From assembly GCF_000237325.1 (NCBI RefSeq), contig NC_017542.1:4064501-4128500 (forward strand): a DNA stretch of 64,000 nucleotides, written 5' to 3'. Source of the stretch: Paenibacillus polymyxa M1. GTDB taxonomy: Bacteria > Bacillota > Bacilli > Paenibacillales > Paenibacillaceae. Of this stretch, positions 1-64,000 are shown piece by piece. A program made the translations under genes and the position numbers. The notes below the pieces were generated by a model that saw only the letters and a list, made by a program, of their open reading frames with translations, made no database searches and had not been told where the DNA came from. The number at the start of each line of letters is the position of its first letter. Positions within the stretch are counted from its first letter, which is position 1.

Positions 1-64
1 ACTGTCTGGTATTAATACATACTTCTATGGCGGATTGGCCTCCAGGACCTAGAGCTTGGTCACT

Positions 65-125
65 ACTCCACCATAAACACAAGTGCTTAAACACGAGCAC
101 TTGTGTTTATGGTGGAGTTTTTTTG
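65..125 (+). terminator. Strong intrinsic terminator of an upstream gene
   Basis: A 23-bp perfect stem (65-87 with 96-118) with an 8-nt loop is followed by a run of seven T. It ends transcription of a gene to the left of the window and insulates the formate dehydrogenase that starts at 167. Confidence 0.85.
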
Positions 126-166
126 TTCCCAATTTTAAAATTCAAAATCTGAAAGGAGCCTGAACC

Positions 167-3109
167 GTGACGGATAGTACGATCAAAATTACATTAAACG
201 GACAGGAACTGAAAACGAATAGCAGTGCAACCATTCTTGAAGTAATCAACGAAAACAATATTGCCCATCCCCAACTGTGTTACGTTCCCGAAGTGGATCC
301 GATCCGCACCTGTGACACATGTATCGTGGAAGTAGACGGAAAGCTTGTACGCTCCTGTTCAACACTTGCTACGAATGGAATGAATATTCATCTACATTCA
401 GATCGCGCAAAAGCAGCTCAAACCGAGGCTATGGATCGTTTGCTGGAAAATCACCTCCTCTACTGTACAGTGTGCGATAACAACAACGGTAATTGTAAAC
501 TGCATAACACCGCAGAGCTTATGGAAATTGAACATCAAAAATATCCATATCGACCGAAGGTTGATCCCACAGAAGTGGATATGTCCCACCCTTTTTACCG
601 TTATGATCCCAATCAATGTATTGCATGCGGCCAATGCGTAGAGGTATGTCAGAACCTTCAGGTCAATGAAACACTGTCCCTCGACTGGGAGGCTGAACGC
701 CCTCGCGTGATCTGGGATGAAGGAGTTGCAATTAACGATTCCTCCTGCGTCAGCTGCGGTCAGTGTGTAACGGTCTGCCCATGTAACGCCTTGATGGAAA
801 AGTCCATGCTGGGAGAGGCCGGCTTCATGAGCGGCATAAATAAGGATTTATTAAATCCAATGGTTGATCTAATTAAGGAAGTGGAGCCAGGCTACAGCGG
901 TATTTTTGCAATTTCGGAAGCTGAAGCAGCGATGCGTGAAACCCGTACGAAAAAAACAAAAACCGTCTGCACGTTTTGTGGTGTAGGTTGCAGCTTTGAA
1001 GTTTGGACCAAAGGCCGCAAAATTTTGAAGGTACAACCTACCTCTGAGGGGCCTGTTAACGGCATTTCGACATGCGTCAAAGGGAAATTCGGTTGGGATT
1101 TTGTGAATAGCGATCAGCGTTTGACCTCGCCTTTAATTCGTCAAGGAGACGAATTCGTGGAAGCAACCTGGGAAGAAGCCTTGAGCCTGATGGCCAGCAA
1201 AATGGGAGCGATCAAAGAAACCTACGGCGGCGAGGCACTCGGCTTTATTTCTTCGTCCAAATTTACCATTGAAGAAAATTATCTGATGCAAAAGCTGGCT
1301 CGTCAGGTGTTCCAAACGAATAACGTTGATAACTGCTCACGGTATTGCCAATCTCCTGCATCATGGGGTCTACAATACACCGGAGGCATCGGCGGAGACA
1401 GCGGTACGATTAAAGACATTGCCTCAGCAGGTTTGGTCATACTGGTCGGCTGTGCGCCGGGAGAAGGACATCCTGTGCTGGCTACCCGCATCAAACGTGC
1501 GCATAAGCTGCATGGTCAAAAGCTGATCTCGGTGGACCTGCGCAAACATGAAATGGCAGAACGCGCAGATCTGTTCATGCGTCCGAAGCAAGGTACGGAT
1601 TATGTATGGTTATCCGCTGTAGCCAAATACATCATTGAGCAAAACTGGCATGATGCTAAATTCATTGAGGAACATGTAAATTTCTATCCTGAATATTTGA
1701 AATTGCTGGAGAACTTCACCTTGGAATTCGCCGAACAGGAAACTGGCATTTCCAAAGAGACGCTGATTCAGGTAGCAACCATGATTCACGAAGCGGATGG
1801 CACGGCCATTTGCTGGGGTATGGGCGTGACACAAAACATCGCAGGCTCCTACACTTCGATTGCAATTGCCAACCTGCTGCTGGTGACTGGCAACTTTATG
1901 CGTCCGGGTGCAGGCGCATATCCGCTTCGTGGTCATAACAATGTGCAGGGCGCTGCCGATATGGGTACGATGCCAGATATTTTCCCTGGCTATCAGCCCG
2001 TAACGAACGATGCCATTCGTTCCAAGTTCGAAGCGGCCTACGGCGTACAAATTCCAAGCCAACGCGGACTGGACAACATTCAAATGCTGGAAGCCATTGA
2101 GACGGGTAAGCTCAAAGGTATGTATATCGCTGGAGAAGAAATGGCATGGGTGGATGCGGACTCCAACCATACCCAAGAAATGCTGGCGAATTTGGATTTC
2201 CTTGTCGTTCAGGATGTATTTCTGAGCAAGACAGCTGAATTCGCTGATGTCATTTTGCCAGCCGTACCTTCACTCGAAAAAGACGGAACCTTCACAAACA
2301 CCGAACGTCGCGTACAGCGTTTATACGAGGCGCTCCGCCCTGTAGGAGACAGCAAACCGGATTGGTGGATTTTCAGCCAATTTGCCAAGCACATGGGATT
2401 TGATTGGGATTACAGTCATCCGAGTGAAATTTTTGAGGAAATGGCGGCGCTCACTCCATTTTTCTCCCAATGTAATTATGACGTATTGGAAGGCTGGAAC
2501 AGCTTCCATTGGGGATCGCCGGATGGTAGTAACACACCGCTTCTGCATACCAACGGCTTTAACTTTCCAGATAAAAAAGCACGCTTGGGACTTTTCGAAT
2601 ATGTACCACCAAAAGAGTACCCCGCTGAATTCGATCTGACCTTAAATAATGGTCGACTGCTCGAACAATTTCATGAAGGAAATATGACGACAAAGTCAAC
2701 AGGCCTTCAGCTCAAACTTCCAAAAGTATTTGTGGAAGTTTCCCCTGAGTTGGCTGAGGAGCGTGGAGTTACAGACGGATCGCTGGTTCGGCTGGAATCT
2801 CCCTATGGTGCGGTCAAGCTACGTGTTCTGGTGACGGACCGGGTACAGGGAACTGAAATTTATGTGCCAATGCACTCTACCAGCCATGAGGGTGCTGTCA
2901 ATCTATTAACTGGTGGAGCATTTGATGTCATCACCCGTACACCAGCCTATAAACAAACCAAAGTACGGATGCAAATTTTGGAGATCGATGGTCAGAATCC
3001 ACTGCCTCGTATCAATCCACGTTATAAAAAGCGGCATCCGCAAAATGGGGTTGAAGTGAACCGTAAGTGGAATCGTCCCGGTTACGTCGATTTGGTAGAT
3101 CAAAAATAA
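167..3109 (+). CDS. fdhF: Formate dehydrogenase alpha subunit, molybdopterin-dependent, with NuoG-like N-terminus
   Basis: Cytoplasmic molybdopterin enzyme predicted to oxidise formate to CO2; 980 aa, close to the Bacillus YjgC/YrhE type. The N-terminus has a [2Fe-2S] ferredoxin fold with Cys38, Cys49, Cys52 and Cys64. A NuoG-like His/Cys cluster (about 95-112) follows, then two CxxCxxC 4Fe-4S motifs (about 150-210), and a CxxCxxxC motif (about 267) opening the molybdopterin domain. The Mo ligand is Cys394 in the CSRYC motif, so this is a cysteine and not a selenocysteine enzyme. The C-terminal 100 residues are the dinucleotide-binding domain. The GTG start is set by AAAGGAG at 152-158. It is followed after 12 nt by a DUF1641 gene, the usual two-gene operon. 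Confidence 0.93.
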   Translation: MTDSTIKITLNGQELKTNSSATILEVINENNIAHPQLCYVPEVDPIRTCDTCIVEVDGKLVRSCSTLATNGMNIHLHSDRAKAAQTEAMDRLLENHLLYCTVCDNNNGNCKLHNTAELMEIEHQKYPYRPKVDPTEVDMSHPFYRYDPNQCIACGQCVEVCQNLQVNETLSLDWEAERPRVIWDEGVAINDSSCVSCGQCVTVCPCNALMEKSMLGEAGFMSGINKDLLNPMVDLIKEVEPGYSGIFAISEAEAAMRETRTKKTKTVCTFCGVGCSFEVWTKGRKILKVQPTSEGPVNGISTCVKGKFGWDFVNSDQRLTSPLIRQGDEFVEATWEEALSLMASKMGAIKETYGGEALGFISSSKFTIEENYLMQKLARQVFQTNNVDNCSRYCQSPASWGLQYTGGIGGDSGTIKDIASAGLVILVGCAPGEGHPVLATRIKRAHKLHGQKLISVDLRKHEMAERADLFMRPKQGTDYVWLSAVAKYIIEQNWHDAKFIEEHVNFYPEYLKLLENFTLEFAEQETGISKETLIQVATMIHEADGTAICWGMGVTQNIAGSYTSIAIANLLLVTGNFMRPGAGAYPLRGHNNVQGAADMGTMPDIFPGYQPVTNDAIRSKFEAAYGVQIPSQRGLDNIQMLEAIETGKLKGMYIAGEEMAWVDADSNHTQEMLANLDFLVVQDVFLSKTAEFADVILPAVPSLEKDGTFTNTERRVQRLYEALRPVGDSKPDWWIFSQFAKHMGFDWDYSHPSEIFEEMAALTPFFSQCNYDVLEGWNSFHWGSPDGSNTPLLHTNGFNFPDKKARLGLFEYVPPKEYPAEFDLTLNNGRLLEQFHEGNMTTKSTGLQLKLPKVFVEVSPELAEERGVTDGSLVRLESPYGAVKLRVLVTDRVQGTEIYVPMHSTSHEGAVNLLTGGAFDVITRTPAYKQTKVRMQILEIDGQNPLPRINPRYKKRHPQNGVEVNRKWNRPGYVDLVDQK

Positions 3110-3121
3110 GGAGGTCAAACC

Positions 3122-3604
3122 ATGGCTAAGCCTATTTCAATTGTGAGAAAACGTATTTTGACAGCAGAAGAACGGCAAAAACAATCCCTGGATCAACTGA
3201 CTGCCGATCTGGCGGACAATGGGGCAGCATTGCAGAAGACACTTGAAATTGTACGGGAGCTGCACGACAGCGGTCTTCTCGAAGCAGCCCAGTCTATGCT
3301 AAAAGCCAAAGAAACCATCGCCAAAATCGCTGTAGGACAAGCGACGCGCAAGCCTGTGACGAACATGATCAATAATCTGATGGGTGCAGCAGGGATGCTG
3401 TCCGAGGTAGACCCCGGGCTGATGAAAAAACTGGCAAACAGCGTCACTACAGGTTTGAATGAAGCCGAAGAGCATCTAAAGCAGAATAAAAAGACGCGGC
3501 TGCGTGATCTTATGAAGGCCATGAATGACCCGGATGTAAACCGGGCAATGGGGTTCGGTATTCATTTTCTCAAAGGCATGGGAAAAGGTTTGTCTGATCA
3601 ATAG
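3122..3604 (+). CDS. yjgD: DUF1641 protein, formate dehydrogenase partner (YjgD-like)
   Basis: A 160-aa helical protein. The region around residues 85-110 (motif GAAGMLSEVDPGLMKKLA) and the C-terminal MGFGIHFLKGMG are typical of DUF1641. In Bacillus this family is encoded directly behind the yjgC formate dehydrogenase and is thought to be an accessory or additional subunit; the exact role is not established. Start ATG at 3122 follows AAGGAGGTC, which overlaps the end of fdhF, so the two are co-transcribed. A terminator follows at 3646. Confidence 0.85.
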   Translation: MAKPISIVRKRILTAEERQKQSLDQLTADLADNGAALQKTLEIVRELHDSGLLEAAQSMLKAKETIAKIAVGQATRKPVTNMINNLMGAAGMLSEVDPGLMKKLANSVTTGLNEAEEHLKQNKKTRLRDLMKAMNDPDVNRAMGFGIHFLKGMGKGLSDQ

Positions 3605-3645
3605 CTTAATAGATGAATAGTTGGAAGACTACTAACCACATTCAA

Positions 3646-3683
3646 TAAAAAGAGCTGGCTCCGTAAACGGGGACAGCTCTTTT
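3646..3683. terminator. Bidirectional terminator
   Basis: The inverted repeat AAAAAGAGCTG...CAGCTCTTTTT lies between two convergent genes (3122-3604 on plus, 3687-4043 on minus). A-run and T-run on both sides serve both directions. Confidence 0.85.
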
Positions 3684-3686
3684 TAT

Positions 3687-4043
3687 TTACTTTTTATCCA
3701 CTTGCAACAACGTCACCGTTTTATGAGAAACCGCATCTTTTATTTGCTCGTCTGCGATGACCTTAAGCTTTAGCAAGCTGGCAATTTTTGAAGAATCTGG
3801 TTTTGAAAACAAGCGCCATAGTTGAGGATCGGGCAATGCATCATACAATTTCGCATGATCGTATTCCTTGCGGTGCTGCTGTACAATCCTGACTCTGTAG
3901 TTGCCAATTTCCCAATCGGATACTTCCTGCTCTGCACAATGAGCGGTAATGTCATTACGCAAATCAGCCAGTTCGCCTTCAATTTCTTTTTGCTTTTGCT
4001 TTAACTGGTAATAGCGACGCACCTTGTTTTCCAATTCCATCAC
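3687..4043 (-). CDS. Conserved hypothetical coiled-coil protein
   Basis: A 118-aa protein I cannot assign to a named family. Residues 1-40 are rich in K/E/Q with heptad spacing and look like a coiled coil; the rest is soluble. There is no signal peptide or membrane segment. It is monocistronic, with its own terminator at 3646-3683, and starts with ATG ATG. It may resemble phage Gp157-like or nuclease-inhibitor-like small proteins, but this is a guess from composition only. Confidence 0.7.
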   Translation of the reverse strand: MMELENKVRRYYQLKQKQKEIEGELADLRNDITAHCAEQEVSDWEIGNYRVRIVQQHRKEYDHAKLYDALPDPQLWRLFSKPDSSKIASLLKLKVIADEQIKDAVSHKTVTLLQVDKK

Positions 4044-4185
4044 GCTCCTCTGCTTACATATGTATGTTGGCAGAAGCGTTTTAGGACAAGTTTTATCATG
4101 TCAGGATATAAGGTGTAACTGTAACTGACACAACATTTCCCGGGTAATGGTAACGTCGATGAATTGAGCCCTCATTATTCAAACT

Positions 4186-5187
4186 TTATTTAGGTACATT
4201 CGCCCCTGGAGTTACAGGTCCCGCTCCTTTGGACTCCCCCTTGCGCTTCATATAATTGGCCCAGTATGCCGTCAGAATTGGCACCAAAATAGAGGTCACT
4301 ATGACCGAAGCGGCTACTAATGCTGTTGCAGATTGTGCAACAGGCAAAAATTCAGGTTTGATATTGGCAACAATGACTGGATTGGCTACCGCTGCACCTG
4401 CTGTGCTGGAGGCTGCAATTCCTGCCGTACCATTGCCACCACCAATATATTTGTCCGCCAGAATCAGCGGAATACCTGTAATGATAATGACAAAAATACC
4501 CAACAAAATACCTAGTACGCCTGTCTGAACAATAACACTCAGGTCAATGGAACACCCCAGTGCAAAACCGAAAAATGGAATCAGAGCCTGTGTCGCGTTT
4601 CCAAAATATTTACGGAAATCATGATCCAGATTGCCCAACATAAAGCCGACCAAAAATGGTAATACGGCACCGACAAATGTTTGCGGTTCAAAAACGGCCA
4701 GTCCGGTACTACCTAGAATAAGCATGGTCACCAGCGGGCCCGATTCCAGTGACATCAGCACAAATGCTCCTGCCTCTTCCTTGGAGCCATACTGCTGCAT
4801 AATGGAGGCATAGAGCCCGCCGTTCGTCATATCCATAGCAGAGATCAGCGCCAGCACCGACAAACCTGCAAATAGCCCACTTTCTACGCCGCCAACAGGC
4901 AGCAATCTGGACGCTATGATCGCCACGACCCAGGCGACCGCGATTTTAGTCAATACGAGCGTTCCTGATTTACGCAAAACAGTGCCTGTCGCTCGCACAT
5001 CTATGGAAGCACCCATACAAAAAAACCACACTGCCAAAATGGGCACCGTACCGGTCATCAATCCCTTGGTAAAAGATCCAAAATAGTCACCTGCCCATGG
5101 AGTAAACGTATGAAAAAGTGCGCCAATAAACAGCGGCACCAGCATAATGCCCCCAGGAATTTTATCGATATTTTGTTTGATTTTCAT
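4186..5187 (-). CDS. kdgT: 2-keto-3-deoxygluconate permease family (KdgT-type)
   Basis: A hydrophobic protein of about 333 aa with roughly ten membrane segments. The N-terminal [19 protein letters not shown] motif and central [22 protein letters not shown] motif are characteristic of the KdgT family, which imports 2-keto-3-deoxygluconate with protons. I place the start at ATG 5187, preceded by AAAGGG; an in-frame TTG at 5217 has no Shine-Dalgarno. It lies 50 nt downstream of a Bug-type binding protein and an AraC regulator on the same strand, so the three may form one uronate or carboxylate uptake unit. The true substrate is inferred from family only. Confidence 0.85.
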
Positions 5188-5235
5188 AACTTCATTCAAC
5201 CCTTTCGTTTTTGCCAATGCAAAAACAAGGCCGTT

Positions 5236-6243
5236 TTACTTGCGGCTTAAGCCAAGTTCAGGAATTAATTTGGCGAAAGTATCATGACTATCCTTCAGTT
5301 GACGTGCGAATGCCTCTGCATCCTGGACACGCAACCCTAACCCATGCTTCCGCATTTCCTCCCTGAATTGCTCGTCTTTCGTCCCCTTGATCAGTGCATC
5401 CGCTAACGTTCGAGCCACCTCATTCGGTGTATCCTTGGGTACAGCCAGCCCTCTCCAAGTGCCAATAAAATGGACACGTAGCCCAGTCGCCTGCTGAAGT
5501 GTCGGCACCTCTGGAAACGCTTCCGAAACAGTGTCTGCTTGGATCGCCAGTATGCGAAGCTTCCCATCGTCCACGTATTTCTTTACTTCTGCGGGGCTGA
5601 CGGGTACAGCATCCACGAATCCACTCATTAAAGCAGAAACTGCTGGGCCTGCTCCCTCATAAGGAATATGGGTAAAGCGGACTCCGCTTTTCTGCTCCAG
5701 CATCGCGGCAGCGAGGTGCCAGATGCTTCCTGTGCCTGCATTACCCATTTTCAGCTTGCCTGGATGGACCCTAGCATCCTCCAGAAATGCCTCCGCTGTC
5801 TTCCAAGGCGCATCCGCCCGAACCGTAATGGCAGAAGGGTCCATATTGGTTTGAAGCAGCGGCTTAAAACGCTCGTAGGTGATGGGTAGCAGTCCCAAAT
5901 GTGGTAATGTAGTCAGTTCAGCGACCAGATACGTTACGGTATAACCGTCCGCCTGCGCCTCAGCTCCCTCCATCAGCCCGACAGAACCGCCACCGCCTGT
6001 TCGATTAACGACGATGATCGGCTGCCCGAGATGCTTTTCGGCGGCTTTAGCCAACGCTCTTGCGGTAATATCTGTACCGCCCCCCGCCGCATATGGAACG
6101 ACAAGCGTTACTGGCTTCGCAGGAAATATACGACTGTGATCCTGCAGGGTACGGTGATCCACATATTCACTGATACTCAAGGCAGAAAGCATAGCCACTC
6201 CTGCCGCAACCAGCACATATTTTTGCCATGGCTTTTTCTTCAT
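5236..6243 (-). CDS. Tripartite tricarboxylate transporter substrate-binding protein (Bug/TctC family)
   Basis: Extracytoplasmic solute-binding protein, about 335 aa. It has an N-terminal membrane anchor or signal (about 6-25), then the Bug hallmarks PVTLVVPYAAGGGTDITAR and VVNRTGGGG near the ligand pocket. Start ATG 6243 is chosen because GGAGAAGAGG lies just upstream; the longer frame (to 6324) lacks one. Bug proteins normally work with TctA/TctB membrane subunits, which are absent here; a KdgT-like permease follows instead. It may serve as a ligand sensor for the upstream regulator (6373-8814) rather than as a transport component. Confidence 0.85.
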   Translation of the reverse strand: MKKKPWQKYVLVAAGVAMLSALSISEYVDHRTLQDHSRIFPAKPVTLVVPYAAGGGTDITARALAKAAEKHLGQPIIVVNRTGGGGSVGLMEGAEAQADGYTVTYLVAELTTLPHLGLLPITYERFKPLLQTNMDPSAITVRADAPWKTAEAFLEDARVHPGKLKMGNAGTGSIWHLAAAMLEQKSGVRFTHIPYEGAGPAVSALMSGFVDAVPVSPAEVKKYVDDGKLRILAIQADTVSEAFPEVPTLQQATGLRVHFIGTWRGLAVPKDTPNEVARTLADALIKGTKDEQFREEMRKHGLGLRVQDAEAFARQLKDSHDTFAKLIPELGLSRK

Positions 6244-6372
6244 TACGCTTCCTCTTCTCCAAAAATGAACTGGGCCCATCTTGCACCCGTTGTCACCTCC
6301 AACCTTTGCAGACATATTGTTCACGCTTACATGAAGTCAATGTACCGCACCGTGGAGGTCCACATCTATCGC

Positions 6373-8814
6373 CTAATCCTCGTATTTATCTTCGATTTCA
6401 CCAAAGCGCCGATCTTTTGACCGATCTGCATATTCATTAGAAGATTTGTTGATTTGTCTGAATTTCCCTGGGGTCACTTGTTTATACTTGCGGAATACAC
6501 GAATAAAGCTGTTCTCATTTCGGTACCCGACCTGTTCTGCAATTTCACCAATTTTCAAATGCGTTTCACATAGCAATACGCATGCCTTTTTGACACGTAA
6601 TCCAGTCAAATAATCGTAAACGGTAGTCCCCGTTTCCTCCTTGAACATACTGCTCACCGAGGACACGCTCATGTGAACATGATCCGCAATTTCCTGAAGC
6701 CCGATGTTCAAATGCAGATAGTTTTCCATATAGTCGATCGTCTCTTGTACGCGTACAAAATCTTTGGACTGTTGGCGTCCATGCCATTTTTCTGCAATAT
6801 CATTCAAGATAATGGCCAGCAAAAGCTCAATGTCTTGAAGGTCTAGCGTCAGAATCTGATTCCAATGATAATCAGCGAGCTGATCTGGCGGTGTCACACT
6901 CTGAGTGGCACACCATTTTAGCAAATCTTCCAGCAGTTCATGAACAAATAGGTAGACCTGGTTTGGAGATGTCCTATAGTGTCGAAGTTCTTCTACCCAC
7001 TGGCTGACTAGCTTTGCACTTGCACCAGGCTCCTGTGACTCCACAGCACGAATCAGATCCACACGCCGATGGTCCAGTAATCTTGCATCCTGAGCCTGAT
7101 CCTGTGATTGCACATCCCCTATGCAATCCCATTTCACATTTATGTTGCTGCTCATATTCATATGTGAACGTCCATACCCCTCGTATAAACGTAAATTAAG
7201 CGCCTCTTTTCCTTGTATAAAAGACGCCCGTACCTCTTGAATATCTGTGACCTTATGGCCGATCCCTACCGAAATAGTCATGGGAAGATACTCCCCAACA
7301 ACCTGAATTAGCCTGTCAACGCTCTTACGAAGCCATGTTCTCTCTTTGGCTGCTCCCTCTGCTCCAACTTCATATACACTCTCCCTGAGCTGCAGCAGGA
7401 CAACCAGACCATTCTCCTCCTCCGGCGCACTGACTGCTTTCCACTGAGGCTCAAGCATCTCCAGCAAAATATTGTTCAGCGCATATTTGAGCAGCATTTT
7501 GTCCTCTTCTGGAAAGCTTGCTGTCCATATAGAATACCGATCAATCGACACGACCATAACAACCAAAGAAGTACGGTCCCAATCAGAAAAATACTGCTCC
7601 CATTTCGTACGCATTTCCTGTACACCCATTCTACGCTGGATGACATCTTCTATATATTTGGAACGCAGCTCCGGCAAGCTTCGCTCTACCACCAATGATT
7701 TGCGTTGAAATTCTCCAACCAGCTTGCTAATCACAGGTTCCAGATCATACAATCCTCCCTGGCGTGTTCCTTTATTGCCTGAATTCAGGAGACTATTAAT
7801 TTTTTTCATGGGGCGAAAAGCGGCATAATTGTAATAGTACACCGCTGAGCACCCAGCCAGAATAGAGATCAAGGCCAGCCACAGCATCATATTACGCGCC
7901 AGCTTCACATTTTTCAGTAGCTTGTCCATCGGTACGAGGGATACTAGACGCCAGCCCGTGACATCGGAGAAGGTCTGGTTCGCCATGTATTCCATATCTC
8001 CAATTTCTACATAAGCGTAAGGATTCACATCCAGCTCTTTCAAAACCCTGCCCATCTCATTTAAGGGTAAGGACGATCTCAGCTTGGGATAGATCAGCTC
8101 ACCCTCCAGATCATAGACGTATTGCGAGTTGGATAAATGAATATACAATTTGGAGAAAAAACGGTCGTAATCCAAATTGATTAACACTGCACCGATGACC
8201 TGTCCATTCTCTACTATAGGCCTAGCCAGCGAGAGTAGTTCTATCGTGCCATGCTGTTGATCCGTGCCATACCATCTTCGCTTAATCAGTAGCGGCTTTT
8301 TGTGAATGTTCTGAATCCAGGGAACCCAGGTTGTATCCGGTGCCTGGTTCCAATCGGGCAAATAACCATAATTGCTGGAGATGAGAGCATGATTCTCCAA
8401 AGAAATGACTTCAACCGAATAAATTTCTTCGCTCGAAGAAAGGGTTTTCAAATATTTCTGAAGCCGATCTATAACGGAAGCTTTGTTGGATACCGACTTT
8501 CCGTCCGTATGAATACGTATAAAAGACTCTACATCCGGATGGTAAGCCGCATCCAGCGCCTTGTTATCCGACTCACGGAAAGCCCGATTGGTCACATCCA
8601 GATTGATTTGCAACAAATCTATATTAGGTGTGTTCAGCTCGGTATCCAAACCTTCACGGTATCTTGAATACGATAGCAAGCCGATCACGCTGATCACGAG
8701 CGACACGCACAGCGTGAGCAGCAGGATCAGTCTTGTCTGCTTATTTTTCAGTATCAAACGAAGCTTAAGTCGCAACATTCCTGTAACTTCATCCTTCCGG
8801 ACTACGTTGTCCAT
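6373..8814 (-). CDS. Membrane-bound AraC-family transcriptional regulator (YesN/YtdP-like)
   Basis: An 813-aa sensor-regulator. Two membrane segments (about 28-48 and 310-330) bracket a large extracellular sensor of Cache type. A cytoplasmic linker follows, and the C-terminus carries a pair of AraC helix-turn-helix motifs (about 695-795), with the usual second-helix signature GYRNENSFIRVFRKYKQVTPGKFR. Such proteins regulate adjacent sugar or carboxylate uptake operons. It is transcribed toward the Bug-type protein and KdgT permease and probably controls them. The start shown follows AAGAGGAAG with tight spacing; ATG twelve codons later is an alternative. Confidence 0.88.
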   Translation of the reverse strand: MDNVVRKDEVTGMLRLKLRLILKNKQTRLILLLTLCVSLVISVIGLLSYSRYREGLDTELNTPNIDLLQINLDVTNRAFRESDNKALDAAYHPDVESFIRIHTDGKSVSNKASVIDRLQKYLKTLSSSEEIYSVEVISLENHALISSNYGYLPDWNQAPDTTWVPWIQNIHKKPLLIKRRWYGTDQQHGTIELLSLARPIVENGQVIGAVLINLDYDRFFSKLYIHLSNSQYVYDLEGELIYPKLRSSLPLNEMGRVLKELDVNPYAYVEIGDMEYMANQTFSDVTGWRLVSLVPMDKLLKNVKLARNMMLWLALISILAGCSAVYYYNYAAFRPMKKINSLLNSGNKGTRQGGLYDLEPVISKLVGEFQRKSLVVERSLPELRSKYIEDVIQRRMGVQEMRTKWEQYFSDWDRTSLVVMVVSIDRYSIWTASFPEEDKMLLKYALNNILLEMLEPQWKAVSAPEEENGLVVLLQLRESVYEVGAEGAAKERTWLRKSVDRLIQVVGEYLPMTISVGIGHKVTDIQEVRASFIQGKEALNLRLYEGYGRSHMNMSSNINVKWDCIGDVQSQDQAQDARLLDHRRVDLIRAVESQEPGASAKLVSQWVEELRHYRTSPNQVYLFVHELLEDLLKWCATQSVTPPDQLADYHWNQILTLDLQDIELLLAIILNDIAEKWHGRQQSKDFVRVQETIDYMENYLHLNIGLQEIADHVHMSVSSVSSMFKEETGTTVYDYLTGLRVKKACVLLCETHLKIGEIAEQVGYRNENSFIRVFRKYKQVTPGKFRQINKSSNEYADRSKDRRFGEIEDKYED

Positions 8815-8929
8815 CTTCCTCTTACTCTATATTAGATGACATATTACCTCTACATCTATTTGACGCATGAAGTGGAATTTCCTGCCTTTACAAATCAAAC
8901 TTAACAGAAGTCTCATCATTAAAAATAAA

Positions 8930-8967
8930 AAGAAGAAGTCTCCCTGTACAAGGTAGAACTTCTTCTT
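8930..8967 (-). terminator. Terminator of the chemoreceptor gene
   Basis: AAGAAGAAGT pairs with ACTTCTTCTT across an 18-nt loop. Read on the minus strand it is followed by a T-rich run, directly after the stop of the methyl-accepting chemotaxis gene. Confidence 0.75.
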
Positions 8968-9018
8968 ACGTGCTGCCTGCCTTCATTGGTCAGCAGCATA
9001 GGTATTCGTATTACAGTG

Positions 9019-10683
9019 TCAGCTCGTCTTTTCCACCTGAAAACGATTCAGTTCCCGCTGCATCTCCTCGCGAATCTGGCGAAGCTCCTTTACCTTCTCA
9101 GCCGATTCCTCGAAGGAACGCTTCTGCTCCACCGTGGAAGCCGTAATCTCTTCACTGCCTGCGGCGGACTGCTGAGTGATTGCGCTAATATTCTCAATAG
9201 CTTGCTGCACCTGTACACTCAGTTCTCGCGATACATTCATGTCTATGGATAACTTGCTGACTTGGCCGGCAATTTGCTGCACTTTGCCACTAATCTCTCT
9301 AAACGATTCTCCGGTGGAGGAGGTTGCCTTCTCCTGCTCGCGGAACAGCTCCTGACTTTGCTCCACAGAAGCCTTCACCTTATCCATAGCCTGCGTGATC
9401 CCCTCAACAGCGGTATAAATTTTCTTTACAGCAGATTCAGATTGACTCGCCAGCTTTTTCACTTCATTGGCAACAACAGCAAAGCCTTTTCCCGCTTCAC
9501 CCGCACGTGCAGCCTCAATCGACGCATTCAAGGATAAGAGCGACGTCTGGCTGGCAATTTCAGATACATAACCGGTCATAGTTGTGATCTCGGCTGCATT
9601 AGACTCCAGCTCTCTGACTGTTTGCTCCACTTCGGACATTGCTGAACGATTCTCCGCAACGATTCGCATTTGATCACTCATGACACGCGCACCCTGCTCA
9701 ATGACACGCAAAGCATCCTCACTATACGCGGTGGATTGCGTGGTCTCCAGCAGATTTGATTCAAACTTCTGCTGCATATCATCCACCACGCCAACCGTCG
9801 ATGACAGGTCCTCAGCAATTTTCTGACTACCTATCGCAAGTTCCTCTGTTGATGTGCTGACTTGTGTCACAATTTCCTTCATGGCCTCATTGTGCTGATC
9901 AATATCCCGAGCCATCAGATCGACACGATTCCCCGCCTGATCAATGGAGAGTACAATGCTGCGCAAGTTCCCAATCATAACACGGAAAGATTCATTGAGC
10001 TCGTCCAGTTCATCTCGGCCCTTTGTTTGAGGAAGTTGAACGGTTAAATTCCCCTCGGCAATTTGCTTCGCTGCATCCGTTAACTTGCGGGTTCTAAGGG
10101 CAAGCTGCCTGGAGGTATATGTATTATATAGCCCAACCGCCACTAGAAGTAGAACTGCGCCTGTCAAGGCTAATTGCCAAGTAAAACGAATACTCTTGGT
10201 CAACTCTTCTGTGTATTGGTCGTAACGCGCCTTGGTCAGTAGATCCAGCATAAATACATCGTTCTGAATCCCCTGGGCACGCATGGCCTCTCGTTTGGAT
10301 TCTGGGCTGTTCTGAGCACTCATCGCTTTTTCCGTTGCTGCTTTCAATTGGTTAAATTTTGTTTTAATCGTATCCAGTCGCTTTTGCTGTGCTTCGGTCT
10401 GCATCATGCCCTGTGAAAGCAAAGTAATCGTTTTTTCAGACTGAGTTAGCTGATTTTGCACATCGGCTTTGTTGCTCTCCGTCATGGAAGTAGAATAATT
10501 TTGCAGCGCCTGCCCCGACTGAATCAAATAGGCATTAAGCTGCTGTACATTCAACATAGCTGGAACAAGATTACTGCTTTGAGCGTTAATACGTAACAAT
10601 TCAAAAATGATATAAGCTACTAAAGCCAGGCAAGCGATCAGGGAAATCATCGCGTTAAGCACCAGTTTACCTTGCAGTTTCAT
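9019..10683 (-). CDS. Methyl-accepting chemotaxis protein
   Basis: A 554-aa transmembrane chemoreceptor. TM1 is at about 9-29, a short four-helix-type extracellular ligand domain at 30-165, TM2 at about 168-188, HAMP at about 188-242, and the signalling domain at 270-550. The hairpin tip that contacts CheA/CheW contains the [21 protein letters not shown] signature, with [16 protein letters not shown] following. GGAGGATG precedes the ATG. It lies 27 nt downstream of a BMP-family binding lipoprotein gene, so the two are probably one operon; the lipoprotein could present a ligand to the receptor. Confidence 0.92.
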
Positions 10684-10710
10684 CAGTATTCATCCTCCGT
10701 TTGCGAAAAT

Positions 10711-11715
10711 TTATTGGGTGGGTACAGTAAGTGTGCCGGATTTGATTTTTTCCATTAAATCATCCATCACCTTTTGCTGATCCGGATTCAGTGTCACGAC
10801 ACGAATAGGCGCCAAACCTATACCTTCTTCCGCAAGTCCAAACACCATATCCTTCTCCGTAAATTTTCTTTGATGATCTGCAAAGCCTTTGACTACTGTA
10901 TAAATTGCAGTGTCTACATTTTTAATCATTGAGGTCACTACCGCTTTTTCCGCAATAAAAAACTGGTCGCTATCGACCCCGATGGCGAATTTATGCTGCT
11001 TCTGCGCTTCCTGTAATGCACCTACACCGGTTAGCCCTGCTGCTGCAAAAATGACATCAATCTGATTCTGGTTGATCATGTCATCTGCAATTTTCGTACC
11101 CAGCTCCGGCTTGCCAAAATCTCCTGCATACGTTGCCGTAACTTTCGCATTAGGTTTGACTGATTGCACCCCTGCACGATACCCAATTTCAAACTTTTTC
11201 AGCAGAGGAGATTCCGCACCTCCAAGAAAACCCACCTGTTCCGTACGACTCGTCAAACCGGCAACAACTCCGGCCATAAAACTGCCCTCTTCTGCTTTGA
11301 ACGTAATGGAGGCCACATTCGGCAATTCCGATGTTTCATCCACGATTAAAAATTTACGGTCTGGATTCTTTTTGGCAACGGCCTCCAAACTGTCCTTCAC
11401 CATATAACCCAACCCAATGATTAAATCTGCTTTTTCTTGAACAAGCTGATTAAAAGCAGCATCATACGTCTTGGTCTCAGTTATTTCCCGGTATTCAAAA
11501 ACAATCTTCCCCTCATCCCGTGCCTTGACTAAACCTCGAAAAGCCGCGTCGCTGTAAGATTGGTCACCCAGACCAATATCTGACAGTACGATTCCCACCT
11601 TAATGGGTTCGGCCTTGGTTTGTACGTCTGATTGCCCACATGCACTTAGCAATAATGCAAAGATCGTGACAATGGGAATCCACCTAAAAGTTAATAATAG
11701 AGCTCGTTTCTTCAT
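10711..11715 (-). CDS. BMP-family basic membrane lipoprotein (nucleoside-type binding protein)
   Basis: A 334-aa secreted lipoprotein with lipobox LLSACG (Cys26). The BMP/Med fold is recognisable by the IKVGIVLSDIGLGDQSYSD start of the mature chain and EEGSFMAGVVAGL near residue 145. Family members bind purine nucleosides or act as regulators (Med). No ABC ATPase or permease is adjacent; the only partner is the downstream chemoreceptor, which suggests a sensing role. The gene is divergent from the P450 gene at 11987. Confidence 0.85.
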   Translation of the reverse strand: MKKRALLLTFRWIPIVTIFALLLSACGQSDVQTKAEPIKVGIVLSDIGLGDQSYSDAAFRGLVKARDEGKIVFEYREITETKTYDAAFNQLVQEKADLIIGLGYMVKDSLEAVAKKNPDRKFLIVDETSELPNVASITFKAEEGSFMAGVVAGLTSRTEQVGFLGGAESPLLKKFEIGYRAGVQSVKPNAKVTATYAGDFGKPELGTKIADDMINQNQIDVIFAAAGLTGVGALQEAQKQHKFAIGVDSDQFFIAEKAVVTSMIKNVDTAIYTVVKGFADHQRKFTEKDMVFGLAEEGIGLAPIRVVTLNPDQQKVMDDLMEKIKSGTLTVPTQ

Positions 11716-11986
11716 GACATATCACCTCAACATAAAATGCAAATCCCCAACATCTTTATATCGGTTATAAAAGCATATTTTTTCATAAGAATTTCTGTAA
11801 ATTCATTGTTAATAGAAGTGTGATAAGTGTGATGTCTTTGTTTATTATGTAAAAAATGTATATTTTTCATTGTTTTTATTATACGAACTGTCTAAATTCA
11901 TTTATCTCCGTTTATCTCGAAAGATTAAAGTGTAATTTCCATTGAAAAACCTAGGTATTTTGAAACTGAAAGGAGCTACATTTAGA
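11716..11986. promoter_or_regulatory. Divergent AT-rich promoter region between BMP lipoprotein and P450
   Basis: 271 bp, strongly AT-rich, with tandem short repeats (GTGTGATAAGTGTGATG at about 11818-11834, and TTTATCTCCG/TTTATCTCGA at 11900-11920) that could be operator half-sites. Both flanking genes must be transcribed from here. No known CYP102 repressor gene is adjacent. I cannot assign -35/-10 boxes with certainty. Confidence 0.45.
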
Positions 11987-14900
11987 ATGACTTCAACAAA
12001 TTCAATTCCGCAGCCTAAAACATATGGTCCCTTAGGAAATCTGCCCTTGATCGATACACATGCCCCTGTCCAGTCTCTGGTTAAGCTTGCTAATGAGCAC
12101 GGTCCCATCTTTCGCATGGATCTGCCTGAAGGAACGAACATTTATATTTCCGGTCATAAGCTGGTCGCAGATGCTTGTGATGAATCCCGTTTCGACAAAC
12201 AGGTGTGGGCTCCCTTACAAAAAGTACGAGCTTTTGCCGGAGACGGACTATTCACAAGCTGGACTGAGGAACCGAACTGGCGCAAGGCCCACCAAATATT
12301 GCTACCAAGCTTCAGTCAGCGGGCTATGAAGGGTTACCACAATATGATGCTTGATCTTGCTGTTCAGCTGGTACAGAAATGGTCTCGGCTCAATCCAGAT
12401 GAAAGTGTAGAGGTACCGGAAGATATGACCCGGCTGACTTTGGATACCATCGGATTATGCGGCTTTAATTATCGTTTTAACAGCTTTTACCGCGACCAGC
12501 CCCATCCGTTCGTGACCAGTATGACACGCGCACTGGATGAAGCAATGGGTCAGTTGCAACGCCTCAATTTGCAAAACAAGCTGATGTTATCGAAGAAAAA
12601 ACAGTTTAAACACGACATCGAAACGATGTTCTCTCTAGTGGACAGCATTATTCAAGAACGCAAAACCGTGGGCAACCAAGGTGAAGAGGATTTACTGGCA
12701 CGTATGCTGGAAGGCAAGGACCCGGAAACAGGTGAAACGCTGGATGATGAAAATATCCGTTATCAGATCATCACCTTTCTCATCGCCGGTCATGAAACGA
12801 CCAGTGGGCTTTTATCCTTTGCCATTTACTATTTGCTTAAAAATCCACGAACGCTAACTAAAGCCTATGAAGAAGTAGATCGCGTGCTCACCGATTCGCT
12901 GCCTTCCTATACTCAGGTGCGTGAGCTCAAGTACATAAGGATGATACTGAATGAAGCTCTGCGACTATGGCCGACAGCGCCCGCCTTCTCTCTCTTTGCC
13001 AAAGAAGATACACTGCTCGACGGAACCTATCCGCTTAAAAAAGGCGACAGCGTCAATGTACTCATCCCGAAACTGCACCGTGATACCGAGGCTTGGGGCG
13101 AAGATGTTGAGGAATTTCGACCGGAACGCTTCGAGGACCCTTCCGCCATTCCGCAAGATGCCTACAAACCCTTTGGCAACGGTCAACGGGCCTGTATTGG
13201 ACAACAGTTCGCCTTACAGGAGGCCACCCTTGTGCTGGGGATGGTACTGAAACATTTTGAGCTGATTGATCATACTCATTATGAGTTGAAAGTCAAAGAA
13301 ACGCTCACACTCAAGCCGGGAGGCTTCACCATTCAAGTACGTCCGCGCAGCACACAGACTACCATCATGTTGCCAGGTGCCGCTCAAGAACTTCATGAAA
13401 AGGAGGAACAAAAAGTTGCAGCCCCCCATGCCGAAAAGCATGATACTTCTTTGTTGTCTTTATACGGCTCGAATCTGGGTACAGCTGAGGGACTTGCAGG
13501 TGAACTAGCCGATTTAGGTCGGAATTGGGGTTTCAAGAGCAGCATAGCAACTCTGAATGATCATGTGGACCATTTGCCTAAAGAAGGCGTGGTACTTATT
13601 ACGACCGCAACTTATAACGGGCATCCGCCGGATAATGCTGATGCCTTCGTAGAATGGTTGAAGGAGGTAGATGAGGGACAATTGGCAGGCATAAGGTACG
13701 CTGTCTTTGGTTGCGGTGACCGGAATTGGGCCAGCACGTATCAGCGCATTCCAAGGATGATCGATGAACTGATGACTGCCAAAGGGGCAAAACGACTGTA
13801 TGATCGCGGCGAGGGCGACGCTAGTGGTGACTTCGAGAAGGATTGGGAAGTCTGGAACCACGGCTTATGGCCGGAATTGCTGAATGCTTTCGGGATAGAG
13901 CACAGTGATACAGAACCACAGGACACCAGCAGTCTGAGCATAGAGTTTGTAAGCGACGTACTTAGCGCTCCTCTGGCGGCCAACTATGAGGCAGCTACTG
14001 CCGTTGTTACTGTGAATCGTGAACTGCACGCTGCTGAAAGTGAACGCAGTACTCGGCATCTGGAGATCCAATTACCAACCGGATTGTCCTATCGCGAGGG
14101 TGATCATCTGGGTGTTTTGCCGCGTAATCCTGCTTTGCTGGTGAATAGGGTAATGCAACGCTTTAAGTTGCAGGATCAAAACTACATCGTATTGAGAGGC
14201 AGTGACCGGGATGCGGCGCATCTCCCCTTAGATCGGCCTGTCAGCGTAGGAGATTTGCTCACTCTCAGTGTGGAACTGCAAGAACCGGCAACCAGAGCCC
14301 AGCTACGGCAACTGGCATCCTTTACAGTGTGTCCTCCGCACAAGAAAGAAATCGAAGCTTTGCTAGAGGATACCACCTTTGATCAAGAGATACGAAAGAA
14401 GCGTGTCACGATGCTAGATATTCTGGAGAAGTATCCAGCCTGTGAGCTGCCATTTGAAAATTTCATCTCACTGTTACCACCACTCAAGCCTAGATACTAC
14501 TCCATCTCCAGTTCTCCGCTTGAATCGGAGAATTCAGCGAGTATAACTGTGAGCGTTGTGCGTGGACCAGCCCGTAGCGGACAGGGCGAATACCTCGGTA
14601 TTGCCTCCAATTATTTGGCACAGCTCCAACCAGATGATCCGGTTGTCATTTTTGTGCGAAAGCCTCAGTCTGGCTTCCGTTTGCCGGAAGACCCGACCGT
14701 TCCTGTCATCATGGTCGGTCCGGGTACTGGCGTTGCCCCATTCCGCGGATTTCTCCAAACACGCCATGTGCTTAAGGAGAGAGGAGAACAGCTCGGCGAG
14801 GCTCATTTATACTATGGCTGCCGTGATCCAAAGCTCGATTATCTATACAAGCAAGAGCTGCAAACCTGGGAGCAGGAAGGAATCGTTACGGTTCATACAG

Positions 14901-15163
14901 CCTTTTCACGTCTGCCTGGTCAACCTAAAAGGTATGTACAGCACGTTATGAATGAAGGGGCAGACACTCTGATTCACTTGCTTGATGAAGGAGCGCATCT
15001 GTATGTATGCGGTGATGGTAGCCGGATGGCCCCCGACGTTGAAAACACGCTCTGTGCGGCTTACGCGGATATACACCATACAAGTAAAGAAGAAGCGCAG
15101 CAATGGTTGGATCATCTCCAACAGGAAAAACGCTATGCCAAGGATGTCTGGACAGGTATCTGA
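11987..15163 (+). CDS. Bifunctional cytochrome P450/NADPH-P450 reductase (CYP102 family)
   Basis: A self-sufficient fatty-acid hydroxylase of the BM3/CypD (YetO) type, 1058 aa. Heme domain 1-460: I-helix AGHETTSG, ExxR in NEALRLWP, and heme ligand Cys403 in [14 protein letters not shown] flavodoxin domain about 485-635 ([29 protein letters not shown]). FAD/NADPH domain about 665-1058 ([28 protein letters not shown]). The start is ATG 11987 with AAAGGAG at 11970; a longer TTG-initiated frame has no Shine-Dalgarno. It hydroxylates long- and medium-chain fatty acids at subterminal positions using NADPH and O2 without partner proteins (family knowledge). A terminator follows at 15200. Confidence 0.95.
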
Positions 15164-15199
15164 TGATAACGGTATTTAAAGATCCATCATGTTAAAAAT

Positions 15200-15256
15200 A
15201 AAAGGGACTGACTACCAGGCATCGATCTCGTTGGCTAGTAGTTCAGTCCCTTTTAT
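15200..15256. terminator. Bidirectional terminator
   Basis: AAAAGGGACTGA-ACTA pairs with TAGT-TCAGTCCCTTTT across a 25-nt centre, between convergent P450 and nuclease genes. Confidence 0.85.
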
Positions 15257-15849
15257 GATTTGCTCTTGCTCCACCATTTGGAGGCAACCACCTCTGCCCT
15301 ACTTTCTATACGTTCCATGACCTCCTCACGACGTTTGGCTTTAAACAGGTCAATCATATCCACCAAATCATTGCGGTCCAATAATTTAACCCCGTTGACA
15401 GCAGCAAGTGTTTTACAGGATTCCGTGTAACGTCCGGAGGTGATGACAACAGACTTATCGGCCGCATAATAACGCATAGAAGTGTAAATTTCCTGTACAG
15501 CCCCCAAGCCGACTGGATGTTGTACAGCATAACGCTTGGCCTGAATTACGACTCTGGCGCCTTCACGGTCTGTAAATACCAAATCCGCTCCAAAATCGCG
15601 GCTGCTGGTTGTTTTATAAATGTCCTTATAGCCAAGTGCGGATAATAGCCGCTGCAAATAAAGCTCAAATTCCGAGCCGTCCTCCATACGATCTATATCC
15701 TGAATTCCAATTTTACGCGGGTCCAGATCACGTAAAATCCGATTCCGACGATCACGTACCATCCCCCTGATGGTGAGCACAAGCAGTAATAGTAATACAA
15801 TAAGTCCTATTCCTAATTCCTTATATGCCGATAATTGCTCCAGCAGCAT
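15253..15849 (-). CDS. Membrane-anchored Mrr-like restriction endonuclease domain protein
   Basis: A 198-aa protein with one N-terminal membrane helix (about 10-28) followed by an Mrr_cat PD-(D/E)xK nuclease domain. Catalytic elements visible are GSEFELYLQRLL (helix with conserved Glu), DFGADLV and VIQAKRY (the D...QxK motif). Mrr-type domains cleave DNA, in type IV systems methylated DNA. The single membrane anchor and lack of other restriction genes make a housekeeping or membrane-linked DNA-processing role possible. Single gene. Confidence 0.82.
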   Translation of the reverse strand: MLLEQLSAYKELGIGLIVLLLLLVLTIRGMVRDRRNRILRDLDPRKIGIQDIDRMEDGSEFELYLQRLLSALGYKDIYKTTSSRDFGADLVFTDREGARVVIQAKRYAVQHPVGLGAVQEIYTSMRYYAADKSVVITSGRYTESCKTLAAVNGVKLLDRNDLVDMIDLFKAKRREEVMERIESRAEVVASKWWSKSKS

Positions 15850-15944
15850 TCCTCTTCCCCTTTTCTACAGCAGGTATGCGAGCGGTATATTCCTTAGTAG
15901 GCTTACCGTTACCACCTATCACACTGACACAGTTTTACACAAAA

Positions 15945-15972
15945 GCAACCCCGCCGAATTCGACGGGGCTGC
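15945..15972 (-). terminator. Terminator of aspartase gene
   Basis: GC-rich hairpin GCAACCCCG...CGGGGCTGC, flanked by A/T runs, about 45 bp beyond the aspA stop. Confidence 0.7.
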
Positions 15973-16016
15973 CTTCATTTTATCTCAAAGTTGCCTACAT
16001 TCTAAACTCCGCAATA

Positions 16017-17426
16017 TTATTCACGATTCAGCAAAGATTCTCCGGCAATACCAGGCTGAGTCATCTGGTACGGGTCCAATATAATGTCCAATTCTTCCTC
16101 AGTCAGTACATTATACAGCAGACACAATTCACGTACCGATTTGCCAGTCGTAATTGCTTCGCGGGCAATGCGTGATACTACCTCATATCCGAGGTGCGGA
16201 TTGAGCGCTGTAATAATACCTACGCTGTTCTCTACATATTCACGGCACCGCTCCACATTTGCTTCAATTCCTTCCACACAATGAACACGGAAAACGTGGA
16301 AGCCCTGCTTCATAATTTCCAGCGATTGCAGCAAATTATAGACAAGTACAGGCTCCATCACGTTCAGCTCCAGTTGGCCCGCCTCCGAAGCCAAGCAGAT
16401 TGTATGATCATTACCAATGACCTGAAAAGCAATTTGGTTAATGACCTCACACATGACTGGATTTACCTTGCCCGGCATAATGGATGATCCTGGCTGACGA
16501 GCAGGCAGACTCAGTTCTCCCAAACCAGCACGAGGTCCAGAAGCCATCAAGCGGATGTCATTAGCCACCTTGGACATATTCATCATACAAATCTTCAAGG
16601 CAGCAGACACTTCGGTATAGGCATCCGTATTTTGCGTGGCATCTACGAGATGTTCATCTGCTTCCACAGGAAAGCCACTGACCTCAGCCAGTACCTCAGC
16701 GACACGCTGAATATAGCGGCGGTCTGCGTTCAAGCCAGTACCCACCGCTGTTGCACCCATATTAATCGTTAGCAGGTGCTCCTTGGTCGCACGGACACGT
16801 CCGATATCACGGCCCAGTACACGCGCATAAGCCTGAAACTCCTGCCCTAATCGGATCGGTACTGCATCCTGCAAGTGGGTTCTACCCATTTTGATCACAC
16901 TATCAAACTCATTGGCCTTGCGGGAAAATGCTTCCTGAAGCTCACTCATGGTGACTAACAGCTTATCAATCATACTTAATACAGCCAAATGTACGGCCGT
17001 AGGAAAAGCATCGTTTGTCGATTGCGCCATATTAACGTGATTATTAGGACTGATCTCCTGATAGTCTCCTCGCTGCTTGCCGATCAGCTCCAGCGCACGG
17101 TTCGCAATCACTTCATTTGTATTCATATTAATGGACGTGCCTGCGCCGCCCTGAATCGGATCGACGATAAAATGATCATGCAACTGTCCTTGAATAATCT
17201 CGTCAGCAGCCTGAATAATGGCCTCTGCTTTGGAGCGATGTAGACGGGTTAGTTCCATGTTTACCGTCGCTGCTCCCTTTTTTACAATCGCCATGGCTTT
17301 AATCAACTCAGGATGCAATCGTTGGCCTGTAATTGGAAAATTTTCTTTTGCTCTTAGAGTTTGTACACCGTAATAAGCATCTGACGGCACTTCCTTGGTT
17401 CCTAAAAAATCATGCTCCAGCCTCAT
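16017..17426 (-). CDS. aspA: Aspartate ammonia-lyase
   Basis: A 469-aa enzyme converting L-aspartate to fumarate and ammonia. The fumarase/aspartase superfamily signature GSSIMPGKVNP holds the catalytic Ser at about 314-315; TSxNMNxNEVIANRA and GRTHLQDAVP are also present. The start is ATG 17426, because GGAGGA lies 10 nt upstream; the longer frame to 17486 has no comparable site. The Bacillus ans operon partner (asparaginase) is absent; the gene is monocistronic with its own terminator. Fumarase C is excluded by the aspartase-specific motifs and N-terminus (RLEHDFLGTKEVP). Confidence 0.93.
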   Translation of the reverse strand: MRLEHDFLGTKEVPSDAYYGVQTLRAKENFPITGQRLHPELIKAMAIVKKGAATVNMELTRLHRSKAEAIIQAADEIIQGQLHDHFIVDPIQGGAGTSINMNTNEVIANRALELIGKQRGDYQEISPNNHVNMAQSTNDAFPTAVHLAVLSMIDKLLVTMSELQEAFSRKANEFDSVIKMGRTHLQDAVPIRLGQEFQAYARVLGRDIGRVRATKEHLLTINMGATAVGTGLNADRRYIQRVAEVLAEVSGFPVEADEHLVDATQNTDAYTEVSAALKICMMNMSKVANDIRLMASGPRAGLGELSLPARQPGSSIMPGKVNPVMCEVINQIAFQVIGNDHTICLASEAGQLELNVMEPVLVYNLLQSLEIMKQGFHVFRVHCVEGIEANVERCREYVENSVGIITALNPHLGYEVVSRIAREAITTGKSVRELCLLYNVLTEEELDIILDPYQMTQPGIAGESLLNRE

Positions 17427-17624
17427 ATTCTTTGATTCCTCCGCTGTGTTTGCTACGTTCTTCAATTCAGTACAGTCAAATGACAAAAAAGACCTTTTCG
17501 GATCTCCTCTTCATTATACGTTCCAATTCTCGTGCTTTACCAGTCGAATAAACGCGGAAAAAGGTTATGTAATCCTATGACAAGTTATGATTACCCGTAA
17601 ATACCACGGTTATTCGGCAAATGC

Positions 17625-18155
17625 TCAGCTATAACTGGAATACAGATTTAAAGGCTTATAATAATATCGAGTGGCGTGCAGCTGACCATCGGCTGATTGA
17701 GCGTAGTTCGGAATAACACCAGCTTCCACAAACCCGATCGACTCGTATAATCTATTAGAAGGATCTCCCACTCGCGTATCCAGTACCAGTAGAGTTCTAT
17801 TCTGACGCACTGCCTCTTCTTCGGCTGCCTTCATTAACTGTCGTGCGATCCCAAGCCTGCGTCCAGACGGATGCACCATAAGCTTTGCAATTTCCGCACG
17901 ATGTGTAGCGTTTGCTTTTTGGGCTAACTGAAGCTGAACCGTCCCAACAGGTACTCCGTCCTTCTCGGCAATCCACAGTACTACACCGTCCTCAAGCACA
18001 CTGTTCCAATAAGCTGCTGCCTCCTGATACCCTAGGGGTGGTAAGAAACCTATAGATGCACCATCAGCAACCACGTCAATCAACAGCCTGCTTAGTGAAT
18101 CTGACAATGTTTCGCTGAGCACTTGAACAGGGTATATTCTCACTTCGTTAGACAT
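17625..18155 (-). CDS. GNAT-family N-acetyltransferase
   Basis: A 176-aa acetyl-CoA-dependent acetyltransferase. Motif A VHPSGRRLGIARQLMKAAE binds acetyl-CoA; motif B LYESIGFVEAGVIP follows. The start is ATG 18155 with AGGAGGAAT upstream. The substrate cannot be read from the sequence; related proteins are annotated as tabtoxin-resistance-like or general small-molecule acetyltransferases. Single gene. Confidence 0.87.
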   Translation of the reverse strand: MSNEVRIYPVQVLSETLSDSLSRLLIDVVADGASIGFLPPLGYQEAAAYWNSVLEDGVVLWIAEKDGVPVGTVQLQLAQKANATHRAEIAKLMVHPSGRRLGIARQLMKAAEEEAVRQNRTLLVLDTRVGDPSNRLYESIGFVEAGVIPNYAQSADGQLHATRYYYKPLNLYSSYS

Positions 18156-18264
18156 TGTAATTCCTCCTGATGAGTTCGATAACATGCAAGAAAGAAAGTA
18201 AACTATCTTTTTAGGACAGATTACTTACCATCATACTTCGTTTACTTAATCACCCTTACTTCTA

Positions 18265-18666
18265 TTACTGCTCTGCCATATAAAAGAACTCCCACAGATG
18301 ACCATCCAAATCCTGAAAGCTCCATCCATACATAAAACCATGATCTTGAGGCTCATTTGAGGGTTTGCCGCCTGCTTCCAAAGCTTTGCGGACGATCTCG
18401 TCTACCTTTTCTCGGCTCTCCACCGAAAGAGCAACAATCGCTTCTGTGCTTTTCGTGGCATCTGAAATTTCCTTTGTAGTGAACGCTTTAAAACGTTCTT
18501 CAACCAATAGCATGACAAAAATATGCTCACTAACAACCATGCAGGTTGCATGTTCATCCGTGAACTGAGCGTTGAATTCAAATCCGATGGTAATGAAAAA
18601 ATCAATGGAGTGTTGCAGGTTTTTAACTGGTAAATTCACAAAGATTTGTTTAGCTGTTACTCCCAC
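18265..18666 (-). CDS. VOC (glyoxalase/bleomycin-resistance) family protein
   Basis: A 133-aa single vicinal-oxygen-chelate domain with the two beta-alpha-beta-beta-beta halves. It starts VTAKQIFVNLPVKNLQHSIDF and ends GHLWEFFYMA, as in the YaeR/PhnB-like lactoylglutathione lyase-related group. GTG start at 18666 is preceded by AGAGGTGA. Specific activity unknown. Confidence 0.85.
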   Translation of the reverse strand: MGVTAKQIFVNLPVKNLQHSIDFFITIGFEFNAQFTDEHATCMVVSEHIFVMLLVEERFKAFTTKEISDATKSTEAIVALSVESREKVDEIVRKALEAGGKPSNEPQDHGFMYGWSFQDLDGHLWEFFYMAEQ

Positions 18667-18777
18667 GACGCTTCACCTCTTCCTTCTACTTTATCATACG
18701 ACTTCTCCACAAAAGATAACTTAACTATCTCACAAAGTCAATCAATCTGACATTTACATAGTTCTATGGTCGATAAG

Positions 18778-18947
18778 TCAATTGGCTTGCTTGCTACGCT
18801 CTTTCCGAGTGTTTTTCACCGAACTACCAATGCTTACCTTATCTCCTAGCTTTACACCATGACTAGGCTAGTACATCAAAATGGCTTCAGATGTTTTTCC
18901 ATCCTGAATCACTTGATCATCCACTCTTAGATATAGAAGCTGTCCCC
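18778..18947 (-). pseudogene. Decayed unidentified ORF fragment
   Basis: On the minus strand one frame reads as protein-like sequence (...LLYLRVDDQVIQDGKTSEA, stop, VKLGDKVSIGSSVKNTRKERS...) interrupted by TAG, with no start codon or Shine-Dalgarno. It looks like the relic of a small extracytoplasmic domain. The rest of the 18,667-19,116 gap shows nothing recognisable apart from the promoter region of the next gene. Confidence 0.35.
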
Positions 18948-19116
18948 CTCCCCAATTTTTCTATGATTACGCTTACAAACATATCCTATATTTAAGATAC
19001 CACAAATTAGCCAATTTAGTACCTTAATTATGTAAAATGAATTCTTCTTGCCGTAGCATAATCAGATCATATTATTGTAAACTTGTTCTAATACAGAAAA
19101 AGGTGGCACACACGCT

Positions 19117-20280
19117 ATGGAGCATTTGCTTAACGATCAGGTCAAAAATATTCAAATCAGCGGCATCCGCAAAATCGCCAATAAAGTTGCCGCATTACCC
19201 GGAACTCTGTCATTAACGATTGGGCAGCCGGATTTCCCTACCCCTGCGCATATTATGGAAGCTGCCCATCGGGCAATTGATGAAGGTCGGACCACTTATA
19301 CACCTAATCCGGGACTGCCGGAATTACGAGAAGCTGCAGCAGCGTTTGTAGCCCGTAAATACGGTCTGAATTACCGTGGACTGGATGAGGTTATCGTGAC
19401 GAACGGAGCCAGTGAAGCCCTGGATATTACCCTCCGCACGATTTTGTCACCTGGAGACGAGGTTATTCTACCTGTACCCATCTATCCAGGATATGAGCCA
19501 TTAATCCGTTTGTCAGGCGGCATTCCTGTGTTGGCTGACACCCGTAACAGCGGCTTCAAGCTAACGGCAGAGGTACTGGAACCGTATCTGACCGAGCGGA
19601 CAAAGGCAGTTATTCTCGGTTATCCTTCGAATCCAACCGGACGAGTGATGAGCCGCAAAGAACTGGAAGCAGTCGCAGATTTGCTTAAGGAACGCGATTT
19701 GTTTATCATCACGGATGAAATATACAGTGAACTGATTTACGATACACCGCACGTATCTATTGCAACTCTTCCAAGTATGCGGGAGCGTACCATCGTCATT
19801 AACGGTCTCTCCAAATCACATTCCATGACAGGATGGCGCATTGGTTTTACACTTGCACCCGCTGAGATTACACAGCATATGGTCAAAGTGCATCAGTACA
19901 ACGTGACCTGCGCTAGCTCAATTAGCCAATATGCAGCACTGGAAGCCCTGACCGTCGGGGTAGACGATGCACTTCCGATGCGTGAGGAGTACCGCAAACG
20001 TCGCGACTATGTACACAAAAGGCTGACAGATATGGGGATTCCGCTGGAGAAGCCTGAGGGAGCCTTCTATCTTTTCCCTTCCATCGCCCATTTTGGATTA
20101 AGCTCAATGGACTTCACCTTGAAGCTGCTGGAAGAGCAAGGAGTAGCCGTCGTGCCGGGAGATGCTTTTTCTTCCTATGGCGAAGGTTATATTCGCTTAT
20201 CTTACGCTTACGGACAGGATGTACTGGAGCAAGGGTTGGATAAAATAGAGAGGTTTGTTAGGGGAATTGTTAGGAGTTAA
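19117..20280 (+). CDS. patA: Aminotransferase A, N-acetyl-LL-diaminopimelate aminotransferase (PatA-like)
   Basis: A 387-aa PLP-dependent fold-type I class I/II aminotransferase. The PLP lysine is Lys233 in NGLSKSHSMTGWRIG; NPTG and ITDEIYSELIY bind the cofactor. In Bacillus, PatA makes N-acetyl-LL-diaminopimelate in the acetyl branch of lysine/peptidoglycan precursor synthesis. The other two acetyl-branch enzymes (dapL, dapH) are in this window at 24.7-26.7 kb, supporting this assignment over a general aromatic aminotransferase. AAAGGTGG precedes the ATG. Confidence 0.87.
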   Translation: MEHLLNDQVKNIQISGIRKIANKVAALPGTLSLTIGQPDFPTPAHIMEAAHRAIDEGRTTYTPNPGLPELREAAAAFVARKYGLNYRGLDEVIVTNGASEALDITLRTILSPGDEVILPVPIYPGYEPLIRLSGGIPVLADTRNSGFKLTAEVLEPYLTERTKAVILGYPSNPTGRVMSRKELEAVADLLKERDLFIITDEIYSELIYDTPHVSIATLPSMRERTIVINGLSKSHSMTGWRIGFTLAPAEITQHMVKVHQYNVTCASSISQYAALEALTVGVDDALPMREEYRKRRDYVHKRLTDMGIPLEKPEGAFYLFPSIAHFGLSSMDFTLKLLEEQGVAVVPGDAFSSYGEGYIRLSYAYGQDVLEQGLDKIERFVRGIVRS

Positions 20281-20282
20281 GG

Positions 20283-20416
20283 TGGGAGAGGCGCTACGCA
20301 GTCCATTTGATCTTCCGATCGCTGTTGCTGGGGGATTCTTGAATGGATAAAACACTTATAGGTAAGAATCCCACAGCAAAGGCGAACGCTGCCGCTTCTC
20401 CAGATTCAATTGGCCC
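20283..20416. repeat. Long imperfect inverted repeat (about 130 bp)
   Basis: The two halves pair imperfectly: GGGAGAGGCG near 20,283 with CGCTTCTCC near 20,410; CGCTGTTGCTGG with CCCACAGCAAAGGCG; GGATTCTT with AAGAATCC around a 22-nt loop. It lies just after patA and resembles a non-autonomous element or structured intergenic repeat. No ORF. Confidence 0.55.
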
Positions 20417-20516
20417 GCTTCGCTCACTGCCCGCCTTAAAGTCCCACAATTATCTAACGTGTGTGGAGTGGTAGGGTTAAAAACATTACTCACCCGCCTC
20501 ACGCGGTGAGTAAACA

Positions 20517-20563
20517 AAACAGGCCCTTGAATCACCTACACGGGTGGTTCAAGGGCCTGTTTG
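20517..20563. terminator. Strong bidirectional terminator
   Basis: AAACAGGCCCTTGAA and TTCAAGGGCCTGTTT form a perfect 15-bp stem, extended by CACC/GGTG. It stands between the convergent patA and pot operon, preceded by a smaller hairpin (ACTCACC...GGTGAGT, 20488-20511). Confidence 0.8.
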
Positions 20564-20586
20564 CTTTCACTACTCCCTCACCGTCG

Positions 20587-20788
20587 GCGTGGGATTCAGG
20601 GGTACGTTGCTTTAAGCACGGCGCAGCGAAGGGGGCGGAATGGTGCTGGACAAGCGAAGCGGTCGCCTTTAAATTCCGATTTTCACCTTTATGCGTAATC
20701 ATAAAAATCGGAATTTAACAGCGATGGTAAGCACCATCCGCCTCCGCAGCGGCCTTTAAAGCACCACCTCGTAATCCACACGCCACTC
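20587..20788. repeat. Long imperfect inverted repeat (about 200 bp)
   Basis: One nearly continuous palindrome: GGCGTGGGATT with AATCCACACGCC at the ends; GCTTTAA with TTAAAGC; GGCGGAATGGTGCT with AGCACCATCCGCC; and a central perfect TTAAATTCCGATTTT / AAAATCGGAATTTAA around a short loop. It may fold as a single long RNA hairpin or represent a MITE. No ORF inside. Confidence 0.65.
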
Positions 20789-20790
20789 TC

Positions 20791-21864
20791 CTACTTTAAA
20801 TGCATTTTGAATTGCAGGAACAATTCGTTATAATGAGCGAGCATTCGCTTGCCTAGGTTATCGTATACTTCAAGCTTATCTGTAATTTCAGATGGAGGAT
20901 AGAACCGCTCATCGCCAGAAATATCTTCAGGCAGCAATTTCTTTGCATCCTTGTTTGGTGTGGAATAACCCACAAATTCAGCATTTTGAGCGGCTACATC
21001 GGGCTGCATCATAAAATTGATAAATTTATGAGCCGCATCCACATGGGTAGCCGTTTTTGGAATAACTATATTATCAAACCACAGGTTGGACCCTTCATCT
21101 GGCACGACGTAATCCAGCTTATCGTTCTGATCCATGATTTCGGACGCATCACCGGACCATACAACTCCAGCAGCAGCTTCCTCGTTGGCTAGCAGCATTT
21201 TAATCTCGTCGCCAACCACAGCCTTGACATTAGGTGCTAGCTTTTCCAGCTTCGTCAAAGCTTGCTGCAAATGCGCCTTGTTTGTATCATTCAGGGAATA
21301 GTGGAGACTGTTCAGCGACATGCCCATAATCTCCCTAGCTCCATCAACCAGCAACAGGTTATTACGCAACTTCGGGTCCCACAGGCCATCCCAGCTATGA
21401 AAATCAATGCCTTTGGTCAGCTCCGGGTTAAACACAATCCCGACTGTACCCCAAAAATACGGAACCGAATATTGATTATTTGGATCAAACGAAAGGTTTA
21501 GATAATGAGAATCTACATGCTTCAAATTCGGCAGCTTGCTATGGTCCAATGGGAGCAGTAGATGTTCTTGCTTCATTTTAGCCAAAGCGTATTCCGAGGG
21601 AACCGCTACATCAAACGAAGTTCCTCCCTGCTCGATTTTCGTCAGCATCGCCTCATTGGAATCAAATGTCTGATAAATGACGGTAATCCCCGTCTCCTTC
21701 TGAAACCGTTCCAGCAGCTCAGGATCAATGTAGTCTCCCCAGTTGTACACCGTCAGTGTGTTACCACCGGAGTAGCCTTGACTAGAGTTCAACCAGGCTG
21801 CCACGCCCATCAGACCAAACGAGATGATGAAAATGGACAGAAACACGCGCACAAGCGACTTCAT
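20791..21864 (-). CDS. potD: Spermidine/putrescine ABC transporter substrate-binding protein
   Basis: A 357-aa periplasmic-binding-type protein held by an N-terminal membrane segment (about 5-25, no lipobox Cys). The mature chain begins LTVYNWGDYIDPELLERF, the PotD hallmark, and DVAVPSEYALAKM contributes to the ligand site. The ATG overlaps the potC stop by 4 nt (translational coupling). Last gene of the pot operon. Confidence 0.9.
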   Translation of the reverse strand: MKSLVRVFLSIFIISFGLMGVAAWLNSSQGYSGGNTLTVYNWGDYIDPELLERFQKETGITVIYQTFDSNEAMLTKIEQGGTSFDVAVPSEYALAKMKQEHLLLPLDHSKLPNLKHVDSHYLNLSFDPNNQYSVPYFWGTVGIVFNPELTKGIDFHSWDGLWDPKLRNNLLLVDGAREIMGMSLNSLHYSLNDTNKAHLQQALTKLEKLAPNVKAVVGDEIKMLLANEEAAAGVVWSGDASEIMDQNDKLDYVVPDEGSNLWFDNIVIPKTATHVDAAHKFINFMMQPDVAAQNAEFVGYSTPNKDAKKLLPEDISGDERFYPPSEITDKLEVYDNLGKRMLAHYNELFLQFKMHLK

Positions 21865-22682
21865 CTAGGCACCCCCATTTCCGCCGCAGGCTCTTTTTTA
21901 CCATTACGATTCGCCTTGCGCATAATAAAGTAATAGCCCACCACCAGCAGCACAGTAAACAGGAATATGAGCGTGGACAGTGCATTGATGGACAAGGAAA
22001 CCCCTTGACGGGCCCGTGAGTATATTTCCACCGATAAGGTCGAATAGCCACTGCCTGTCACAAAAAAGGTCACCGCAAAATCATCCAGCGAGTACGTTAA
22101 CGCCATAAAAAAGCCTGCATAAATCCCTGGCTTGATAAAGGGCAAAATCACCTTGGTTAGCACATCCAGCCGGCTGGCACCCAAATCACGCGCAGCGTCC
22201 ACCAGGGATGGGCTCATTTCCTGAAGCCGCGGCAAAATCATAATGACCGCAATCGGCACACTAAACGCAATATGGGATAACAAAACAGAGTAAAAACCCA
22301 GCTTAATGCCAACCATCGTGAACAAAATGAGGAAGGAAGCGCCAATAATGACGTCCGGGTTCACGATCAGTACATTGTTGAGCGACAACAACGTATTTTT
22401 GACTCGACGGTTCTGCATCTGATGAATAGCCAGCGCACCCATGATACCAATAATCGTAGCCAACGCAGACGACAGCAAAGCGATTACTAAGGTGTTAATA
22501 ACAATAATGATCAAGCGGGTGTCTGCAAACACCTCTTTGTAATATTGAAGTGTAAAGCCTTCAAACTCGTGCATGGTCCCGCCGCTGTTGAAGGAATAGT
22601 ACATCAAATACAAGATAGGCGCATACAACACGAGAAAAACAATCACCAAATATATATTCCCGAATCGGTTTTTATTTACCAT
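21861..22682 (-). CDS. potC: Spermidine/putrescine ABC transporter permease PotC
   Basis: A 273-aa inner-membrane permease with six predicted membrane segments. The EAA loop [25 protein letters not shown] contacts the ATPase. It overlaps potB by 11 nt and potD by 4 nt. CGGAGGGTG precedes the ATG. Confidence 0.9.
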   Translation of the reverse strand: MVNKNRFGNIYLVIVFLVLYAPILYLMYYSFNSGGTMHEFEGFTLQYYKEVFADTRLIIIVINTLVIALLSSALATIIGIMGALAIHQMQNRRVKNTLLSLNNVLIVNPDVIIGASFLILFTMVGIKLGFYSVLLSHIAFSVPIAVIMILPRLQEMSPSLVDAARDLGASRLDVLTKVILPFIKPGIYAGFFMALTYSLDDFAVTFFVTGSGYSTLSVEIYSRARQGVSLSINALSTLIFLFTVLLVVGYYFIMRKANRNGKKEPAAEMGVPR

Positions 22683-23484
22683 GCCGCACCCTCCGTTTCG
22701 TTCGCGAGGTGAGCAACATAATGATCGCCATCGCCAAAATCAGGAACACAGCCACTGTTGAGCCCATACCCCAGTCCTGAGTAACTAGAAAATGCTGCTC
22801 TATCGCCGTCCCCAGCGTAATTACACGGTTACCTGCAATCAGACGGGTAATCATAAACAGCGACAACGCTGGAATAAACACAGCCATACAACCAGACCGC
22901 ACACCCGAAAGTGTTAACGGGAAAATAACCCTGCGAAACGCGGTCCATTTGGATGCGCCCAAATCACGGGCTGCGTCCAGCAGTGAAGGATTCAAACCTT
23001 CCAACGCATTATAGATGGGCAAAATCATAAAAGGCACAAAAATATAAACAGATACAAACACAAAACTGGAGCTGGTAAACAATATTTGCTGACCGCCCAA
23101 CCCAACCATGCCTAATACCGCATTTACCGGACCATAAGTCCCGAAAATCCCGATAAAAGCATACGTTTTGAGCAACAGGTTAATCCAGGTCGGCAAAATA
23201 ATGAGCAACAGCCACAGTTGCTTATGCTTGGTGCGAGTAAGCAAATATGCCGCCGGATACGCCACGAGCAGTGAAAATACAGTGATCAGAAATGCATACC
23301 AAAACGAGCTAAGCGTCATGCTTAAATAAACAGGTGTCAGAAACTGAGCGTAGTTGCTGAATGTGAGATGACCATCCACATCAAACAGTGAATAGTAAAA
23401 TACAAGTACAACTGGAGCTGCCACGAACAGCACAATCCATAAATAGTAAGGCAGCAGATACGCTGCTCTTGTATTACCGGACAT
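22672..23484 (-). CDS. potB: Spermidine/putrescine ABC transporter permease PotB
   Basis: A permease of about 270 aa with six membrane segments and an EAA loop ([20 protein letters not shown]). The start is ATG 23484, just after GAGGTGGA and overlapping the potA end by 11 nt; the longer open frame into potA is not coding. Confidence 0.9.
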
Positions 23485-24613
23485 GCTGATCCACCTCTTC
23501 ATAGGCTTCCAGACGCCGATCGAATTCTTCCTCTGTTTCCCCGAACCGCATGACATGAATGGCTTCCGGGTCGAATCGCAGACCGATTTCACTGCCCAGC
23601 TCCGCCTTTTTGGTAGAATGCACCAGCCATTCCTGTCCTGAGTCATCATAGCAGCTTATTTCATAGTGAACTCCACGGAACAATTGGGTATCCACCTGAA
23701 CACGCAGCTTGCCTTCAGCAACACTGGTAATCTCCAAGTCCTCTGGCCGAATTACAATTTCAATAGGTTCGTTCGGACGCAATCCTCCGTCGACACATTC
23801 AAACTGTCGGCCGTTGAATTCCACTTGGTAATCCGCGATCATACGTCCAGGAACAATATTCGATTCGCCGATAAAATCAGCAACAAACCGATTAATCGGC
23901 TCATCATAGATATCATTTGGCGTCCCACTCTGCTCGATCTTGCCCTTGTTCATGACAAAAATTTCGTCTGACATGGCCAGTGCTTCCTCCTGATCATGCG
24001 TAACAAATATAAAAGTGATTCCAAGTCGCTGCTGCATTTCACGCAAAATATACTGCATTTCTGTCCGCAGCTTTAAATCCAGTGCCGACAATGGTTCATC
24101 CAGCAAGAGAACATCAGGCTCATTGACGATAGCCCGTGCAATAGCTACACGCTGACGCTGTCCCCCGGACATTTCAGAAATTTCCCGTTCGCCGTAGCCT
24201 TCCAGATTGACAAAGGACAACGCCTGTGTCACCTTCTCCTGAATGTCCTTTTTGTTCATCTTTTTAATCCGCAGACCAAAAGCGACATTTTCAAACACAT
24301 TCAGATGTGGAAATAGCGCATAATCCTGAAAAACCGTATTGACCTGCCGCTCGTTGGCTGGAACACGATTAATGAGTTTTCCATTCAAATAAATAGAGCC
24401 CTCTGTCGGCTCTGCAAAACCTGCAATCATACGCAGAATCGTCGTTTTACCACAGCCGGAAGGACCCAGCAGTGTATAAAATTTGCCACGCTCAATCTCA
24501 AAGCTGACATCCGCCAGCACTGGGGGATCGTTGTCATATTGTTTGGTCACCCGTTCGAATCGGATGATGGTTTGCTCTCCCATAACACCCTCCTTCAAAA
24601 AATTCGACTTCAT
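23474..24613 (-). CDS. potA: Spermidine/putrescine ABC transporter ATP-binding protein
   Basis: A 379-aa ATPase. Walker [10 protein letters not shown]-loop, signature [14 protein letters not shown] and Walker [13 protein letters not shown] are all in the first 180 residues, followed by the TOBE-type regulatory domain (about 270-365). First gene of potABCD. The PuuR-like regulator that often precedes pot genes in Bacillota is not here; dapL lies 46 nt upstream on the same strand. Confidence 0.92.
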
Positions 24614-24659
24614 TCCACCACATTCTCTTCATTAAACATAATTATTCAGACCGTATCAT

Positions 24660-25796
24660 TCACCCTTGTGACTTCCATGTAAAATAGTCTGTCAACACAC
24701 GGATAGCTACCTCGATGGCTTCCTCTGCAGGCTCCAGCTTGGCATGGTGCAAGCCATAAGGCGTATCCACGCCAAGCCAGAACATCAAGCCAGGAATTCG
24801 TTCCAGAAAATACCCGAAGTCCTCTCCGGTCATCGCTTCTCCGCATTCAACAAGCTGCACATCCTGCCGATTACTAACCCATTTCATGAATTCCTCAGTC
24901 ACCTTGGCTTCATTGTATACTTGCAAATAATTGGAGCCATAATGAATCTTCGCTTGGCATTCAAATCCAGCTTCCACACCGCGCACCAGCGCCTCAATCC
25001 GCGATTTAACCAGCGTCATCGTATCGGCAGACAACGTTCGGATCGTACCTTCCAAACGGGCGGTTTCCGCGATAATATTCTGCTTCGTGCCTCCGCTAAC
25101 CTTACCAACCGTAATGACCGCTGCATCCAGTGGATTCACATTACGGGCTACCACCGTCTGTAATTGTCCCACCAGCTGACAAGCAGCCACTACCATATCA
25201 TTCGCCTTGTGTGGATACGCCGCATGCCCCCCCGTACCCTTGAGGTCGATGAAAAGCTCCGATGTATTGGCAAATAGGATGCCCGAGCGAGTGGCTATGG
25301 TGCCTACAGGATATTCTGGTGCAACATGCAATGCGACAATTTCATCCGGCATCCAGTCGGCCAGCTCCGTGCTGTCCCGCATAGGCAAGGCTCCACCAGG
25401 TCCTTCCTCAGCTGGTTGAAACAACACGACCAGATCATCCTTAATCGGATGACTCGCAAAGTGTGTTACAATTCCCAATCCAATCGTCATATGTAAGTCG
25501 TGACCACAAGCATGCATGTAGCCGGGATGAGTCGAACGGAAATCGTAACCCGTCTCTTCCTCAATCGGTAAACCATCCATATCACAACGATATCCATAGC
25601 GGCGCTCAGGAGCCGTTCCATGAATAAGTACTAACACGCCCGTACGCCATGTACGAATGTCCAGCCGCTCCTGAGGGAGCGTTTCCAAGTAGTTCAGCAA
25701 GTATCGTTGTGTTTTATATTCCTCAAACCCTGGTTCGGGAATTTGATGCAGATCCCTTCGTATTTGAACAAAAGAACGATCATCAGCTGTGCTCAT
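24660..25796 (-). CDS. dapL: N-acetyldiaminopimelate deacetylase (YkuR-like, M20 family)
   Basis: A 378-aa metal-dependent amidohydrolase removing acetate from N-acetyl-LL-diaminopimelate to give LL-DAP. M20 hallmarks: the metal-binding [10 protein letters not shown] (about residue 90), AEEGPGG with catalytic Glu (about 130), HVAPEYPVG and [13 protein letters not shown] near the C-terminus. AAAGAGGAGG precedes the ATG. It lies between dapH (upstream, with a terminator-like hairpin between) and potA. YkuR-like length and pairing with dapH favour this over a generic hippurate hydrolase. Confidence 0.88.
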
Positions 25797-25853
25797 TATG
25801 CTGCCACGCCTCCTCTTTATAGCTCATCAGCTCTTATCGGGCAAAAGAATAAA

Positions 25854-25890
25854 AGGACAAAAGCCCGGCGCAGCCGCCGAGCCTTGTCCG
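25854..25890 (-). terminator. Terminator-like hairpin between dapH and dapL
   Basis: GGACAA...CGGCG / CGCCG...TTGTCC with a T-rich tail on the minus strand (TTTTATTCTTTT). It may partly separate dapH from dapL transcription. Confidence 0.5.
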
Positions 25891-25978
25891 TTGTGCTTCG
25901 TCCCTAAGTTATGCTGTCAGTGCATCATGCTCCTGACAAGGAATCGTTCACCTTTGGTACCTAAAAAACGTTGCCTTC

Positions 25979-26692
25979 TTACAGAACGCGCAGTTCTTTC
26001 AAAATCTCAGTTTTGGATTTGGTCTTGTCATCGACCTGTTTGATTACACGTGCAGGTGTACCAGCTACTACGGAGTATGGAGGCACATCTTCAGTTACAA
26101 CCGCTCCGGCTGCAACAACTGCACCTTTACCGATGCGTACGCCTTCCAGTACAACCGAGTTCGCACCGATCAATACTTCGTCTTCTACAATGACAGGCTG
26201 TGCGGATGGTGGCTCAATGACACCTGCAAGGACGACGCCTGCACCGATGTGGCACATGTTGCCGACTTTAACACGACCGCCCAGCACAGCATTCATATCA
26301 ATCATGGTGCCTTCACCAATCGTAACGCCAATGTTAATCACTGCGCCCATCATAATGACTGCGTTGTTACCAATGCCCACCATATCGCGGATATAGGCGC
26401 CTGGCTCAATGCGTGCATTGATGCCTTTCAGATCCAGCATTGGAACAGCAGAGTTACGGCGGTCATTTTCCACCACATAATCTTCTTCTTTCGCGTTTGC
26501 GCTATCCAGTACAGGCTTGATATCGGCCCAATCACCAAATACCACACCGCTGTCTCCAGAAATAAAAGCTTGAACATTCTCGCCAAAAGATGCGGAAGCC
26601 AAAGCCCCTTTTACATATACTTTAACAGGCGTCTTTTTCTTGCTGTTTTTAATCACGTTGATGACTTCTTGTGTATTCATTTCGATGGACAT
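25979..26692 (-). CDS. dapH: Tetrahydrodipicolinate N-acetyltransferase
   Basis: A 237-aa enzyme (237 residues is typical of YkuQ/DapH). The N-terminal DapH domain ([21 protein letters not shown]) is followed by a left-handed beta-helix of hexapeptide repeats (about 95-205). It acetylates tetrahydrodipicolinate, the first step of the acetyl branch of DAP synthesis. Serine O-acetyltransferase is excluded by the N-terminal domain. Confidence 0.93.
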
Positions 26693-26904
26693 ATTAAATC
26701 TAACAACTCCTTCATCGCTTCATACGACTTCGCAAGCCGGAATGATCTTATTCTCTCATCCTTTATAGCACAAAAGTGCAGGTCTCGCAATTACAGATTA
26801 GACCTTCGAATCGCTAATCCAGTACGTAAAACAACAAATTTCAGCAGTTTGACTGCCTTAAATTCATGATTATAAGCCAGCGACCACCTTAATTTTAAAC
26901 AGGA

Positions 26905-27810
26905 TTATTTATTAGCTTGCAGGCTCTCCAGCGATGTATAAATGAAGGATTCGAATCCTTCAGCAGGTTCACCATGTGGAATGTTCACTTTCACGCTGAA
27001 AGCGCCCGTAGTATTTTCCACAACAATATATTGTTGGGTGATCTTCGAACCGTTCGCTTGCAAGAACAGACGGCTGCTGGTCAGCGCTTGAGGCACGGCT
27101 GCTTTGTCCAGCTTTTGCACCTTGCCAATGGAAGCCAGGTCCTTCTCGCCATCTTTTTGAAGTTCATCTAAATTAAAGTTGGAGGGCAGCTTCGTAATTT
27201 CGGCGTAGTAGTTATCATCTACCGCTAAAGCGACACGGTTTTGATCGGGAAACAGGGACATCGGATCAAACACATACAGCGAATAGCCCTCTCCCTTTGC
27301 CAAAGTTGCTGTCTGCTTTTCCTTTTTCCCTTCAAGGTTAAGCTCAAAAGTTTGAGTTTTCGCGCGATTCCCGCCTACTTGTTGACCAGAGCTTCCGTTT
27401 TGACTGCTATCTGTTGAAGCCTCTGTCTTTTGTATTTTCGTTAAAGTCAGTTGCTTCGCTGTCGCGTCGTCCTCTACTGCTTTTTCGGTATATTCAAACG
27501 CTACTGGATCACCTTCCTTAAGTCCAGCAATTACTGTATCCAGTCCTTCCCCCAGTTGGAAGGATTGGGCTTCGCCATTGGTTTCAATCTCTACCGTATG
27601 CGGATCAGCAGCTCCGTTGTATACACCTGTGCCTTTTTTAACCTGCGGCTCAGCGACCGGCTCCGGAGTGGCTTGCGGCTGTTGCGTTTGCGGTTGATCT
27701 GCCCCTTGAGGTGCATTGTTATTGGTTTGCGGTTTCGTACCACAGGCTGATAGAGCCAGCACTGCCACGACAGTCAGTAGTATGATTGAAAATGTGTTAT
27801 GTTTTTTCAT
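26905..27810 (-). CDS. Putative lipoprotein with P/Q/T-rich linker
   Basis: A 301-aa secreted lipoprotein: signal peptide with lipobox LSACG (Cys about 22), a low-complexity P/Q/A/T linker (30-60), a small beta-rich domain (about 62-125, EIETNGEAQSFQLG), a second Ser/Gln linker and a C-terminal domain (about 150-301). The start is ATG 27810 with GGAGGTGG upstream. I do not recognise a named family; it is a surface protein of unknown role. Confidence 0.75.
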   Translation of the reverse strand: MKKHNTFSIILLTVVAVLALSACGTKPQTNNNAPQGADQPQTQQPQATPEPVAEPQVKKGTGVYNGAADPHTVEIETNGEAQSFQLGEGLDTVIAGLKEGDPVAFEYTEKAVEDDATAKQLTLTKIQKTEASTDSSQNGSSGQQVGGNRAKTQTFELNLEGKKEKQTATLAKGEGYSLYVFDPMSLFPDQNRVALAVDDNYYAEITKLPSNFNLDELQKDGEKDLASIGKVQKLDKAAVPQALTSSRLFLQANGSKITQQYIVVENTTGAFSVKVNIPHGEPAEGFESFIYTSLESLQANK

Positions 27811-28043
27811 AAAATCCACCTCCACGATGATAGACGAGCTTGTGCAGCAGAAGTTCTATACAGCATCTCACTTAAAATCCTTTCCTCTCGCTCCCGTTTA
27901 TTATATTCTCAGGATTTTGCAAAATCCTAATACCATGGGGATGCCAGGTACGGTATAATGGGCTATATTAAACCTCATTTTCGAGATACCGTTAGAAGGA
28001 ATATTAACGTATTTATTTTCTTCCATACGGATGGAGCTGCCAC

Positions 28044-28988
28044 ATGAATCAAGCACACAAACCGTCGTTTTCCTTTGAATTATTATACATCATAGGTATT
28101 ATCGCTATTTCGTTCTCCTCGATCTTCGTCAGATGGTCTGAAGCCGAGGTGTCCGTCATCGCTATGTACCGTTTGTACCTGACCAATCTTCTGATGCTGC
28201 CATTGGTCTGGAAATACCGCACCGAGCTATTCAGCCTCACTCGCAAGCAGTGGATGATGATCCTCTGGTCCGGTATCGCGCTAGGGCTGCATTTCTTGCT
28301 GTGGATGGGCTCGCTGCGACTGACCACCGTTGCAAGCTCTACTGTTATTATGACATTGGAACCGATCCTTGTCATGCTCGGTTCTTTTTTGTTTTTCCGG
28401 ACAGGCACAAATCGCGCTATGCTCTTTGGAATGGGCATGGCCTTTGTCGGCTCACTGGCCATTGGCGCAGGGGATTTTCATGTCTCAGGACAAGCTCTGC
28501 TCGGAGATGCGCTGTCCTTCTTGGGTATGGTAGCCGTGTCCATCCATATGCTGATGGGCAAGCATCTACGCGAGCATTTGAGCGCTTTTGTCTATAATTT
28601 TTGGGTTTTTATCATCGCAGCCACATCGCTTGCGCTGTATAATGTGGTCAATGCCATACCTTTTACTGGATATGCCCCACGCGAATGGGGACTGTTCCTG
28701 CTGCTTGCCATTGTGCCTACACTGTTCGGACACTATCTGTTTAACTGGCTACTCAAATACATTAACGCCACCGCGGTGTCGATGGCGGTACTCGGTGAGC
28801 CCGTTATTTCCTCCCTGCTGGCTTGGGTGCTGCTCGGGGAAAGGCTGTCTACCTTACAATTTGGTGCAGGCTTTTTTATCCTGTTCGGGGTATGGGTTTT
28901 TATCCGATACGGAACAGATTTTAAAAAGCAAGTTGTCCATGAAAGTGAAATACCCGACAATGAGCGCTCCCTGAAGGCTAGCTCTTAG
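28044..28988 (+). CDS. DMT-superfamily transporter (EamA family)
   Basis: A 314-aa membrane protein with ten predicted membrane helices in two EamA repeats. The first ends around GSFLFFRTGTNRAMLFG; the second contains FNWLLKYINATAVSMAVLGEPVISSLLAWVLLGE (shown in pieces), the typical second-repeat signature. Such proteins export amino acids or small metabolites; the substrate is unknown. Shine-Dalgarno GATGGAG. Confidence 0.88.
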   Translation: MNQAHKPSFSFELLYIIGIIAISFSSIFVRWSEAEVSVIAMYRLYLTNLLMLPLVWKYRTELFSLTRKQWMMILWSGIALGLHFLLWMGSLRLTTVASSTVIMTLEPILVMLGSFLFFRTGTNRAMLFGMGMAFVGSLAIGAGDFHVSGQALLGDALSFLGMVAVSIHMLMGKHLREHLSAFVYNFWVFIIAATSLALYNVVNAIPFTGYAPREWGLFLLLAIVPTLFGHYLFNWLLKYINATAVSMAVLGEPVISSLLAWVLLGERLSTLQFGAGFFILFGVWVFIRYGTDFKKQVVHESEIPDNERSLKASS

Positions 28989-29062
28989 CTTATTACCCCA
29001 TTTTCATAAACCATACTCAATGGATTAAATTTACTTCTAAAAAAAGGAAGGCGGAATCCTCT

Positions 29063-29926
29063 ATGAAATCCATCGTATCCAAACGCTGGTTGCTGGCCCG
29101 ATTGTACGAACCTGACATAATCATTGCCGACTGCCGTTCCCTGCTTGGACAAGCCGGAGCTGGACGAAACGAATTTAATGAAGACCATATCCCAGGGGCG
29201 GTTCACTTCGATTTGGAGGAAGACCTTACCGCTCCTCTAGGCGAGCATGGTGGTCGCCATCCATTACCTGACGTGGATACACTTGCTGCACGTCTGAGCC
29301 GTGCCGGAATCAATGCAGCTTCACGCATCGTTGCTTATGATGACCAAGGGGGCATGATGGCCTCCCGCTTCTGGTGGCTCCTGCGCTATCTTGGGCATGA
29401 ACAGGTGTACGTACTGGAAGAAGGCTACAACGCTTGGAAGGAAGCGAAGTTCCCCGTTACGGCAGACCAGCCGATTCGCATTCCCTCGACCTTTGTGCCA
29501 AATGTTCAGCCACAAATGCTCACAAGTATGAAAGAAGTACAACGTATATCCGAAACTTCTGTTCCTGTTGGCTCCTATATCGGTTTTTCACCTATATTGA
29601 TCGACTCCAGAGAGCGTCCGCGCTACCTGGGGCTGGAAGAGCCCATAGATCAAGCAGCGGGGCATATCCCCGGTGCAGTGAATTTCTTCTGGAAAGAGGT
29701 CTTGGATGAAAAGGGGGCATTTAAAAACGAAGAGCAGTTAAAACAGCATTTCTCAGACCTTGATCAGAACGCTGAGATCATCGTATATTGCGGATCAGGC
29801 GTATCTGCCTGTCCAAATGTCCTGGCCTTGAATGAGGCAGGATTTAGTAATGTGAGACTCTATCCGGGGAGCTGGAGCGATTGGATCAGCTATGAGGAAA
29901 ATCCGGTGGCGACTGGACAGGAATGA
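29063..29926 (+). CDS. Sulfurtransferase (tandem rhodanese domains)
   Basis: A 287-aa two-domain rhodanese of the thiosulfate/3-mercaptopyruvate sulfurtransferase type. The inactive N-terminal domain is at 1-140. The catalytic domain has Cys243 in the loop CGSGVSA, which favours 3-mercaptopyruvate-type substrates, and the DSRERPRYLGLEEP and GHIPGAVN signatures. AAGGAAGGCGG precedes the ATG. It is the last gene before the AT-rich cassette region. Confidence 0.9.
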   Translation: MKSIVSKRWLLARLYEPDIIIADCRSLLGQAGAGRNEFNEDHIPGAVHFDLEEDLTAPLGEHGGRHPLPDVDTLAARLSRAGINAASRIVAYDDQGGMMASRFWWLLRYLGHEQVYVLEEGYNAWKEAKFPVTADQPIRIPSTFVPNVQPQMLTSMKEVQRISETSVPVGSYIGFSPILIDSRERPRYLGLEEPIDQAAGHIPGAVNFFWKEVLDEKGAFKNEEQLKQHFSDLDQNAEIIVYCGSGVSACPNVLALNEAGFSNVRLYPGSWSDWISYEENPVATGQE

Positions 29927-29959
29927 TCCATTTTTAACAGATATACAGGTTCTAAAGAC

Positions 29960-30003
29960 AAACACACTGCCTTAAGCGAATAGGCGCTTACGGCAGTGTG
30001 TTT
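29960..30003. terminator. Bidirectional terminator at the boundary of the cassette region
   Basis: A 19-bp stem with one mismatch (AAACACACTGCC... / ...GGCAGTGTGTTT) around a 6-nt loop, between convergent genes. Its left arm contains CACTGCCTTAAGCG, which also occurs exactly inside the attC-like site at 60,563-60,737. Confidence 0.85.
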
Positions 30004-30069
30004 ACTTAATTTTGCAATAGGTCTCTGGGTTGATTTCCGAATATGGTTACCATTAACTTATCGTACTAA

Positions 30070-31095
30070 TTAAAATATAGGGTTTAATTCCAACCACTTT
30101 TGAAGCAGTTTAATATCTTCATCGACATTTTTGATGACAGCAGAGTCTCCCCAAGTATTTGGAAGATAAGAAATGTATAGAGTACCAATATTAAAAATTC
30201 TTCTGAAGGGAATAAAGAGGGCAATAGAATCTACTTCACTTTGACTCATTGCTCTAACCTTGTTATATCCATTTAAGAATTGATATTTTCGTTCCTCTCT
30301 CTTTTGTAGTTTTGTTTCGTCACATCCCATGCCAAATGGGAAAGCATACAAAGATATGTCATATGCTCTCCATCCATTTCCACAGAAATCAAAATCAAAA
30401 AGGATAGGATTACTGTTAGCGTCAACTCGGATATTCCCACTATATATGTCGCCGTGACATATACCATATTGCGGTCTTTCAACAGTCAAACACTCTAGTT
30501 TATCGCTCACATTCTTTGCAACTTCCTCTAAAAAATGCAGGTCAAAATCATGAATGGTTGAGAACTGCCTTATAGCATCCATAGAATTATCTATAAATGA
30601 GTCAGCATCTAGATTCCATCGTTTTTTTCCAAGCTCACATTTGTCCCAAGCATTATGAATTGTAGCAATATAACTACCTAGTCTCTCGTTTAATTCAGCT
30701 GTTTCCTCAATTTGGTTAAACTCATGTTTTCCAACAGACGTATATAGTACTCCATACCTTATCCCATTTGCAGTGTTAAACTGTGAAATAAATTTTCCAT
30801 CATGTCTTGTAACTGGTGTAGTAATTTCAATGTCTGATAATTTTAGGTGATTGAGCAAATCTACCTCTGTTTGTATTTCTTCCATGCTTCTTATTCCTTT
30901 ACGGTATACCTTAAAGAAATACTCTTTTTCGTCTGCATTAACTCTGTATATGTCATGTATACCTCTATAAAATAACCGGCATTTAAGTAAGGCATAAGAA
31001 AAATATTCTCTTGAAATGTACTCACGGAGTGCATCTGCAGATAGTACAGATATCTCCAACGGAAAAATTTCCAAATGAATATCTCCCTTCAACAT
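30070..31095 (-). CDS. Aminoglycoside phosphotransferase-fold kinase (APH family)
   Basis: A 341-aa APH/choline-kinase-fold phosphotransferase. The Brenner motif HGDIYSGN (His214-Asp216) carries the catalytic Asp, and DFDF (234-237) the Mg-binding Asp. It phosphorylates a hydroxyl of an unknown small molecule; resistance is possible but not shown. ATG 31095 has no clear Shine-Dalgarno; TTG 31074 has AAGGGAG at good spacing and may be the real start. First AT-rich gene right of the boundary. No cassette site was seen between it and 31143. Confidence 0.85.
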   Translation of the reverse strand: MLKGDIHLEIFPLEISVLSADALREYISREYFSYALLKCRLFYRGIHDIYRVNADEKEYFFKVYRKGIRSMEEIQTEVDLLNHLKLSDIEITTPVTRHDGKFISQFNTANGIRYGVLYTSVGKHEFNQIEETAELNERLGSYIATIHNAWDKCELGKKRWNLDADSFIDNSMDAIRQFSTIHDFDLHFLEEVAKNVSDKLECLTVERPQYGICHGDIYSGNIRVDANSNPILFDFDFCGNGWRAYDISLYAFPFGMGCDETKLQKREERKYQFLNGYNKVRAMSQSEVDSIALFIPFRRIFNIGTLYISYLPNTWGDSAVIKNVDEDIKLLQKWLELNPIF

Positions 31096-31142
31096 TATTC
31101 ATTCGATGTACCCAGCTGCATATGATCCGGTATCAACTGACT

Positions 31143-31742
31143 CTATCGATCGTTTAATCCCTTTCCATTGAGAATGTCCTGCATACATTTTTCAATCCTT
31201 GATTCACGAGTTTTAGATTGCTTGGGCGCAGAAAAATGCATAACGTATGCTCTTTGTCGTCCCGGCGTCAATGCAGCAAAAGCAGTTTTCAAGGCAGGAT
31301 CTTCATCTAATTTAGCCTGAAATTCCTCAGGAAATATGAGTTCTGTATTCTTTTTAAAATCCACTTTCAAACCGGTTTTTTCCACTTCAATGGCTTCATT
31401 AATATAGTCCTTTAAGATGGCTTCCATCTCAACAATTCCTTCAACATTAGTGAACCGTATCTGGCGCCCCGCCTGCGTATCCTCCCCAGGTTTGATTAGA
31501 ATACCATTGGGGTCTTTTAACAAAGCACCTTTGAAAAACATAAGCGCACAGTGTTCTTTAAATCCTTGTATTATAGCTATGTTACTATTCTGAAACATGT
31601 AACATGGTTTACCCCACTTCAATTCTTCAGTGAGCTGGCAGTCAAGCATGATCGCTCTCAACTTCTCCATTTCTGCCTTCCATTTTTTCACTTTATCTAA
31701 ATATGCATCAACTTTAGGATTTATTTCCTCTCTGCTTGTCAT
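31143..31742 (-). CDS. YdeI/OmdA-like DUF1801 family protein
   Basis: A 199-aa soluble protein. The N-terminal DUF1801 fold (LTEELKWGKPCYMFQNSNIAIIQGFKEHCAL, given in parts) and the C-terminal bacteriocin-resistance-associated OmdA helices (ALTPGRQRAYVMHFSAPKQ) match the YdeI family. The biochemical function is not established; members have been linked to peptide or fosmidomycin tolerance. AAGGGGAGAG precedes the ATG. Confidence 0.85.
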   Translation of the reverse strand: MTSREEINPKVDAYLDKVKKWKAEMEKLRAIMLDCQLTEELKWGKPCYMFQNSNIAIIQGFKEHCALMFFKGALLKDPNGILIKPGEDTQAGRQIRFTNVEGIVEMEAILKDYINEAIEVEKTGLKVDFKKNTELIFPEEFQAKLDEDPALKTAFAALTPGRQRAYVMHFSAPKQSKTRESRIEKCMQDILNGKGLNDR

Positions 31743-31918
31743 GTTAGCTCTCCCCTTATTTGTTTTTGCTCATCCTGTTTATGTATATATATTTACAGAA
31801 AACCGATTTTCGATACGAAATATAGAAGAAATCACGATACAAAGGGGCAACCCATAGCGATATTTTTTGTCATACGGATTCAGTTATTCGAAGAATAGCC
31901 GTCACATTGCTATATTTA

Positions 31919-32287
31919 TTATACGTTCACCTCATCCCATCTATAAATTACATAACCCAATTGACATATAACTAGCAATAAATAAACTACGTTTATGCAT
32001 AGATATATTTTAATTTTTTTCTTGTATTTATCTAAATCTACTTCTTCGTTCACTTCTCTTTCTTTTATTTTCTCACTCCAACTCATTATTCTTGAGAATT
32101 CTACCGCACCCAATACTCCCCATAGCAATGGAAAGACTAGAAATATGGCATTTACTAGAGACAATAATATACCCATCCCTACATCATCCATTGTTCTTAT
32201 TGATTTAAAACAAATGTGCACCACTAGTGACAGACTAAATAATCCCAAGCCTATAACACTTACTATCGGTTTGTCTTGCATTCTCAT
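31919..32287 (-). CDS. Small membrane protein, unknown
   Basis: About 122 aa with three to four membrane helices (approx. 8-28, 40-65, 98-118) and a charged loop between. I choose ATG 32287 because GAAGGGA lies 8 nt upstream; the longer frame starts inside the degenerate repeat at 32,313. No family recognised. Probably the first clear cassette-type ORF from the left. Confidence 0.6.
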   Translation of the reverse strand: MRMQDKPIVSVIGLGLFSLSLVVHICFKSIRTMDDVGMGILLSLVNAIFLVFPLLWGVLGAVEFSRIMSWSEKIKEREVNEEVDLDKYKKKIKIYLCINVVYLLLVICQLGYVIYRWDEVNV

Positions 32288-32312
32288 TTTTTTATTCCCT
32301 TCGCTTCCAATT

Positions 32313-32425
32313 ACATATAACAATCTGTATTCATGATGTCCCAGCGCTTTAGGACTAATAGTCCGTCTGTTACTTGCGGCAGTTAAGCGGTTGATGTATC
32401 TGTTGAATTGCTTCCCCGCAATAGC
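32313..32425 (-). repeat. attC-like site 1 (degenerate, one end missing)
   Basis: The left box CATATAACAATCTGTATTCATGA and the interior CCAGCGCTTTAGG...CTTGCGGCAGTTAAGCGG match the long-type site at 59,011-59,193. The right conserved end is lost. Confidence 0.6.
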
Positions 32426-33048
32426 TATCCAATATTTTGAACAACTACATATCTTAATTCATATTCTTGTTGTTTTTCTGTATATGTCAGACATTCTCTT
32501 ATGGAACCCATTTCTAATATATTCAAATTATTAAAATGTTCTATTAAATTTTCTTCAGTAAAGAAGTGAGCATATTTCCCTTTCTTGTATTCATATGTTC
32601 CTTCCTCAACGTTCCTACCCACACCATTATTAAAATCGCTATCAGAAAAACACGTAAAATACATCACTCCCTGTTCCTTCAAATGCATCACACAATTCTG
32701 TATCAGTTTTTTTCGGTCTTCTAACAAAAATAAATGTAATAAATCATAACAATATATGCCGTCATACCTTTTGCTTGTACGAAACTCTAACACCGATTCT
32801 TGAATAAAATTCGTTTTTAAATCCCATTCTTTTGCTAGATTTATAGCTGAACTAGATATCTCAATTCCATCAACCTCAAAATAAGAAGAGAACATCTTGG
32901 TATTTCTCCCATACCCAGCACCAGGAACCAAAATATGATGTGCATTATTCTTTTTGAACAAATCTATAGCTTGGGTTACAGTTTGACTTGGTTCACAACC
33001 CCAAATCATTCCTTCTTCAGCAAACCTTTTGTTCCAATAATCTCTCAT
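32425..33048 (-). CDS. Class I SAM-dependent methyltransferase
   Basis: A 207-aa methyltransferase. Motif I is VPGAGYGRNTKMF (about 40-52), the acidic residue after beta-2 is in VDGIEISSSAI, and motif IV is YDGIYCYDLLHLF. It starts NKRFAEEGMIWGCEPS, like tellurite-resistance TehB/thiopurine-type small methyltransferases. AGGTGAA precedes the ATG. Substrate unknown. Confidence 0.85.
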   Translation of the reverse strand: MRDYWNKRFAEEGMIWGCEPSQTVTQAIDLFKKNNAHHILVPGAGYGRNTKMFSSYFEVDGIEISSSAINLAKEWDLKTNFIQESVLEFRTSKRYDGIYCYDLLHLFLLEDRKKLIQNCVMHLKEQGVMYFTCFSDSDFNNGVGRNVEEGTYEYKKGKYAHFFTEENLIEHFNNLNILEMGSIRECLTYTEKQQEYELRYVVVQNIG

Positions 33049-33070
33049 ATTATTTCACCTGCCTATATAC

Positions 33071-33526
33071 TCACATAGCTCTTCTTTTAAGCTCATCAAT
33101 CTGTCTTATATGATGTTGATCATGCCAGATAAAATCTCTTAGATAAGATATTACAGTAAACTTCCCGTCAGCATATTCTTTAGTAAACTTATCATCTTCC
33201 AAACTCTCTATACTCTGCAATATCATGTTACGGTACTGAATAGTCATTTCAATTAATTCTTCCTTCGTTTTTGTTTTCCCATATTCAACAGCACCCTGAT
33301 TAAATTGATTAAAATCAATATGTGTTAATGTCACAGGCGTATTGTTTAATATCGGATGTATGGCTGCTTCAAAAAAATATTTATCCCACAGCAATATATG
33401 ACTTACGATATCGTGAACTGACCATTTATCTTCGGCAATCTTTATTTGCCAATCCATTTCACGAATCTCAGAAACAAAACGTATCCATTCCTTGAACTCC
33501 TCTAGTAACTGCGACTTCTCATTCAT
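33071..33526 (-). CDS. DinB/DUF664-like four-helix metal protein
   Basis: A 151-aa DinB-superfamily protein. The three metal-ligand His are in DIVSHILLWDKYF (about 41) and IWHDQHHIRQIDEL (about 135-140). The superfamily includes thiol transferases and damage-inducible proteins; this member's role is unknown. AGAGGGG precedes the ATG. Confidence 0.83.
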   Translation of the reverse strand: MNEKSQLLEEFKEWIRFVSEIREMDWQIKIAEDKWSVHDIVSHILLWDKYFFEAAIHPILNNTPVTLTHIDFNQFNQGAVEYGKTKTKEELIEMTIQYRNMILQSIESLEDDKFTKEYADGKFTVISYLRDFIWHDQHHIRQIDELKRRAM

Positions 33527-33530
33527 GGTT

Positions 33531-33908
33531 TCAGACCCCTCTTTTCAGATTTGAGTTAGTTAGAATAATGTATTTGTATTCATGAACCCCAAAAGTGGGG
33601 TTTGCTAAAAATTTTTTTATGAATTTTCCCGTTTCTTTAAGCACAATTCCTAGCTTCAATCTAAGATCCTCAACCCTCACTCCCTCCTCGACACGTCTCA
33701 AAAATTGATTATTTTCAGGTATCTCATAATTTTTCAACCAGTCGAGTCTAACTTCTTTTTCAACATTCCTGCCTGGTAAAAATTCATAAATCCCCGGTCG
33801 CCATGTGAGTTCATGTATTTTATCTAAATCTTCTAAAAGATATTCCCGAAGGATAATGTCTTTACATTCTATAGACAGGCTATACGTGGAATCCTCTTCA
33901 GAGTGCAT
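33531..33908 (-). pseudogene. Truncated GNAT acetyltransferase fused into an attC-like remnant
   Basis: The 125-aa frame begins like a GNAT enzyme (LSIECKDIILREYLLEDLDKI, then ...LGIVLKETGKFI, the beta-strand before the acetyl-CoA motif). The acetyl-CoA-binding half is missing. The last 25 or so residues are a translation of the attC-like remnant at 33,553-33,602. Start ATG with AAAGGAGAG is intact. The catalytic motif A is absent, so it cannot be an active acetyltransferase. Confidence 0.7.
33553..33602 (-). repeat. attC-like site 2 (half site inside an ORF 3' end)
   Basis: GTTAGAATAATGTATTTGTATTCATGAACCCC... is the left end of a short-type site with its AACCCCAAAAGTGGGG hairpin. It is read through by the truncated GNAT frame. 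Confidence 0.65.
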
Positions 33909-33957
33909 GTTGACTCTCCTTTGATTGTATTGGTACTACAATGGATTCGCACTGCTT

Positions 33958-34083
33958 TCCTATAATGTTTCTGTGTTCGCGAGATCTGCCGCTAATCGGA
34001 TGTGTCTGGCTAAATCCATTCCCCAAAATTCCTCTGTCAGACTGAGGGCGTTAGCCTGATGTGTGAAACTTTTATTAGATGAC
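33958..34083 (-). repeat. attC-like site 3 (degenerate)
   Basis: Left end CCTATAATGTTTCTGTGTTCGCGA, right end GTGTGAAACTTTTATTAGATGA; both boxes are mutated but still complementary in part. Confidence 0.65.
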
Positions 34084-34108
34084 TCCTTCCAGACTTCATT
34101 GTACTGAC

Positions 34109-34840
34109 TTACACTAATTTCTTAGCTACAAAGGTTATACAATCCATTGATAGTTTCACGAGTTGTTTATTTCTTTCAATTTCATATTCCAGTTGCTTTA
34201 CTAATCGTTTTTTAACTTCCCATCCAATGTAGTGATGTCTTAATAATTCCATCATACTTTCAGTCGAGATATTTACTTCAAACATTGGCTCTAATTGTTG
34301 TGCATCCTTCATTCTCATCTCTTTTATATTCGTTCCAACAACAATGCAATTGGTTCCATTTATTTTTGTTCCTGTAGTCATTTCTTCAATTTTTAATTCC
34401 ATTTCCCTTTCCGATCTTACATGCTCCAAAGCAGATACAGCTATTATAATGTCATACTCATCTTGTTTAATATTGAAGTTTTCAATATCAGATAATTTTG
34501 TTTCAATAAATTGTTCGACACCATACTTTCTACTATAATTTTCCAATTTATCAATAGCAGACTTTAATAAATCCACGCAAACTACTTTTCCTTTTCTAAT
34601 CTTCATGGATTCAGCTATAGGAATACTATTTCTACCAATTCCAGCTCCTAAATCAAGCACCGATAGATTATCGTAATCTTTATATTCAGCTAGAAGGTCC
34701 AATACCGTTTGTACCGGTCTATGTAACCAAGAACCGGACTCAAACAAATTGTAATTGTCATAACAGAAATCATGATACTTCTTCTCTTCTAATCTTATAT
34801 TCTCTACCTTATCCAAGTTCTCACCACGAGCTTTCTGCAT
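34109..34840 (-). CDS. Class I SAM-dependent methyltransferase
   Basis: A 243-aa methyltransferase with motif I VLDLGAGIGRNSIPIA (about 59-74), acidic post-II loop VCVDLLKSAI and motif IV DIIIAVSALEHV. It resembles TehB-like methyltransferases. The ATG lies 6 bp from the next attC-like site, so its ribosome-binding region is within the site border. Substrate unknown. Confidence 0.85.
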   Translation of the reverse strand: MQKARGENLDKVENIRLEEKKYHDFCYDNYNLFESGSWLHRPVQTVLDLLAEYKDYDNLSVLDLGAGIGRNSIPIAESMKIRKGKVVCVDLLKSAIDKLENYSRKYGVEQFIETKLSDIENFNIKQDEYDIIIAVSALEHVRSEREMELKIEEMTTGTKINGTNCIVVGTNIKEMRMKDAQQLEPMFEVNISTESMMELLRHHYIGWEVKKRLVKQLEYEIERNKQLVKLSMDCITFVAKKLV

Positions 34841-34846
34841 GTTTTA

Positions 34847-34966
34847 TCTTTAACGTCTCTGTATTCACACGAACTCAAGGGTTGTCTGCTGAAAATCTCT
34901 CGCCGAAATCCATCTTGGAGACCTAGCTCCATAAGGAGCCGCAGACCAAATATTATGATATAAGAT
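34847..34966 (-). repeat. attC-like site 4
   Basis: Short type. Left TTTAACGTCTCTGTATTCACACGAA; interior GTCTGCTGAAA...; right AAATATTATGATATAAGATT. Confidence 0.75.
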
Positions 34967-35026
34967 TTTTGAGTCTAACATTCTAATGCCCATAATTAAC
35001 CATCTAAATAAAATGAATATTCTGTA

Positions 35027-35640
35027 CTAACCAAACCAGAAAATCACTCTTACATCTTCAGCATTCCCTAATTTCGATAATTTTGGAATTGTTTCATTGA
35101 TGAAACCCGAACATGTATCCATAATATTTCTATATTCCATAAATTGATCACAATAATAATTTTCATCCCATTTAAAATTAATTAAATCCTTCAATAATAG
35201 CCAACTGTGGTCATAAAAATCATCTTTATCCTCGAATGCAACTTCACTCAATTCAGGGGAGATATCCACCGGAAGACCTCTTGGCAAAGATAGAAACTTT
35301 AGATTATGATCATTCCTAGTATTCGATAGAATACTGAATAAATCATAGTTCCTATCGCCACTATAAAATTCATAAGGATCACTTGGTTTCAATTTAGCAG
35401 TCTTGTCTTCAGGATATAGATAGTAATCTGGGTTAACATTCCACTTATTGCACTTACCCAAATAGCAGTATCATTTAATTCTGCCTTACTCTTTTTAATT
35501 TTTCTCCAAGTACCATCAATCTGTTCATATTCGTCTCTGAAGTGCCTTTTCTCTACAAAAACCAAATATCTGTGCCCATATAACCTCCCAATTATGTTTT
35601 TTGAATACATCCTACTTTTAAAGTCTCTGTACTGTACCAA
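35027..35640 (-). pseudogene. Frameshifted hypothetical protein (two ORF halves)
   Basis: Two overlapping frames together resemble one phage/host hypothetical family: the N-terminal half (35389-35640, VFVEKRHFRDEYEQIDGTWRK...) and the C-terminal half (35027-35461, YDLFSILSNTRN, LSLPRGLPVDISPEL, HSWLLLKDLINF). The frame changes near 35,455-35,465 at a TTTGGG run. Either a real single-base indel or a sequencing error would explain it. The function of the family is unknown. Confidence 0.6.
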
Positions 35641-35854
35641 TAGAAATCTTCATATTAGGTGCATATACTAACCAAGATTTATCACTGAACTCTTCAGAAA
35701 AAGTTGCTTCTGCTTCATATTGTTTTTGAGCTTCCATTTCGTTTAATACTCTGGCCAATAAATTTTTGAGTACCTCTGAAATATCATTAGGTTCTTGTCC
35801 CAAGCCTTCTTCTTTCAAAGAACTATAAAGCATGTTTTTACTTTCCGAGTCCAT
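35618..35854 (-). CDS. Small acidic hypothetical protein
   Basis: 78 aa, rich in Glu/Leu and predicted helical. The start lies 3 nt after the stop of the upstream methyltransferase frame, suggesting coupling. No family recognised; may be a fragment, since it runs into the following frame. Confidence 0.45.
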   Translation of the reverse strand: MDSESKNMLYSSLKEEGLGQEPNDISEVLKNLLARVLNEMEAQKQYEAEATFSEEFSDKSWLVYAPNMKISIGTVQRL

Positions 35855-35857
35855 ATT

Positions 35858-36499
35858 CTAATCAAGAAAGTTCACCTTATCGCTAACCCTACACCCTATA
35901 TTTCTTAAGCCTAGCTGGCTTAGCATGATCGGTATTTGGATGCCTATATTTCCGTCTTTATCTGTACGCTTATGATCTCTCTCATATAACTCCTGTAGAA
36001 TACCTAACCGAATGACATTGCTTTGTTCAATTCCATCTAAATAATAATTCGCCATATTACCAATCCAGTGTGGTTCAAAACAGATAACCATCCCATTATC
36101 CTGAACACAATTAACCATCTTCTGTAGAATGCTCTTTGGATTAGGCATATGTAATAAAAAAGCATGACTGACTGCTATGTCATACTTCTTTTCTAATTCC
36201 ACTTTTTCAATATCACACTCTATAAATTCAGCATTATAAGAGAGTTTCGAAAATATTTCATTGGCTTGCTTTATTAATTCCATGCCTTTGTCAATGCCAG
36301 TATATGTTGATCCATTTGGTAGCAATGGAAGAAGCTTTAGTCCCAAATATCCAAATCGGCATCCATAATCTACGATCTCTACAGGTTTATTTATCTTCCA
36401 CACCTTTTGTATAAGAAATTCCAAATAATCATCGTTATAGTACAACCAGCGGGTATTTCGTAGGTAATCAATTTTATTGTCCCAATAATATTCAGACAT
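35858..36499 (-). CDS. SAM-dependent methyltransferase, possibly C-terminally truncated
   Basis: About 213 aa. Motif I VEIVDYGCRFGYLGLKLLPLL, acidic YTGIDKGMEL and motif IV IAVSHAFLLHMPNP are clear. Start ATG 36499 with CTAGGGGGA upstream. The C-terminus (SDKVNFLD) stops after the substrate domain begins, so it may be shortened relative to full-length relatives. Substrate unknown. Confidence 0.82.
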   Translation of the reverse strand: MSEYYWDNKIDYLRNTRWLYYNDDYLEFLIQKVWKINKPVEIVDYGCRFGYLGLKLLPLLPNGSTYTGIDKGMELIKQANEIFSKLSYNAEFIECDIEKVELEKKYDIAVSHAFLLHMPNPKSILQKMVNCVQDNGMVICFEPHWIGNMANYYLDGIEQSNVIRLGILQELYERDHKRTDKDGNIGIQIPIMLSQLGLRNIGCRVSDKVNFLD

Positions 36500-36547
36500 A
36501 AAAATCCCCCTAGTTATTTTATTACGTCGCTTCTCCGACAACTTGCT

Positions 36548-36811
36548 CTAATGACTAAATTCCTTTCTAATCATGTCCTTCTTCTCATCTATTATTTCCT
36601 TTAACTTAATAGCCTCTTTTTCTGTTATTTCTCCATTTTTTCTTTCAGCTTCTATTTCTTCTTTAATATCCTCTAATAAGGCTCTTGTCTGATATAACCT
36701 CAATCCAGTCCATTCAGAAATAAAAAAATCATCCTCTACCGTACCATCTAGATTGAAAATCATCCTATAATAACCTATATGACTTGTTCTATATTCGATT
36801 CTAATTTTCAC
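36548..36811 (-). CDS. Hypothetical protein, 87 aa
   Basis: Begins with a beta hairpin (RIEYRTSHIGYYRMIFNLDG) and ends in charged helices rich in Glu/Lys. No family recognised. No cassette site was found between it and its neighbours on either side, so 36.5-37.05 kb may be one multi-gene cassette. Confidence 0.55.
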   Translation of the reverse strand: MKIRIEYRTSHIGYYRMIFNLDGTVEDDFFISEWTGLRLYQTRALLEDIKEEIEAERKNGEITEKEAIKLKEIIDEKKDMIRKEFSH

Positions 36812-36847
36812 TTCAACATACTCAAGATCTCTATTGCTTGGGTCTAA

Positions 36848-37045
36848 TTATTCCAAACTCTTGATATGTAAGGAAAAATCCTCTATTAAAATCTTTAAAT
36901 AATCTTTATCATAGTCCCAAAACAACTCATCAAATTGCTCAGGCTCCTCGAGCTTGTAGGTATTTAAATTAAGCCAAAAAGCTTCTAATGCCCGGTTTCT
37001 TATATTGTGTTTGTCTACCCAATCTCTTAGTTTTTTTACATCCAT
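36848..37045 (-). CDS. Hypothetical protein, about 65 aa
   Basis: Small soluble acidic protein (DVKKLRDWVDKHNIRNRALEA...). I favour ATG 37045 with GGGGTGAT upstream over the GTG at 37057. No family recognised. Confidence 0.55.
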   Translation of the reverse strand: MDVKKLRDWVDKHNIRNRALEAFWLNLNTYKLEEPEQFDELFWDYDKDYLKILIEDFSLHIKSLE

Positions 37046-37080
37046 AAGATCCATCACCCCATAAAGTATTTTGTCGTATT

Positions 37081-37162
37081 TCTGATAATGTTTCTGTGGC
37101 CATAACGCCCGACGCCTTCGTAGACCAAGGAAGCGAAAGCGACCACAGTGTGAATTACTTAA
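37081..37162 (-). repeat. attC-like site 5 (compact, degenerate)
   Basis: Left TCTGATAATGTTTCTGTGGCCA, right CAGTGTGAATTACTTAATTC; only 82 bp. Confidence 0.65.
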
Positions 37163-37174
37163 TTCAATTTCCCT

Positions 37175-37600
37175 TTAGGGCTCTACTCGAACTAATACCT
37201 CTTCCATAGTCATTTCTGGAGTTATAATTATCGTTTTGTTTAGTTTTCGACTTAGGTCTTTTAGAAGATTCATGAGTACATCTATTTTTTTCTCTGAGTC
37301 TATCTGTATTGGTGAAATATCAAATTCAATAACACTTCCTTCATACAAATACCCACAAATATCAATTTCATTATATTCAATAGTTACCCCAATACTTGCT
37401 TCTCTTTTAATTCTTAACAATTCAGCAATATCTCTAATTTTAGTTATTAACCCATCTATAGTCACTCGATAATTAATTTCATTGCTTTCCAAATACTCAA
37501 AAATTATAGCCCATATTTGGATGTCTGTATCCAATATATAAATGTCCCTTAGACTTCCATCTTTAAAGAATACTTCATTCGCTACTTCATCGTAATTCAT
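37175..37600 (-). CDS. Hypothetical protein, 141 aa
   Basis: Soluble alpha/beta protein; strong GGAGGTTTGC ribosome site. Size and composition resemble immunity-type or uncharacterised cassette proteins, but no family motif is seen. Confidence 0.65.
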   Translation of the reverse strand: MNYDEVANEVFFKDGSLRDIYILDTDIQIWAIIFEYLESNEINYRVTIDGLITKIRDIAELLRIKREASIGVTIEYNEIDICGYLYEGSVIEFDISPIQIDSEKKIDVLMNLLKDLSRKLNKTIIITPEMTMEEVLVRVEP

Positions 37601-37623
37601 GCAAACCTCCTAACACTCCGCGT

Positions 37624-37660
37624 TTCACCTAACGTTCTTGTATTTCACGAGTCCTCACTA
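37624..37660 (-). repeat. attC-like site 6 (left half only)
   Basis: CACCTAACGTTCTTGTATTTCACGAGTCC; the remainder of the site is lost. Confidence 0.7.
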
Positions 37661-37671
37661 TCTATTTGCTT

Positions 37672-38295
37672 CTAATCTTCGTTCATTCTATCTGCTCGTA
37701 TCCAACTCATTTCCTCAATGTTTAATAATTCTTTAAACTCTTCTACTAATTGATGCTCAGATTCTAATTGTGTATAATAATTATTATTCAAAATATCGTC
37801 TAATTGTTTTATTTGTTCATTATCCAGTTCAAAAAATCTAAATGTTTTTAGATTGCAATTTGTAAACTGTTTTGCTATTTTCTCATTGTATTCATTAGAT
37901 CTCAGAACTTCTTCAATTAATTCAATTCTGATTTTGTCCCCTCTAGGGTCTACATATAAAAATTCAATGTGATCTTCCTCTGGATATCTTTCTTCTGCAA
38001 GCTTAATAATTGAAGTATCTAATAAAACATATGATATATGAAGACTTGCTATCTCTTGTAAATTGTAAACTACACGGTATCCCCAACAGTGATCTTCAAA
38101 ATTATAAAAATATAACACTGGGATTTTTCCTGAAATTTGAAATAGGCTTTCCGGAATTTCTTCACTTTCTTCTGTATCTTTGGTTATAAAAACAAACCAT
38201 TTGTCATTTAAATCCTCCGCGTATACAGGATCATGCTCAAGAATTGCCTCTTTATATTTCAATAGTGATAAACTTCCTGAAGTCAATTCACTCAT
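37672..38295 (-). CDS. Hypothetical protein, 207 aa
   Basis: Acidic soluble protein; AAAAAGGAG precedes the ATG. No family recognised. It may be co-transcribed with 38325-38909, 29 nt upstream. Confidence 0.65.
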   Translation of the reverse strand: MSELTSGSLSLLKYKEAILEHDPVYAEDLNDKWFVFITKDTEESEEIPESLFQISGKIPVLYFYNFEDHCWGYRVVYNLQEIASLHISYVLLDTSIIKLAEERYPEEDHIEFLYVDPRGDKIRIELIEEVLRSNEYNEKIAKQFTNCNLKTFRFFELDNEQIKQLDDILNNNYYTQLESEHQLVEEFKELLNIEEMSWIRADRMNED

Positions 38296-38324
38296 TGTTT
38301 TGGCTCCTTTTTAGTCATATCTCA

Positions 38325-38909
38325 CTAATACTCTTCAAATTTATATTTTGTTAATTTATTTAATTCGATCACTTGTTCTTGATTAAAATAGCCCACTAGG
38401 CAGCCTTGATCTAAAATTGAAATATACAATTTCATGGATTGTTCAGTCTGTGTTAACTCATTAAATTTCTTGAATATCTCCATATCCAACCAATCATCAT
38501 CTACTTTCATTTCCCATCTTGTAAGTTCATTCTCATATTCAAAGGAGGCCCATGCAGTACTATTCTGAATATCTACGTAATCCGTTATCTTATTTAAATT
38601 AAGTTTTGTCATATTTTTTAACCGCATTATTACTCTTGCATAGTCTCCATGGTCCTCAATACATTCAGCATCCAAATACCAAATTTCATCAGATACATTT
38701 ATAAATTCACCATTGACTTCAACTTCTCCACCTAAAGTAAGTAGTAGCAAGTTGTAGGGATCTTCTTCATATTCAATTCTTGAAGTTTCTTCTAAAAATA
38801 ATTCTTTTTTTAAATCTAATCTCATGAAGATGCCCAATTCAGAAAGTTGGTTTAGTTGAACTTCAAATATTGTTTTCTTTTTCTTAAATAAACCAAACAA
38901 CTTAAACAC
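38325..38909 (-). CDS. Hypothetical protein, about 194 aa
   Basis: Basic N-terminus (FKLFGLFKKKK), then an acidic mixed alpha/beta chain with many aromatic residues. GTG start at 38909. No family recognised. The 38,910-39,070 gap upstream shows nothing. Confidence 0.6.
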   Translation of the reverse strand: MFKLFGLFKKKKTIFEVQLNQLSELGIFMRLDLKKELFLEETSRIEYEEDPYNLLLLTLGGEVEVNGEFINVSDEIWYLDAECIEDHGDYARVIMRLKNMTKLNLNKITDYVDIQNSTAWASFEYENELTRWEMKVDDDWLDMEIFKKFNELTQTEQSMKLYISILDQGCLVGYFNQEQVIELNKLTKYKFEEY

Positions 38910-39070
38910 CTTCTTTTTATAATTTGCATCCCTTTCCTATAACAATACTCCCAAGATGTTGATTCTATATATTCTTTATTATACTTTTTTCGTATTATTC
39001 AATTCGATCTGTTGCATGCAACTCATTATTAAAACTATCAATAAAGAAATTATAACTTCCCATTTCAATA

Positions 39071-39358
39071 TTAATAATGTTTCTGAATCAGGATACAATA
39101 TACTTTGAGAGGATAGTCCCCAATTCTGTAGTTTAGGGCATGTGATAGTAATGTTGAAATTGATATTAATATCCAGTTCTCTATAAAGTAATAATTGTTA
39201 TGATCTTTATTGAACCAACCATTAATAACTACTAAACAAAAAGGAATAATTATGGTTGTTCCCATTGCAGAAAAGAAAGTAACAATCCACAATTCTTCAA
39301 AAACATTTATCAACATCCAAATAGGTAACAAAGTTAGATGAAATATAACTATTGGCAA
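39071..39358 (-). CDS. Small membrane protein
   Basis: 95 aa from a TTG start with three predicted membrane helices. The same frame stays open upstream to a possible ATT/ATA start with GAGGGA, so about 20 more residues may belong to it or its original ATG may have mutated. Function unknown. Confidence 0.45.
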   Translation of the reverse strand: MPIVIFHLTLLPIWMLINVFEELWIVTFFSAMGTTIIIPFCLVVINGWFNKDHNNYYFIENWILISISTLLSHALNYRIGDYPLKVYCILIQKHY

Positions 39359-39449
39359 TATGTTAATGGTAAAAAGGTTTCTTCGTATTATTGCAATTAG
39401 TTTTGTAATTTCTATCCCTCTTTCTATTGTTTTTTGAGGACTAGAGATT

Positions 39450-39540
39450 TTCTGATAACGTTTTTGTACCTACGAACCGGAGAGGCTTAAGTTGCAATAG
39501 GGCTGACTGCTCAAATACAAACAGGACGTTAGCCCACATT
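39450..39540 (-). repeat. attC-like site 7 (left end intact)
   Basis: TTCTGATAACGTTTTTGTACCTACGAACC is well conserved. The right half is replaced by a sequence ending ACAGGACGTTAGCCCACATTAA, nearly the same as one at 56,163-56,190 beside site 23. Confidence 0.65.
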
Positions 39541-40333
39541 AATTTTTTATAATGGTTTGTAATTTATCTATAACTTCATTCCGATCTTCACCGTTTACTT
39601 CACATACTCGAGCCGCTAAAGTTGGTGCCATCCATTCCTCAAGGACTTTTGGGTTCATTCCAGATAGCATTAAATACTCTCTTAGATACTCTCTATTAAA
39701 AAATTCACGATATTCGCTCTTAATTAGCCAACTGGGAGCATTAGACGGTAGTGCGTGTGATTGTATCATCATCGAAGTTCTAGTAACATCTGCCGCTTGA
39801 TTACCAACCAAAACATTCATCCAATCAATAATTATAGGCCCATTGGATGAAAGGATAATGTTGCCGGGGTGAAAATCATAATGACAAAGTGCATTACCTT
39901 CAGGCAATACATTAAGAACATCTATAGCAATTTGCTTCTCATATTCTTTAATCACTTCAGCAGTATTAATTTTGTTGGTTAATTCAGTTTTTAGATTTGA
40001 ATTAAATTTGATCTCAATATTATGTAATTCAAAATGAAGTTGCGCCATTAGCTTAGCATAATGAGAAACACTTAATTTCGTTGGTTCTATTTGTTTTAGC
40101 ATTGTTGGCCCATCAATTTTCTCATAAATAAGACACGACGTGCCCTCATACTCCAAAAGGCCAGAATAATTAGGTGCTCTAAGATTTAAGTTATTTATAA
40201 TCTCAGCATTTTTTGCTTCCTTTTTTGCCTCGTGCATTGAGCGGCTTTGATCATGAAAAATCTTTATTACTTCGGTTTTCCCCCATTCATAGACACTTGC
40301 AGTATTACCAATACCAAGTAATTCACCTATCAT
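39539..40333 (-). CDS. Aminoglycoside phosphotransferase-fold kinase (APH family)
   Basis: 264 aa from ATG 40333 (AGAAAGGGACA upstream). Glycine-rich start LGIGNTASVYEWG, Brenner motif HYDFHPGNI and Mg-binding IIIDWMN are present, so the active site is complete. It phosphorylates an unknown hydroxylated substrate. Antibiotic inactivation is possible but untested. Confidence 0.85.
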   Translation of the reverse strand: MIGELLGIGNTASVYEWGKTEVIKIFHDQSRSMHEAKKEAKNAEIINNLNLRAPNYSGLLEYEGTSCLIYEKIDGPTMLKQIEPTKLSVSHYAKLMAQLHFELHNIEIKFNSNLKTELTNKINTAEVIKEYEKQIAIDVLNVLPEGNALCHYDFHPGNIILSSNGPIIIDWMNVLVGNQAADVTRTSMMIQSHALPSNAPSWLIKSEYREFFNREYLREYLMLSGMNPKVLEEWMAPTLAARVCEVNGEDRNEVIDKLQTIIKN

Positions 40334-40344
40334 AATTTGTCCCT

Positions 40345-40368
40345 TTCTTCGAGCAACAAGGCGTTGCG
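40345..40368 (-). repeat. Cassette 5' flank motif shared with the caspase cassette
   Basis: TTCTTCGAGCAACA followed by AGGCGTTGCG is almost identical to 57,618-57,641 (two mismatches in 24). There it is followed by an attC-like site; here the site is missing, suggesting a deletion scar. Confidence 0.5.
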
Positions 40369-40383
40369 TTTGCTCTCTCCAAA

Positions 40384-40611
40384 TTAACATTCAAACGCTT
40401 TGCTTGCTTCTGTTAATTCATCATTGGCCTCTAAATATTTTAATATTTTTTCAATATCATCGTGGTCGATTGTCTTCGCTATAATTAGATGTTTAATATT
40501 AAGTCCTGGTATTTCCATTTCTTTTTTGAAGTAGTTTAATAATTTTCGAGGGGTTGTCACCAAACTCCATCGTTTACTTCCATCCGAAAAAGTAAGGGTC
40601 ACCTCTACCAA
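40384..40611 (-). CDS. Hypothetical protein, 75 aa
   Basis: Small alpha/beta protein starting at TTG, overlapping the upstream gene's stop by a few bases (coupled). No family recognised. Confidence 0.55.
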   Translation of the reverse strand: MVEVTLTFSDGSKRWSLVTTPRKLLNYFKKEMEIPGLNIKHLIIAKTIDHDDIEKILKYLEANDELTEASKAFEC

Positions 40612-40832
40612 ATCAAACTCTTTGGATCATCATCAAACTTCCATTTTTCTAAATAAGGGACTTCTATATTTCCTTCAATAAAATGAGCTTTTGATATCCA
40701 AACTACTTTTCCATGGTTTCCAATAATTCTATACTTATCCCCATCTTCTTTTTTTACGATGTATTTATTGCCCCTTGTAAGTGCATGAGCATATACGCCT
40801 ATACTTTTACAAGTTATGATTGGTCCCTCCAT
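40605..40832 (-). CDS. Hypothetical protein, about 75 aa
   Basis: Beta-rich small protein with an SH3-like look (ITRGN-like TRGNKYIVKKEDGDKYRI...NHGKVVWIS). Forms a two-gene unit with 40384-40611. Function unknown. Confidence 0.55.
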   Translation of the reverse strand: MEGPIITCKSIGVYAHALTRGNKYIVKKEDGDKYRIIGNHGKVVWISKAHFIEGNIEVPYLEKWKFDDDPKSLIW

Positions 40833-40889
40833 CAATTCACTTCCATACCGTATTTAATTTACTGAGGTTTCGCACACCTTTTCTCTATT

Positions 40890-41004
40890 ATTTTTAACAA
40901 ATGGCGCATAAGAGGTAGTCTGCTAAATGCCTTCCCGGAATCTATTCCACAGACCAAGGCACCGTATGAGTCGCTGCTTTGCTTGAATATGATGTTAAGT
41001 GATG
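40890..41004 (-). repeat. attC-like site 8
   Basis: Short type. The left end is weak (TTTTTAACAAATGG). Interior AGTCTGCTAAA...CCACAGACCAAGGC; right GCTTGAATATGATGTTAAGTGATG is intact. Confidence 0.75.
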
Positions 41005-41030
41005 TCTTTGCTTCTTCGAATCAGTGTACA

Positions 41031-41477
41031 TTATTGTTTTTCTATTATTCCAAAAGTATCATGAATGACTCTTTCATAGTTTGCCCATTCAAAATAAAAA
41101 GGACCTATATTTATTGGTTTGTTCTCATGCTCCAACTTGAAATCCTTCCATACTACAATTTCTTCCTCTCTGTCAATTTTCACTGAGATATAACCACACT
41201 CTTCATCTCCACACCAAGGACATACAAGTATTGGATATCTATAATACATATGCTCATGTGGTTTTTTTAGCAAAAAGTATTGAATCATTTCTTTTTGGTG
41301 ATCTTCGCTTCCCCATCCTAAGGATGGAACCAGATCGTGTTTCTTGAGCATTTGGTAAAGTGATCTTCCATCAATAATTAAATCTGCAAATTTTGTGTTC
41401 TTATTCTCATCTTGTTCTGGGTCAAATTCATCATATCGGCTGGAAAGTTTAGTTTGTAGAGTATTTATCGTTGTCAT
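41031..41477 (-). CDS. Hypothetical protein with CPWCGDEECG motif
   Basis: 148 aa; CPWCGDEECGYISVKI (about 88-103) looks like a metal-binding knuckle. AAAGGAGAA precedes the ATG. It shares the Cys-rich centre and the following beta-strand with the neighbouring cassette gene 41702-42232, so the two may be distant paralogues. Confidence 0.65.
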   Translation of the reverse strand: MTTINTLQTKLSSRYDEFDPEQDENKNTKFADLIIDGRSLYQMLKKHDLVPSLGWGSEDHQKEMIQYFLLKKPHEHMYYRYPILVCPWCGDEECGYISVKIDREEEIVVWKDFKLEHENKPINIGPFYFEWANYERVIHDTFGIIEKQ

Positions 41478-41511
41478 TGGTTTCTCCTTTGTTGATTATC
41501 TCACATAGATT

Positions 41512-41698
41512 TCATATGACATTCTTATATTCACGAATCCTCACTGGCTTAAAGACCGAATGCCTGGCGTGATGCGGTTAATCAGTGCAGGGCTGTCTCG
41601 ACAGTCACTTCATCGCCTAGTGCTCCCAAAACCAAGGATCGACTTACCTCGGCTTTAGCATAAAAAAGGCGAAGCATTGTAACTTTTCTTATCTGATT
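41512..41698 (-). repeat. attC-like site 9 (long type)
   Basis: CATATGACATTCTTATATTCACGAATCC at the left; long hairpin CTCACTGGCTTAAAG...TTAATCAGTGCAGGG; degenerate right end CTTATCTGATT. Confidence 0.75.
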
Positions 41699-41701
41699 TA
41701 A

Positions 41702-42232
41702 TCATTTATTATAATTTGCTCGCCCTTTCATCTCTTTAATTAATTCTCTATATATTTCTACATCATATTGAAAATTCAAGTCATGCGTAATCATAATGCT
41801 CTTTAGTTCATCAAATTTATGTATTAATTCTTCTAAAAAATCGATTATTTGGTTCCAAGAGAAAGCAAATTTATTAGAAGTCTTAACGAATTGTTCCTTA
41901 AAAGGCGATTGCTCAGTTAACCAAAACAATCTATCATCCTTATGATTGACTTCAACATAGTATCCACCACAACCGAATATACCGCAAGTACAAGTGAACA
42001 TAGGATACTTTCCTGGACAAATTAATGATTTTAAAAACTCTTCTTCAACAAACACTTCATCTTCGTCCAACTTATTTCCGTTTATATATAAAGCTATCCT
42101 CCAATCAATAACATGGACCATTCGCCCAGAATGTCTTGTTATATTTTTGTATTCTTTTCTTATGTCAATTTCCATATCTACTGGCAGCACATCAAGTCTA
42201 TTTTCATCTACTTTATTTAAGGATATTTTCAT
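41702..42232 (-). CDS. Hypothetical protein with CTCGIFGCGG motif
   Basis: About 176 aa; ATG 42232 follows CAGGGAGAA. The centre FTCTCGIFGCGGYYVEV parallels the Cys motif of 41031-41477. The C-terminal half is helical. Function unknown. Confidence 0.65.
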   Translation of the reverse strand: MKISLNKVDENRLDVLPVDMEIDIRKEYKNITRHSGRMVHVIDWRIALYINGNKLDEDEVFVEEEFLKSLICPGKYPMFTCTCGIFGCGGYYVEVNHKDDRLFWLTEQSPFKEQFVKTSNKFAFSWNQIIDFLEELIHKFDELKSIMITHDLNFQYDVEIYRELIKEMKGRANYNK

Positions 42233-42267
42233 GGTTTCTCCCTGAACTTGTTGTATGACCACCATAT

Positions 42268-42394
42268 TTCGCCTAATGTTTCTTATATTCATGAACTCCC
42301 TCAGGGGTTGCTGTCTGCTCTGGCTTCTTTAAAATCTCTCTGGCAAACCAAGAGCTCTGCATGACCCGAAGCATGAATATTATGTTATATGATT
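42268..42394 (-). repeat. attC-like site 10
   Basis: Short type: CGCCTAATGTTTCTTATATTCATGAAC ... AAGCATGAATATTATGTTATATGA. Confidence 0.8.
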
Positions 42395-42429
42395 GTTACC
42401 ATCTTCATGAAATACCTACAGTCCTTAAT

Positions 42430-42960
42430 TCAGCTTCCATTATTGCAAAGTATACATCCATGACAATTTAAATAGATACCATGTTTTTCGCATTTGGGAT
42501 ATCCTCTTGGAATTGTAGGGTTATCATCCCCCTCTTCAATCTCTGACCATTCTGTATAATTATTCATGTCAACTTCTTCTTTATTGAATGCTTTAATCAT
42601 TAAGCCAAATTGATTCAAACAATTAACAACCCAATCTTGCCGTGGTTTATAGCTTAATTTCTCCCACCCTAAACCATCTGCTGCATTTGAAATAGTATCT
42701 AGTATAAAATCTTTCTCACTTTCAAAAGAGTCTATAGTCCAAGGCATTTCATCAATATCAAAACCAACTGTTCCTATTCCAACTACAGACTGGTCCCTTT
42801 GTGCTAGCCAAATAATTAATTCTTTTTCTCGATTCGTTTTAGCTAGTAGTGATCCACTAATAGCTAAAATTTCGATAAAAACTGAAGTTAATCCATTTGA
42901 CATACCTATGGGTTCAACTACATCATTTAATTGTTTTGGTAATGAAATGGTGTTCGTCAT
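42430..42960 (-). CDS. Hypothetical protein with C-terminal Cys knuckle
   Basis: About 176 aa. The start is ATG 42960 with TTGGAGGAT upstream; the longer frame would run through the attC-like site. It ends in CEKHGIYLNCHGCILCNN, a likely zinc-binding tail. Function unknown. Confidence 0.65.
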   Translation of the reverse strand: MTNTISLPKQLNDVVEPIGMSNGLTSVFIEILAISGSLLAKTNREKELIIWLAQRDQSVVGIGTVGFDIDEMPWTIDSFESEKDFILDTISNAADGLGWEKLSYKPRQDWVVNCLNQFGLMIKAFNKEEVDMNNYTEWSEIEEGDDNPTIPRGYPKCEKHGIYLNCHGCILCNNGS

Positions 42961-42989
42961 ACTATCCTCCAACACTTGGTTTATATGGT

Positions 42990-43112
42990 GATTTAACACC
43001 TCTGTATTCATGAACCCCAAAGGGGTTACCTGCGAAATTCCTCTTCGAAATCCATCTCGCAGACCAAGGCTCCATTCGAGAGCCGCAACTTGAATATTAT
43101 GTTAATATAATG
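42990..43112 (-). repeat. attC-like site 11
   Basis: Short type: TTTAACACCTCTGTATTCATGAACCCC, AAGGGGTT hairpin, GCTCC...GAGCCGC hairpin, right CTTGAATATTATGTTAATATAATG. Confidence 0.8.
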
Positions 43113-43143
43113 TAACTGTCATCTTTAACTGCTGGCATAATGC

Positions 43144-43617
43144 CTATATGGTGTTATAATAGATATTCTTTATGTATATATGATCCTCATAACGAATTTC
43201 TTTTGGATATTCTTCACTGTTGATATCCAACTTCAGTAAATCATCATTACTCTCATTCATTTTACTTTTGGCCTCTGCCCTTAAGTGAATATTATTGAGG
43301 ATATACCTTATTCGCTTATCATGTTTAATTTCACAACGAACTCCTAATTTCACCATGTTATGTTGATCAGTAAAATCATTGAACAAATCTATTAATATAA
43401 AACTATTCTTATCGTATTTCGTGAAAAACACAAAAACATCTCCCTTCCCTACTCTGGAGACACCCTCTCCATATGATAAATACTGGTTATATAATTCCAT
43501 AACATTAAAACTTATATTTAGTTGTCTCATTAATTCCTCTAAACTAAACACCCCATCTGTATCATCTATCAAATCAAAAAATGGTAAATAGAAATAAAAT
43601 TCAATATATTTCTTCAT
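43144..43617 (-). CDS. Hypothetical protein, 157 aa
   Basis: Soluble protein; AAAGGAAGC precedes the ATG. No family recognised. Confidence 0.6.
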   Translation of the reverse strand: MKKYIEFYFYLPFFDLIDDTDGVFSLEELMRQLNISFNVMELYNQYLSYGEGVSRVGKGDVFVFFTKYDKNSFILIDLFNDFTDQHNMVKLGVRCEIKHDKRIRYILNNIHLRAEAKSKMNESNDDLLKLDINSEEYPKEIRYEDHIYIKNIYYNTI

Positions 43618-43663
43618 TCTTGCTTCCTTTCATTATTTCACAAAATTAATTTTTGCATATAAT

Positions 43664-43732
43664 CCATATAACGTTCTTGTATTTATGAATTCCAATAGGA
43701 TTGTCTTCTGAAACTACGCACTTCTGCGAGTT
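43664..43732 (-). repeat. attC-like site 12 (truncated)
   Basis: Left CCATATAACGTTCTTGTATTTATGAATTCC is intact; the site is cut off in the interior where the next gene ends. Confidence 0.7.
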
Positions 43733-44270
43733 ATTTACAAACATCTTTGAGCTCTTTCAACAATACAATCCAGTTGTCAGAAAGATAACCAGTTAGGTAG
43801 TCAAAAATATCTCTATCTATTGAATATACATACAGTCCGTCGGCCAACTCTTTAATTCTTTCAAGTATCCTTTCATTAAGGTCATGTCTCTCTTCAAATG
43901 TTGTAACTTGGTATGGTTCTATTTTTATTTGCCCATTAAAATTAATACCTTCAATGAGCTCTTTTATCTCCTCCAGAATAGACAAATCTTTTTCTGCTTT
44001 AATTAGCTTTAAAGCAGAAATGGTTTCATTCAAATACTTTCCAGTGGAATTTTCCAGAAACCCAAGAATCCCATTCATTGTTAATTCTGTATCAAAGTCT
44101 ATTAACAAAATAATAGTCCGCACAGATTCGGGTACCTCATAAATCATGTCTCTTATTGAGCCAGCCTCTTCTCCGTAGATAACACTACCTATGTGTTCCA
44201 CAAGATCTGCAGCCGAAAAGTTATTATGGGGCGGAATTAGTAGCTTTATAACATGATTTGGGGTGCTCAT
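43731..44270 (-). CDS. DUF4375-like (DMP19 family) protein
   Basis: About 179 aa. MNGILGFLENSTGKYLNETISALKLIKA is the core of the DMP19/DUF4375 family, some of which are DNA-mimic or immunity-like proteins. Start ATG 44270 has AAGGTGA upstream. The frame ends immediately at truncated site 12. Confidence 0.75.
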   Translation of the reverse strand: MSTPNHVIKLLIPPHNNFSAADLVEHIGSVIYGEEAGSIRDMIYEVPESVRTIILLIDFDTELTMNGILGFLENSTGKYLNETISALKLIKAEKDLSILEEIKELIEGINFNGQIKIEPYQVTTFEERHDLNERILERIKELADGLYVYSIDRDIFDYLTGYLSDNWIVLLKELKDVCK

Positions 44271-44309
44271 CATATTCACCTTGATTTCTTAATTTTGATT
44301 TTGCATGGT

Positions 44310-44430
44310 GTCGTCTAATATTTCTGTATCCATGAACCCCAAGGGGCCGTGTGCTGAAATCTCTCTTCGAAACCCAACTCGCAGACCTAGGCTCCATTGA
44401 AGACGCAGCTTGAATATTTATTATATTTTA
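44310..44430 (-). repeat. attC-like site 13
   Basis: Short type: GTCTAATATTTCTGTATCCATGAACCCC ... CAGCTTGAATATTTATTATAT. Confidence 0.75.
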
Positions 44431-44461
44431 AAGGTCACTTCCTTCATTGATTTCCTCAACG

Positions 44462-44875
44462 TCAATTCTTGTTCAACTCCTTTGTCAATATTATTTCCAG
44501 AGGTTCGTTCTCAAGCATTAAGCATCCAGCATCTTTATACCCAAGCTTCCTATAAAAATGTTGAGCTCCTTCATTCGACTGTGTTGAGGTCATAACCAAT
44601 TCAAATCCTTTTTGTTTCATTAATTCTTCCCAATACTGGACAACTTTTTTACCAATACCTGTTCCTCTGTACTCCTCATCTATCCATATCATATTCATAA
44701 ATGGTGTGTTGTCCAAAAAAAAACCGTATCTCATCCAACCTATTTCTTGATTGGATTCTCTGATTATTAGGATTTCATTTTCTTTTATTTTTGGTCTTAT
44801 CAGTGTTTTATGTATGTGCTTGTCTCTTAACGAGATATACTCGCAATCTGATTCAATTGCAAAATCAATCTGCAT
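44462..44875 (-). CDS. GNAT-family N-acetyltransferase
   Basis: 137 aa. Acetyl-CoA motif IDEEYRGTGIGKKVVQYWE (about 71-89), then HFYRKLGYKDAGCLML. GGGAGGAT precedes the ATG. Substrate unknown. Confidence 0.85.
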   Translation of the reverse strand: MQIDFAIESDCEYISLRDKHIHKTLIRPKIKENEILIIRESNQEIGWMRYGFFLDNTPFMNMIWIDEEYRGTGIGKKVVQYWEELMKQKGFELVMTSTQSNEGAQHFYRKLGYKDAGCLMLENEPLEIILTKELNKN

Positions 44876-44963
44876 TGTAAATCCTCCCTTTCACGCTTTT
44901 CATTGAATATCTTCTTGGTAACACTTAGCATTGATGTCTCATAATGTTGTACAGTACATAAGT

Positions 44964-45413
44964 TTATAAAGTCTTTTTAAAAATGTATAAGTCGCCTTCT
45001 TCTCTAACTTTAGTAAACCCACACTTTGAATAGAAGTGATGATTCTTCACACTCCAGCTAGGAGTATCCAGCCACCATTCAGTGCTATCTGGAAATTCAC
45101 TTTCAATTTTCTCCATCATCTTCGTTCCGATTCCTTGATTTTTAAAATTTGGATCAATAAAGATCCTTCCTAGATTATGCACTTGATTACATTCTACAAA
45201 TATCATAGCTCCCCCGATTATTTCTCCATTAAAGAGTACCTTGAAGTATTCGCAATTTTGCATCATCTCTTCTTGCCAACTTATGGAGTCATACCCTATG
45301 GGCCCAACGGTTTCGTTAATATTAAAATACTTTGATTCATCCTCAAAACTGGCCTTTTGTATTTCAGCAAGTTTTTGAGCATCATTTTTTCTAGCTTTTT
45401 CTAATGTCAACAC
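44964..45413 (-). CDS. GNAT-family N-acetyltransferase
   Basis: About 149 aa. Motif A IDPNFKNQGIGTKMMEKIE and a terminal HHFYSKCGFTKVREEGD are clear. I place the start at GTG 45413, after GGAGGT; the longer frame to 45494 is a translation of the attC-like site. It shares a two-gene segment with 44462-44875. Confidence 0.82.
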   Translation of the reverse strand: MLTLEKARKNDAQKLAEIQKASFEDESKYFNINETVGPIGYDSISWQEEMMQNCEYFKVLFNGEIIGGAMIFVECNQVHNLGRIFIDPNFKNQGIGTKMMEKIESEFPDSTEWWLDTPSWSVKNHHFYSKCGFTKVREEGDLYIFKKTL

Positions 45414-45445
45414 CCAACATACCTCCATTGTCTTTTTATTTTTTC

Positions 45446-45536
45446 CAGGGTTGTCTGTTGAAACGCCTCCTCGAACTCCATCCCAGCAGGTCAAGGCTCC
45501 GTGAGGATTCTTATGCTTGAATATTATGTTATCAGA
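45446..45536 (-). repeat. attC-like site 14 (left box lost)
   Basis: Interior GGGTTGTCTGTTGAAA... and right ATGCTTGAATATTATGTTATCAGAAG are conserved. Confidence 0.7.
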
Positions 45537-45587
45537 AGTTACCGAACTTCTTCACTATGCATTCAAAATCAATCTGCAATTTTTTTA

Positions 45588-45695
45588 TTAGCGAAATTTC
45601 TTATATAGTCTTTTTTCATTTTGTAGTTTGATTATTAGTTCATATGCATCTCTTCGAATTATATTAATCCCATAATTGGCAAAGAGTATATCCAT
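45588..45695 (-). CDS. Very small ORF, possible gene fragment
   Basis: 35 codons from ATG with GAGGTC upstream; ends ELIIKLQNEKRLYKKFR, reminiscent of the C-terminus of glycosyltransferase group 1 proteins. More likely a relic cassette than a functional gene. Confidence 0.3.
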   Translation of the reverse strand: MDILFANYGINIIRRDAYELIIKLQNEKRLYKKFR

Positions 45696-45785
45696 AAAAT
45701 GACCTCAGATCTTTCGCGTTCTTTATACTATAGTTTTTAGTACTTTTGAGATCTAATTATTATGTTTTTAGTAATTCAAGAATTT

Positions 45786-45900
45786 CTGATAGCGTTTCTG
45801 TATTCATGAACCCAAAGGGTCTGTCTGCTGAAATCCCTCTTCGAAACCCAACTCGCAGACCTAGGCTCCATTAGAGATGCAACTTGAATTCTCTTCATTA
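45786..45900 (-). repeat. attC-like site 15
   Basis: Short type: TTCTGATAGCGTTTCTGTATTCATGAACCC ... AACTTGAATTCTCTTCATTATGG; the right box is degenerate where the TetR/SDR block begins. Confidence 0.75.
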
Positions 45901-45937
45901 TGGGTGCCAGCCTCAAAAAAGCCTCAAATTTAGAGAC

Positions 45938-46507
45938 TCAAATGGACGATGTTGGTTCGTTTCCCTCGACACCACAATTCAGCAATTTCCAAAATTGTTC
46001 AACTATGACCGATGCCGGATACGGCACCGAACGGGTAATCCACCATTCCAATACCCCCACTGCCGCTGAAATTAAAAATTGCACCGTAATGTCCCTGTTC
46101 ATATCCTGATCGAGGTTGATCGAATCCAGATGCTTGCACAGACTTTGCCGGAACATTGTCTCTATTTGGTTTCGAAAAACCGTACTTCCCTTGTTCGTCA
46201 GCATTATAGAGTAGAATGAAGCATGCTGCTCCAAATATTCAAACGTACGCAGTAGTGCGGTTTTGGAAGGGAGATGAAAGAAGTTATCTTCAGACATACA
46301 ATTGCGTAGTAACTCTTTAATTTGAGCTTCCATGCATTGATCGCGCAGATCGTACTTATCAGCGAAATGCAAATAAACCGTTCCGCGATTGACATTCGCT
46401 TCCTCCGCAATTTGATTGATCGTAATTCTCTCGAATTCCTTTTCTGACATCAGCCTCATAAAAGCATCAATAATGGCTTGCCTCGATTTTTGAATACGCC
46501 TGTCCAT
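45938..46507 (-). CDS. TetR-family transcriptional repressor
   Basis: 189 aa. N-terminal HTH ITINQIAEEANVNRGTVYLHFADKYDLRD (positions about 24-52) is canonical TetR; the C-terminal ligand domain is of the YfiR/TetR_C-type. Divergent from the SDR gene at 46747. AAGGGGAGAAGG precedes the ATG. Two identical palindromes in the intergenic region are its likely operators. Confidence 0.9.
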   Translation of the reverse strand: MDRRIQKSRQAIIDAFMRLMSEKEFERITINQIAEEANVNRGTVYLHFADKYDLRDQCMEAQIKELLRNCMSEDNFFHLPSKTALLRTFEYLEQHASFYSIMLTNKGSTVFRNQIETMFRQSLCKHLDSINLDQDMNRDITVQFLISAAVGVLEWWITRSVPYPASVIVEQFWKLLNCGVEGNEPTSSI

Positions 46508-46557
46508 ATCCTTCTCCCCTTTGTACCATCCGAAAAAATGAACATTTCGAAGTCCTC

Positions 46558-46573
46558 TGTTGAAAAATCAACA
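46558..46573. promoter_or_regulatory. Probable TetR operator 1
   Basis: TGTTGA-AAAA-TCAACA, a perfect 6-4-6 palindrome 51 bp upstream of the repressor start. Confidence 0.7.
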
Positions 46574-46637
46574 ACCACGCTTGTTTTAACCATTGAACCC
46601 CACATACCGCTCTGATACATTCACTTTATAAAATTTA

Positions 46638-46653
46638 TGTTGATGATTCAACA
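46638..46653. promoter_or_regulatory. Probable TetR operator 2
   Basis: TGTTGA-TGAT-TCAACA, the same half-sites as operator 1, 80 bp away and near the SDR promoter. Confidence 0.7.
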
Positions 46654-46681
46654 TATGTTCAATTCTGGAGGAGCTGTAATC

Positions 46682-46714
46682 ATGAAATCTATTGTTTTAC
46701 AATCTTTTGAATGA
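46682..46714 (+). pseudogene. Ten-codon remnant (MKSIVLQSFE) before the SDR gene
   Basis: ATG with a good GGAGGAG ribosome site is followed by ten codons and TGA. The peptide matches the usual start of zinc-type NADPH:quinone reductases. It may be a deletion relic or a leader peptide. Confidence 0.4.
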
Positions 46715-46746
46715 TTTAAATCATATTGAATTAGGAGGTTTAAAAA

Positions 46747-47496
46747 TTGAAACTTACAGGAAACACGATTTTTATTACAGGCGGCGGTTCGGGAATTGGA
46801 CGTGCGTTAGCAGAAGCTCTCCACAATCTTGGAAATAAAGTTATTATCTCCGGTCGACGTAAAGAGCGTCTGGAGGAGACGATTAAAGCTAATCCCGGCA
46901 TGTCCGCAGTGGAATTGAATGTACAAGATCCTGCCAGCATAAAGGCGACCGCCAAGCAGTTAATCGAAAAATACCCGGATGTTAATGTCTTGATTAACAA
47001 CGCCGGCATCATACAGTCCGATGACGCGGCGGGCGTGATCGATGAGGATGTTTTGATTTCGACTGTCACTACAAACTTGCTTGGCCCCATTCGGTTGACT
47101 TCTGCATTCATCGAGCATTTGAAGGCCAAAGAAGAAGCGGTTGTCATCAACACGACTTCAATACTTGGATTTGTACCGTTAGCGACAACTGCTGTATACT
47201 CCGCGACGAAGGCAGCACTTCACACCTATACGCTGTCCCAAAGGTACATGCTTAAAGACACATCGGTAAAAGTAATAGAAATTGTGCCTCCATGGGTTCA
47301 AAGCAACAACGATGAACCGCGTGCGATGCCACTTGATTCATTCATTGATGCAACAATAAAGATACTTGGTACGGATACAGACGAAGTTCTGGTGGAAGAA
47401 GCGAAAATGTTTCGAAATAACCCTGGCCCGAACGAAGGTGTTTTTGTGACCCAGCTTAACGATACGATGAATTCTGAACCTCCAAAGATCCATTGA
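46747..47496 (+). CDS. Short-chain dehydrogenase/reductase (DltE-like)
   Basis: 249 aa. NAD(P)-binding TGGGSGIGRALAEAL, NNAG, and catalytic S...YSATKAA are intact. The C-terminal segment is like DltE/YoxD-type oxidoreductases. TTG start with TTAGGAGG. Divergent from and probably repressed by the TetR gene. One of only two plus-strand genes right of 30 kb. Confidence 0.88.
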   Translation: MKLTGNTIFITGGGSGIGRALAEALHNLGNKVIISGRRKERLEETIKANPGMSAVELNVQDPASIKATAKQLIEKYPDVNVLINNAGIIQSDDAAGVIDEDVLISTVTTNLLGPIRLTSAFIEHLKAKEEAVVINTTSILGFVPLATTAVYSATKAALHTYTLSQRYMLKDTSVKVIEIVPPWVQSNNDEPRAMPLDSFIDATIKILGTDTDEVLVEEAKMFRNNPGPNEGVFVTQLNDTMNSEPPKIH

Positions 47497-47530
47497 TCCA
47501 TCTGTAATTCAATTCTCAAAAATTTAGGCG

Positions 47531-47576
47531 AACATGAAGTAAACACTCAGTTCCGTCTACTTCATGTTCATTTTTA
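47531..47576 (+). terminator. Terminator of the SDR gene
   Basis: AACATGAAGTA / TACTTCATGTT stem with a 16-nt loop and a T-rich tail. Confidence 0.8.
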
Positions 47577-47660
47577 TTGTAACTTGCTCGTGAAGTAAGA
47601 AGAAACGTCAAGCAGTCACACCCATGTTTACCTTTTACCTTTTAAATAATTTTGTTGATT

Positions 47661-47712
47661 TCACATAACGTTGGGTATTCCTGAAGTTCAAGCAGCCCTT
47701 TGTTAGGTGATG
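47661..47712 (-). repeat. attC-like site 16 (compact, 52 bp)
   Basis: TCACATAACGTT at the left and GTTAGGTGATG at the right, with only about 30 bp between. This is the shortest site in the array; its right box fits the integron core consensus GTTRRRY exactly. Confidence 0.6.
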
Positions 47713-47746
47713 TCGGGGACATCCTCGATTTACTTAAAAAATGTTT

Positions 47747-48211
47747 TCATGATCTTACTTCATTTAAAAATCTTGTTATTATCGGTAGGTCGGGAGGACT
47801 TATTTGATTGGGTATCTTGTTTAAATCAAAAAATCGTATATCTTGTACTTCAGCTTCATCACCTTTAATTATTCCACTGTATTCTTTACATATATAAGCT
47901 GCAACTACGTTATATACTTCATCTCCATGCGGATATCGATAGTAAAGTTCCGGGCCTGAAAATATATCAAGTAATTCTAACTCTTCAGCTTTTAAGCCTA
48001 CCTCTTCAAAAAGTTCCCGGCTTGCAACCTCCTTCATATTCTCACCAGGCTCCATTGAACCTCCTGGTAATCCCCATAGACCATTGTCAGTTCTTTGCTG
48101 CAATAATAATCGTCCCTCATCATCTATGAGAATCACACATGCTCCTGCCATAATTATAGGTCGGGTACCTACTAACTCTCGTAATTCTCTTATGTAATTC
48201 AATATCTTCAC
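47747..48211 (-). CDS. Nudix hydrolase
   Basis: About 154 aa. The Nudix box GGSMEPGENMKEVASRELFEEVG is complete (GX5EX7REUXEEXGU), so Mg-dependent pyrophosphohydrolase activity is expected on a nucleotide-type substrate. Start taken at GTG 48211; the longer frame to 48289 is an attC-like site. An internal ATG (MAGACVIL) is an alternative. Confidence 0.85.
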   Translation of the reverse strand: MKILNYIRELRELVGTRPIIMAGACVILIDDEGRLLLQQRTDNGLWGLPGGSMEPGENMKEVASRELFEEVGLKAEELELLDIFSGPELYYRYPHGDEVYNVVAAYICKEYSGIIKGDEAEVQDIRFFDLNKIPNQISPPDLPIITRFLNEVRS

Positions 48212-48212
48212 G

Positions 48213-48282
48213 CCCCTTCGAGATCCTCCAACAGACCAAGGCTCCGTTAGGAGCCACTGCTTGAATTTAACGTTATATGACG
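48213..48282 (-). repeat. attC-like site 17 (right half)
   Basis: CAGACCAAGGCTCCGTTAGGAGCCACTGCTTGAAT then GTTATATGACGG; left half absent. Confidence 0.7.
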
Positions 48283-48311
48283 GATTCACTTCTAAAATCT
48301 ACTTTCGTCAA

Positions 48312-48452
48312 TGGATAAGGCACGTAGCCGGGTGGCTCTTCCACTTAACCGGTTGAATATGTCCGGTGAATTCGCTCCTCCGAGATGCATCTTCCGGGGC
48401 TAAGGGTCGGGCTTGTCTCGGCCAGATGAGTTGAATGCTATGTTAGATAACG
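48312..48452 (-). repeat. attC-like site 18 (long type)
   Basis: Left box degenerate; hairpin interior, GTCCGGTGAATTC...CTTCCGG, right GTTGAATGCTATGTTAGATAACG. It abuts site 17, so two sites stand in tandem with no gene between. Confidence 0.7.
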
Positions 48453-48478
48453 TTGACCTTTTTCGAGTTAAGTAATTA

Positions 48479-48867
48479 TTATTCTCGTTTCCATTTATGT
48501 GTTTCGAGTAGTTTTCCAGTTTCATAAAAATACTTTATTACTTCAAGCATAGGAATTAATTCTATACAAATGTTATCGCAATAATTGCCTAACTAGCCAC
48601 CAGCAACCGGATGAATTTCACCGTTTCCCTGTTTATCGTTCATAAGAGTATATATATTACCATCAATTGTAATAGACACTATAAAATATTCCGGTCCGCC
48701 TCCAACCAATGCTGAATCTGTATCTGATACCTCAAAAAAACTAATGTAAATTTATCTCCATCGAGTTTTTTTAAAAAACTTAAAGTGTCTGCCCACGTAG
48801 GATTCATAACTATTTCTTCATTGAATGTGGTCCCAATCTATTCATCAATACTAATAGATTTTATCAC
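48479..48867 (-). pseudogene. Decayed Imm1-like immunity protein cassette
   Basis: On the minus strand, from GTG 48867, the reading is protein-like throughout but carries a TAG at codon 10, a one-base deletion in a T7 run (about 48,735) and a TAG at about 48,597 in the context VAGG-stop-LGNYCDN. The pattern VGGGPEYFIVSI, YTLMND, HPVAGG and IELIPMLEVIKYFYETGK fits the Imm1 family of polymorphic-toxin immunity proteins; the second stop is a CAG (Gln) to TAG change. It sits neatly between sites 18 and 19. Confidence 0.65.
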
Positions 48868-48913
48868 TTTTCCTTTTCATCCTTTTTAGATGGTTTTATT
48901 TATTCGGGGGCTT

Positions 48914-49042
48914 TCATCTAACGATTCTACATTCACGATCCCAGCGAATGCTCAGGTGTCCTGCAGCTATCTCCTTTTCCGAATTCCTTCAGCCGAACCG
49001 AGGAGCGAATGCGACGATGCTTGGATGTGATGTTATACAAAG
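48914..49042 (-). repeat. attC-like site 19
   Basis: TCATCTAACGATTCTACATTCACGATCCC ... GCTTGGATGTGATGTTATACAAAGG. Confidence 0.78.
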
Positions 49043-49090
49043 GTACCATGAATTCATTGAATCTACTTAGAAATCCTGTATAATTCACCA

Positions 49091-49441
49091 TCACCATTCT
49101 CTCCATTCTTCTGTAATATCTTGATCTTCCTCAATTTCTAATCCAGCTAGTCTTGCTGCCTTGTCTATAAATTTAGCCAATTCTTCACGCTCCATCGTTT
49201 CAATAAAATAATCGTTCGCATCATTCAATTCATTAAAAGAAATTACAATTTCTTCTACAGCCTTCATAATACTTTCAGGATGTTTAGTTTCTTGTAATAA
49301 TATTAATTGGTTTAGATAGTTATCCAGGACTTTATCACACATTAATAATCTCTCTTCCGTAAAAAGGTCATCTCCGTATTCAACCATTCTTTTGTTCCAC
49401 AATTGAGTTGGTTTTTCATTAAATAGGTCCTGTAATGTCAT
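49091..49441 (-). CDS. Hypothetical helical protein
   Basis: About 116 aa from ATG 49441 (ATGAGGGA upstream), all-helical and acidic (VMEREELAKFIDKAARLAGLE...). Family unknown; similar small proteins are found next to SMI1/immunity loci, but this is only a resemblance. Confidence 0.6.
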   Translation of the reverse strand: MTLQDLFNEKPTQLWNKRMVEYGDDLFTEERLLMCDKVLDNYLNQLILLQETKHPESIMKAVEEIVISFNELNDANDYFIETMEREELAKFIDKAARLAGLEIEEDQDITEEWREW

Positions 49442-49456
49442 TGGCATATCCCTCAT

Positions 49457-49944
49457 TTTCTTGTTTTTGTTTTAATAGATTTTTAAAATTGTTGCATAGT
49501 ATTTCGCATATGAGTTTGCTTACTAACTTGCTTTTCACTTCACTTATCTAATTTTTTCTTTAATTCATCTTTTTTCATCTGTTAGTACACCCTTAATGAA
49601 AGACCAAGTACGGTCAACACCTGATCAGTACAGTTGGCTTGGAGGGTTTATTCCCTTCTAAGTCTCAGGTAATAAAAACCCACCTTCGGCTCTTAACCTT
49701 TAGGTGATTTTTTACCTTCTCTTGTTGTTATTGATGTATGTCAAAAGTGCAAGAATAAAAGTTCAACATAGTAACATTAGAGTCATCGCATCTTTTACTT
49801 CCATGGTCTCACTTTTCGAAGGAAAACCATACCCACCCAAGAGTCAATTGTATCTATATTTTACCTGTGTTCACTTCCACAAACAAGTGTTCTCATTTAT
49901 TTTCTTTCATTTTTCTTTTACTCTATTTGTTTCCATCATTTCTA
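49457..49944. other. Gene-poor gap with a weak hairpin
   Basis: AT-rich. On the minus strand a short run of codon-like sequence ends MKKDELKKKLDK-stop (about 49,540-49,580), probably the end of a decayed cassette. AAAAACCCACCTTCGGC...AGGTGATTTTTT (about 49,675-49,712) is a possible weak terminator. Nothing else recognised. Confidence 0.4.
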
Positions 49945-50104
49945 GCATATAACGTTTCTGTGTTCACGATGTCCCTCTGACTTATGCGAACGAAATGAGC
50001 GGCCGCCGTGCGTATGTGTCCGCCTGCCCCCACTCCCTGGCAATCCTCTTTGCCGGACCGAGGAACCGCCAGGCTCCGATGCGTGGATATGATGTTATCT
50101 GATG
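49945..50104 (-). repeat. attC-like site 20 (long type)
   Basis: GCATATAACGTTTCTGTGTTCACGA ... CCGATGCGTGGATATGATGTTATCTGATG. It borders the siderophore block. Confidence 0.82.
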
Positions 50105-50112
50105 GATTGGCC

Positions 50113-50166
50113 ATAAAAAAACAGTTCAACTTTCCCTCTTTGACATAAGGCAAAGATGAACTGTCT
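50113..50166 (-). terminator. Terminator of the siderophore block
   Basis: ACAGTTCAACTTT pairs with AAAGATGAACTGT; on the minus strand seven T follow. Confidence 0.8.
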
Positions 50167-50216
50167 TTAGTTCCTGTTAAAATCTCTATGCGCACAAGTA
50201 GCAACTTCTTCTCCCA

Positions 50217-51938
50217 TCAAGCCAACAAAGCCTGAGCGATCTGATCCACAATGCCATTGATGCCTGTGGGTCCATAACAGCCGATCCATGTCGCGGCATC
50301 GACCGAGTGTATGTGCTGGCGCTCAACGGTATCAAGCATTCCCCAGACACGTTGCTCTGTCGCGGATATTCCCTCCTGCATGAGTTCATGGCTAAGCAAG
50401 AAGTAATGGCTGGCATGTACAGCCGGTAGTCTGTCAACTGAGATGTGATAGGCTGTGTCAGAGGTACCTGCCACGAATAACGGAACAGGCAGACCTAGAT
50501 CATGGTACAGCACAGCCCCTGTACGATGAGAGGCAGAATGCACGCGAACCAGAGAATCCAGCGGACGGATCAGTGCCACGCTCTTGCCTGCCAGAACGGG
50601 AGCAAGTTCTTCGGACAGCAATGTGGTTCGTCGGTGATAATCCGCTATAATACGCTTTGCCTCTTCTCGTTTGCCTGTCAGTTCACCGAACAGAGTCAGA
50701 ATAGTCTGCCAGTTTTCATTGCGCTTAAACATGAGAACTGGAGCGATCCGGCTTAACTGTTCATAGTGCGGCTCATGTACCTCGGTGCAAATAATTAGAT
50801 CCGGAGATAGTCGTTCCACTGCAAGCAGGTCGGGGTACTCATATGTTCCGAGTAATTCAGTATTCTGAAGTCCTGCCCTGATCGTTTGAGGAAAATGTAA
50901 CACTGCATTGGCTAGTCCTACACTACCTGCTGGAGAGAGCCCCAGCGCAAGCAAATGATCGGCATATTGCACATCGAGTACAGCGATACGCTTCGGAGAT
51001 CCGATAACATAGTATTCCCCTCGCATATGGCATATCACCGAGCCTTGGGCCGACTCATATGAAGAAGCTGTGCGATTCCGCTGCAAGGAATGAGCATAGT
51101 CTATATCTGTTTTCGAAGCGGCATCAAGCCTATAACGCAGCGGAGGGACGCTATAATATTTCTTAAACGCCCTACTGAAATAATACATGTCGCGATAGCC
51201 CATTCTGTCAGCAATTTCACCGATGGGAGCATCCGTGTGACGCAGCATCCGCGATGCACTCTCCATGCGCAACTGAATGACATACTCAGTCAGTCCGAGC
51301 TGCTTCTCTTGTTTAAATCGTCGCTGCAGCTGTCTTAAGCTGCATCCAGCAAGGGCTGCCAGCTCTTTAAGCTCCAGATTCTGGCGATAATGCGACGCTA
51401 TATATGAAGCGACAACATCCACCATGTCAGACGCTTCTCCTCCCTGACCATGTTCGTAATCCATGACCAGTTCGTAGATCATACCCTGAAGCAACGCATT
51501 GGCATGAAAACGTTCCATTCCTTCGCCACGACGCCATTTGGCAACGATTTTTTCTGCATTCTCGATCCATTCTGCTTGGGTTACCGAATTTTGCACAAAT
51601 GAAGTGCGCAACGGGTGTTTGCGATATGAAGGCAAAACAAGAGAGGCTCCCTCCATGGAAGAAGCCTTGTACATGATCACGATATAATAAATGTCGTCTG
51701 ATCTGGCCGTCAGCGTTAAGGATGTTCCCTTAACAACATGACCAGCAAAAAAAGCTCCAATGTGGCAAACCTCACCATTCATTGCAAGCTCCCCTTCCCC
51801 TCCATATGCCAGCAACAACACATTCGAAGTTAATTCCGTTTCGCGAAGAACACTGCCTGTCTGCAAAGTACCGCTAAACTCGTCAAGCATCTTGATCGTT
51901 GTATCACTCCATAGACTTGTCTGTTCTTGTAGCGGCAT
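50217..51938 (-). CDS. AraC regulator fused to a siderophore-binding domain (Btr-like)
   Basis: 573 aa. N-terminal cupin-like region (1-150), AraC double HTH (about 165-270, ending RDMYYFSRAFKKYYSVPPLRYR) and a C-terminal FeuA/BtuF-like periplasmic-binding fold (about 310-573). This is the arrangement of Bacillus Btr, which senses ferri-siderophore in the cytoplasm and activates uptake genes. ATG 51938 with CAGGAG is preferred over the longer frame. It is last in the three-gene unit, so it is likely Fur-controlled and autoregulated in part. Confidence 0.85.
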   Translation of the reverse strand: MPLQEQTSLWSDTTIKMLDEFSGTLQTGSVLRETELTSNVLLLAYGGEGELAMNGEVCHIGAFFAGHVVKGTSLTLTARSDDIYYIVIMYKASSMEGASLVLPSYRKHPLRTSFVQNSVTQAEWIENAEKIVAKWRRGEGMERFHANALLQGMIYELVMDYEHGQGGEASDMVDVVASYIASHYRQNLELKELAALAGCSLRQLQRRFKQEKQLGLTEYVIQLRMESASRMLRHTDAPIGEIADRMGYRDMYYFSRAFKKYYSVPPLRYRLDAASKTDIDYAHSLQRNRTASSYESAQGSVICHMRGEYYVIGSPKRIAVLDVQYADHLLALGLSPAGSVGLANAVLHFPQTIRAGLQNTELLGTYEYPDLLAVERLSPDLIICTEVHEPHYEQLSRIAPVLMFKRNENWQTILTLFGELTGKREEAKRIIADYHRRTTLLSEELAPVLAGKSVALIRPLDSLVRVHSASHRTGAVLYHDLGLPVPLFVAGTSDTAYHISVDRLPAVHASHYFLLSHELMQEGISATEQRVWGMLDTVERQHIHSVDAATWIGCYGPTGINGIVDQIAQALLA

Positions 51939-52046
51939 TTCTCTCATCTCCTGACAATAGCATCCTTTGCTAGAGTGACTCTCATGACTGGGCTTACCCA
52001 ATTAACTACAACCAGGCCTGTTAGCAAAGTAAAATTGTTGCTGTTG

Positions 52047-52826
52047 TCATTTTAATTGAGATTTATTCTCATTGTCAATTTTCGGACATTTTCTGCAATA
52101 TTCCCCTGACATCTGGTAATAAAAACAACAGGTGGTACGCTTGCTTTTCACGGCTGGAATGCTGTCCTTATTTTTTGTGAACCGGGTGAACGGATTTCTT
52201 TTTACACCGAACAAATGCCCGGGCGCTCCTTGCGTCAGATATGAAAAATCTGCCTGGATGATGTGCTGACTTTCTTGCTCAGCATTGTCTACTTCAGGAG
52301 TATATAATGGGACAATGCGTATCATGATATTCTCCCAAAGGATACTCATCGAAAGAGGAGCAATCGCAGCAAGCGTCTTTAACAGCGGTGCAAGGTGTAA
52401 CGCAAACATCTCCTTTACCACCTTTTCCCGCCACACTTCCCTGTCTCCAGTTAGTGCTTCTGCCCGAAGCCCGTTCATAGCTAGAAAAGGAAAATGCGTC
52501 CCCCCCTCATTAGCTGTGAGCGTCGGATGATAGAGAAAGCTGTTGTCTAGCCGAAAAGAAACATGCTGATGATGAACGGTCATCGCTGTCAGCAACGGAG
52601 CAATCCACAGGTAGCCGATTCGCTTAGCTAACATCGAAGCAGCTACCCTCATGTCAGGCGCACCAATATACTCTTGAAGCCAGCTTAAATACTCTCGGCA
52701 TGCAGCTTCTTCATGTAGTTGACTCAAAGCAATAATACGGACATTATCTTCAGATGGCTCACCAAGCCGAATCGAGTGTTCTTCCACCGTTTGCCGCCAT
52801 AAGTCAGTCGATAGATAATGGTCCAT
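52047..52826 (-). CDS. FhuF-like ferric-siderophore reductase
   Basis: 259 aa. C-terminal CCFYYQMSGEYCRKC carries the four Cys that bind the FhuF [2Fe-2S] cluster (CC-x9-C-x2-C). It is expected to reduce iron in imported siderophores in the cytoplasm. One nt separates it from the upstream binding-protein gene, so the two are co-transcribed. Confidence 0.83.
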   Translation of the reverse strand: MDHYLSTDLWRQTVEEHSIRLGEPSEDNVRIIALSQLHEEAACREYLSWLQEYIGAPDMRVAASMLAKRIGYLWIAPLLTAMTVHHQHVSFRLDNSFLYHPTLTANEGGTHFPFLAMNGLRAEALTGDREVWREKVVKEMFALHLAPLLKTLAAIAPLSMSILWENIMIRIVPLYTPEVDNAEQESQHIIQADFSYLTQGAPGHLFGVKRNPFTRFTKNKDSIPAVKSKRTTCCFYYQMSGEYCRKCPKIDNENKSQLK

Positions 52827-52827
52827 T

Positions 52828-53868
52828 TTAATTCGATCCCAACAGTGCTTCCGATGCCTGATCTACAATAATATTAATTGCAAGTGGGCCATAATAAGCG
52901 ATCCAAAGTGTAGAATTAACATCATATGCACGGTTATTTTTGACTGCATCAAGGGATTTCCATACTGAACTGCTATCCAAAGCCTCTGCCTCTGCCGCAA
53001 ACAATTCATCAGACAGAACAAAATAATGATCTGCTCCAATCTCAGGAACTTTCTCCATCGAGATTTCAACGGAGGTATCATCTTTGATCTTCTGGACTAA
53101 TGCAGGCATTTTTAAGCCCAAATCCTCATACAGAATGCCGCCTGTTCGATGCTCAAGACCATGAACACGAATGCCTTCTTTTCTCGGACGAATAAGTGCT
53201 ACCGTTTCCTTTCCCAACTTCTCCGACAGCTTCTCCTTCAGTCCTGCAATTTTGTCCTCATAAGCCTTACGCACAGTTTCTGCCTCTGCCTGCTTACCTG
53301 TGATCGCAGCCACCGTATCTAACGTATCTCGCCAATCCTCGTAGAAGTCAAGTACGATTGTGGGCGCTATTTTGCTTACTCTCTCATACTCTTTCTCTTG
53401 AAAATCAGTCATTAAAATAAGATCCGGGTCCAATGCTACAATCGCTTCCAGGTTGGGCTTGTCCCGTGTACCTAAAACCTGTACGTCACCCGGCTTATCG
53501 CCTAAATATTCTGGAAATGTGGTATTGCCTTCAGCGATAACACTGCCTGCCGGCTGCTCGCCAATGGCTAGCAATTGATCCAGAAATTTGACATCAAGCA
53601 CAGCAATTTTTTTGGGCTTCTCGTTAAGCGTATACTCACCCTTCTTATGCGAGATCGTAACCGGGAAGGCTCCGGCAGTCTGAGGCGCTTCATTCGAAGG
53701 CGTGTCCGTTGGAGTTGTAGCAGACTCATTGCCGCCATTTGTACCTGCTCCGGCACCGCAAGCCGTCAGTACAAGAACAAGGGCCAGCATCCAGCCCATT
53801 AAAAATCGTGATTTATGGTCAGCATGTGCCATGCTTCCGGCAGCTCGCCTCTTTGTTCCTTTATTCAT
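52828..53868 (-). CDS. Iron-siderophore ABC transporter substrate-binding lipoprotein
   Basis: 346 aa. Signal peptide with lipobox LTACG (Cys about 38), S/T/P/N-rich linker, then a class III binding fold (FPVTISHKKGEYTLNEKPKKIAVLD start; ALDPDLILMTDFQEKE). Fur box and AAGGAGGA precede the ATG. No permease or ATPase is encoded here, so it must use subunits encoded elsewhere. Confidence 0.9.
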   Translation of the reverse strand: MNKGTKRRAAGSMAHADHKSRFLMGWMLALVLVLTACGAGAGTNGGNESATTPTDTPSNEAPQTAGAFPVTISHKKGEYTLNEKPKKIAVLDVKFLDQLLAIGEQPAGSVIAEGNTTFPEYLGDKPGDVQVLGTRDKPNLEAIVALDPDLILMTDFQEKEYERVSKIAPTIVLDFYEDWRDTLDTVAAITGKQAEAETVRKAYEDKIAGLKEKLSEKLGKETVALIRPRKEGIRVHGLEHRTGGILYEDLGLKMPALVQKIKDDTSVEISMEKVPEIGADHYFVLSDELFAAEAEALDSSSVWKSLDAVKNNRAYDVNSTLWIAYYGPLAINIIVDQASEALLGSN

Positions 53869-53888
53869 GGTGAATCCTCCTTATGTAT

Positions 53889-53907
53889 GATAATGATTTT
53901 CATTATC
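53889..53907. promoter_or_regulatory. Fur box
   Basis: GATAATGATTTTCATTATC matches the 19-bp Fur consensus GATAATGATAATCATTATC at 17 positions; it lies about 20 bp upstream of the binding-protein start. Confidence 0.88.
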
Positions 53908-53976
53908 GAAATATAAGGCGAGTATAATATATCTCCACATCGCGTTACCATGTACTTTTGCGACATTTCAGCCGGA

Positions 53977-54291
53977 CTAATGCGACATGTAAACCGCTAT
54001 ATCTTCATTTACAATTCTATCAGCTCTTTTACTAATTACTGCATAATCATCGTCTAATGTATCAAGCCAACAAAACCAAGAATCTCCCATTTTTTCTTTC
54101 CATTGATTTCTACCTCTTGCATCAATGTACATTCCATATCCATTTGTTCCATTGAAACTACAACAGAGGTTTGTATGATAAATTTGTGGGTACTCTTCAT
54201 TAAATTCTGAATGTGGAAACTCATAAAATGTTCCTTTGGATTCATAAGCCATTTTCGGTGGAACATCTATCTTTAATACCCTTTCATCCAC
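53977..54291 (-). CDS. Hypothetical protein, about 104 aa
   Basis: Soluble, aromatic-rich (DSWFCWLDTLDDDYAVIS). GTG start with no ideal Shine-Dalgarno; codons for a few more residues upstream lack a start. It lies between the siderophore block and site 21, so its downstream site was probably lost when the block inserted. Confidence 0.5.
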   Translation of the reverse strand: MDERVLKIDVPPKMAYESKGTFYEFPHSEFNEEYPQIYHTNLCCSFNGTNGYGMYIDARGRNQWKEKMGDSWFCWLDTLDDDYAVISKRADRIVNEDIAVYMSH

Positions 54292-54334
54292 AGATATTTC
54301 TAAAACATTTTGCTTTCTCCTTTTATCAAGTATT

Positions 54335-54455
54335 TCCTATAACGTTCTTGTATTTATGCACCCGTTAGAGGGTGTCTGCTGAAATTCCTCTCCGAAATTC
54401 ATCCCGCAGACCAAGGTTCCATCGGAAACATAGTGTGAATATTATGTTAAGTGAA
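54335..54455 (-). repeat. attC-like site 21
   Basis: CCTATAACGTTCTTGTATTTATGCACCC ... AGTGTGAATATTATGTTAAGTGAAG. Short type. Confidence 0.85.
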
Positions 54456-54496
54456 GTTCAACTTTTTTTTGAATAACCTTTTTAAATTTAATGGCT

Positions 54497-54874
54497 TTAT
54501 GAACGAGAGAGTTTAAAGTTCTCTAGATCTACATTGAATTTGCCTTTTACCAATATGTCTAATCCCAATAATCCGTTGATATTGTGATATTTAAATGAAG
54601 TAAAATCTATGAGTACATCTCTTAAAATAAAATCTCCTACCTGTATTCCCTTGATCCGTTTGGAAAATGCGTGTTCTTTCCCTCCAATTCCGTAACTTGT
54701 TATGATTTCGTCATCCATCCCGACCTGAATCCCAATATCATCTACTTCATCCTGTGAAATCAAGGTATGGCTTGCTCCTGTGTCAATAACTATGTTATTT
54801 ATGACTTTCTTTTCTCCATTAAAATGGACTGTTATTTCGGTGAACAACAGCCCATCCCTATATTCAATTTTCAT
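54497..54874 (-). CDS. Retropepsin-like aspartic protease
   Basis: 125 aa, one half-barrel of a pepsin/retropepsin fold. Catalytic IVIDTGASHTLIS (about 28-40) and the second hydrophobic-GLLGLDIL motif are present; it should act as a dimer. GGAGAAAT precedes the ATG, 1 nt after the partner gene 54875-55117. Cytoplasmic. The target is unknown. Confidence 0.85.
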   Translation of the reverse strand: MKIEYRDGLLFTEITVHFNGEKKVINNIVIDTGASHTLISQDEVDDIGIQVGMDDEIITSYGIGGKEHAFSKRIKGIQVGDFILRDVLIDFTSFKYHNINGLLGLDILVKGKFNVDLENFKLSRS

Positions 54875-55117
54875 TTATAGATTTCTCCTTAAACCAACAT
54901 TCTTCCGAACCTTCACAATGACCTGGTCCTTAGAAGTATGATAAACCAAGGTTTTGTCTCGGCTATTCAACAACTCTCTTGTTGCTTCTTCGTCACTTAC
55001 AGGACCAATCACAGCGACGTCATCTATGATTTCTTTATTTTCTGTCTCTTCGAAATGAAGAATTTCAAACTTTACAAATTGATTCGGGAAGATTTGTTGT
55101 ACTTCTTGCCACTTCAC
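54875..55117 (-). CDS. Small partner of retropepsin-like protease
   Basis: 80 aa, GTG start with CAGGAGGG. KWQEVQQIFPNQFVKFEILHF...VAVIGPVSDEEAT resembles small proteins found beside retropepsin-like genes in cyanobacteria and other bacteria. Could be substrate, inhibitor or co-factor; not known. Confidence 0.7.
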   Translation of the reverse strand: MKWQEVQQIFPNQFVKFEILHFEETENKEIIDDVAVIGPVSDEEATRELLNSRDKTLVYHTSKDQVIVKVRKNVGLRRNL

Positions 55118-55167
55118 ATTAATCCCTCCTGTCCTTTTATGGTTACATTATATCATTTAATTAGAAT

Positions 55168-55272
55168 TTCACTTAACGTTCCTGTATTCACGACCCTAGC
55201 GAATGCTGGGATGTCTGGCCTCTGCCGGACCGAGGGTACAGCCCGGTGCGTGAGTATATTGTTTAAGTAAAG
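55168..55272 (-). repeat. attC-like site 22 (compact)
   Basis: TTTCACTTAACGTTCCTGTATTCACGACCC, CAGCGAATGCTG hairpin, right GCGTGAGTATATTGTTTAAGTAAAG; 105 bp. R boxes ACTTAAC/GTTTAAGT. Confidence 0.85.
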
Positions 55273-55296
55273 TCACTTATCTTCGAGTTATATTCG

Positions 55297-55935
55297 TCAC
55301 GATTTAGAAAAATTCTCAATATAATGTTTCATAAAAATTATATAATTATCATGACTTGAATCAATATTAAATATCTGTCTATCTGTTACACCTTTCTCTC
55401 TTACTTCTATTTTTATGTTTCTTTGGTTACGTTTAAACTTGATATCTAGAAAAACTTCTTTTATTAAATCGTGTTCTATTTGACTATCTCCCGGGAAATT
55501 AAAAATATGTTTTTCTGTACTTGCATTGAATAGTGCAACAATATCTATAAAGTCTGACACTTGTTCTTTATTTGGAACAACAAATTCATGTTCAACTAAA
55601 TTCCTTACAGAATTTATTTTATTTAATATTCTAGGAGCAATAATTCCTAAGTTTTTTAAAGTCTCTATCTTCTTAGGTACATTCCATTTTTTTGAATTTC
55701 CAAAAAAACCAAATGCAATCATCAAACAATCAATTTGGCAGTCAAGAGATCTCTTTGCATTTGAGAGAGCATTTATTAAACTGTGTTTTTCAGTTCCCGA
55801 TTCTAAATCAAATTCAGCAAAGGACAAGTATTCTGAAGGCGTAACATCAAATGGTATATCTATTTCTTCATGTCCACGAGAACTCCAATAACTATTATCA
55901 TTACTTAGAAAATCAATCACCTCAGAAAATTCCAT
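55297..55935 (-). CDS. HEPN-like protein, possible RNase
   Basis: 212 aa. Helical first half with INSVRNLVEHEFVVP (about 115-130): RN-x3-H is the catalytic signature of HEPN RNases. The C-terminal 80 residues are mixed alpha/beta. Many HEPN proteins are toxins or antiviral effectors; no antitoxin is visible in this cassette. GGAGTTGA precedes the ATG. Confidence 0.6.
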   Translation of the reverse strand: MEFSEVIDFLSNDNSYWSSRGHEEIDIPFDVTPSEYLSFAEFDLESGTEKHSLINALSNAKRSLDCQIDCLMIAFGFFGNSKKWNVPKKIETLKNLGIIAPRILNKINSVRNLVEHEFVVPNKEQVSDFIDIVALFNASTEKHIFNFPGDSQIEHDLIKEVFLDIKFKRNQRNIKIEVREKGVTDRQIFNIDSSHDNYIIFMKHYIENFSKS

Positions 55936-55965
55936 AAGATCAACTCCAATTTAGTATTTAGGTGA

Positions 55966-56142
55966 TTTCACTTAACGTTCTTGTATTCTCGAACCCGAGA
56001 ACCTTAAGGCCGGCTTGACCGGGCGGGTTCGCTTGCAGACTTAGGTTCGCAGGGTTATCTGCCTGACTTCACTTCCTCGAAATGCCTCGGGCAGATCAAG
56101 GCTCCGCCAGGAGCCGCAGCGTGAATATGTTGTTATCTGATG
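55966..56142 (-). repeat. attC-like site 23 (long type)
   Basis: TTTCACTTAACGTTCTTGTATTCTCGAACCC; two GC-rich hairpins; right GCGTGAATATGTTGTTATCTGATG. Confidence 0.88.
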
Positions 56143-56228
56143 AATCTGCCCTACATCTCCGAATTAAGACAGGACGTCGACCCACATTTAATTACTAATG
56201 TTATAATATATTTCAACTGAATATCTAT

Positions 56229-57590
56229 TTACTCGTCAATTTCATTTAATAATTCTTTTTCAATTTCCTTTTCAAGCAAAAAATATCTTCTAATTTCATC
56301 CCAGCAATCCGAAAAGATTTCTTGAATCTCTACTTCCTCTACATTGTAATCACTAGAATCTGTATATATTTTAAGTTCATCGTTAGCAACGTCGAATTCA
56401 GAATCAAATATTGTATCACCCATTGGGTGTAGGCCTGAAATTTTCAAGGATAGCCCCAGAGAAACAGTTATTTCTCTCGTTTTGTCATCTTCGTAAAGAA
56501 ATGCACTAATGTTGAATTTATCATCACTTCTCTCAAATATAACTTCTTCCTCCCACTCGTACTCCATTAGAAAATCCATAATTTCTTCTAATATCTTTCT
56601 TATTTCATTCTTAAGCTTACTAATCCTTATACAATACGCCTCTACATCTATTTCTTTCAATCCTTCATAATCATACATTAGAAAATGTCTTCCATCATTC
56701 TCGAGACCTCTAAGATAAGCAATTATCAAGTCATTTTCAAAATCAATAATAAGTCTTTCAGGAATAAATATAGAATCAATATAATTATTACTTCCTTCAG
56801 AACTAGCTCCTGAAACTTCAAAAATAATAAATGTATTTGAGCTAGAGACTTCGGCCCATGGTTTTTGAGTTCCTCTTATGTCTGTACTAGATTTAATATA
56901 ATCCGGAACTATTTTGCTTAAATAATTCTGCAATGATGTGCTAGTAATAAATCGTTCACGTTCAACTGCTTCGGGGGCTTCTCCATTTAATGCCTTTATC
57001 AGAAAATGTGTCCATATTCCATGTCCTAGTTCTGGACTACCGTATGATTTCTCTCCACGTGAACATGACAGAAACATAGCTCTATAATTGCTTGATCGCA
57101 CAAAATCGCTAAACTCTTTGGTATTCATATCAGCAATAAAATCTCTGCTAACTAATTGCTCATCAATATAACTCGCACATGCATCTATAAATATCAAACA
57201 TTGATTACATCTTGAGTTTCTTAGTGGCTCCATTAATATTCGGTTTAGTGAAACAGTAGTTTCTTGTATATTATTGGGGTGAGTGTCCCACGTTGTTATT
57301 TTGTTATATCCTCCATCATAAAATCCATGACCAGCATAATAGAAAATAAATCGATCACTTTCAGTAAGATTTGATATCTCATATTGAAGTTCTTCATTAA
57401 GCGCGGATTTTGTCGCATCAACATCAAGCCAAAGCTTAATATTTTCTTGAGGTACTTTAAGATTATTTATAAGCCATTGTTGAAATGCTATTGCATCATT
57501 CCTCGCATAATCAACTGTCTTGATTCTAAATTGATAATTTTCCACTGCTATTATTACTGCGAATGTATTCCCATGAAATCCTGAATTCAT
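56229..57590 (-). CDS. Caspase-family (C14) peptidase
   Basis: About 453 aa from ATG 57590. Peptidase C14 domain at 1-240: VIIAVENYQF, catalytic His88 in YYAGHGFYD and Cys138 in IFIDACASY; LSCSRGEKSYGSPELGHGIWT is the loop after the dyad. The C-terminal half (about 250-453) is acidic alpha/beta and unrecognised. Bacterial caspases act in abortive-infection defence, usually cutting a partner effector; no such partner is in this cassette. No signal peptide. Confidence 0.85.
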   Translation of the reverse strand: MNSGFHGNTFAVIIAVENYQFRIKTVDYARNDAIAFQQWLINNLKVPQENIKLWLDVDATKSALNEELQYEISNLTESDRFIFYYAGHGFYDGGYNKITTWDTHPNNIQETTVSLNRILMEPLRNSRCNQCLIFIDACASYIDEQLVSRDFIADMNTKEFSDFVRSSNYRAMFLSCSRGEKSYGSPELGHGIWTHFLIKALNGEAPEAVERERFITSTSLQNYLSKIVPDYIKSSTDIRGTQKPWAEVSSSNTFIIFEVSGASSEGSNNYIDSIFIPERLIIDFENDLIIAYLRGLENDGRHFLMYDYEGLKEIDVEAYCIRISKLKNEIRKILEEIMDFLMEYEWEEEVIFERSDDKFNISAFLYEDDKTREITVSLGLSLKISGLHPMGDTIFDSEFDVANDELKIYTDSSDYNVEEVEIQEIFSDCWDEIRRYFLLEKEIEKELLNEIDE

Positions 57591-57617
57591 AAAACACCAC
57601 CCATGAATCTGTATAAT

Positions 57618-57641
57618 TTCTTCGAGCAACAGGACGTTGCG
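57618..57641 (-). repeat. Cassette 5' flank motif (copy 2)
   Basis: TTCTTCGAGCAACA plus GGACGTTGCG, matching 40,345-40,368, upstream of the caspase ATG. Confidence 0.5.
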
Positions 57642-57675
57642 AATATAATACTTTCACTCTCTCTGGGGCAGATCT

Positions 57676-57845
57676 TTCAGATAACGTTCTTGTATTCACG
57701 AACCCTCACTGGCTTAAGGAGCGAACGCGCCGGGTCCGACGGACTTAGCCAGTGCAGGGTTGTCCGGCTGCTTCCACTCCCCCAAAAATGTCTCTGCCGG
57801 ACCGAGGGCCGAATGGCCCGATGCGTGAATATTTTGTTATCTGAT
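57676..57845 (-). repeat. attC-like site 24 (long type, reference copy)
   Basis: TTCAGATAACGTTCTTGTATTCACGAACCC; first hairpin CTCACTGGCTTAAGG...CTTAGCCAGTGCAGGG; second GTCCGGCTG...TGCCGGAC with GGGCCGAATGGCCC; right GCGTGAATATTTTGTTATCTGATG. The outer CAGATAAC/GTTATCTG and TATTCACG/CGTGAATA arms are perfectly complementary. Confidence 0.9.
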
Positions 57846-57861
57846 GCCAATGCCTTCTTGA

Positions 57862-58278
57862 TTAACTTTCAAATGTTGCTTTGACTCGTTTTGAGTTTTT
57901 AAAATACAAAATCCATATTGATCCAAAAATAATTGTAGAGATTAAACTTGGGAGTTCATCTATTTTGTTAATTGTGAGAATGAAGTTTAAAAATCCAAAT
58001 ATTATAGTGATTATTTCAATTTGAATTATTATATTTGGTCCTTTCCTTTTCTTCTTCAATATAAGCACTAGAGAAACAATAATTAAGACTTCAGAAAATA
58101 AATATATTCCGACAGAAATAGTTCTAGCAAGATTCCAACCAATTGTTCCAACTAACATATAAATATAAAATTCGAAATAAAGATCTATTAAATTACTTAT
58201 AAGTAGATAAAAAGAATAGATCACAAAGAAAAGCAGCCAGCCTTTAATTCCACTCATACTATTCTGAGATAATTGCAT
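57862..58278 (-). CDS. DUF2569-family membrane protein
   Basis: 138 aa with four membrane helices. SGIKGWLLFFVIY at the start and WILYFKNSKRVKATF at the end are the DUF2569 signatures. Function unknown. AAGGAGCC precedes the ATG. Confidence 0.8.
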   Translation of the reverse strand: MQLSQNSMSGIKGWLLFFVIYSFYLLISNLIDLYFEFYIYMLVGTIGWNLARTISVGIYLFSEVLIIVSLVLILKKKRKGPNIIIQIEIITIIFGFLNFILTINKIDELPSLISTIIFGSIWILYFKNSKRVKATFES

Positions 58279-58323
58279 TATTGGCTCCTTAATTTTTGTC
58301 TTTTATTTGCATTGAGCATTGGT

Positions 58324-58495
58324 TTCAGATAACGTTGTTGTATTCACGACGCCCCACCACCTTAAAGGAACGAGGTGACTGGCCGCAGTGCGGTTGGGTG
58401 GTGGGGGTGTGTTCGCCTGAATCCACTTTCAGCTTTGCCTCATCGGGCGAACCGAGGGCCGAAGGGCCCGAAGCGTGAATATTTTGTTATCTGAA
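58324..58495 (-). repeat. attC-like site 25 (long type)
   Basis: TTCAGATAACGTTGTTGTATTCACGACGCC; CCACCACCTTAAAGG...GGTGGTGGG hairpin; GGGCCGAAGGGCCC; right GCGTGAATATTTTGTTATCTGAAG. Confidence 0.88.
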
Positions 58496-58525
58496 GGATC
58501 GGTCTGCTTGAACTACTATCAATAA

Positions 58526-58960
58526 CTATTCAACTTTTACTTCAGCAATAAAGAAATTCTCTCCAGGTATTGAATCTCCAGCCATTCTTCTTATCATTGA
58601 CAATTGACCAACATGTGTCATTGCATCTGATAATGGTCCTTGAATCAGTTTTTCGATAATTCTATCTTTGTTTGGTATTCCATTTGATTTCATTAAATTG
58701 TCTAAGTTATGCAGCTCATTAAAAAATGTCTGTACTTCGTCATTCCAGTTTCCTGATTCTTTCTTAAGTTGTACTTGGTTATCAAAAACGGATTGGGCAT
58801 ATCTTATGACATCAGACATGTGTGCCAAAATTTCAATTGGAGTTCTTACACCGTTACCGAGCTCATAATTCGGGTAATTACTTGGAGCATTTAGAATTGC
58901 TTTTGAACATCGATACCTGAGAGACGAGAGGTAATGTCTTAAAAAGTAAATTTCATCCAT
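58526..58960 (-). CDS. DinB-like four-helix protein
   Basis: 144 aa. EILAHMSDVIRYA and DAMTHVGQLSMIRRMAG supply the two His of the DinB fold; the third ligand is less clear. Thiol-transferase or unknown role. AAGGGGGA precedes the ATG. Confidence 0.8.
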   Translation of the reverse strand: MDEIYFLRHYLSSLRYRCSKAILNAPSNYPNYELGNGVRTPIEILAHMSDVIRYAQSVFDNQVQLKKESGNWNDEVQTFFNELHNLDNLMKSNGIPNKDRIIEKLIQGPLSDAMTHVGQLSMIRRMAGDSIPGENFFIAEVKVE

Positions 58961-59010
58961 TTTTATTATCCCCCTTTTCTAATTCTTCTCTTTTTAAAGG
59001 TCTACCGATC

Positions 59011-59193
59011 TTTCATATAACGTTCCCGTATTCACGACGTCTCAGCGCCTTAAGGCCCGTATAGGGCCGGCTGCCGCTTGCGGCAGTTAGGCGGTGGGAT
59101 GTGTCCGGTGAATTCACTCCCCCGAAATGCCTCTTCCGGACCAAGTGGCGGACTTGACCCGCCACGCAGCGTTGAATGCGATGTTAACAGATG
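59011..59193 (-). repeat. attC-like site 26 (long type)
   Basis: TTTCATATAACGTTCCCGTATTCACGACG; hairpin AGCGCCTTAAGGC...GGCGGTGGG; GGCGGACTTGACCCGCC; right GCGTTGAATGCGATGTTAACAGATG. Confidence 0.88.
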
Positions 59194-59235
59194 TCCACGA
59201 CCTCTTCGAATTACATACGATAAATCTTTATATAT

Positions 59236-59841
59236 TCATTTCTTTAATATGTAATCAATAAATCCTTGTCGTATTTTTTTGCCCTCATAGATTCTTTCCA
59301 AAACTCGATCTTCTTTATAGATTAATTTCATATCATCAAACATCGCATCAGCTTCATTGTAATCATAATACGAATGGATAACTGGCTCATTATCTTCAAT
59401 CTGTTCATATTGGTTATCTCCTAAATCAACACCTTCTCCAACCCGAAAATCCTTAACGGTTAGGAAATTCACAAATAATACTCCATTGGGTTTCAATACC
59501 CGTTTCATTTCATTGATTGATTGTTTCACATCTTCTTTTCTCATATGAAACACCGAGTTATATGAATACACAAAACTAATCGACTCGTCACTAAATGATA
59601 AAGATCTCATATCACCATGTTGTATATTTAAATTCTGTCCTCTCATTTCTGCAAATCGATTCGCTTTTTGAAACTGTTCAACATTCATTTCTATTCCAAT
59701 AGTTTTGTATCCATAATGGACAAATAGACTTAATGGAGGGGAATCACCTCCCGCCCCGCAGTCCAATACCGTTCTTTCCATACCGCTTTCATTACATAAA
59801 GCTAAAAATCTATACAGTGGTACTTGTCTGAAAAGCTCCAC
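59236..59841 (-). CDS. Class I SAM-dependent methyltransferase
   Basis: 201 aa, GTG start with AAGGAGA. Motif I VLDCGAGGDSPPLSLF, acidic TIGIEMNVEQF, motif IV ISFVYSYNSVFHM, then MKRVLKPNGVLFVNFL. Substrate unknown. Confidence 0.87.
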   Translation of the reverse strand: MELFRQVPLYRFLALCNESGMERTVLDCGAGGDSPPLSLFVHYGYKTIGIEMNVEQFQKANRFAEMRGQNLNIQHGDMRSLSFSDESISFVYSYNSVFHMRKEDVKQSINEMKRVLKPNGVLFVNFLTVKDFRVGEGVDLGDNQYEQIEDNEPVIHSYYDYNEADAMFDDMKLIYKEDRVLERIYEGKKIRQGFIDYILKK

Positions 59842-59890
59842 AACAATCGTCTCCTTCGTCTTTTGGTTTTATAGTTTTATTGTTTCGTGG

Positions 59891-60021
59891 ATTTCTGCTA
59901 ACGTTTCTGTATTCACGACACCCAGCGAATGCTGGGTGTGTCCGACTGTTCCTGCCTCCCAGAAACCCCTCAGCCGGACCGAGGGCGCATGCCCGCAGCG
60001 TGAATATTATGTTAAGTTGAA
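59891..60021 (-). repeat. attC-like site 27
   Basis: TTTCTGCTAACGTTTCTGTATTCACGACACCC; CCCAGCGAATGCTGGGTG hairpin; right GCGTGAATATTATGTTAAGTTGAAG. Confidence 0.88.
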
Positions 60022-60046
60022 GTTACCGACCTCTTTGAAATTCTAT

Positions 60047-60540
60047 CTAGGTCCTTATTATCTTTACATATGTCCTTACTGAATCAGACTCAGCCTCAAT
60101 ATTTTTATCATTTGTTTTATTTTCAATTATTTGTAGCCCATTAAAACATGCGTTTTCTTTGTACCATTCAATTAATTCAAATAGTGGTATACTTTGTTCT
60201 ACCACACTCGTATCTTCATAGTAAGAAGCTAATGTAATTATAAATGTCGGCGCCAGAGCGTCGGCACTTAAGTAAAATACAAATTCCTTATCTGTATAAT
60301 GCTTTTTAAGATATAACTCTACTTCTTTCTCAAGAAAAGAAAACGCTTCTAATAATTTATCTGATGGTACTCTTCCATCTTTATAAGCCTATTAAATCCA
60401 TGAATATAAATAAAATTATGACTTTCTTCAATGCCAATTAGCTTAGGATCATTTGAAAATAAAAAAACTGGCGAAGTTATTATTTTAGTGATTTCTCGGT
60501 ATGCCTTCTAAGCGTGTTTTTTTAAGTAATCTAGAATCAA
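60047..60540 (-). pseudogene. Decayed hypothetical cassette gene
   Basis: From TTG 60540 (GAGAGGG upstream) the minus strand reads LILDYLKKHA, TAG, KAYREITKIITSPVFLFSND...NFIYIHGFNR, then changes frame near 60,390 to YKDGRVPSDKLLEAFSFLEKEVEL... and continues open to TAG 60047. One nonsense codon and one indel in otherwise good coding sequence. Family not recognised. Confidence 0.6.
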
Positions 60541-60562
60541 GTTCTTACCCTCTCTTGGTAAT

Positions 60563-60737
60563 TTCACTTAACGTTCAGGCATTCACGAACCCTCACTGCC
60601 TTAAGCGACCAACGGGAGCGGCCGCGATGCGGTTAGGCAGTGCAGGGTTGTCCGCCTGTTAATCTTCCCTGAAAATCCTCGGGCGGACCAAGAGGCGCGA
60701 CAGCGACCCGCAGCGTGAATGTTTTGTTATCGGATGT
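60563..60737 (-). repeat. attC-like site 28 (long type)
   Basis: TTTCACTTAACGTTCAGGCATTCACGAACCC; CTCACTGCCTTAAGCG...TTAGGCAGTGCAGGG; right GCGTGAATGTTTTGTTATCGGATG. Confidence 0.88.
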
Positions 60738-60796
60738 CAATACCTTCCTCGAACCTCTAAAAATCTTGGAGTCAGTTTCGCTTTTGTTTTTATATC

Positions 60797-61609
60797 TTAT
60801 AGTTTTCTTGCCTTTATCACAAAAGTTACTGGAAGCATTTTTGCTCTCTTTGCCATATCGCTGTTATCATCCCGCAATTGCATAAACTCATAATCACATT
60901 CCTCAATCATTAGCTCAATTACAAACCCAGCTTTTGCAAGCGCGTTTACATAAGTTGACAGCATACGGTCCGCTAACAATAGCTCACCTTCATCAACTGC
61001 CACCGGATACCAACCTTCATTAAAGTAACTCTTATTAATTACAAACCTATCATTTTCTGTAGTAACCCATCTGTGTATAGGGTGAGACCAACTGAAAATA
61101 AATAGCCCGTCTTTTTTAAGGTAAGAAGATATTCGTCGAAAGGTACCCTCAAGATCGGTGGTCCAACCTATGGCATAAATTGAATAAACATAGTCAAAAT
61201 AATCCGTTGGGATGCCGCATTCTTCTTCCATGGGAGAACATATCAATTTTGCTGCTATTCCACATGACTTCAAATGTTGCGCTGCCTTTTCAATTTGTCT
61301 TTCTGAAATATCCACAGCCCATAGTTCAGATGCGTTTCGTTCCCCTTGATATTGCAAGGATTGACCATTTCCGCAGCCGATCTCCAGCAGTTTTTTTCCT
61401 GAGATATCACCAAAGAGCTGGCAATTTTCTTCTGAGATAAATGCTCCATAATAAGGGAGCACGATTGCTTTTAAGAAGTCATTGCCTTTGGTATCCCAAT
61501 ATAGGCTGTTTGTTTTATGAACAACATTCTTTTTTAAGTCTTCCGAGCTGCCGACACCATTTTCCCCGTCAACAATAATGCTTCTTCTATTTAATGAATT
61601 CTTGTCCAT
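60797..61609 (-). CDS. Class I SAM-dependent methyltransferase
   Basis: 270 aa from ATG 61609 (AGAGAAGGTG upstream). Motif I LLEIGCGNGQSLQYQG, acidic LWAVDISERQI, motif IV FDYVYSIYAIGWTTDL, SSYLKKDGLFIFSWSHP. Resembles ubiquinone/menaquinone-type small-molecule methyltransferases. Substrate unknown. Confidence 0.87.
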   Translation of the reverse strand: MDKNSLNRRSIIVDGENGVGSSEDLKKNVVHKTNSLYWDTKGNDFLKAIVLPYYGAFISEENCQLFGDISGKKLLEIGCGNGQSLQYQGERNASELWAVDISERQIEKAAQHLKSCGIAAKLICSPMEEECGIPTDYFDYVYSIYAIGWTTDLEGTFRRISSYLKKDGLFIFSWSHPIHRWVTTENDRFVINKSYFNEGWYPVAVDEGELLLADRMLSTYVNALAKAGFVIELMIEECDYEFMQLRDDNSDMAKRAKMLPVTFVIKARKL

Positions 61610-61664
61610 GAAGGCACCTTCTCTTAGTAGATATTTATATTTGAGCATTTCAGATTTGCATTAA

Positions 61665-61831
61665 TTTCTGATAACGTTTGTGTATCTACGAACCCTCACC
61701 ACCTTAAGGACCGTAGGTCCGGCCGCGATGCGGTTAGGTGGTGCAGGGTTGTCTGGTGAATAGGCTTCCTCAAAATCCCTCTTGCAGACCAAGGCCGTCA
61801 GGACGCAGCGTATATACGATGTTAACTAATG
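61665..61831 (-). repeat. attC-like site 29 (long type)
   Basis: TTTCTGATAACGTTTGTGTATCTACGAACCC; CTCACCACCTTAAGG...TTAGGTGGTGCAGGG; right GCGTATATACGATGTTAACTAATG. The next gene's stop lies within its edge. Confidence 0.87.
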
Positions 61832-62481
61832 TTCCGGCCTCCTTCGAAATAATCAATACTCTGGTCTTTAAATAGTTCTTTCAATTCCCTTGATGTTTCA
61901 CTAACAAAGATCTTAATAATTTCTGCTTTAAAATAGATAGGTGCTATATGAGGTTCATTCTTTAGATCTTGCAGCCATCTCACCTTATTATCCCTATACT
62001 GATTGACTTCAAGCTGCGTAATGTAAGGATTTATTGTATATCCCTTAGCTTTTAAGAGTTTTGTAAACAGTTTTTCAGTACTTCCCATTGATCTTAAGAG
62101 ATCAAATTCTACTTGGCTAACTTCAAGGTTATATGTCTTTCTAACATCATTCTTTTCGCCTCTGTAGTTTTTCTCAAAATCGAAATAGACGGTATCTGTC
62201 CACCTTAAATCTGTATAAATATGTGAAAAGTAACCTATAACAAAGTCCTTCCATTCTGGCCCCGCTTGCTTCAGTAAATATTCCTTGCACTTCTCCATGA
62301 TCAATTCCTTGGCTGGTAATTTATCGTTATGTACGAGATGAGTCACACCTTTTTCTTCCCTGGATACCTTCCCTCTCATATGAATCGCATCCGGAGCAAT
62401 ACTGCCTAATAAAAAATTGGGTGAGGGGTCATTAATAGAAAGGTTTTCTGAAATTGCAAAGTGTACCATAGGCCAAGGCAA
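61822..62481 (-). CDS. Zinc-dependent phospholipase C-like family protein
   Basis: 219 aa. PWPMVHFAISEN, FLLGSIAPDAIHMR, THLVHNDK and FVIGYFSHIYTDLRW give the ordered His/Asp ligands of the Zn_dep_PLPC fold. No signal peptide, so intracellular; hydrolase of unknown substrate. TTG 62481 is chosen because AAAGGAGGA is ideally spaced. Confidence 0.8.
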   Translation of the reverse strand: MPWPMVHFAISENLSINDPSPNFLLGSIAPDAIHMRGKVSREEKGVTHLVHNDKLPAKELIMEKCKEYLLKQAGPEWKDFVIGYFSHIYTDLRWTDTVYFDFEKNYRGEKNDVRKTYNLEVSQVEFDLLRSMGSTEKLFTKLLKAKGYTINPYITQLEVNQYRDNKVRWLQDLKNEPHIAPIYFKAEIIKIFVSETSRELKELFKDQSIDYFEGGRNIS

Positions 62482-62526
62482 ATTAATTCCTCCTTTGATA
62501 TTTCCTTCAATCATGAACTTGTCGGA

Positions 62527-62650
62527 ATTTCAGTTAACGTTCCTGTATTCATGACCCCCGAAGGGGTTGTCTGCTGAAATGCTTCCCTGAAATCTTCTCG
62601 CAGACCAAGGCTCCAAAGGAGCCGCTGCTTGAATATTATGTTATATGACG
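62527..62650 (-). repeat. attC-like site 30
   Basis: ATTTCAGTTAACGTTCCTGTATTCATGACCCCC; CCCGAAGGGG; GGCTCCAAAGGAGCC; right GCTTGAATATTATGTTATATGACG. Short type, well conserved. Confidence 0.88.
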
Positions 62651-62664
62651 GAATCGCTTCTTCA

Positions 62665-62889
62665 CTACTGGTTTTCTTCGGGTACATACTCAATTAAATC
62701 TGATAATTTGCAGTTAAATGTATCGCATAGCTTGAATAAAGTTTCCAGCTTTGTTGTTTCTATATTCGTTTCCCTATACAACTTGTTGATTGAATTCCGA
62801 CTTAAGCCCGATTTCGCCATCAATTCTGTTATATCATCTATTCGATGTTCTGCCATGAGTTCTCGTATATTGCACTTGATTACGTTCAT
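62665..62889 (-). CDS. XRE-family Cro/CI-like HTH protein
   Basis: 74 aa, one helix-turn-helix domain (ITELMAKSGLSRNSINKLYRE, about 20-40) of the Cro/CI type that makes up nearly the whole protein. AGGGGAAAAG precedes the ATG. Divergent from 63043, with a palindromic operator between, suggesting autoregulation and control of that gene. Confidence 0.87.
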   Translation of the reverse strand: MNVIKCNIRELMAEHRIDDITELMAKSGLSRNSINKLYRETNIETTKLETLFKLCDTFNCKLSDLIEYVPEENQ

Positions 62890-63008
62890 CTTTTCCCCTC
62901 CATAATTCTATCTTATCTCCCATACCAGCAATCATCAACGAAAAGCGAAGTTTTAACTCTATAACGTCAAATATTCACCTTGCAATTAACTTTATAAGGT
63001 TATATAAT

Positions 63009-63022
63009 AACTCTGTAGAGTT
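63009..63022. promoter_or_regulatory. Probable operator of the XRE/63043 pair
   Basis: AACTCT-GT-AGAGTT, a 6-2-6 palindrome, with a further AACTCT at 62,955-62,960, close to the start of the plus-strand gene. Confidence 0.6.
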
Positions 63023-63042
63023 AATTAGAGGAGGAATAACAT

Positions 63043-63453
63043 ATGATTAATACATTAGAATCATTAACAGAGCCGCTTATAAGAATACGTTTAGAATTAC
63101 TCTATACTGAGCTTCTGGAGTGTCATAAGGAGTACACTCAGCTTTCTTCGGAGACATATCAATATTTTAAAACGCTTCGTGATGCTTTGCCCGATCAACT
63201 TCAACATACGGTTTTTCTTTACGAAGACGCCCAAATTTCTCTACAATCCATCCTAGAAAGAAGTATCTACATACAAGGTTTCAAAGATGCTCTACAACTA
63301 TTTAGTGAATTGAAAATTCTAGTATTTAGAGGGTCATATGACCCTCTTTTTCTATTGTTCTTGATTCTGTCGTATAACGTTCTTGTATTCATGACCCAGC
63401 GCATGCTGGGTGTCCGGCGACTGCCGGAGCGAGGACGAATGTCCGATGCATGA
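63043..63453 (+). CDS. Small helical protein (DUF6809-like), 3' end runs into a terminator and attC
   Basis: Helical protein with EDAQISLQSILERSIYIQGFKDALQLFSEL near residue 80-110 (given in parts), reminiscent of DUF6809 phage-type small proteins. AGAGGAGGAAT precedes the ATG. No stop occurs before the terminator at 63,328, so the last 35 or so codons are translations of the terminator and attC-like site; the native 3' end was probably lost. One of two plus-strand genes in the array. Confidence 0.6.
   Translation: MINTLESLTEPLIRIRLELLYTELLECHKEYTQLSSETYQYFKTLRDALPDQLQHTVFLYEDAQISLQSILERSIYIQGFKDALQLFSELKILVFRGSYDPLFLLFLILSYNVLVFMTQRMLGVRRLPERGRMSDA
63328..63352 (+). terminator. Terminator inside the 63043 ORF 3' end
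   Basis: AGAGGGTCATATGACCCTCT perfect palindrome plus five T. Confidence 0.8.
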
Positions 63454-63471
63454 ATATTATGTTATCTGCTG
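63369..63471 (-). repeat. attC-like site 31 (compact)
   Basis: TGTCGTATAACGTTCTTGTATTCATGACCC; CCAGCGCATGCTGGG; TCCGGCGACTGCCGGA; right GATGCATGAATATTATGTTATCTGCTG; 103 bp. Confidence 0.88.
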
Positions 63472-63487
63472 TTTCTCACTTCTTTGA

Positions 63488-63976
63488 CTAAACAGTAAGC
63501 AAGTCTTTTAACGACCATTCATTATCATTTCCGTCTTTTGAAACAAACCAAATATGAGTGTATTTTTCTGGCTTGTATATCGCATTTTTATTTCTAAGAA
63601 AATCACTCATTCCGAATATAGGAGAAGCGTTCCTAATTAAAAGCGCTATTGGATATGCAGCATCATACTTCTCTATCTTTTTTTCCTTCTGTTTCAGTAG
63701 TTCATTAAGAACCTGAATATAGCTGGCTGAATTTTCTAATCCATGCATTTCCTCAGCCGATCTTCCAAATAACATTTTAGCTTCGTCGGCATCGTAGAAT
63801 AGGTGAGTTACTTCTAGACCTACTAATCCATCTTTTATGCTCTTTAAGATATAATCTGGACGCTCACGTCTCTCTATTACTTCTAAGTGATCTTCGCGAT
63901 TTAAATTATATAAATCTACAAAGATGCTAACGGCAGCTTCTTCTAAGGCAGATTTTTCATCATCATGATTTTTCAT
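63488..63976 (-). CDS. Hypothetical protein, possible PD-(D/E)xK fold
   Basis: 162 aa. ERPDYILKSIKDGLVGLEVTHLF has the PD...(G)xE-x-T spacing seen in some nuclease-fold proteins, but the catalytic Lys is replaced or displaced. GGGAGGGAGAAG precedes the ATG. It is the last gene seen before the window ends within the array. Confidence 0.55.
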   Translation of the reverse strand: MKNHDDEKSALEEAAVSIFVDLYNLNREDHLEVIERRERPDYILKSIKDGLVGLEVTHLFYDADEAKMLFGRSAEEMHGLENSASYIQVLNELLKQKEKKIEKYDAAYPIALLIRNASPIFGMSDFLRNKNAIYKPEKYTHIWFVSKDGNDNEWSLKDLLTV

Positions 63977-64000
63977 TACTTCTCCCTCCCTAAATATATT

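What the first reader, a model, noticed from the sequence alone, without database searches (positions are those of the whole stretch)
32313..63471. Chromosomal integron-like cassette array in a Gram-positive genome
Seen: about 31 copies of a palindromic repeat, nearly all followed on the minus strand by a single unrelated small gene, in constant polarity over 31 kb. Known: this one-gene-one-site layout, with complementary outer boxes and variable self-complementary centres, defines integron cassettes and attC sites. Complete integrons are classically described in Gram-negative groups, and I know of no well-established one in Paenibacillus. Inferred: a large sedentary array or CALIN-like array in a Bacillota chromosome, possibly undescribed.
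Basis: partly seen in the sequence, partly recalled or inferred. Interest (0 to 1): 0.95.

Follow-up and report, generated by a model that had tools for sequence, protein, structure and literature searches.

The report
A second kind of integron
A Paenibacillus chromosome carries a long row of mostly single genes, each ending in a foldable DNA tag; the row was likely assembled by an enzyme that is a cousin of the integron integrase but lacks its defining part, and relatives in other phyla carry the same tag code, so this would be a second, overlooked gene-capture system.

Summary
The repeats are sites of an integron-type cassette array that runs past the window's right end to an attI-like site and a broken tyrosine-recombinase gene (L022:5732-6169, minus). 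Gene plus downstream site is the unit. The start of each cassette, after a constant G^TT point, pairs with the end of the same cassette, not with the site it abuts (18 cassettes, 0 of 20,000 permutations). Related species share segments ending at these points: 31 of 101 within 30 nt at both ends in both genomes. attI is 96% identical before the point and 37% after.

The recombinase is not IntI. Intact relatives miss the IntI cut-off, lack the IntI-specific insertion, and form a clade sister to IntI (98/97). Their N-terminal domain weakly resembles HARP/UvsW/XPB domains, which read branched DNA (function recalled).

Its cassettes carry a second pairing block (positions 11-15) behind a fixed A.C mismatch at position 10. 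One classical Vibrio array, the only control with enough cassettes, lacks both. Using this grammar alone, 121 hits appear in 37 of 79 family loci from several phyla (controls 2 and 1).

Recombination is untested; here the recombinase is a pseudogene.

The parts
33566..64000 (-). Part of the cassette array inside the window. It continues 5.7 kb beyond the right end (L022:1-5690, = window coordinates to about 69690).
   Evidence: site scan; leftmost site with at least one strong arm ends at 33566
63375..63464 (-). attC-like site, 90 nt class (R''/L'' - three hairpins - L'/R')
   Evidence: both arms strong; in alignment A6 with covariation
62535..62643 (-). attC-like site, 109 nt
61672..61824 (-). 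attC-like site, 153 nt
60569..60729 (-). attC-like site, 161 nt
59899..60014 (-). attC-like site, 116 nt
59018..59186 (-). attC-like site, 169 nt
58330..58489 (-). attC-like site, 160 nt
57682..57839 (-). attC-like site, 158 nt
55973..56135 (-). attC-like site, 163 nt
55174..55264 (-). attC-like site, 91 nt
54340..54449 (-). attC-like site, 110 nt
49950..50097 (-). attC-like site, 148 nt
48919..49035 (-). attC-like site, 117 nt
42994..43104 (-). attC-like site, 111 nt
34851..34960 (-). attC-like site, 110 nt, partly decayed
   Evidence: arms 16.2 and 24.6 bits
33566..48275 (-). Left part of the array: mostly decayed or half sites (one strong arm: 48057-48275, 44316-44424, 42275-42387, 41517-41711, 33963-34077, 33566-33619; lone halves: 45790-45806, 43669-43685, 39456-39472, 35395-35411, 45515-45531, 40981-40997)
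63488..63976 (-). cassette gene, 162 aa, no Pfam match
62665..62889 (-). cassette gene, HTH_26 regulator
   Evidence: Pfam PF13443
61822..62514 (-). cassette gene, weak Zn-dependent phospholipase C-like match (below cut-off)
   Evidence: PF00882 22.9 bits, cut-off 26.8
60797..61648 (-). cassette gene, methyltransferase
   Evidence: PF08241
59236..59841 (-). cassette gene, methyltransferase
   Evidence: PF08241
56229..57629 (-). cassette gene, caspase-domain protein (candidate defence)
   Evidence: PF00656; 1 of the 43 proteins scanned matches the PADLOC caspase model
54497..54874 (-). cassette gene, aspartyl protease-like
   Evidence: PF13975
44462..45494 (-). two adjacent GNAT acetyltransferase genes
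   Evidence: PF00583

Best explanation
This is a chromosomal integron-type cassette array, mostly single genes each followed by a folding recombination-like site and bounded at one constant point (G^TT), and it was likely built by a tyrosine recombinase of a clade sister to IntI that lacks the IntI-specific domain and has a predicted HARP-like domain instead. Shown: the unit is gene plus downstream site, bounded by G^TT; its two ends are complementary to each other; an attI-like site lies about 100 nt after the recombinase stop codon; each of the 10 genus recombinases that I followed has a co-oriented array directly downstream; species share cassettes with ends at these boundaries. Inferred mechanism: a cassette is excised as a circle. 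One DNA strand folds so that the R stem (8 bp, a mismatch at position 10, then about 5 bp) and the L stem (8 bp) form two recombinase-binding arms. The recombinase would cut at G^TT and insert the cassette at attI. The position-10 pair is A.C on the gene strand and G.T on the other, so the other (bottom) strand would make the better helix and be the likely substrate, as in classical integrons (recalled). The HARP-like domain would read the folded DNA, in place of IntI's patch III. In this strain the recombinase has lost about the first 230 of 378 profile positions and its catalytic tyrosine, so the array is likely frozen.
Confidence: 0.85

Rival explanations
1. An ordinary integron cluster without integrase (CALIN): the cassettes were made and moved by a classical IntI elsewhere, and the neighbouring recombinase is a bystander.
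For: The general cassette plan and the 8-nt own-end pairing are the same as in a classical Vibrio array. 23 of 25 genus genomes without the recombinase at the threshold have the motif.
Against: No IntI over the cut-off in this genome; 1 of 299 Bacillota species has one. In 24 of 36 loci with downstream hits the first cassette starts within 200 nt of the recombinase match. Site core GTTRRRY in only 50 of 188. Second block and A.C mark absent in the one IntI array tested.
Confidence: 0.08
2. Dispersed palindromic repeats (MITE- or REP-like) or RNA hairpins inserted between small genes, not recombination sites.
For: The sites are palindromic, about 90-169 nt and intergenic.
Against: Shared segments are gene plus site and many end at G^TT. 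The end of each cassette pairs with its own start. Covariation shows no G.U bias on the gene strand (25 G.T against 40 A.C), which speaks for DNA rather than RNA.
Confidence: 0.02
3. A Xer/dif-type module system: double-stranded recombination by XerC/XerD-like enzymes at short sites, with the hairpins playing another role.
For: Intact relatives score over the NCBIfam XerA model cut-off (224.8 against 220).
Against: The clade groups with IntI apart from the Xer rows (99/83; few Xer rows). The conserved element is a long folded site with covarying stems, and the cassette ends are cassette-specific, which a dif-like double-strand site would not need (inference).
Confidence: 0.05

Closest known systems
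Chromosomal integron with IntI (e.g. Vibrio superintegron)
   Same: Mostly one gene per cassette, folding attC, attI beside the recombinase, G^TT point, own-end pairing of about 8 nt, one gene strand, shared cassettes with ends at boundaries.
   Different: The recombinase lacks the IntI-specific stretch and lies in a sister clade. It is transcribed in the array's direction. The cassette end has a second pairing block and a fixed A.C mismatch. The core is GTTA/G, not GTTRRRY. The 90-nt sites form three hairpins in a multiloop.
CALIN (attC cluster lacking IntI; PMC9024848, passages read)
   Same: attC-like cluster with no intact IntI, which is how IntI-based tools could file it (not run).
   Different: A non-IntI recombinase and attI-like site are present; five close relatives have full-length open frames.
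NCBIfam NF040815 XerA / 'site-specific tyrosine recombinase/integron integrase'
   Same: Intact relatives pass this model, and some bear that name in databases.
   Different: The name comes from the model. The tree puts the family beside IntI, and it has an extra N-terminal domain and cassette arrays.
Reverse integrons of Spirochaetota (orientation noted in PMC9668308 passages; details recalled)
   Same: Recombinase and cassettes point the same way.
   Different: Those have IntI with the IntI-specific domain (recalled).

Membership tests
Integron (IntI-defined) | IntI-specific additional domain around patch III | tested here: not met
   IntIA residues 182-239 have no counterpart in the full-length relative; query 277-294 spans the gap
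Integron (IntI-defined) | Passes the integron-integrase model TIGR02249 | tested here: not met
   207.7 and 209.3 bits in two full-length relatives, cut-off 265
Integron (IntI-defined) | Recombinase lies inside the IntI clade | tested here: not met
   IntI one clade 100/98, family sister 98/97, 63 proteins
Integron (IntI-defined) | attI beside the recombinase gene with a sharp insertion point | tested here: met
   96.4% identity before, 36.7% after the point, 15 pairs of 6 species
Integron (IntI-defined) | Cassette = gene plus attC, bounded at G^TT; the circle restores the R stem | tested here: met
   sequence evidence only: 0 of 20,000 permutations
Integron (IntI-defined) | Core consensus RYYYAAC / GTTRRRY | tested here: not met
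   50 of 188 cassette starts fit GTTRRRY
Integron (IntI-defined) | attC folds, pairs supported by covariation | tested here: met
   100 double changes against 33.9 shuffled, 0 of 500, 53 sites of 90 nt
Integron (IntI-defined) | Cassette gain and loss at site boundaries | tested here: met
   between species, not strains: 31 of 101 segments within 30 nt of a boundary at all four ends; left ends 41 against a null of 0.15
Integron (IntI-defined) | Recombination of the single-stranded bottom strand | not testable with these tools
   only the A.C/G.T polarity hint
Integron (IntI-defined) | Sites found by the standard attC covariance model | not tested
   the IntegronFinder/HattCI models are not on hand
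CALIN | attC cluster with no recombinase of its own | tested here: inconclusive
   In this strain only a broken recombinase remains; G018, G059, G060, G061 and G063 have full-length open frames, four of them checked to have arrays directly downstream
HARP domain (PF07443) | Passes the Pfam gathering score | tested here: not met
   best of 10 proteins 24.9 bits, cut-off 25; weak in five, none in four. PDB profile hit 4o66 E 0.0035 keeps it as a resemblance
XerA (NF040815) | Passes the model cut-off | tested here: met
   224.8 and 225.8 bits, cut-off 220
XerA (NF040815) | Resolves chromosome dimers at dif | not tested
   G000 has other Xer-like genes (L001, L002)

The most novel reading that the evidence does not exclude
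There is a second, IntI-independent class of integrons, spread over Bacillota, Bacteroidota and several other phyla including archaeal assemblies. Its recombinase reads folded cassette sites with an N-terminal HARP-like domain instead of patch III, and it reads cassette polarity from an invariant A.C/G.T mismatch between two pairing blocks. Cassette capture would then predate the IntI-specific domain.
Probability: 0.6. Interest if true: 0.96.

Novelty: new variant of a known kind. Interest (0 to 1): 0.93.

Why it matters
The archaeal integron survey read here identified integrases by the IntI-specific domain (PMC9668308, passages); a sister clade without it would be missed by that rule. Yet in an even sample of 299 Bacillota species the new family's profile hit 29 (this genome and a congener included; some hits cover only the C-terminal part), against 1 for IntI. 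It gives a testable route into two open questions: what patch III is for, and how integrons arose from Xer-like enzymes. It also names a store of cassette genes (43 ORFs scanned here, some with matches to defence models), and a simple sequence grammar by which more arrays can be found.

Tried and rejected
MITE/REP, RNA-element and dif-module readings: see rivals. The first covariance model (R1) took only 6 pairs from a gappy alignment and was not used further. Rfam gave 0 matches and ARAGORN 0. L107 (Clostridia assembly) gave no significant own-end pairing with motif-defined sites (3 cassettes, 19 of 33), though the grammar search lists hits there. In L141 a first regex with a wrong offset gave no signal; corrected, 45 of 66, 25 of 20,000. 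Viral contigs held no relative of the recombinase. Viral IntI loci proved unusable as a classical control (no array of 3 or more cassettes), and Thiodictyon gave 3 cassettes (one of the three pairs over 17 nt), so a Vibrio array was used. The grammar search found nothing in 38 loci around IntI relatives (645 kb), but few of those hold arrays, so this is a weak control. Without the A.C rule the two strands are mirror images (39/39 and 27/27); the strand result therefore rests on the A.C orientation, which was the same in all 66 forward perfect pairs. The whole-protein Foldseek search listed only recombinases in its 50 rows; the HARP resemblance rests on the N-terminal profile and on an N-terminal model of the Nitrospinae relative L103, not of the Paenibacillus protein.

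Literature: search listings. Passages read: PMC9024848, PMC8618304, PMC2426708, PMC8138268, PMC9668308, PMC8371274. No whole paper was read. Functions of HARP, UvsW and XPB domains, bottom-strand use and patch III beyond these passages are recalled.
Full report
WHAT IS THERE. The window lies at 4,064,501-4,128,500 of a 5.86-Mb contig of a genome held as G000. Its genus is Paenibacillus: the same-genus genome G018 has the contig length (77,498) of P. maysiensis NZ_ASRY01000292. On the minus strand the repeats read TAAC-ATAA-TATTCACG...CGTGAATA-CAGGAAC-GTTA. A low-threshold scan lists 33 sites in one polarity, 26 in the window: 15 with both arms strong, 6 with one, 5 weak and possibly chance, plus 6 lone halves. 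The array continues 5.7 kb beyond the window (L022). It ends at an attI-like site next to a 145-aa C-terminal piece of a tyrosine recombinase, on the same strand (L022:5732-6169).

CASSETTES ARE THE UNITS. If cassettes move as circles cut at G^TT, the start of a cassette must pair with the R'' of its own downstream site, not with the site it abuts. For the 18 cassettes from attI to window 54449, own pairing scores 165 of 216; 0 of 20,000 permutations reach it. Pairing with the abutting site is at chance (121; 15,855 of 20,000). In six species the 60 nt before the attI point are 96.4% identical and the 60 nt after are 36.7% identical (15 pairs). All-against-all BLASTN of 11 species' arrays gave 101 shared segments (at least 78% identity and 250 nt). 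Within -30/+20 nt of a cassette boundary in both genomes lie 41 left ends, 64 right ends, and both ends in 31; the other 70 do not fit at all four ends. Random placement gives a mean of 0.15 (maximum 2 in 2,000) for left ends. The 31 form 8 cassette families, and none of 8 pairs of shared cassettes is adjacent in both genomes.

THE SITES FOLD. 53 sites of exactly 90 nt from the genus and its relatives share a three-hairpin multiloop closed by an 8-bp L stem and the R stem. 96.1% of 1,537 cells are paired (28-38% when slid), with 100 double changes against 33.9 in shuffles, 0 of 500. Three sites of the array folded as DNA beat shuffles with z -2.2 to -5.1, on both strands alike. G.T pairs are not commoner on the gene strand than on the other (25 against 40). 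That speaks for DNA rather than RNA structure (inference).

A NEW MARK. Over 188 cassettes of 20 arrays (neighbouring sites over the threshold, 150-2,600 nt apart), own pairing is 0.78-1.00 at positions 1-8, 0.37 at 9, 0.06 at 10, 0.72-0.79 at 11-15, then falls off. Position 10 is A on the cassette start and C on its partner in 157 of 188, that is, A.C on the gene strand and G.T on the other. 23 Bacteroidota cassettes (L134, L139, L141) give a like profile, with A.C in 20. In a classical Vibrio array (11 cassettes, IntIA-type integrase) positions 4-8 pair (51 of 55, 0 of 5,000) but positions 11-15 do not (13 of 55; 2,888 of 5,000), and position 10 shows A.C in 1 of 11. The first block is therefore common to integrons; the second block and the mark are peculiar to this clade, as far as one control array can tell.

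THE RECOMBINASE. A full-length relative (379 aa, G061) matches VchIntIA best among solved structures, but the IntI-specific stretch is absent (query 277-294 against IntIA 182-239). Two full-length relatives miss TIGR02249 (207.7 and 209.3 of 265 bits) and pass the XerA model (224.8 and 225.8 of 220). In a tree of 63 proteins the family (37 rows) is one clade (98/97), sister to IntI (18 rows, 100/98), with the Xer rows outside (99/83). The Xer rows are few and some branches long. In G000 the profile matches only positions 231-376, and the invariant catalytic tyrosine (Y356) reads cysteine: it is a pseudogene.

SPREAD. The 3' half-site motif (at most one mismatch) occurs in 73 of 75 genus genomes; the control pattern gives 0 or 1 per strand. 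The recombinase at E<=1e-60 is in 50 of 75 (53 of 75 with the C-terminal piece at 1e-30). All 50 have the motif, but so do 23 of the other 25. I followed ten recombinases, chosen as such, and each has a co-oriented array directly downstream, with 4 to 35 sites. A search with the grammar alone (no motif) over 79 loci with family recombinases (the best 80 of 135) found 121 hits, a few sharing an end, in 37 loci, against 2 in reversed and 1 in shuffled sequence. 120 lie downstream of the recombinase and 1 upstream, and in 24 of 36 loci the first starts within 200 nt. Hosts include Clostridium, Pseudobacteroides, Lutispora, a Nitrospinae assembly and Bacteroidota. Assemblies of WOR-3 (L106), Thermoanaerobaculaceae (L111), Atribacteria (L117), Micrarchaeota (L115) and Altarchaeum (L116) have one hit each. 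The other 42 loci gave none. With the A.C rule lifted, all 66 perfect pairs still carry A.C in the forward sense. In an even sample of 299 Bacillota species the family profile hits 29, this genome and a congener included and some only in the C-terminal part; TIGR02249 hits 1. Of 29 loci from that sample with 1.5 kb of flank, 11 show a hit on the recombinase strand and 2 on the other.

CARGO. 43 ORFs of the array share no general likeness (mean column identity 7%). Of 30 ORFs sent to Pfam (29 of these and the plus-strand ORF), 12 have no match; the rest include methyltransferases, GNAT, NUDIX, HTH, a caspase and DUFs. PADLOC matches 17 models over the 43, among them mad2 (5 members), PDC-M08, PD-Lambda-3, PDC-S07, PDC-S31, PD-T4-6 and caspase. 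These are labels, not tests.

VERDICT. In the sequence tests of layout, boundaries, folding and exchange it behaves like an integron. It fails the IntI-based definition on four tested features: domain, model, clade and core consensus. I found no account of it in nine integron paper searches, which cover open-licence PMC papers only.

Noticed in passing
window 50097-54340: 4.2-kb interval without a detected internal site. It holds an AraC-type regulator with a Peripla_BP_2-like part, a FhuF-like reductase and a Peripla_BP_2 protein: a multi-gene cassette, or an insertion of a siderophore-type operon.
   Followed up: no
window 63043-63453 (+): A plus-strand ORF (DUF6809) inside a cassette, antisense to the rest of the array.
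   Followed up: no
L067 (G018), L068-L069 (G060), L073 (G063): An 8.1-kb block 97.7-98.5% identical between three species sits inside or beside their arrays, with ends that do not fit cassette boundaries: likely another mobile element.
   Followed up: no
L076, L075 (G007): One cassette is present twice in the same array (cassettes 18 and 23), and also in five other species.
   Followed up: partly
L251, L254: Two Bacillota loci with the recombinase profile have the cassette grammar on the opposite strand.
   Followed up: no
L161 / G196:C122: The only IntI over the TIGR02249 cut-off among 299 Bacillota species; its translation shows the IntI-specific stretch.
   Followed up: partly
genus-wide: Many family recombinase genes are truncated or interrupted, as in the window's genome, while arrays persist.
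   Followed up: no
L138, L148: Further Bacteroidota loci with other dispersed site-like repeats beside family recombinases; L138 also has grammar hits.
   Followed up: partly
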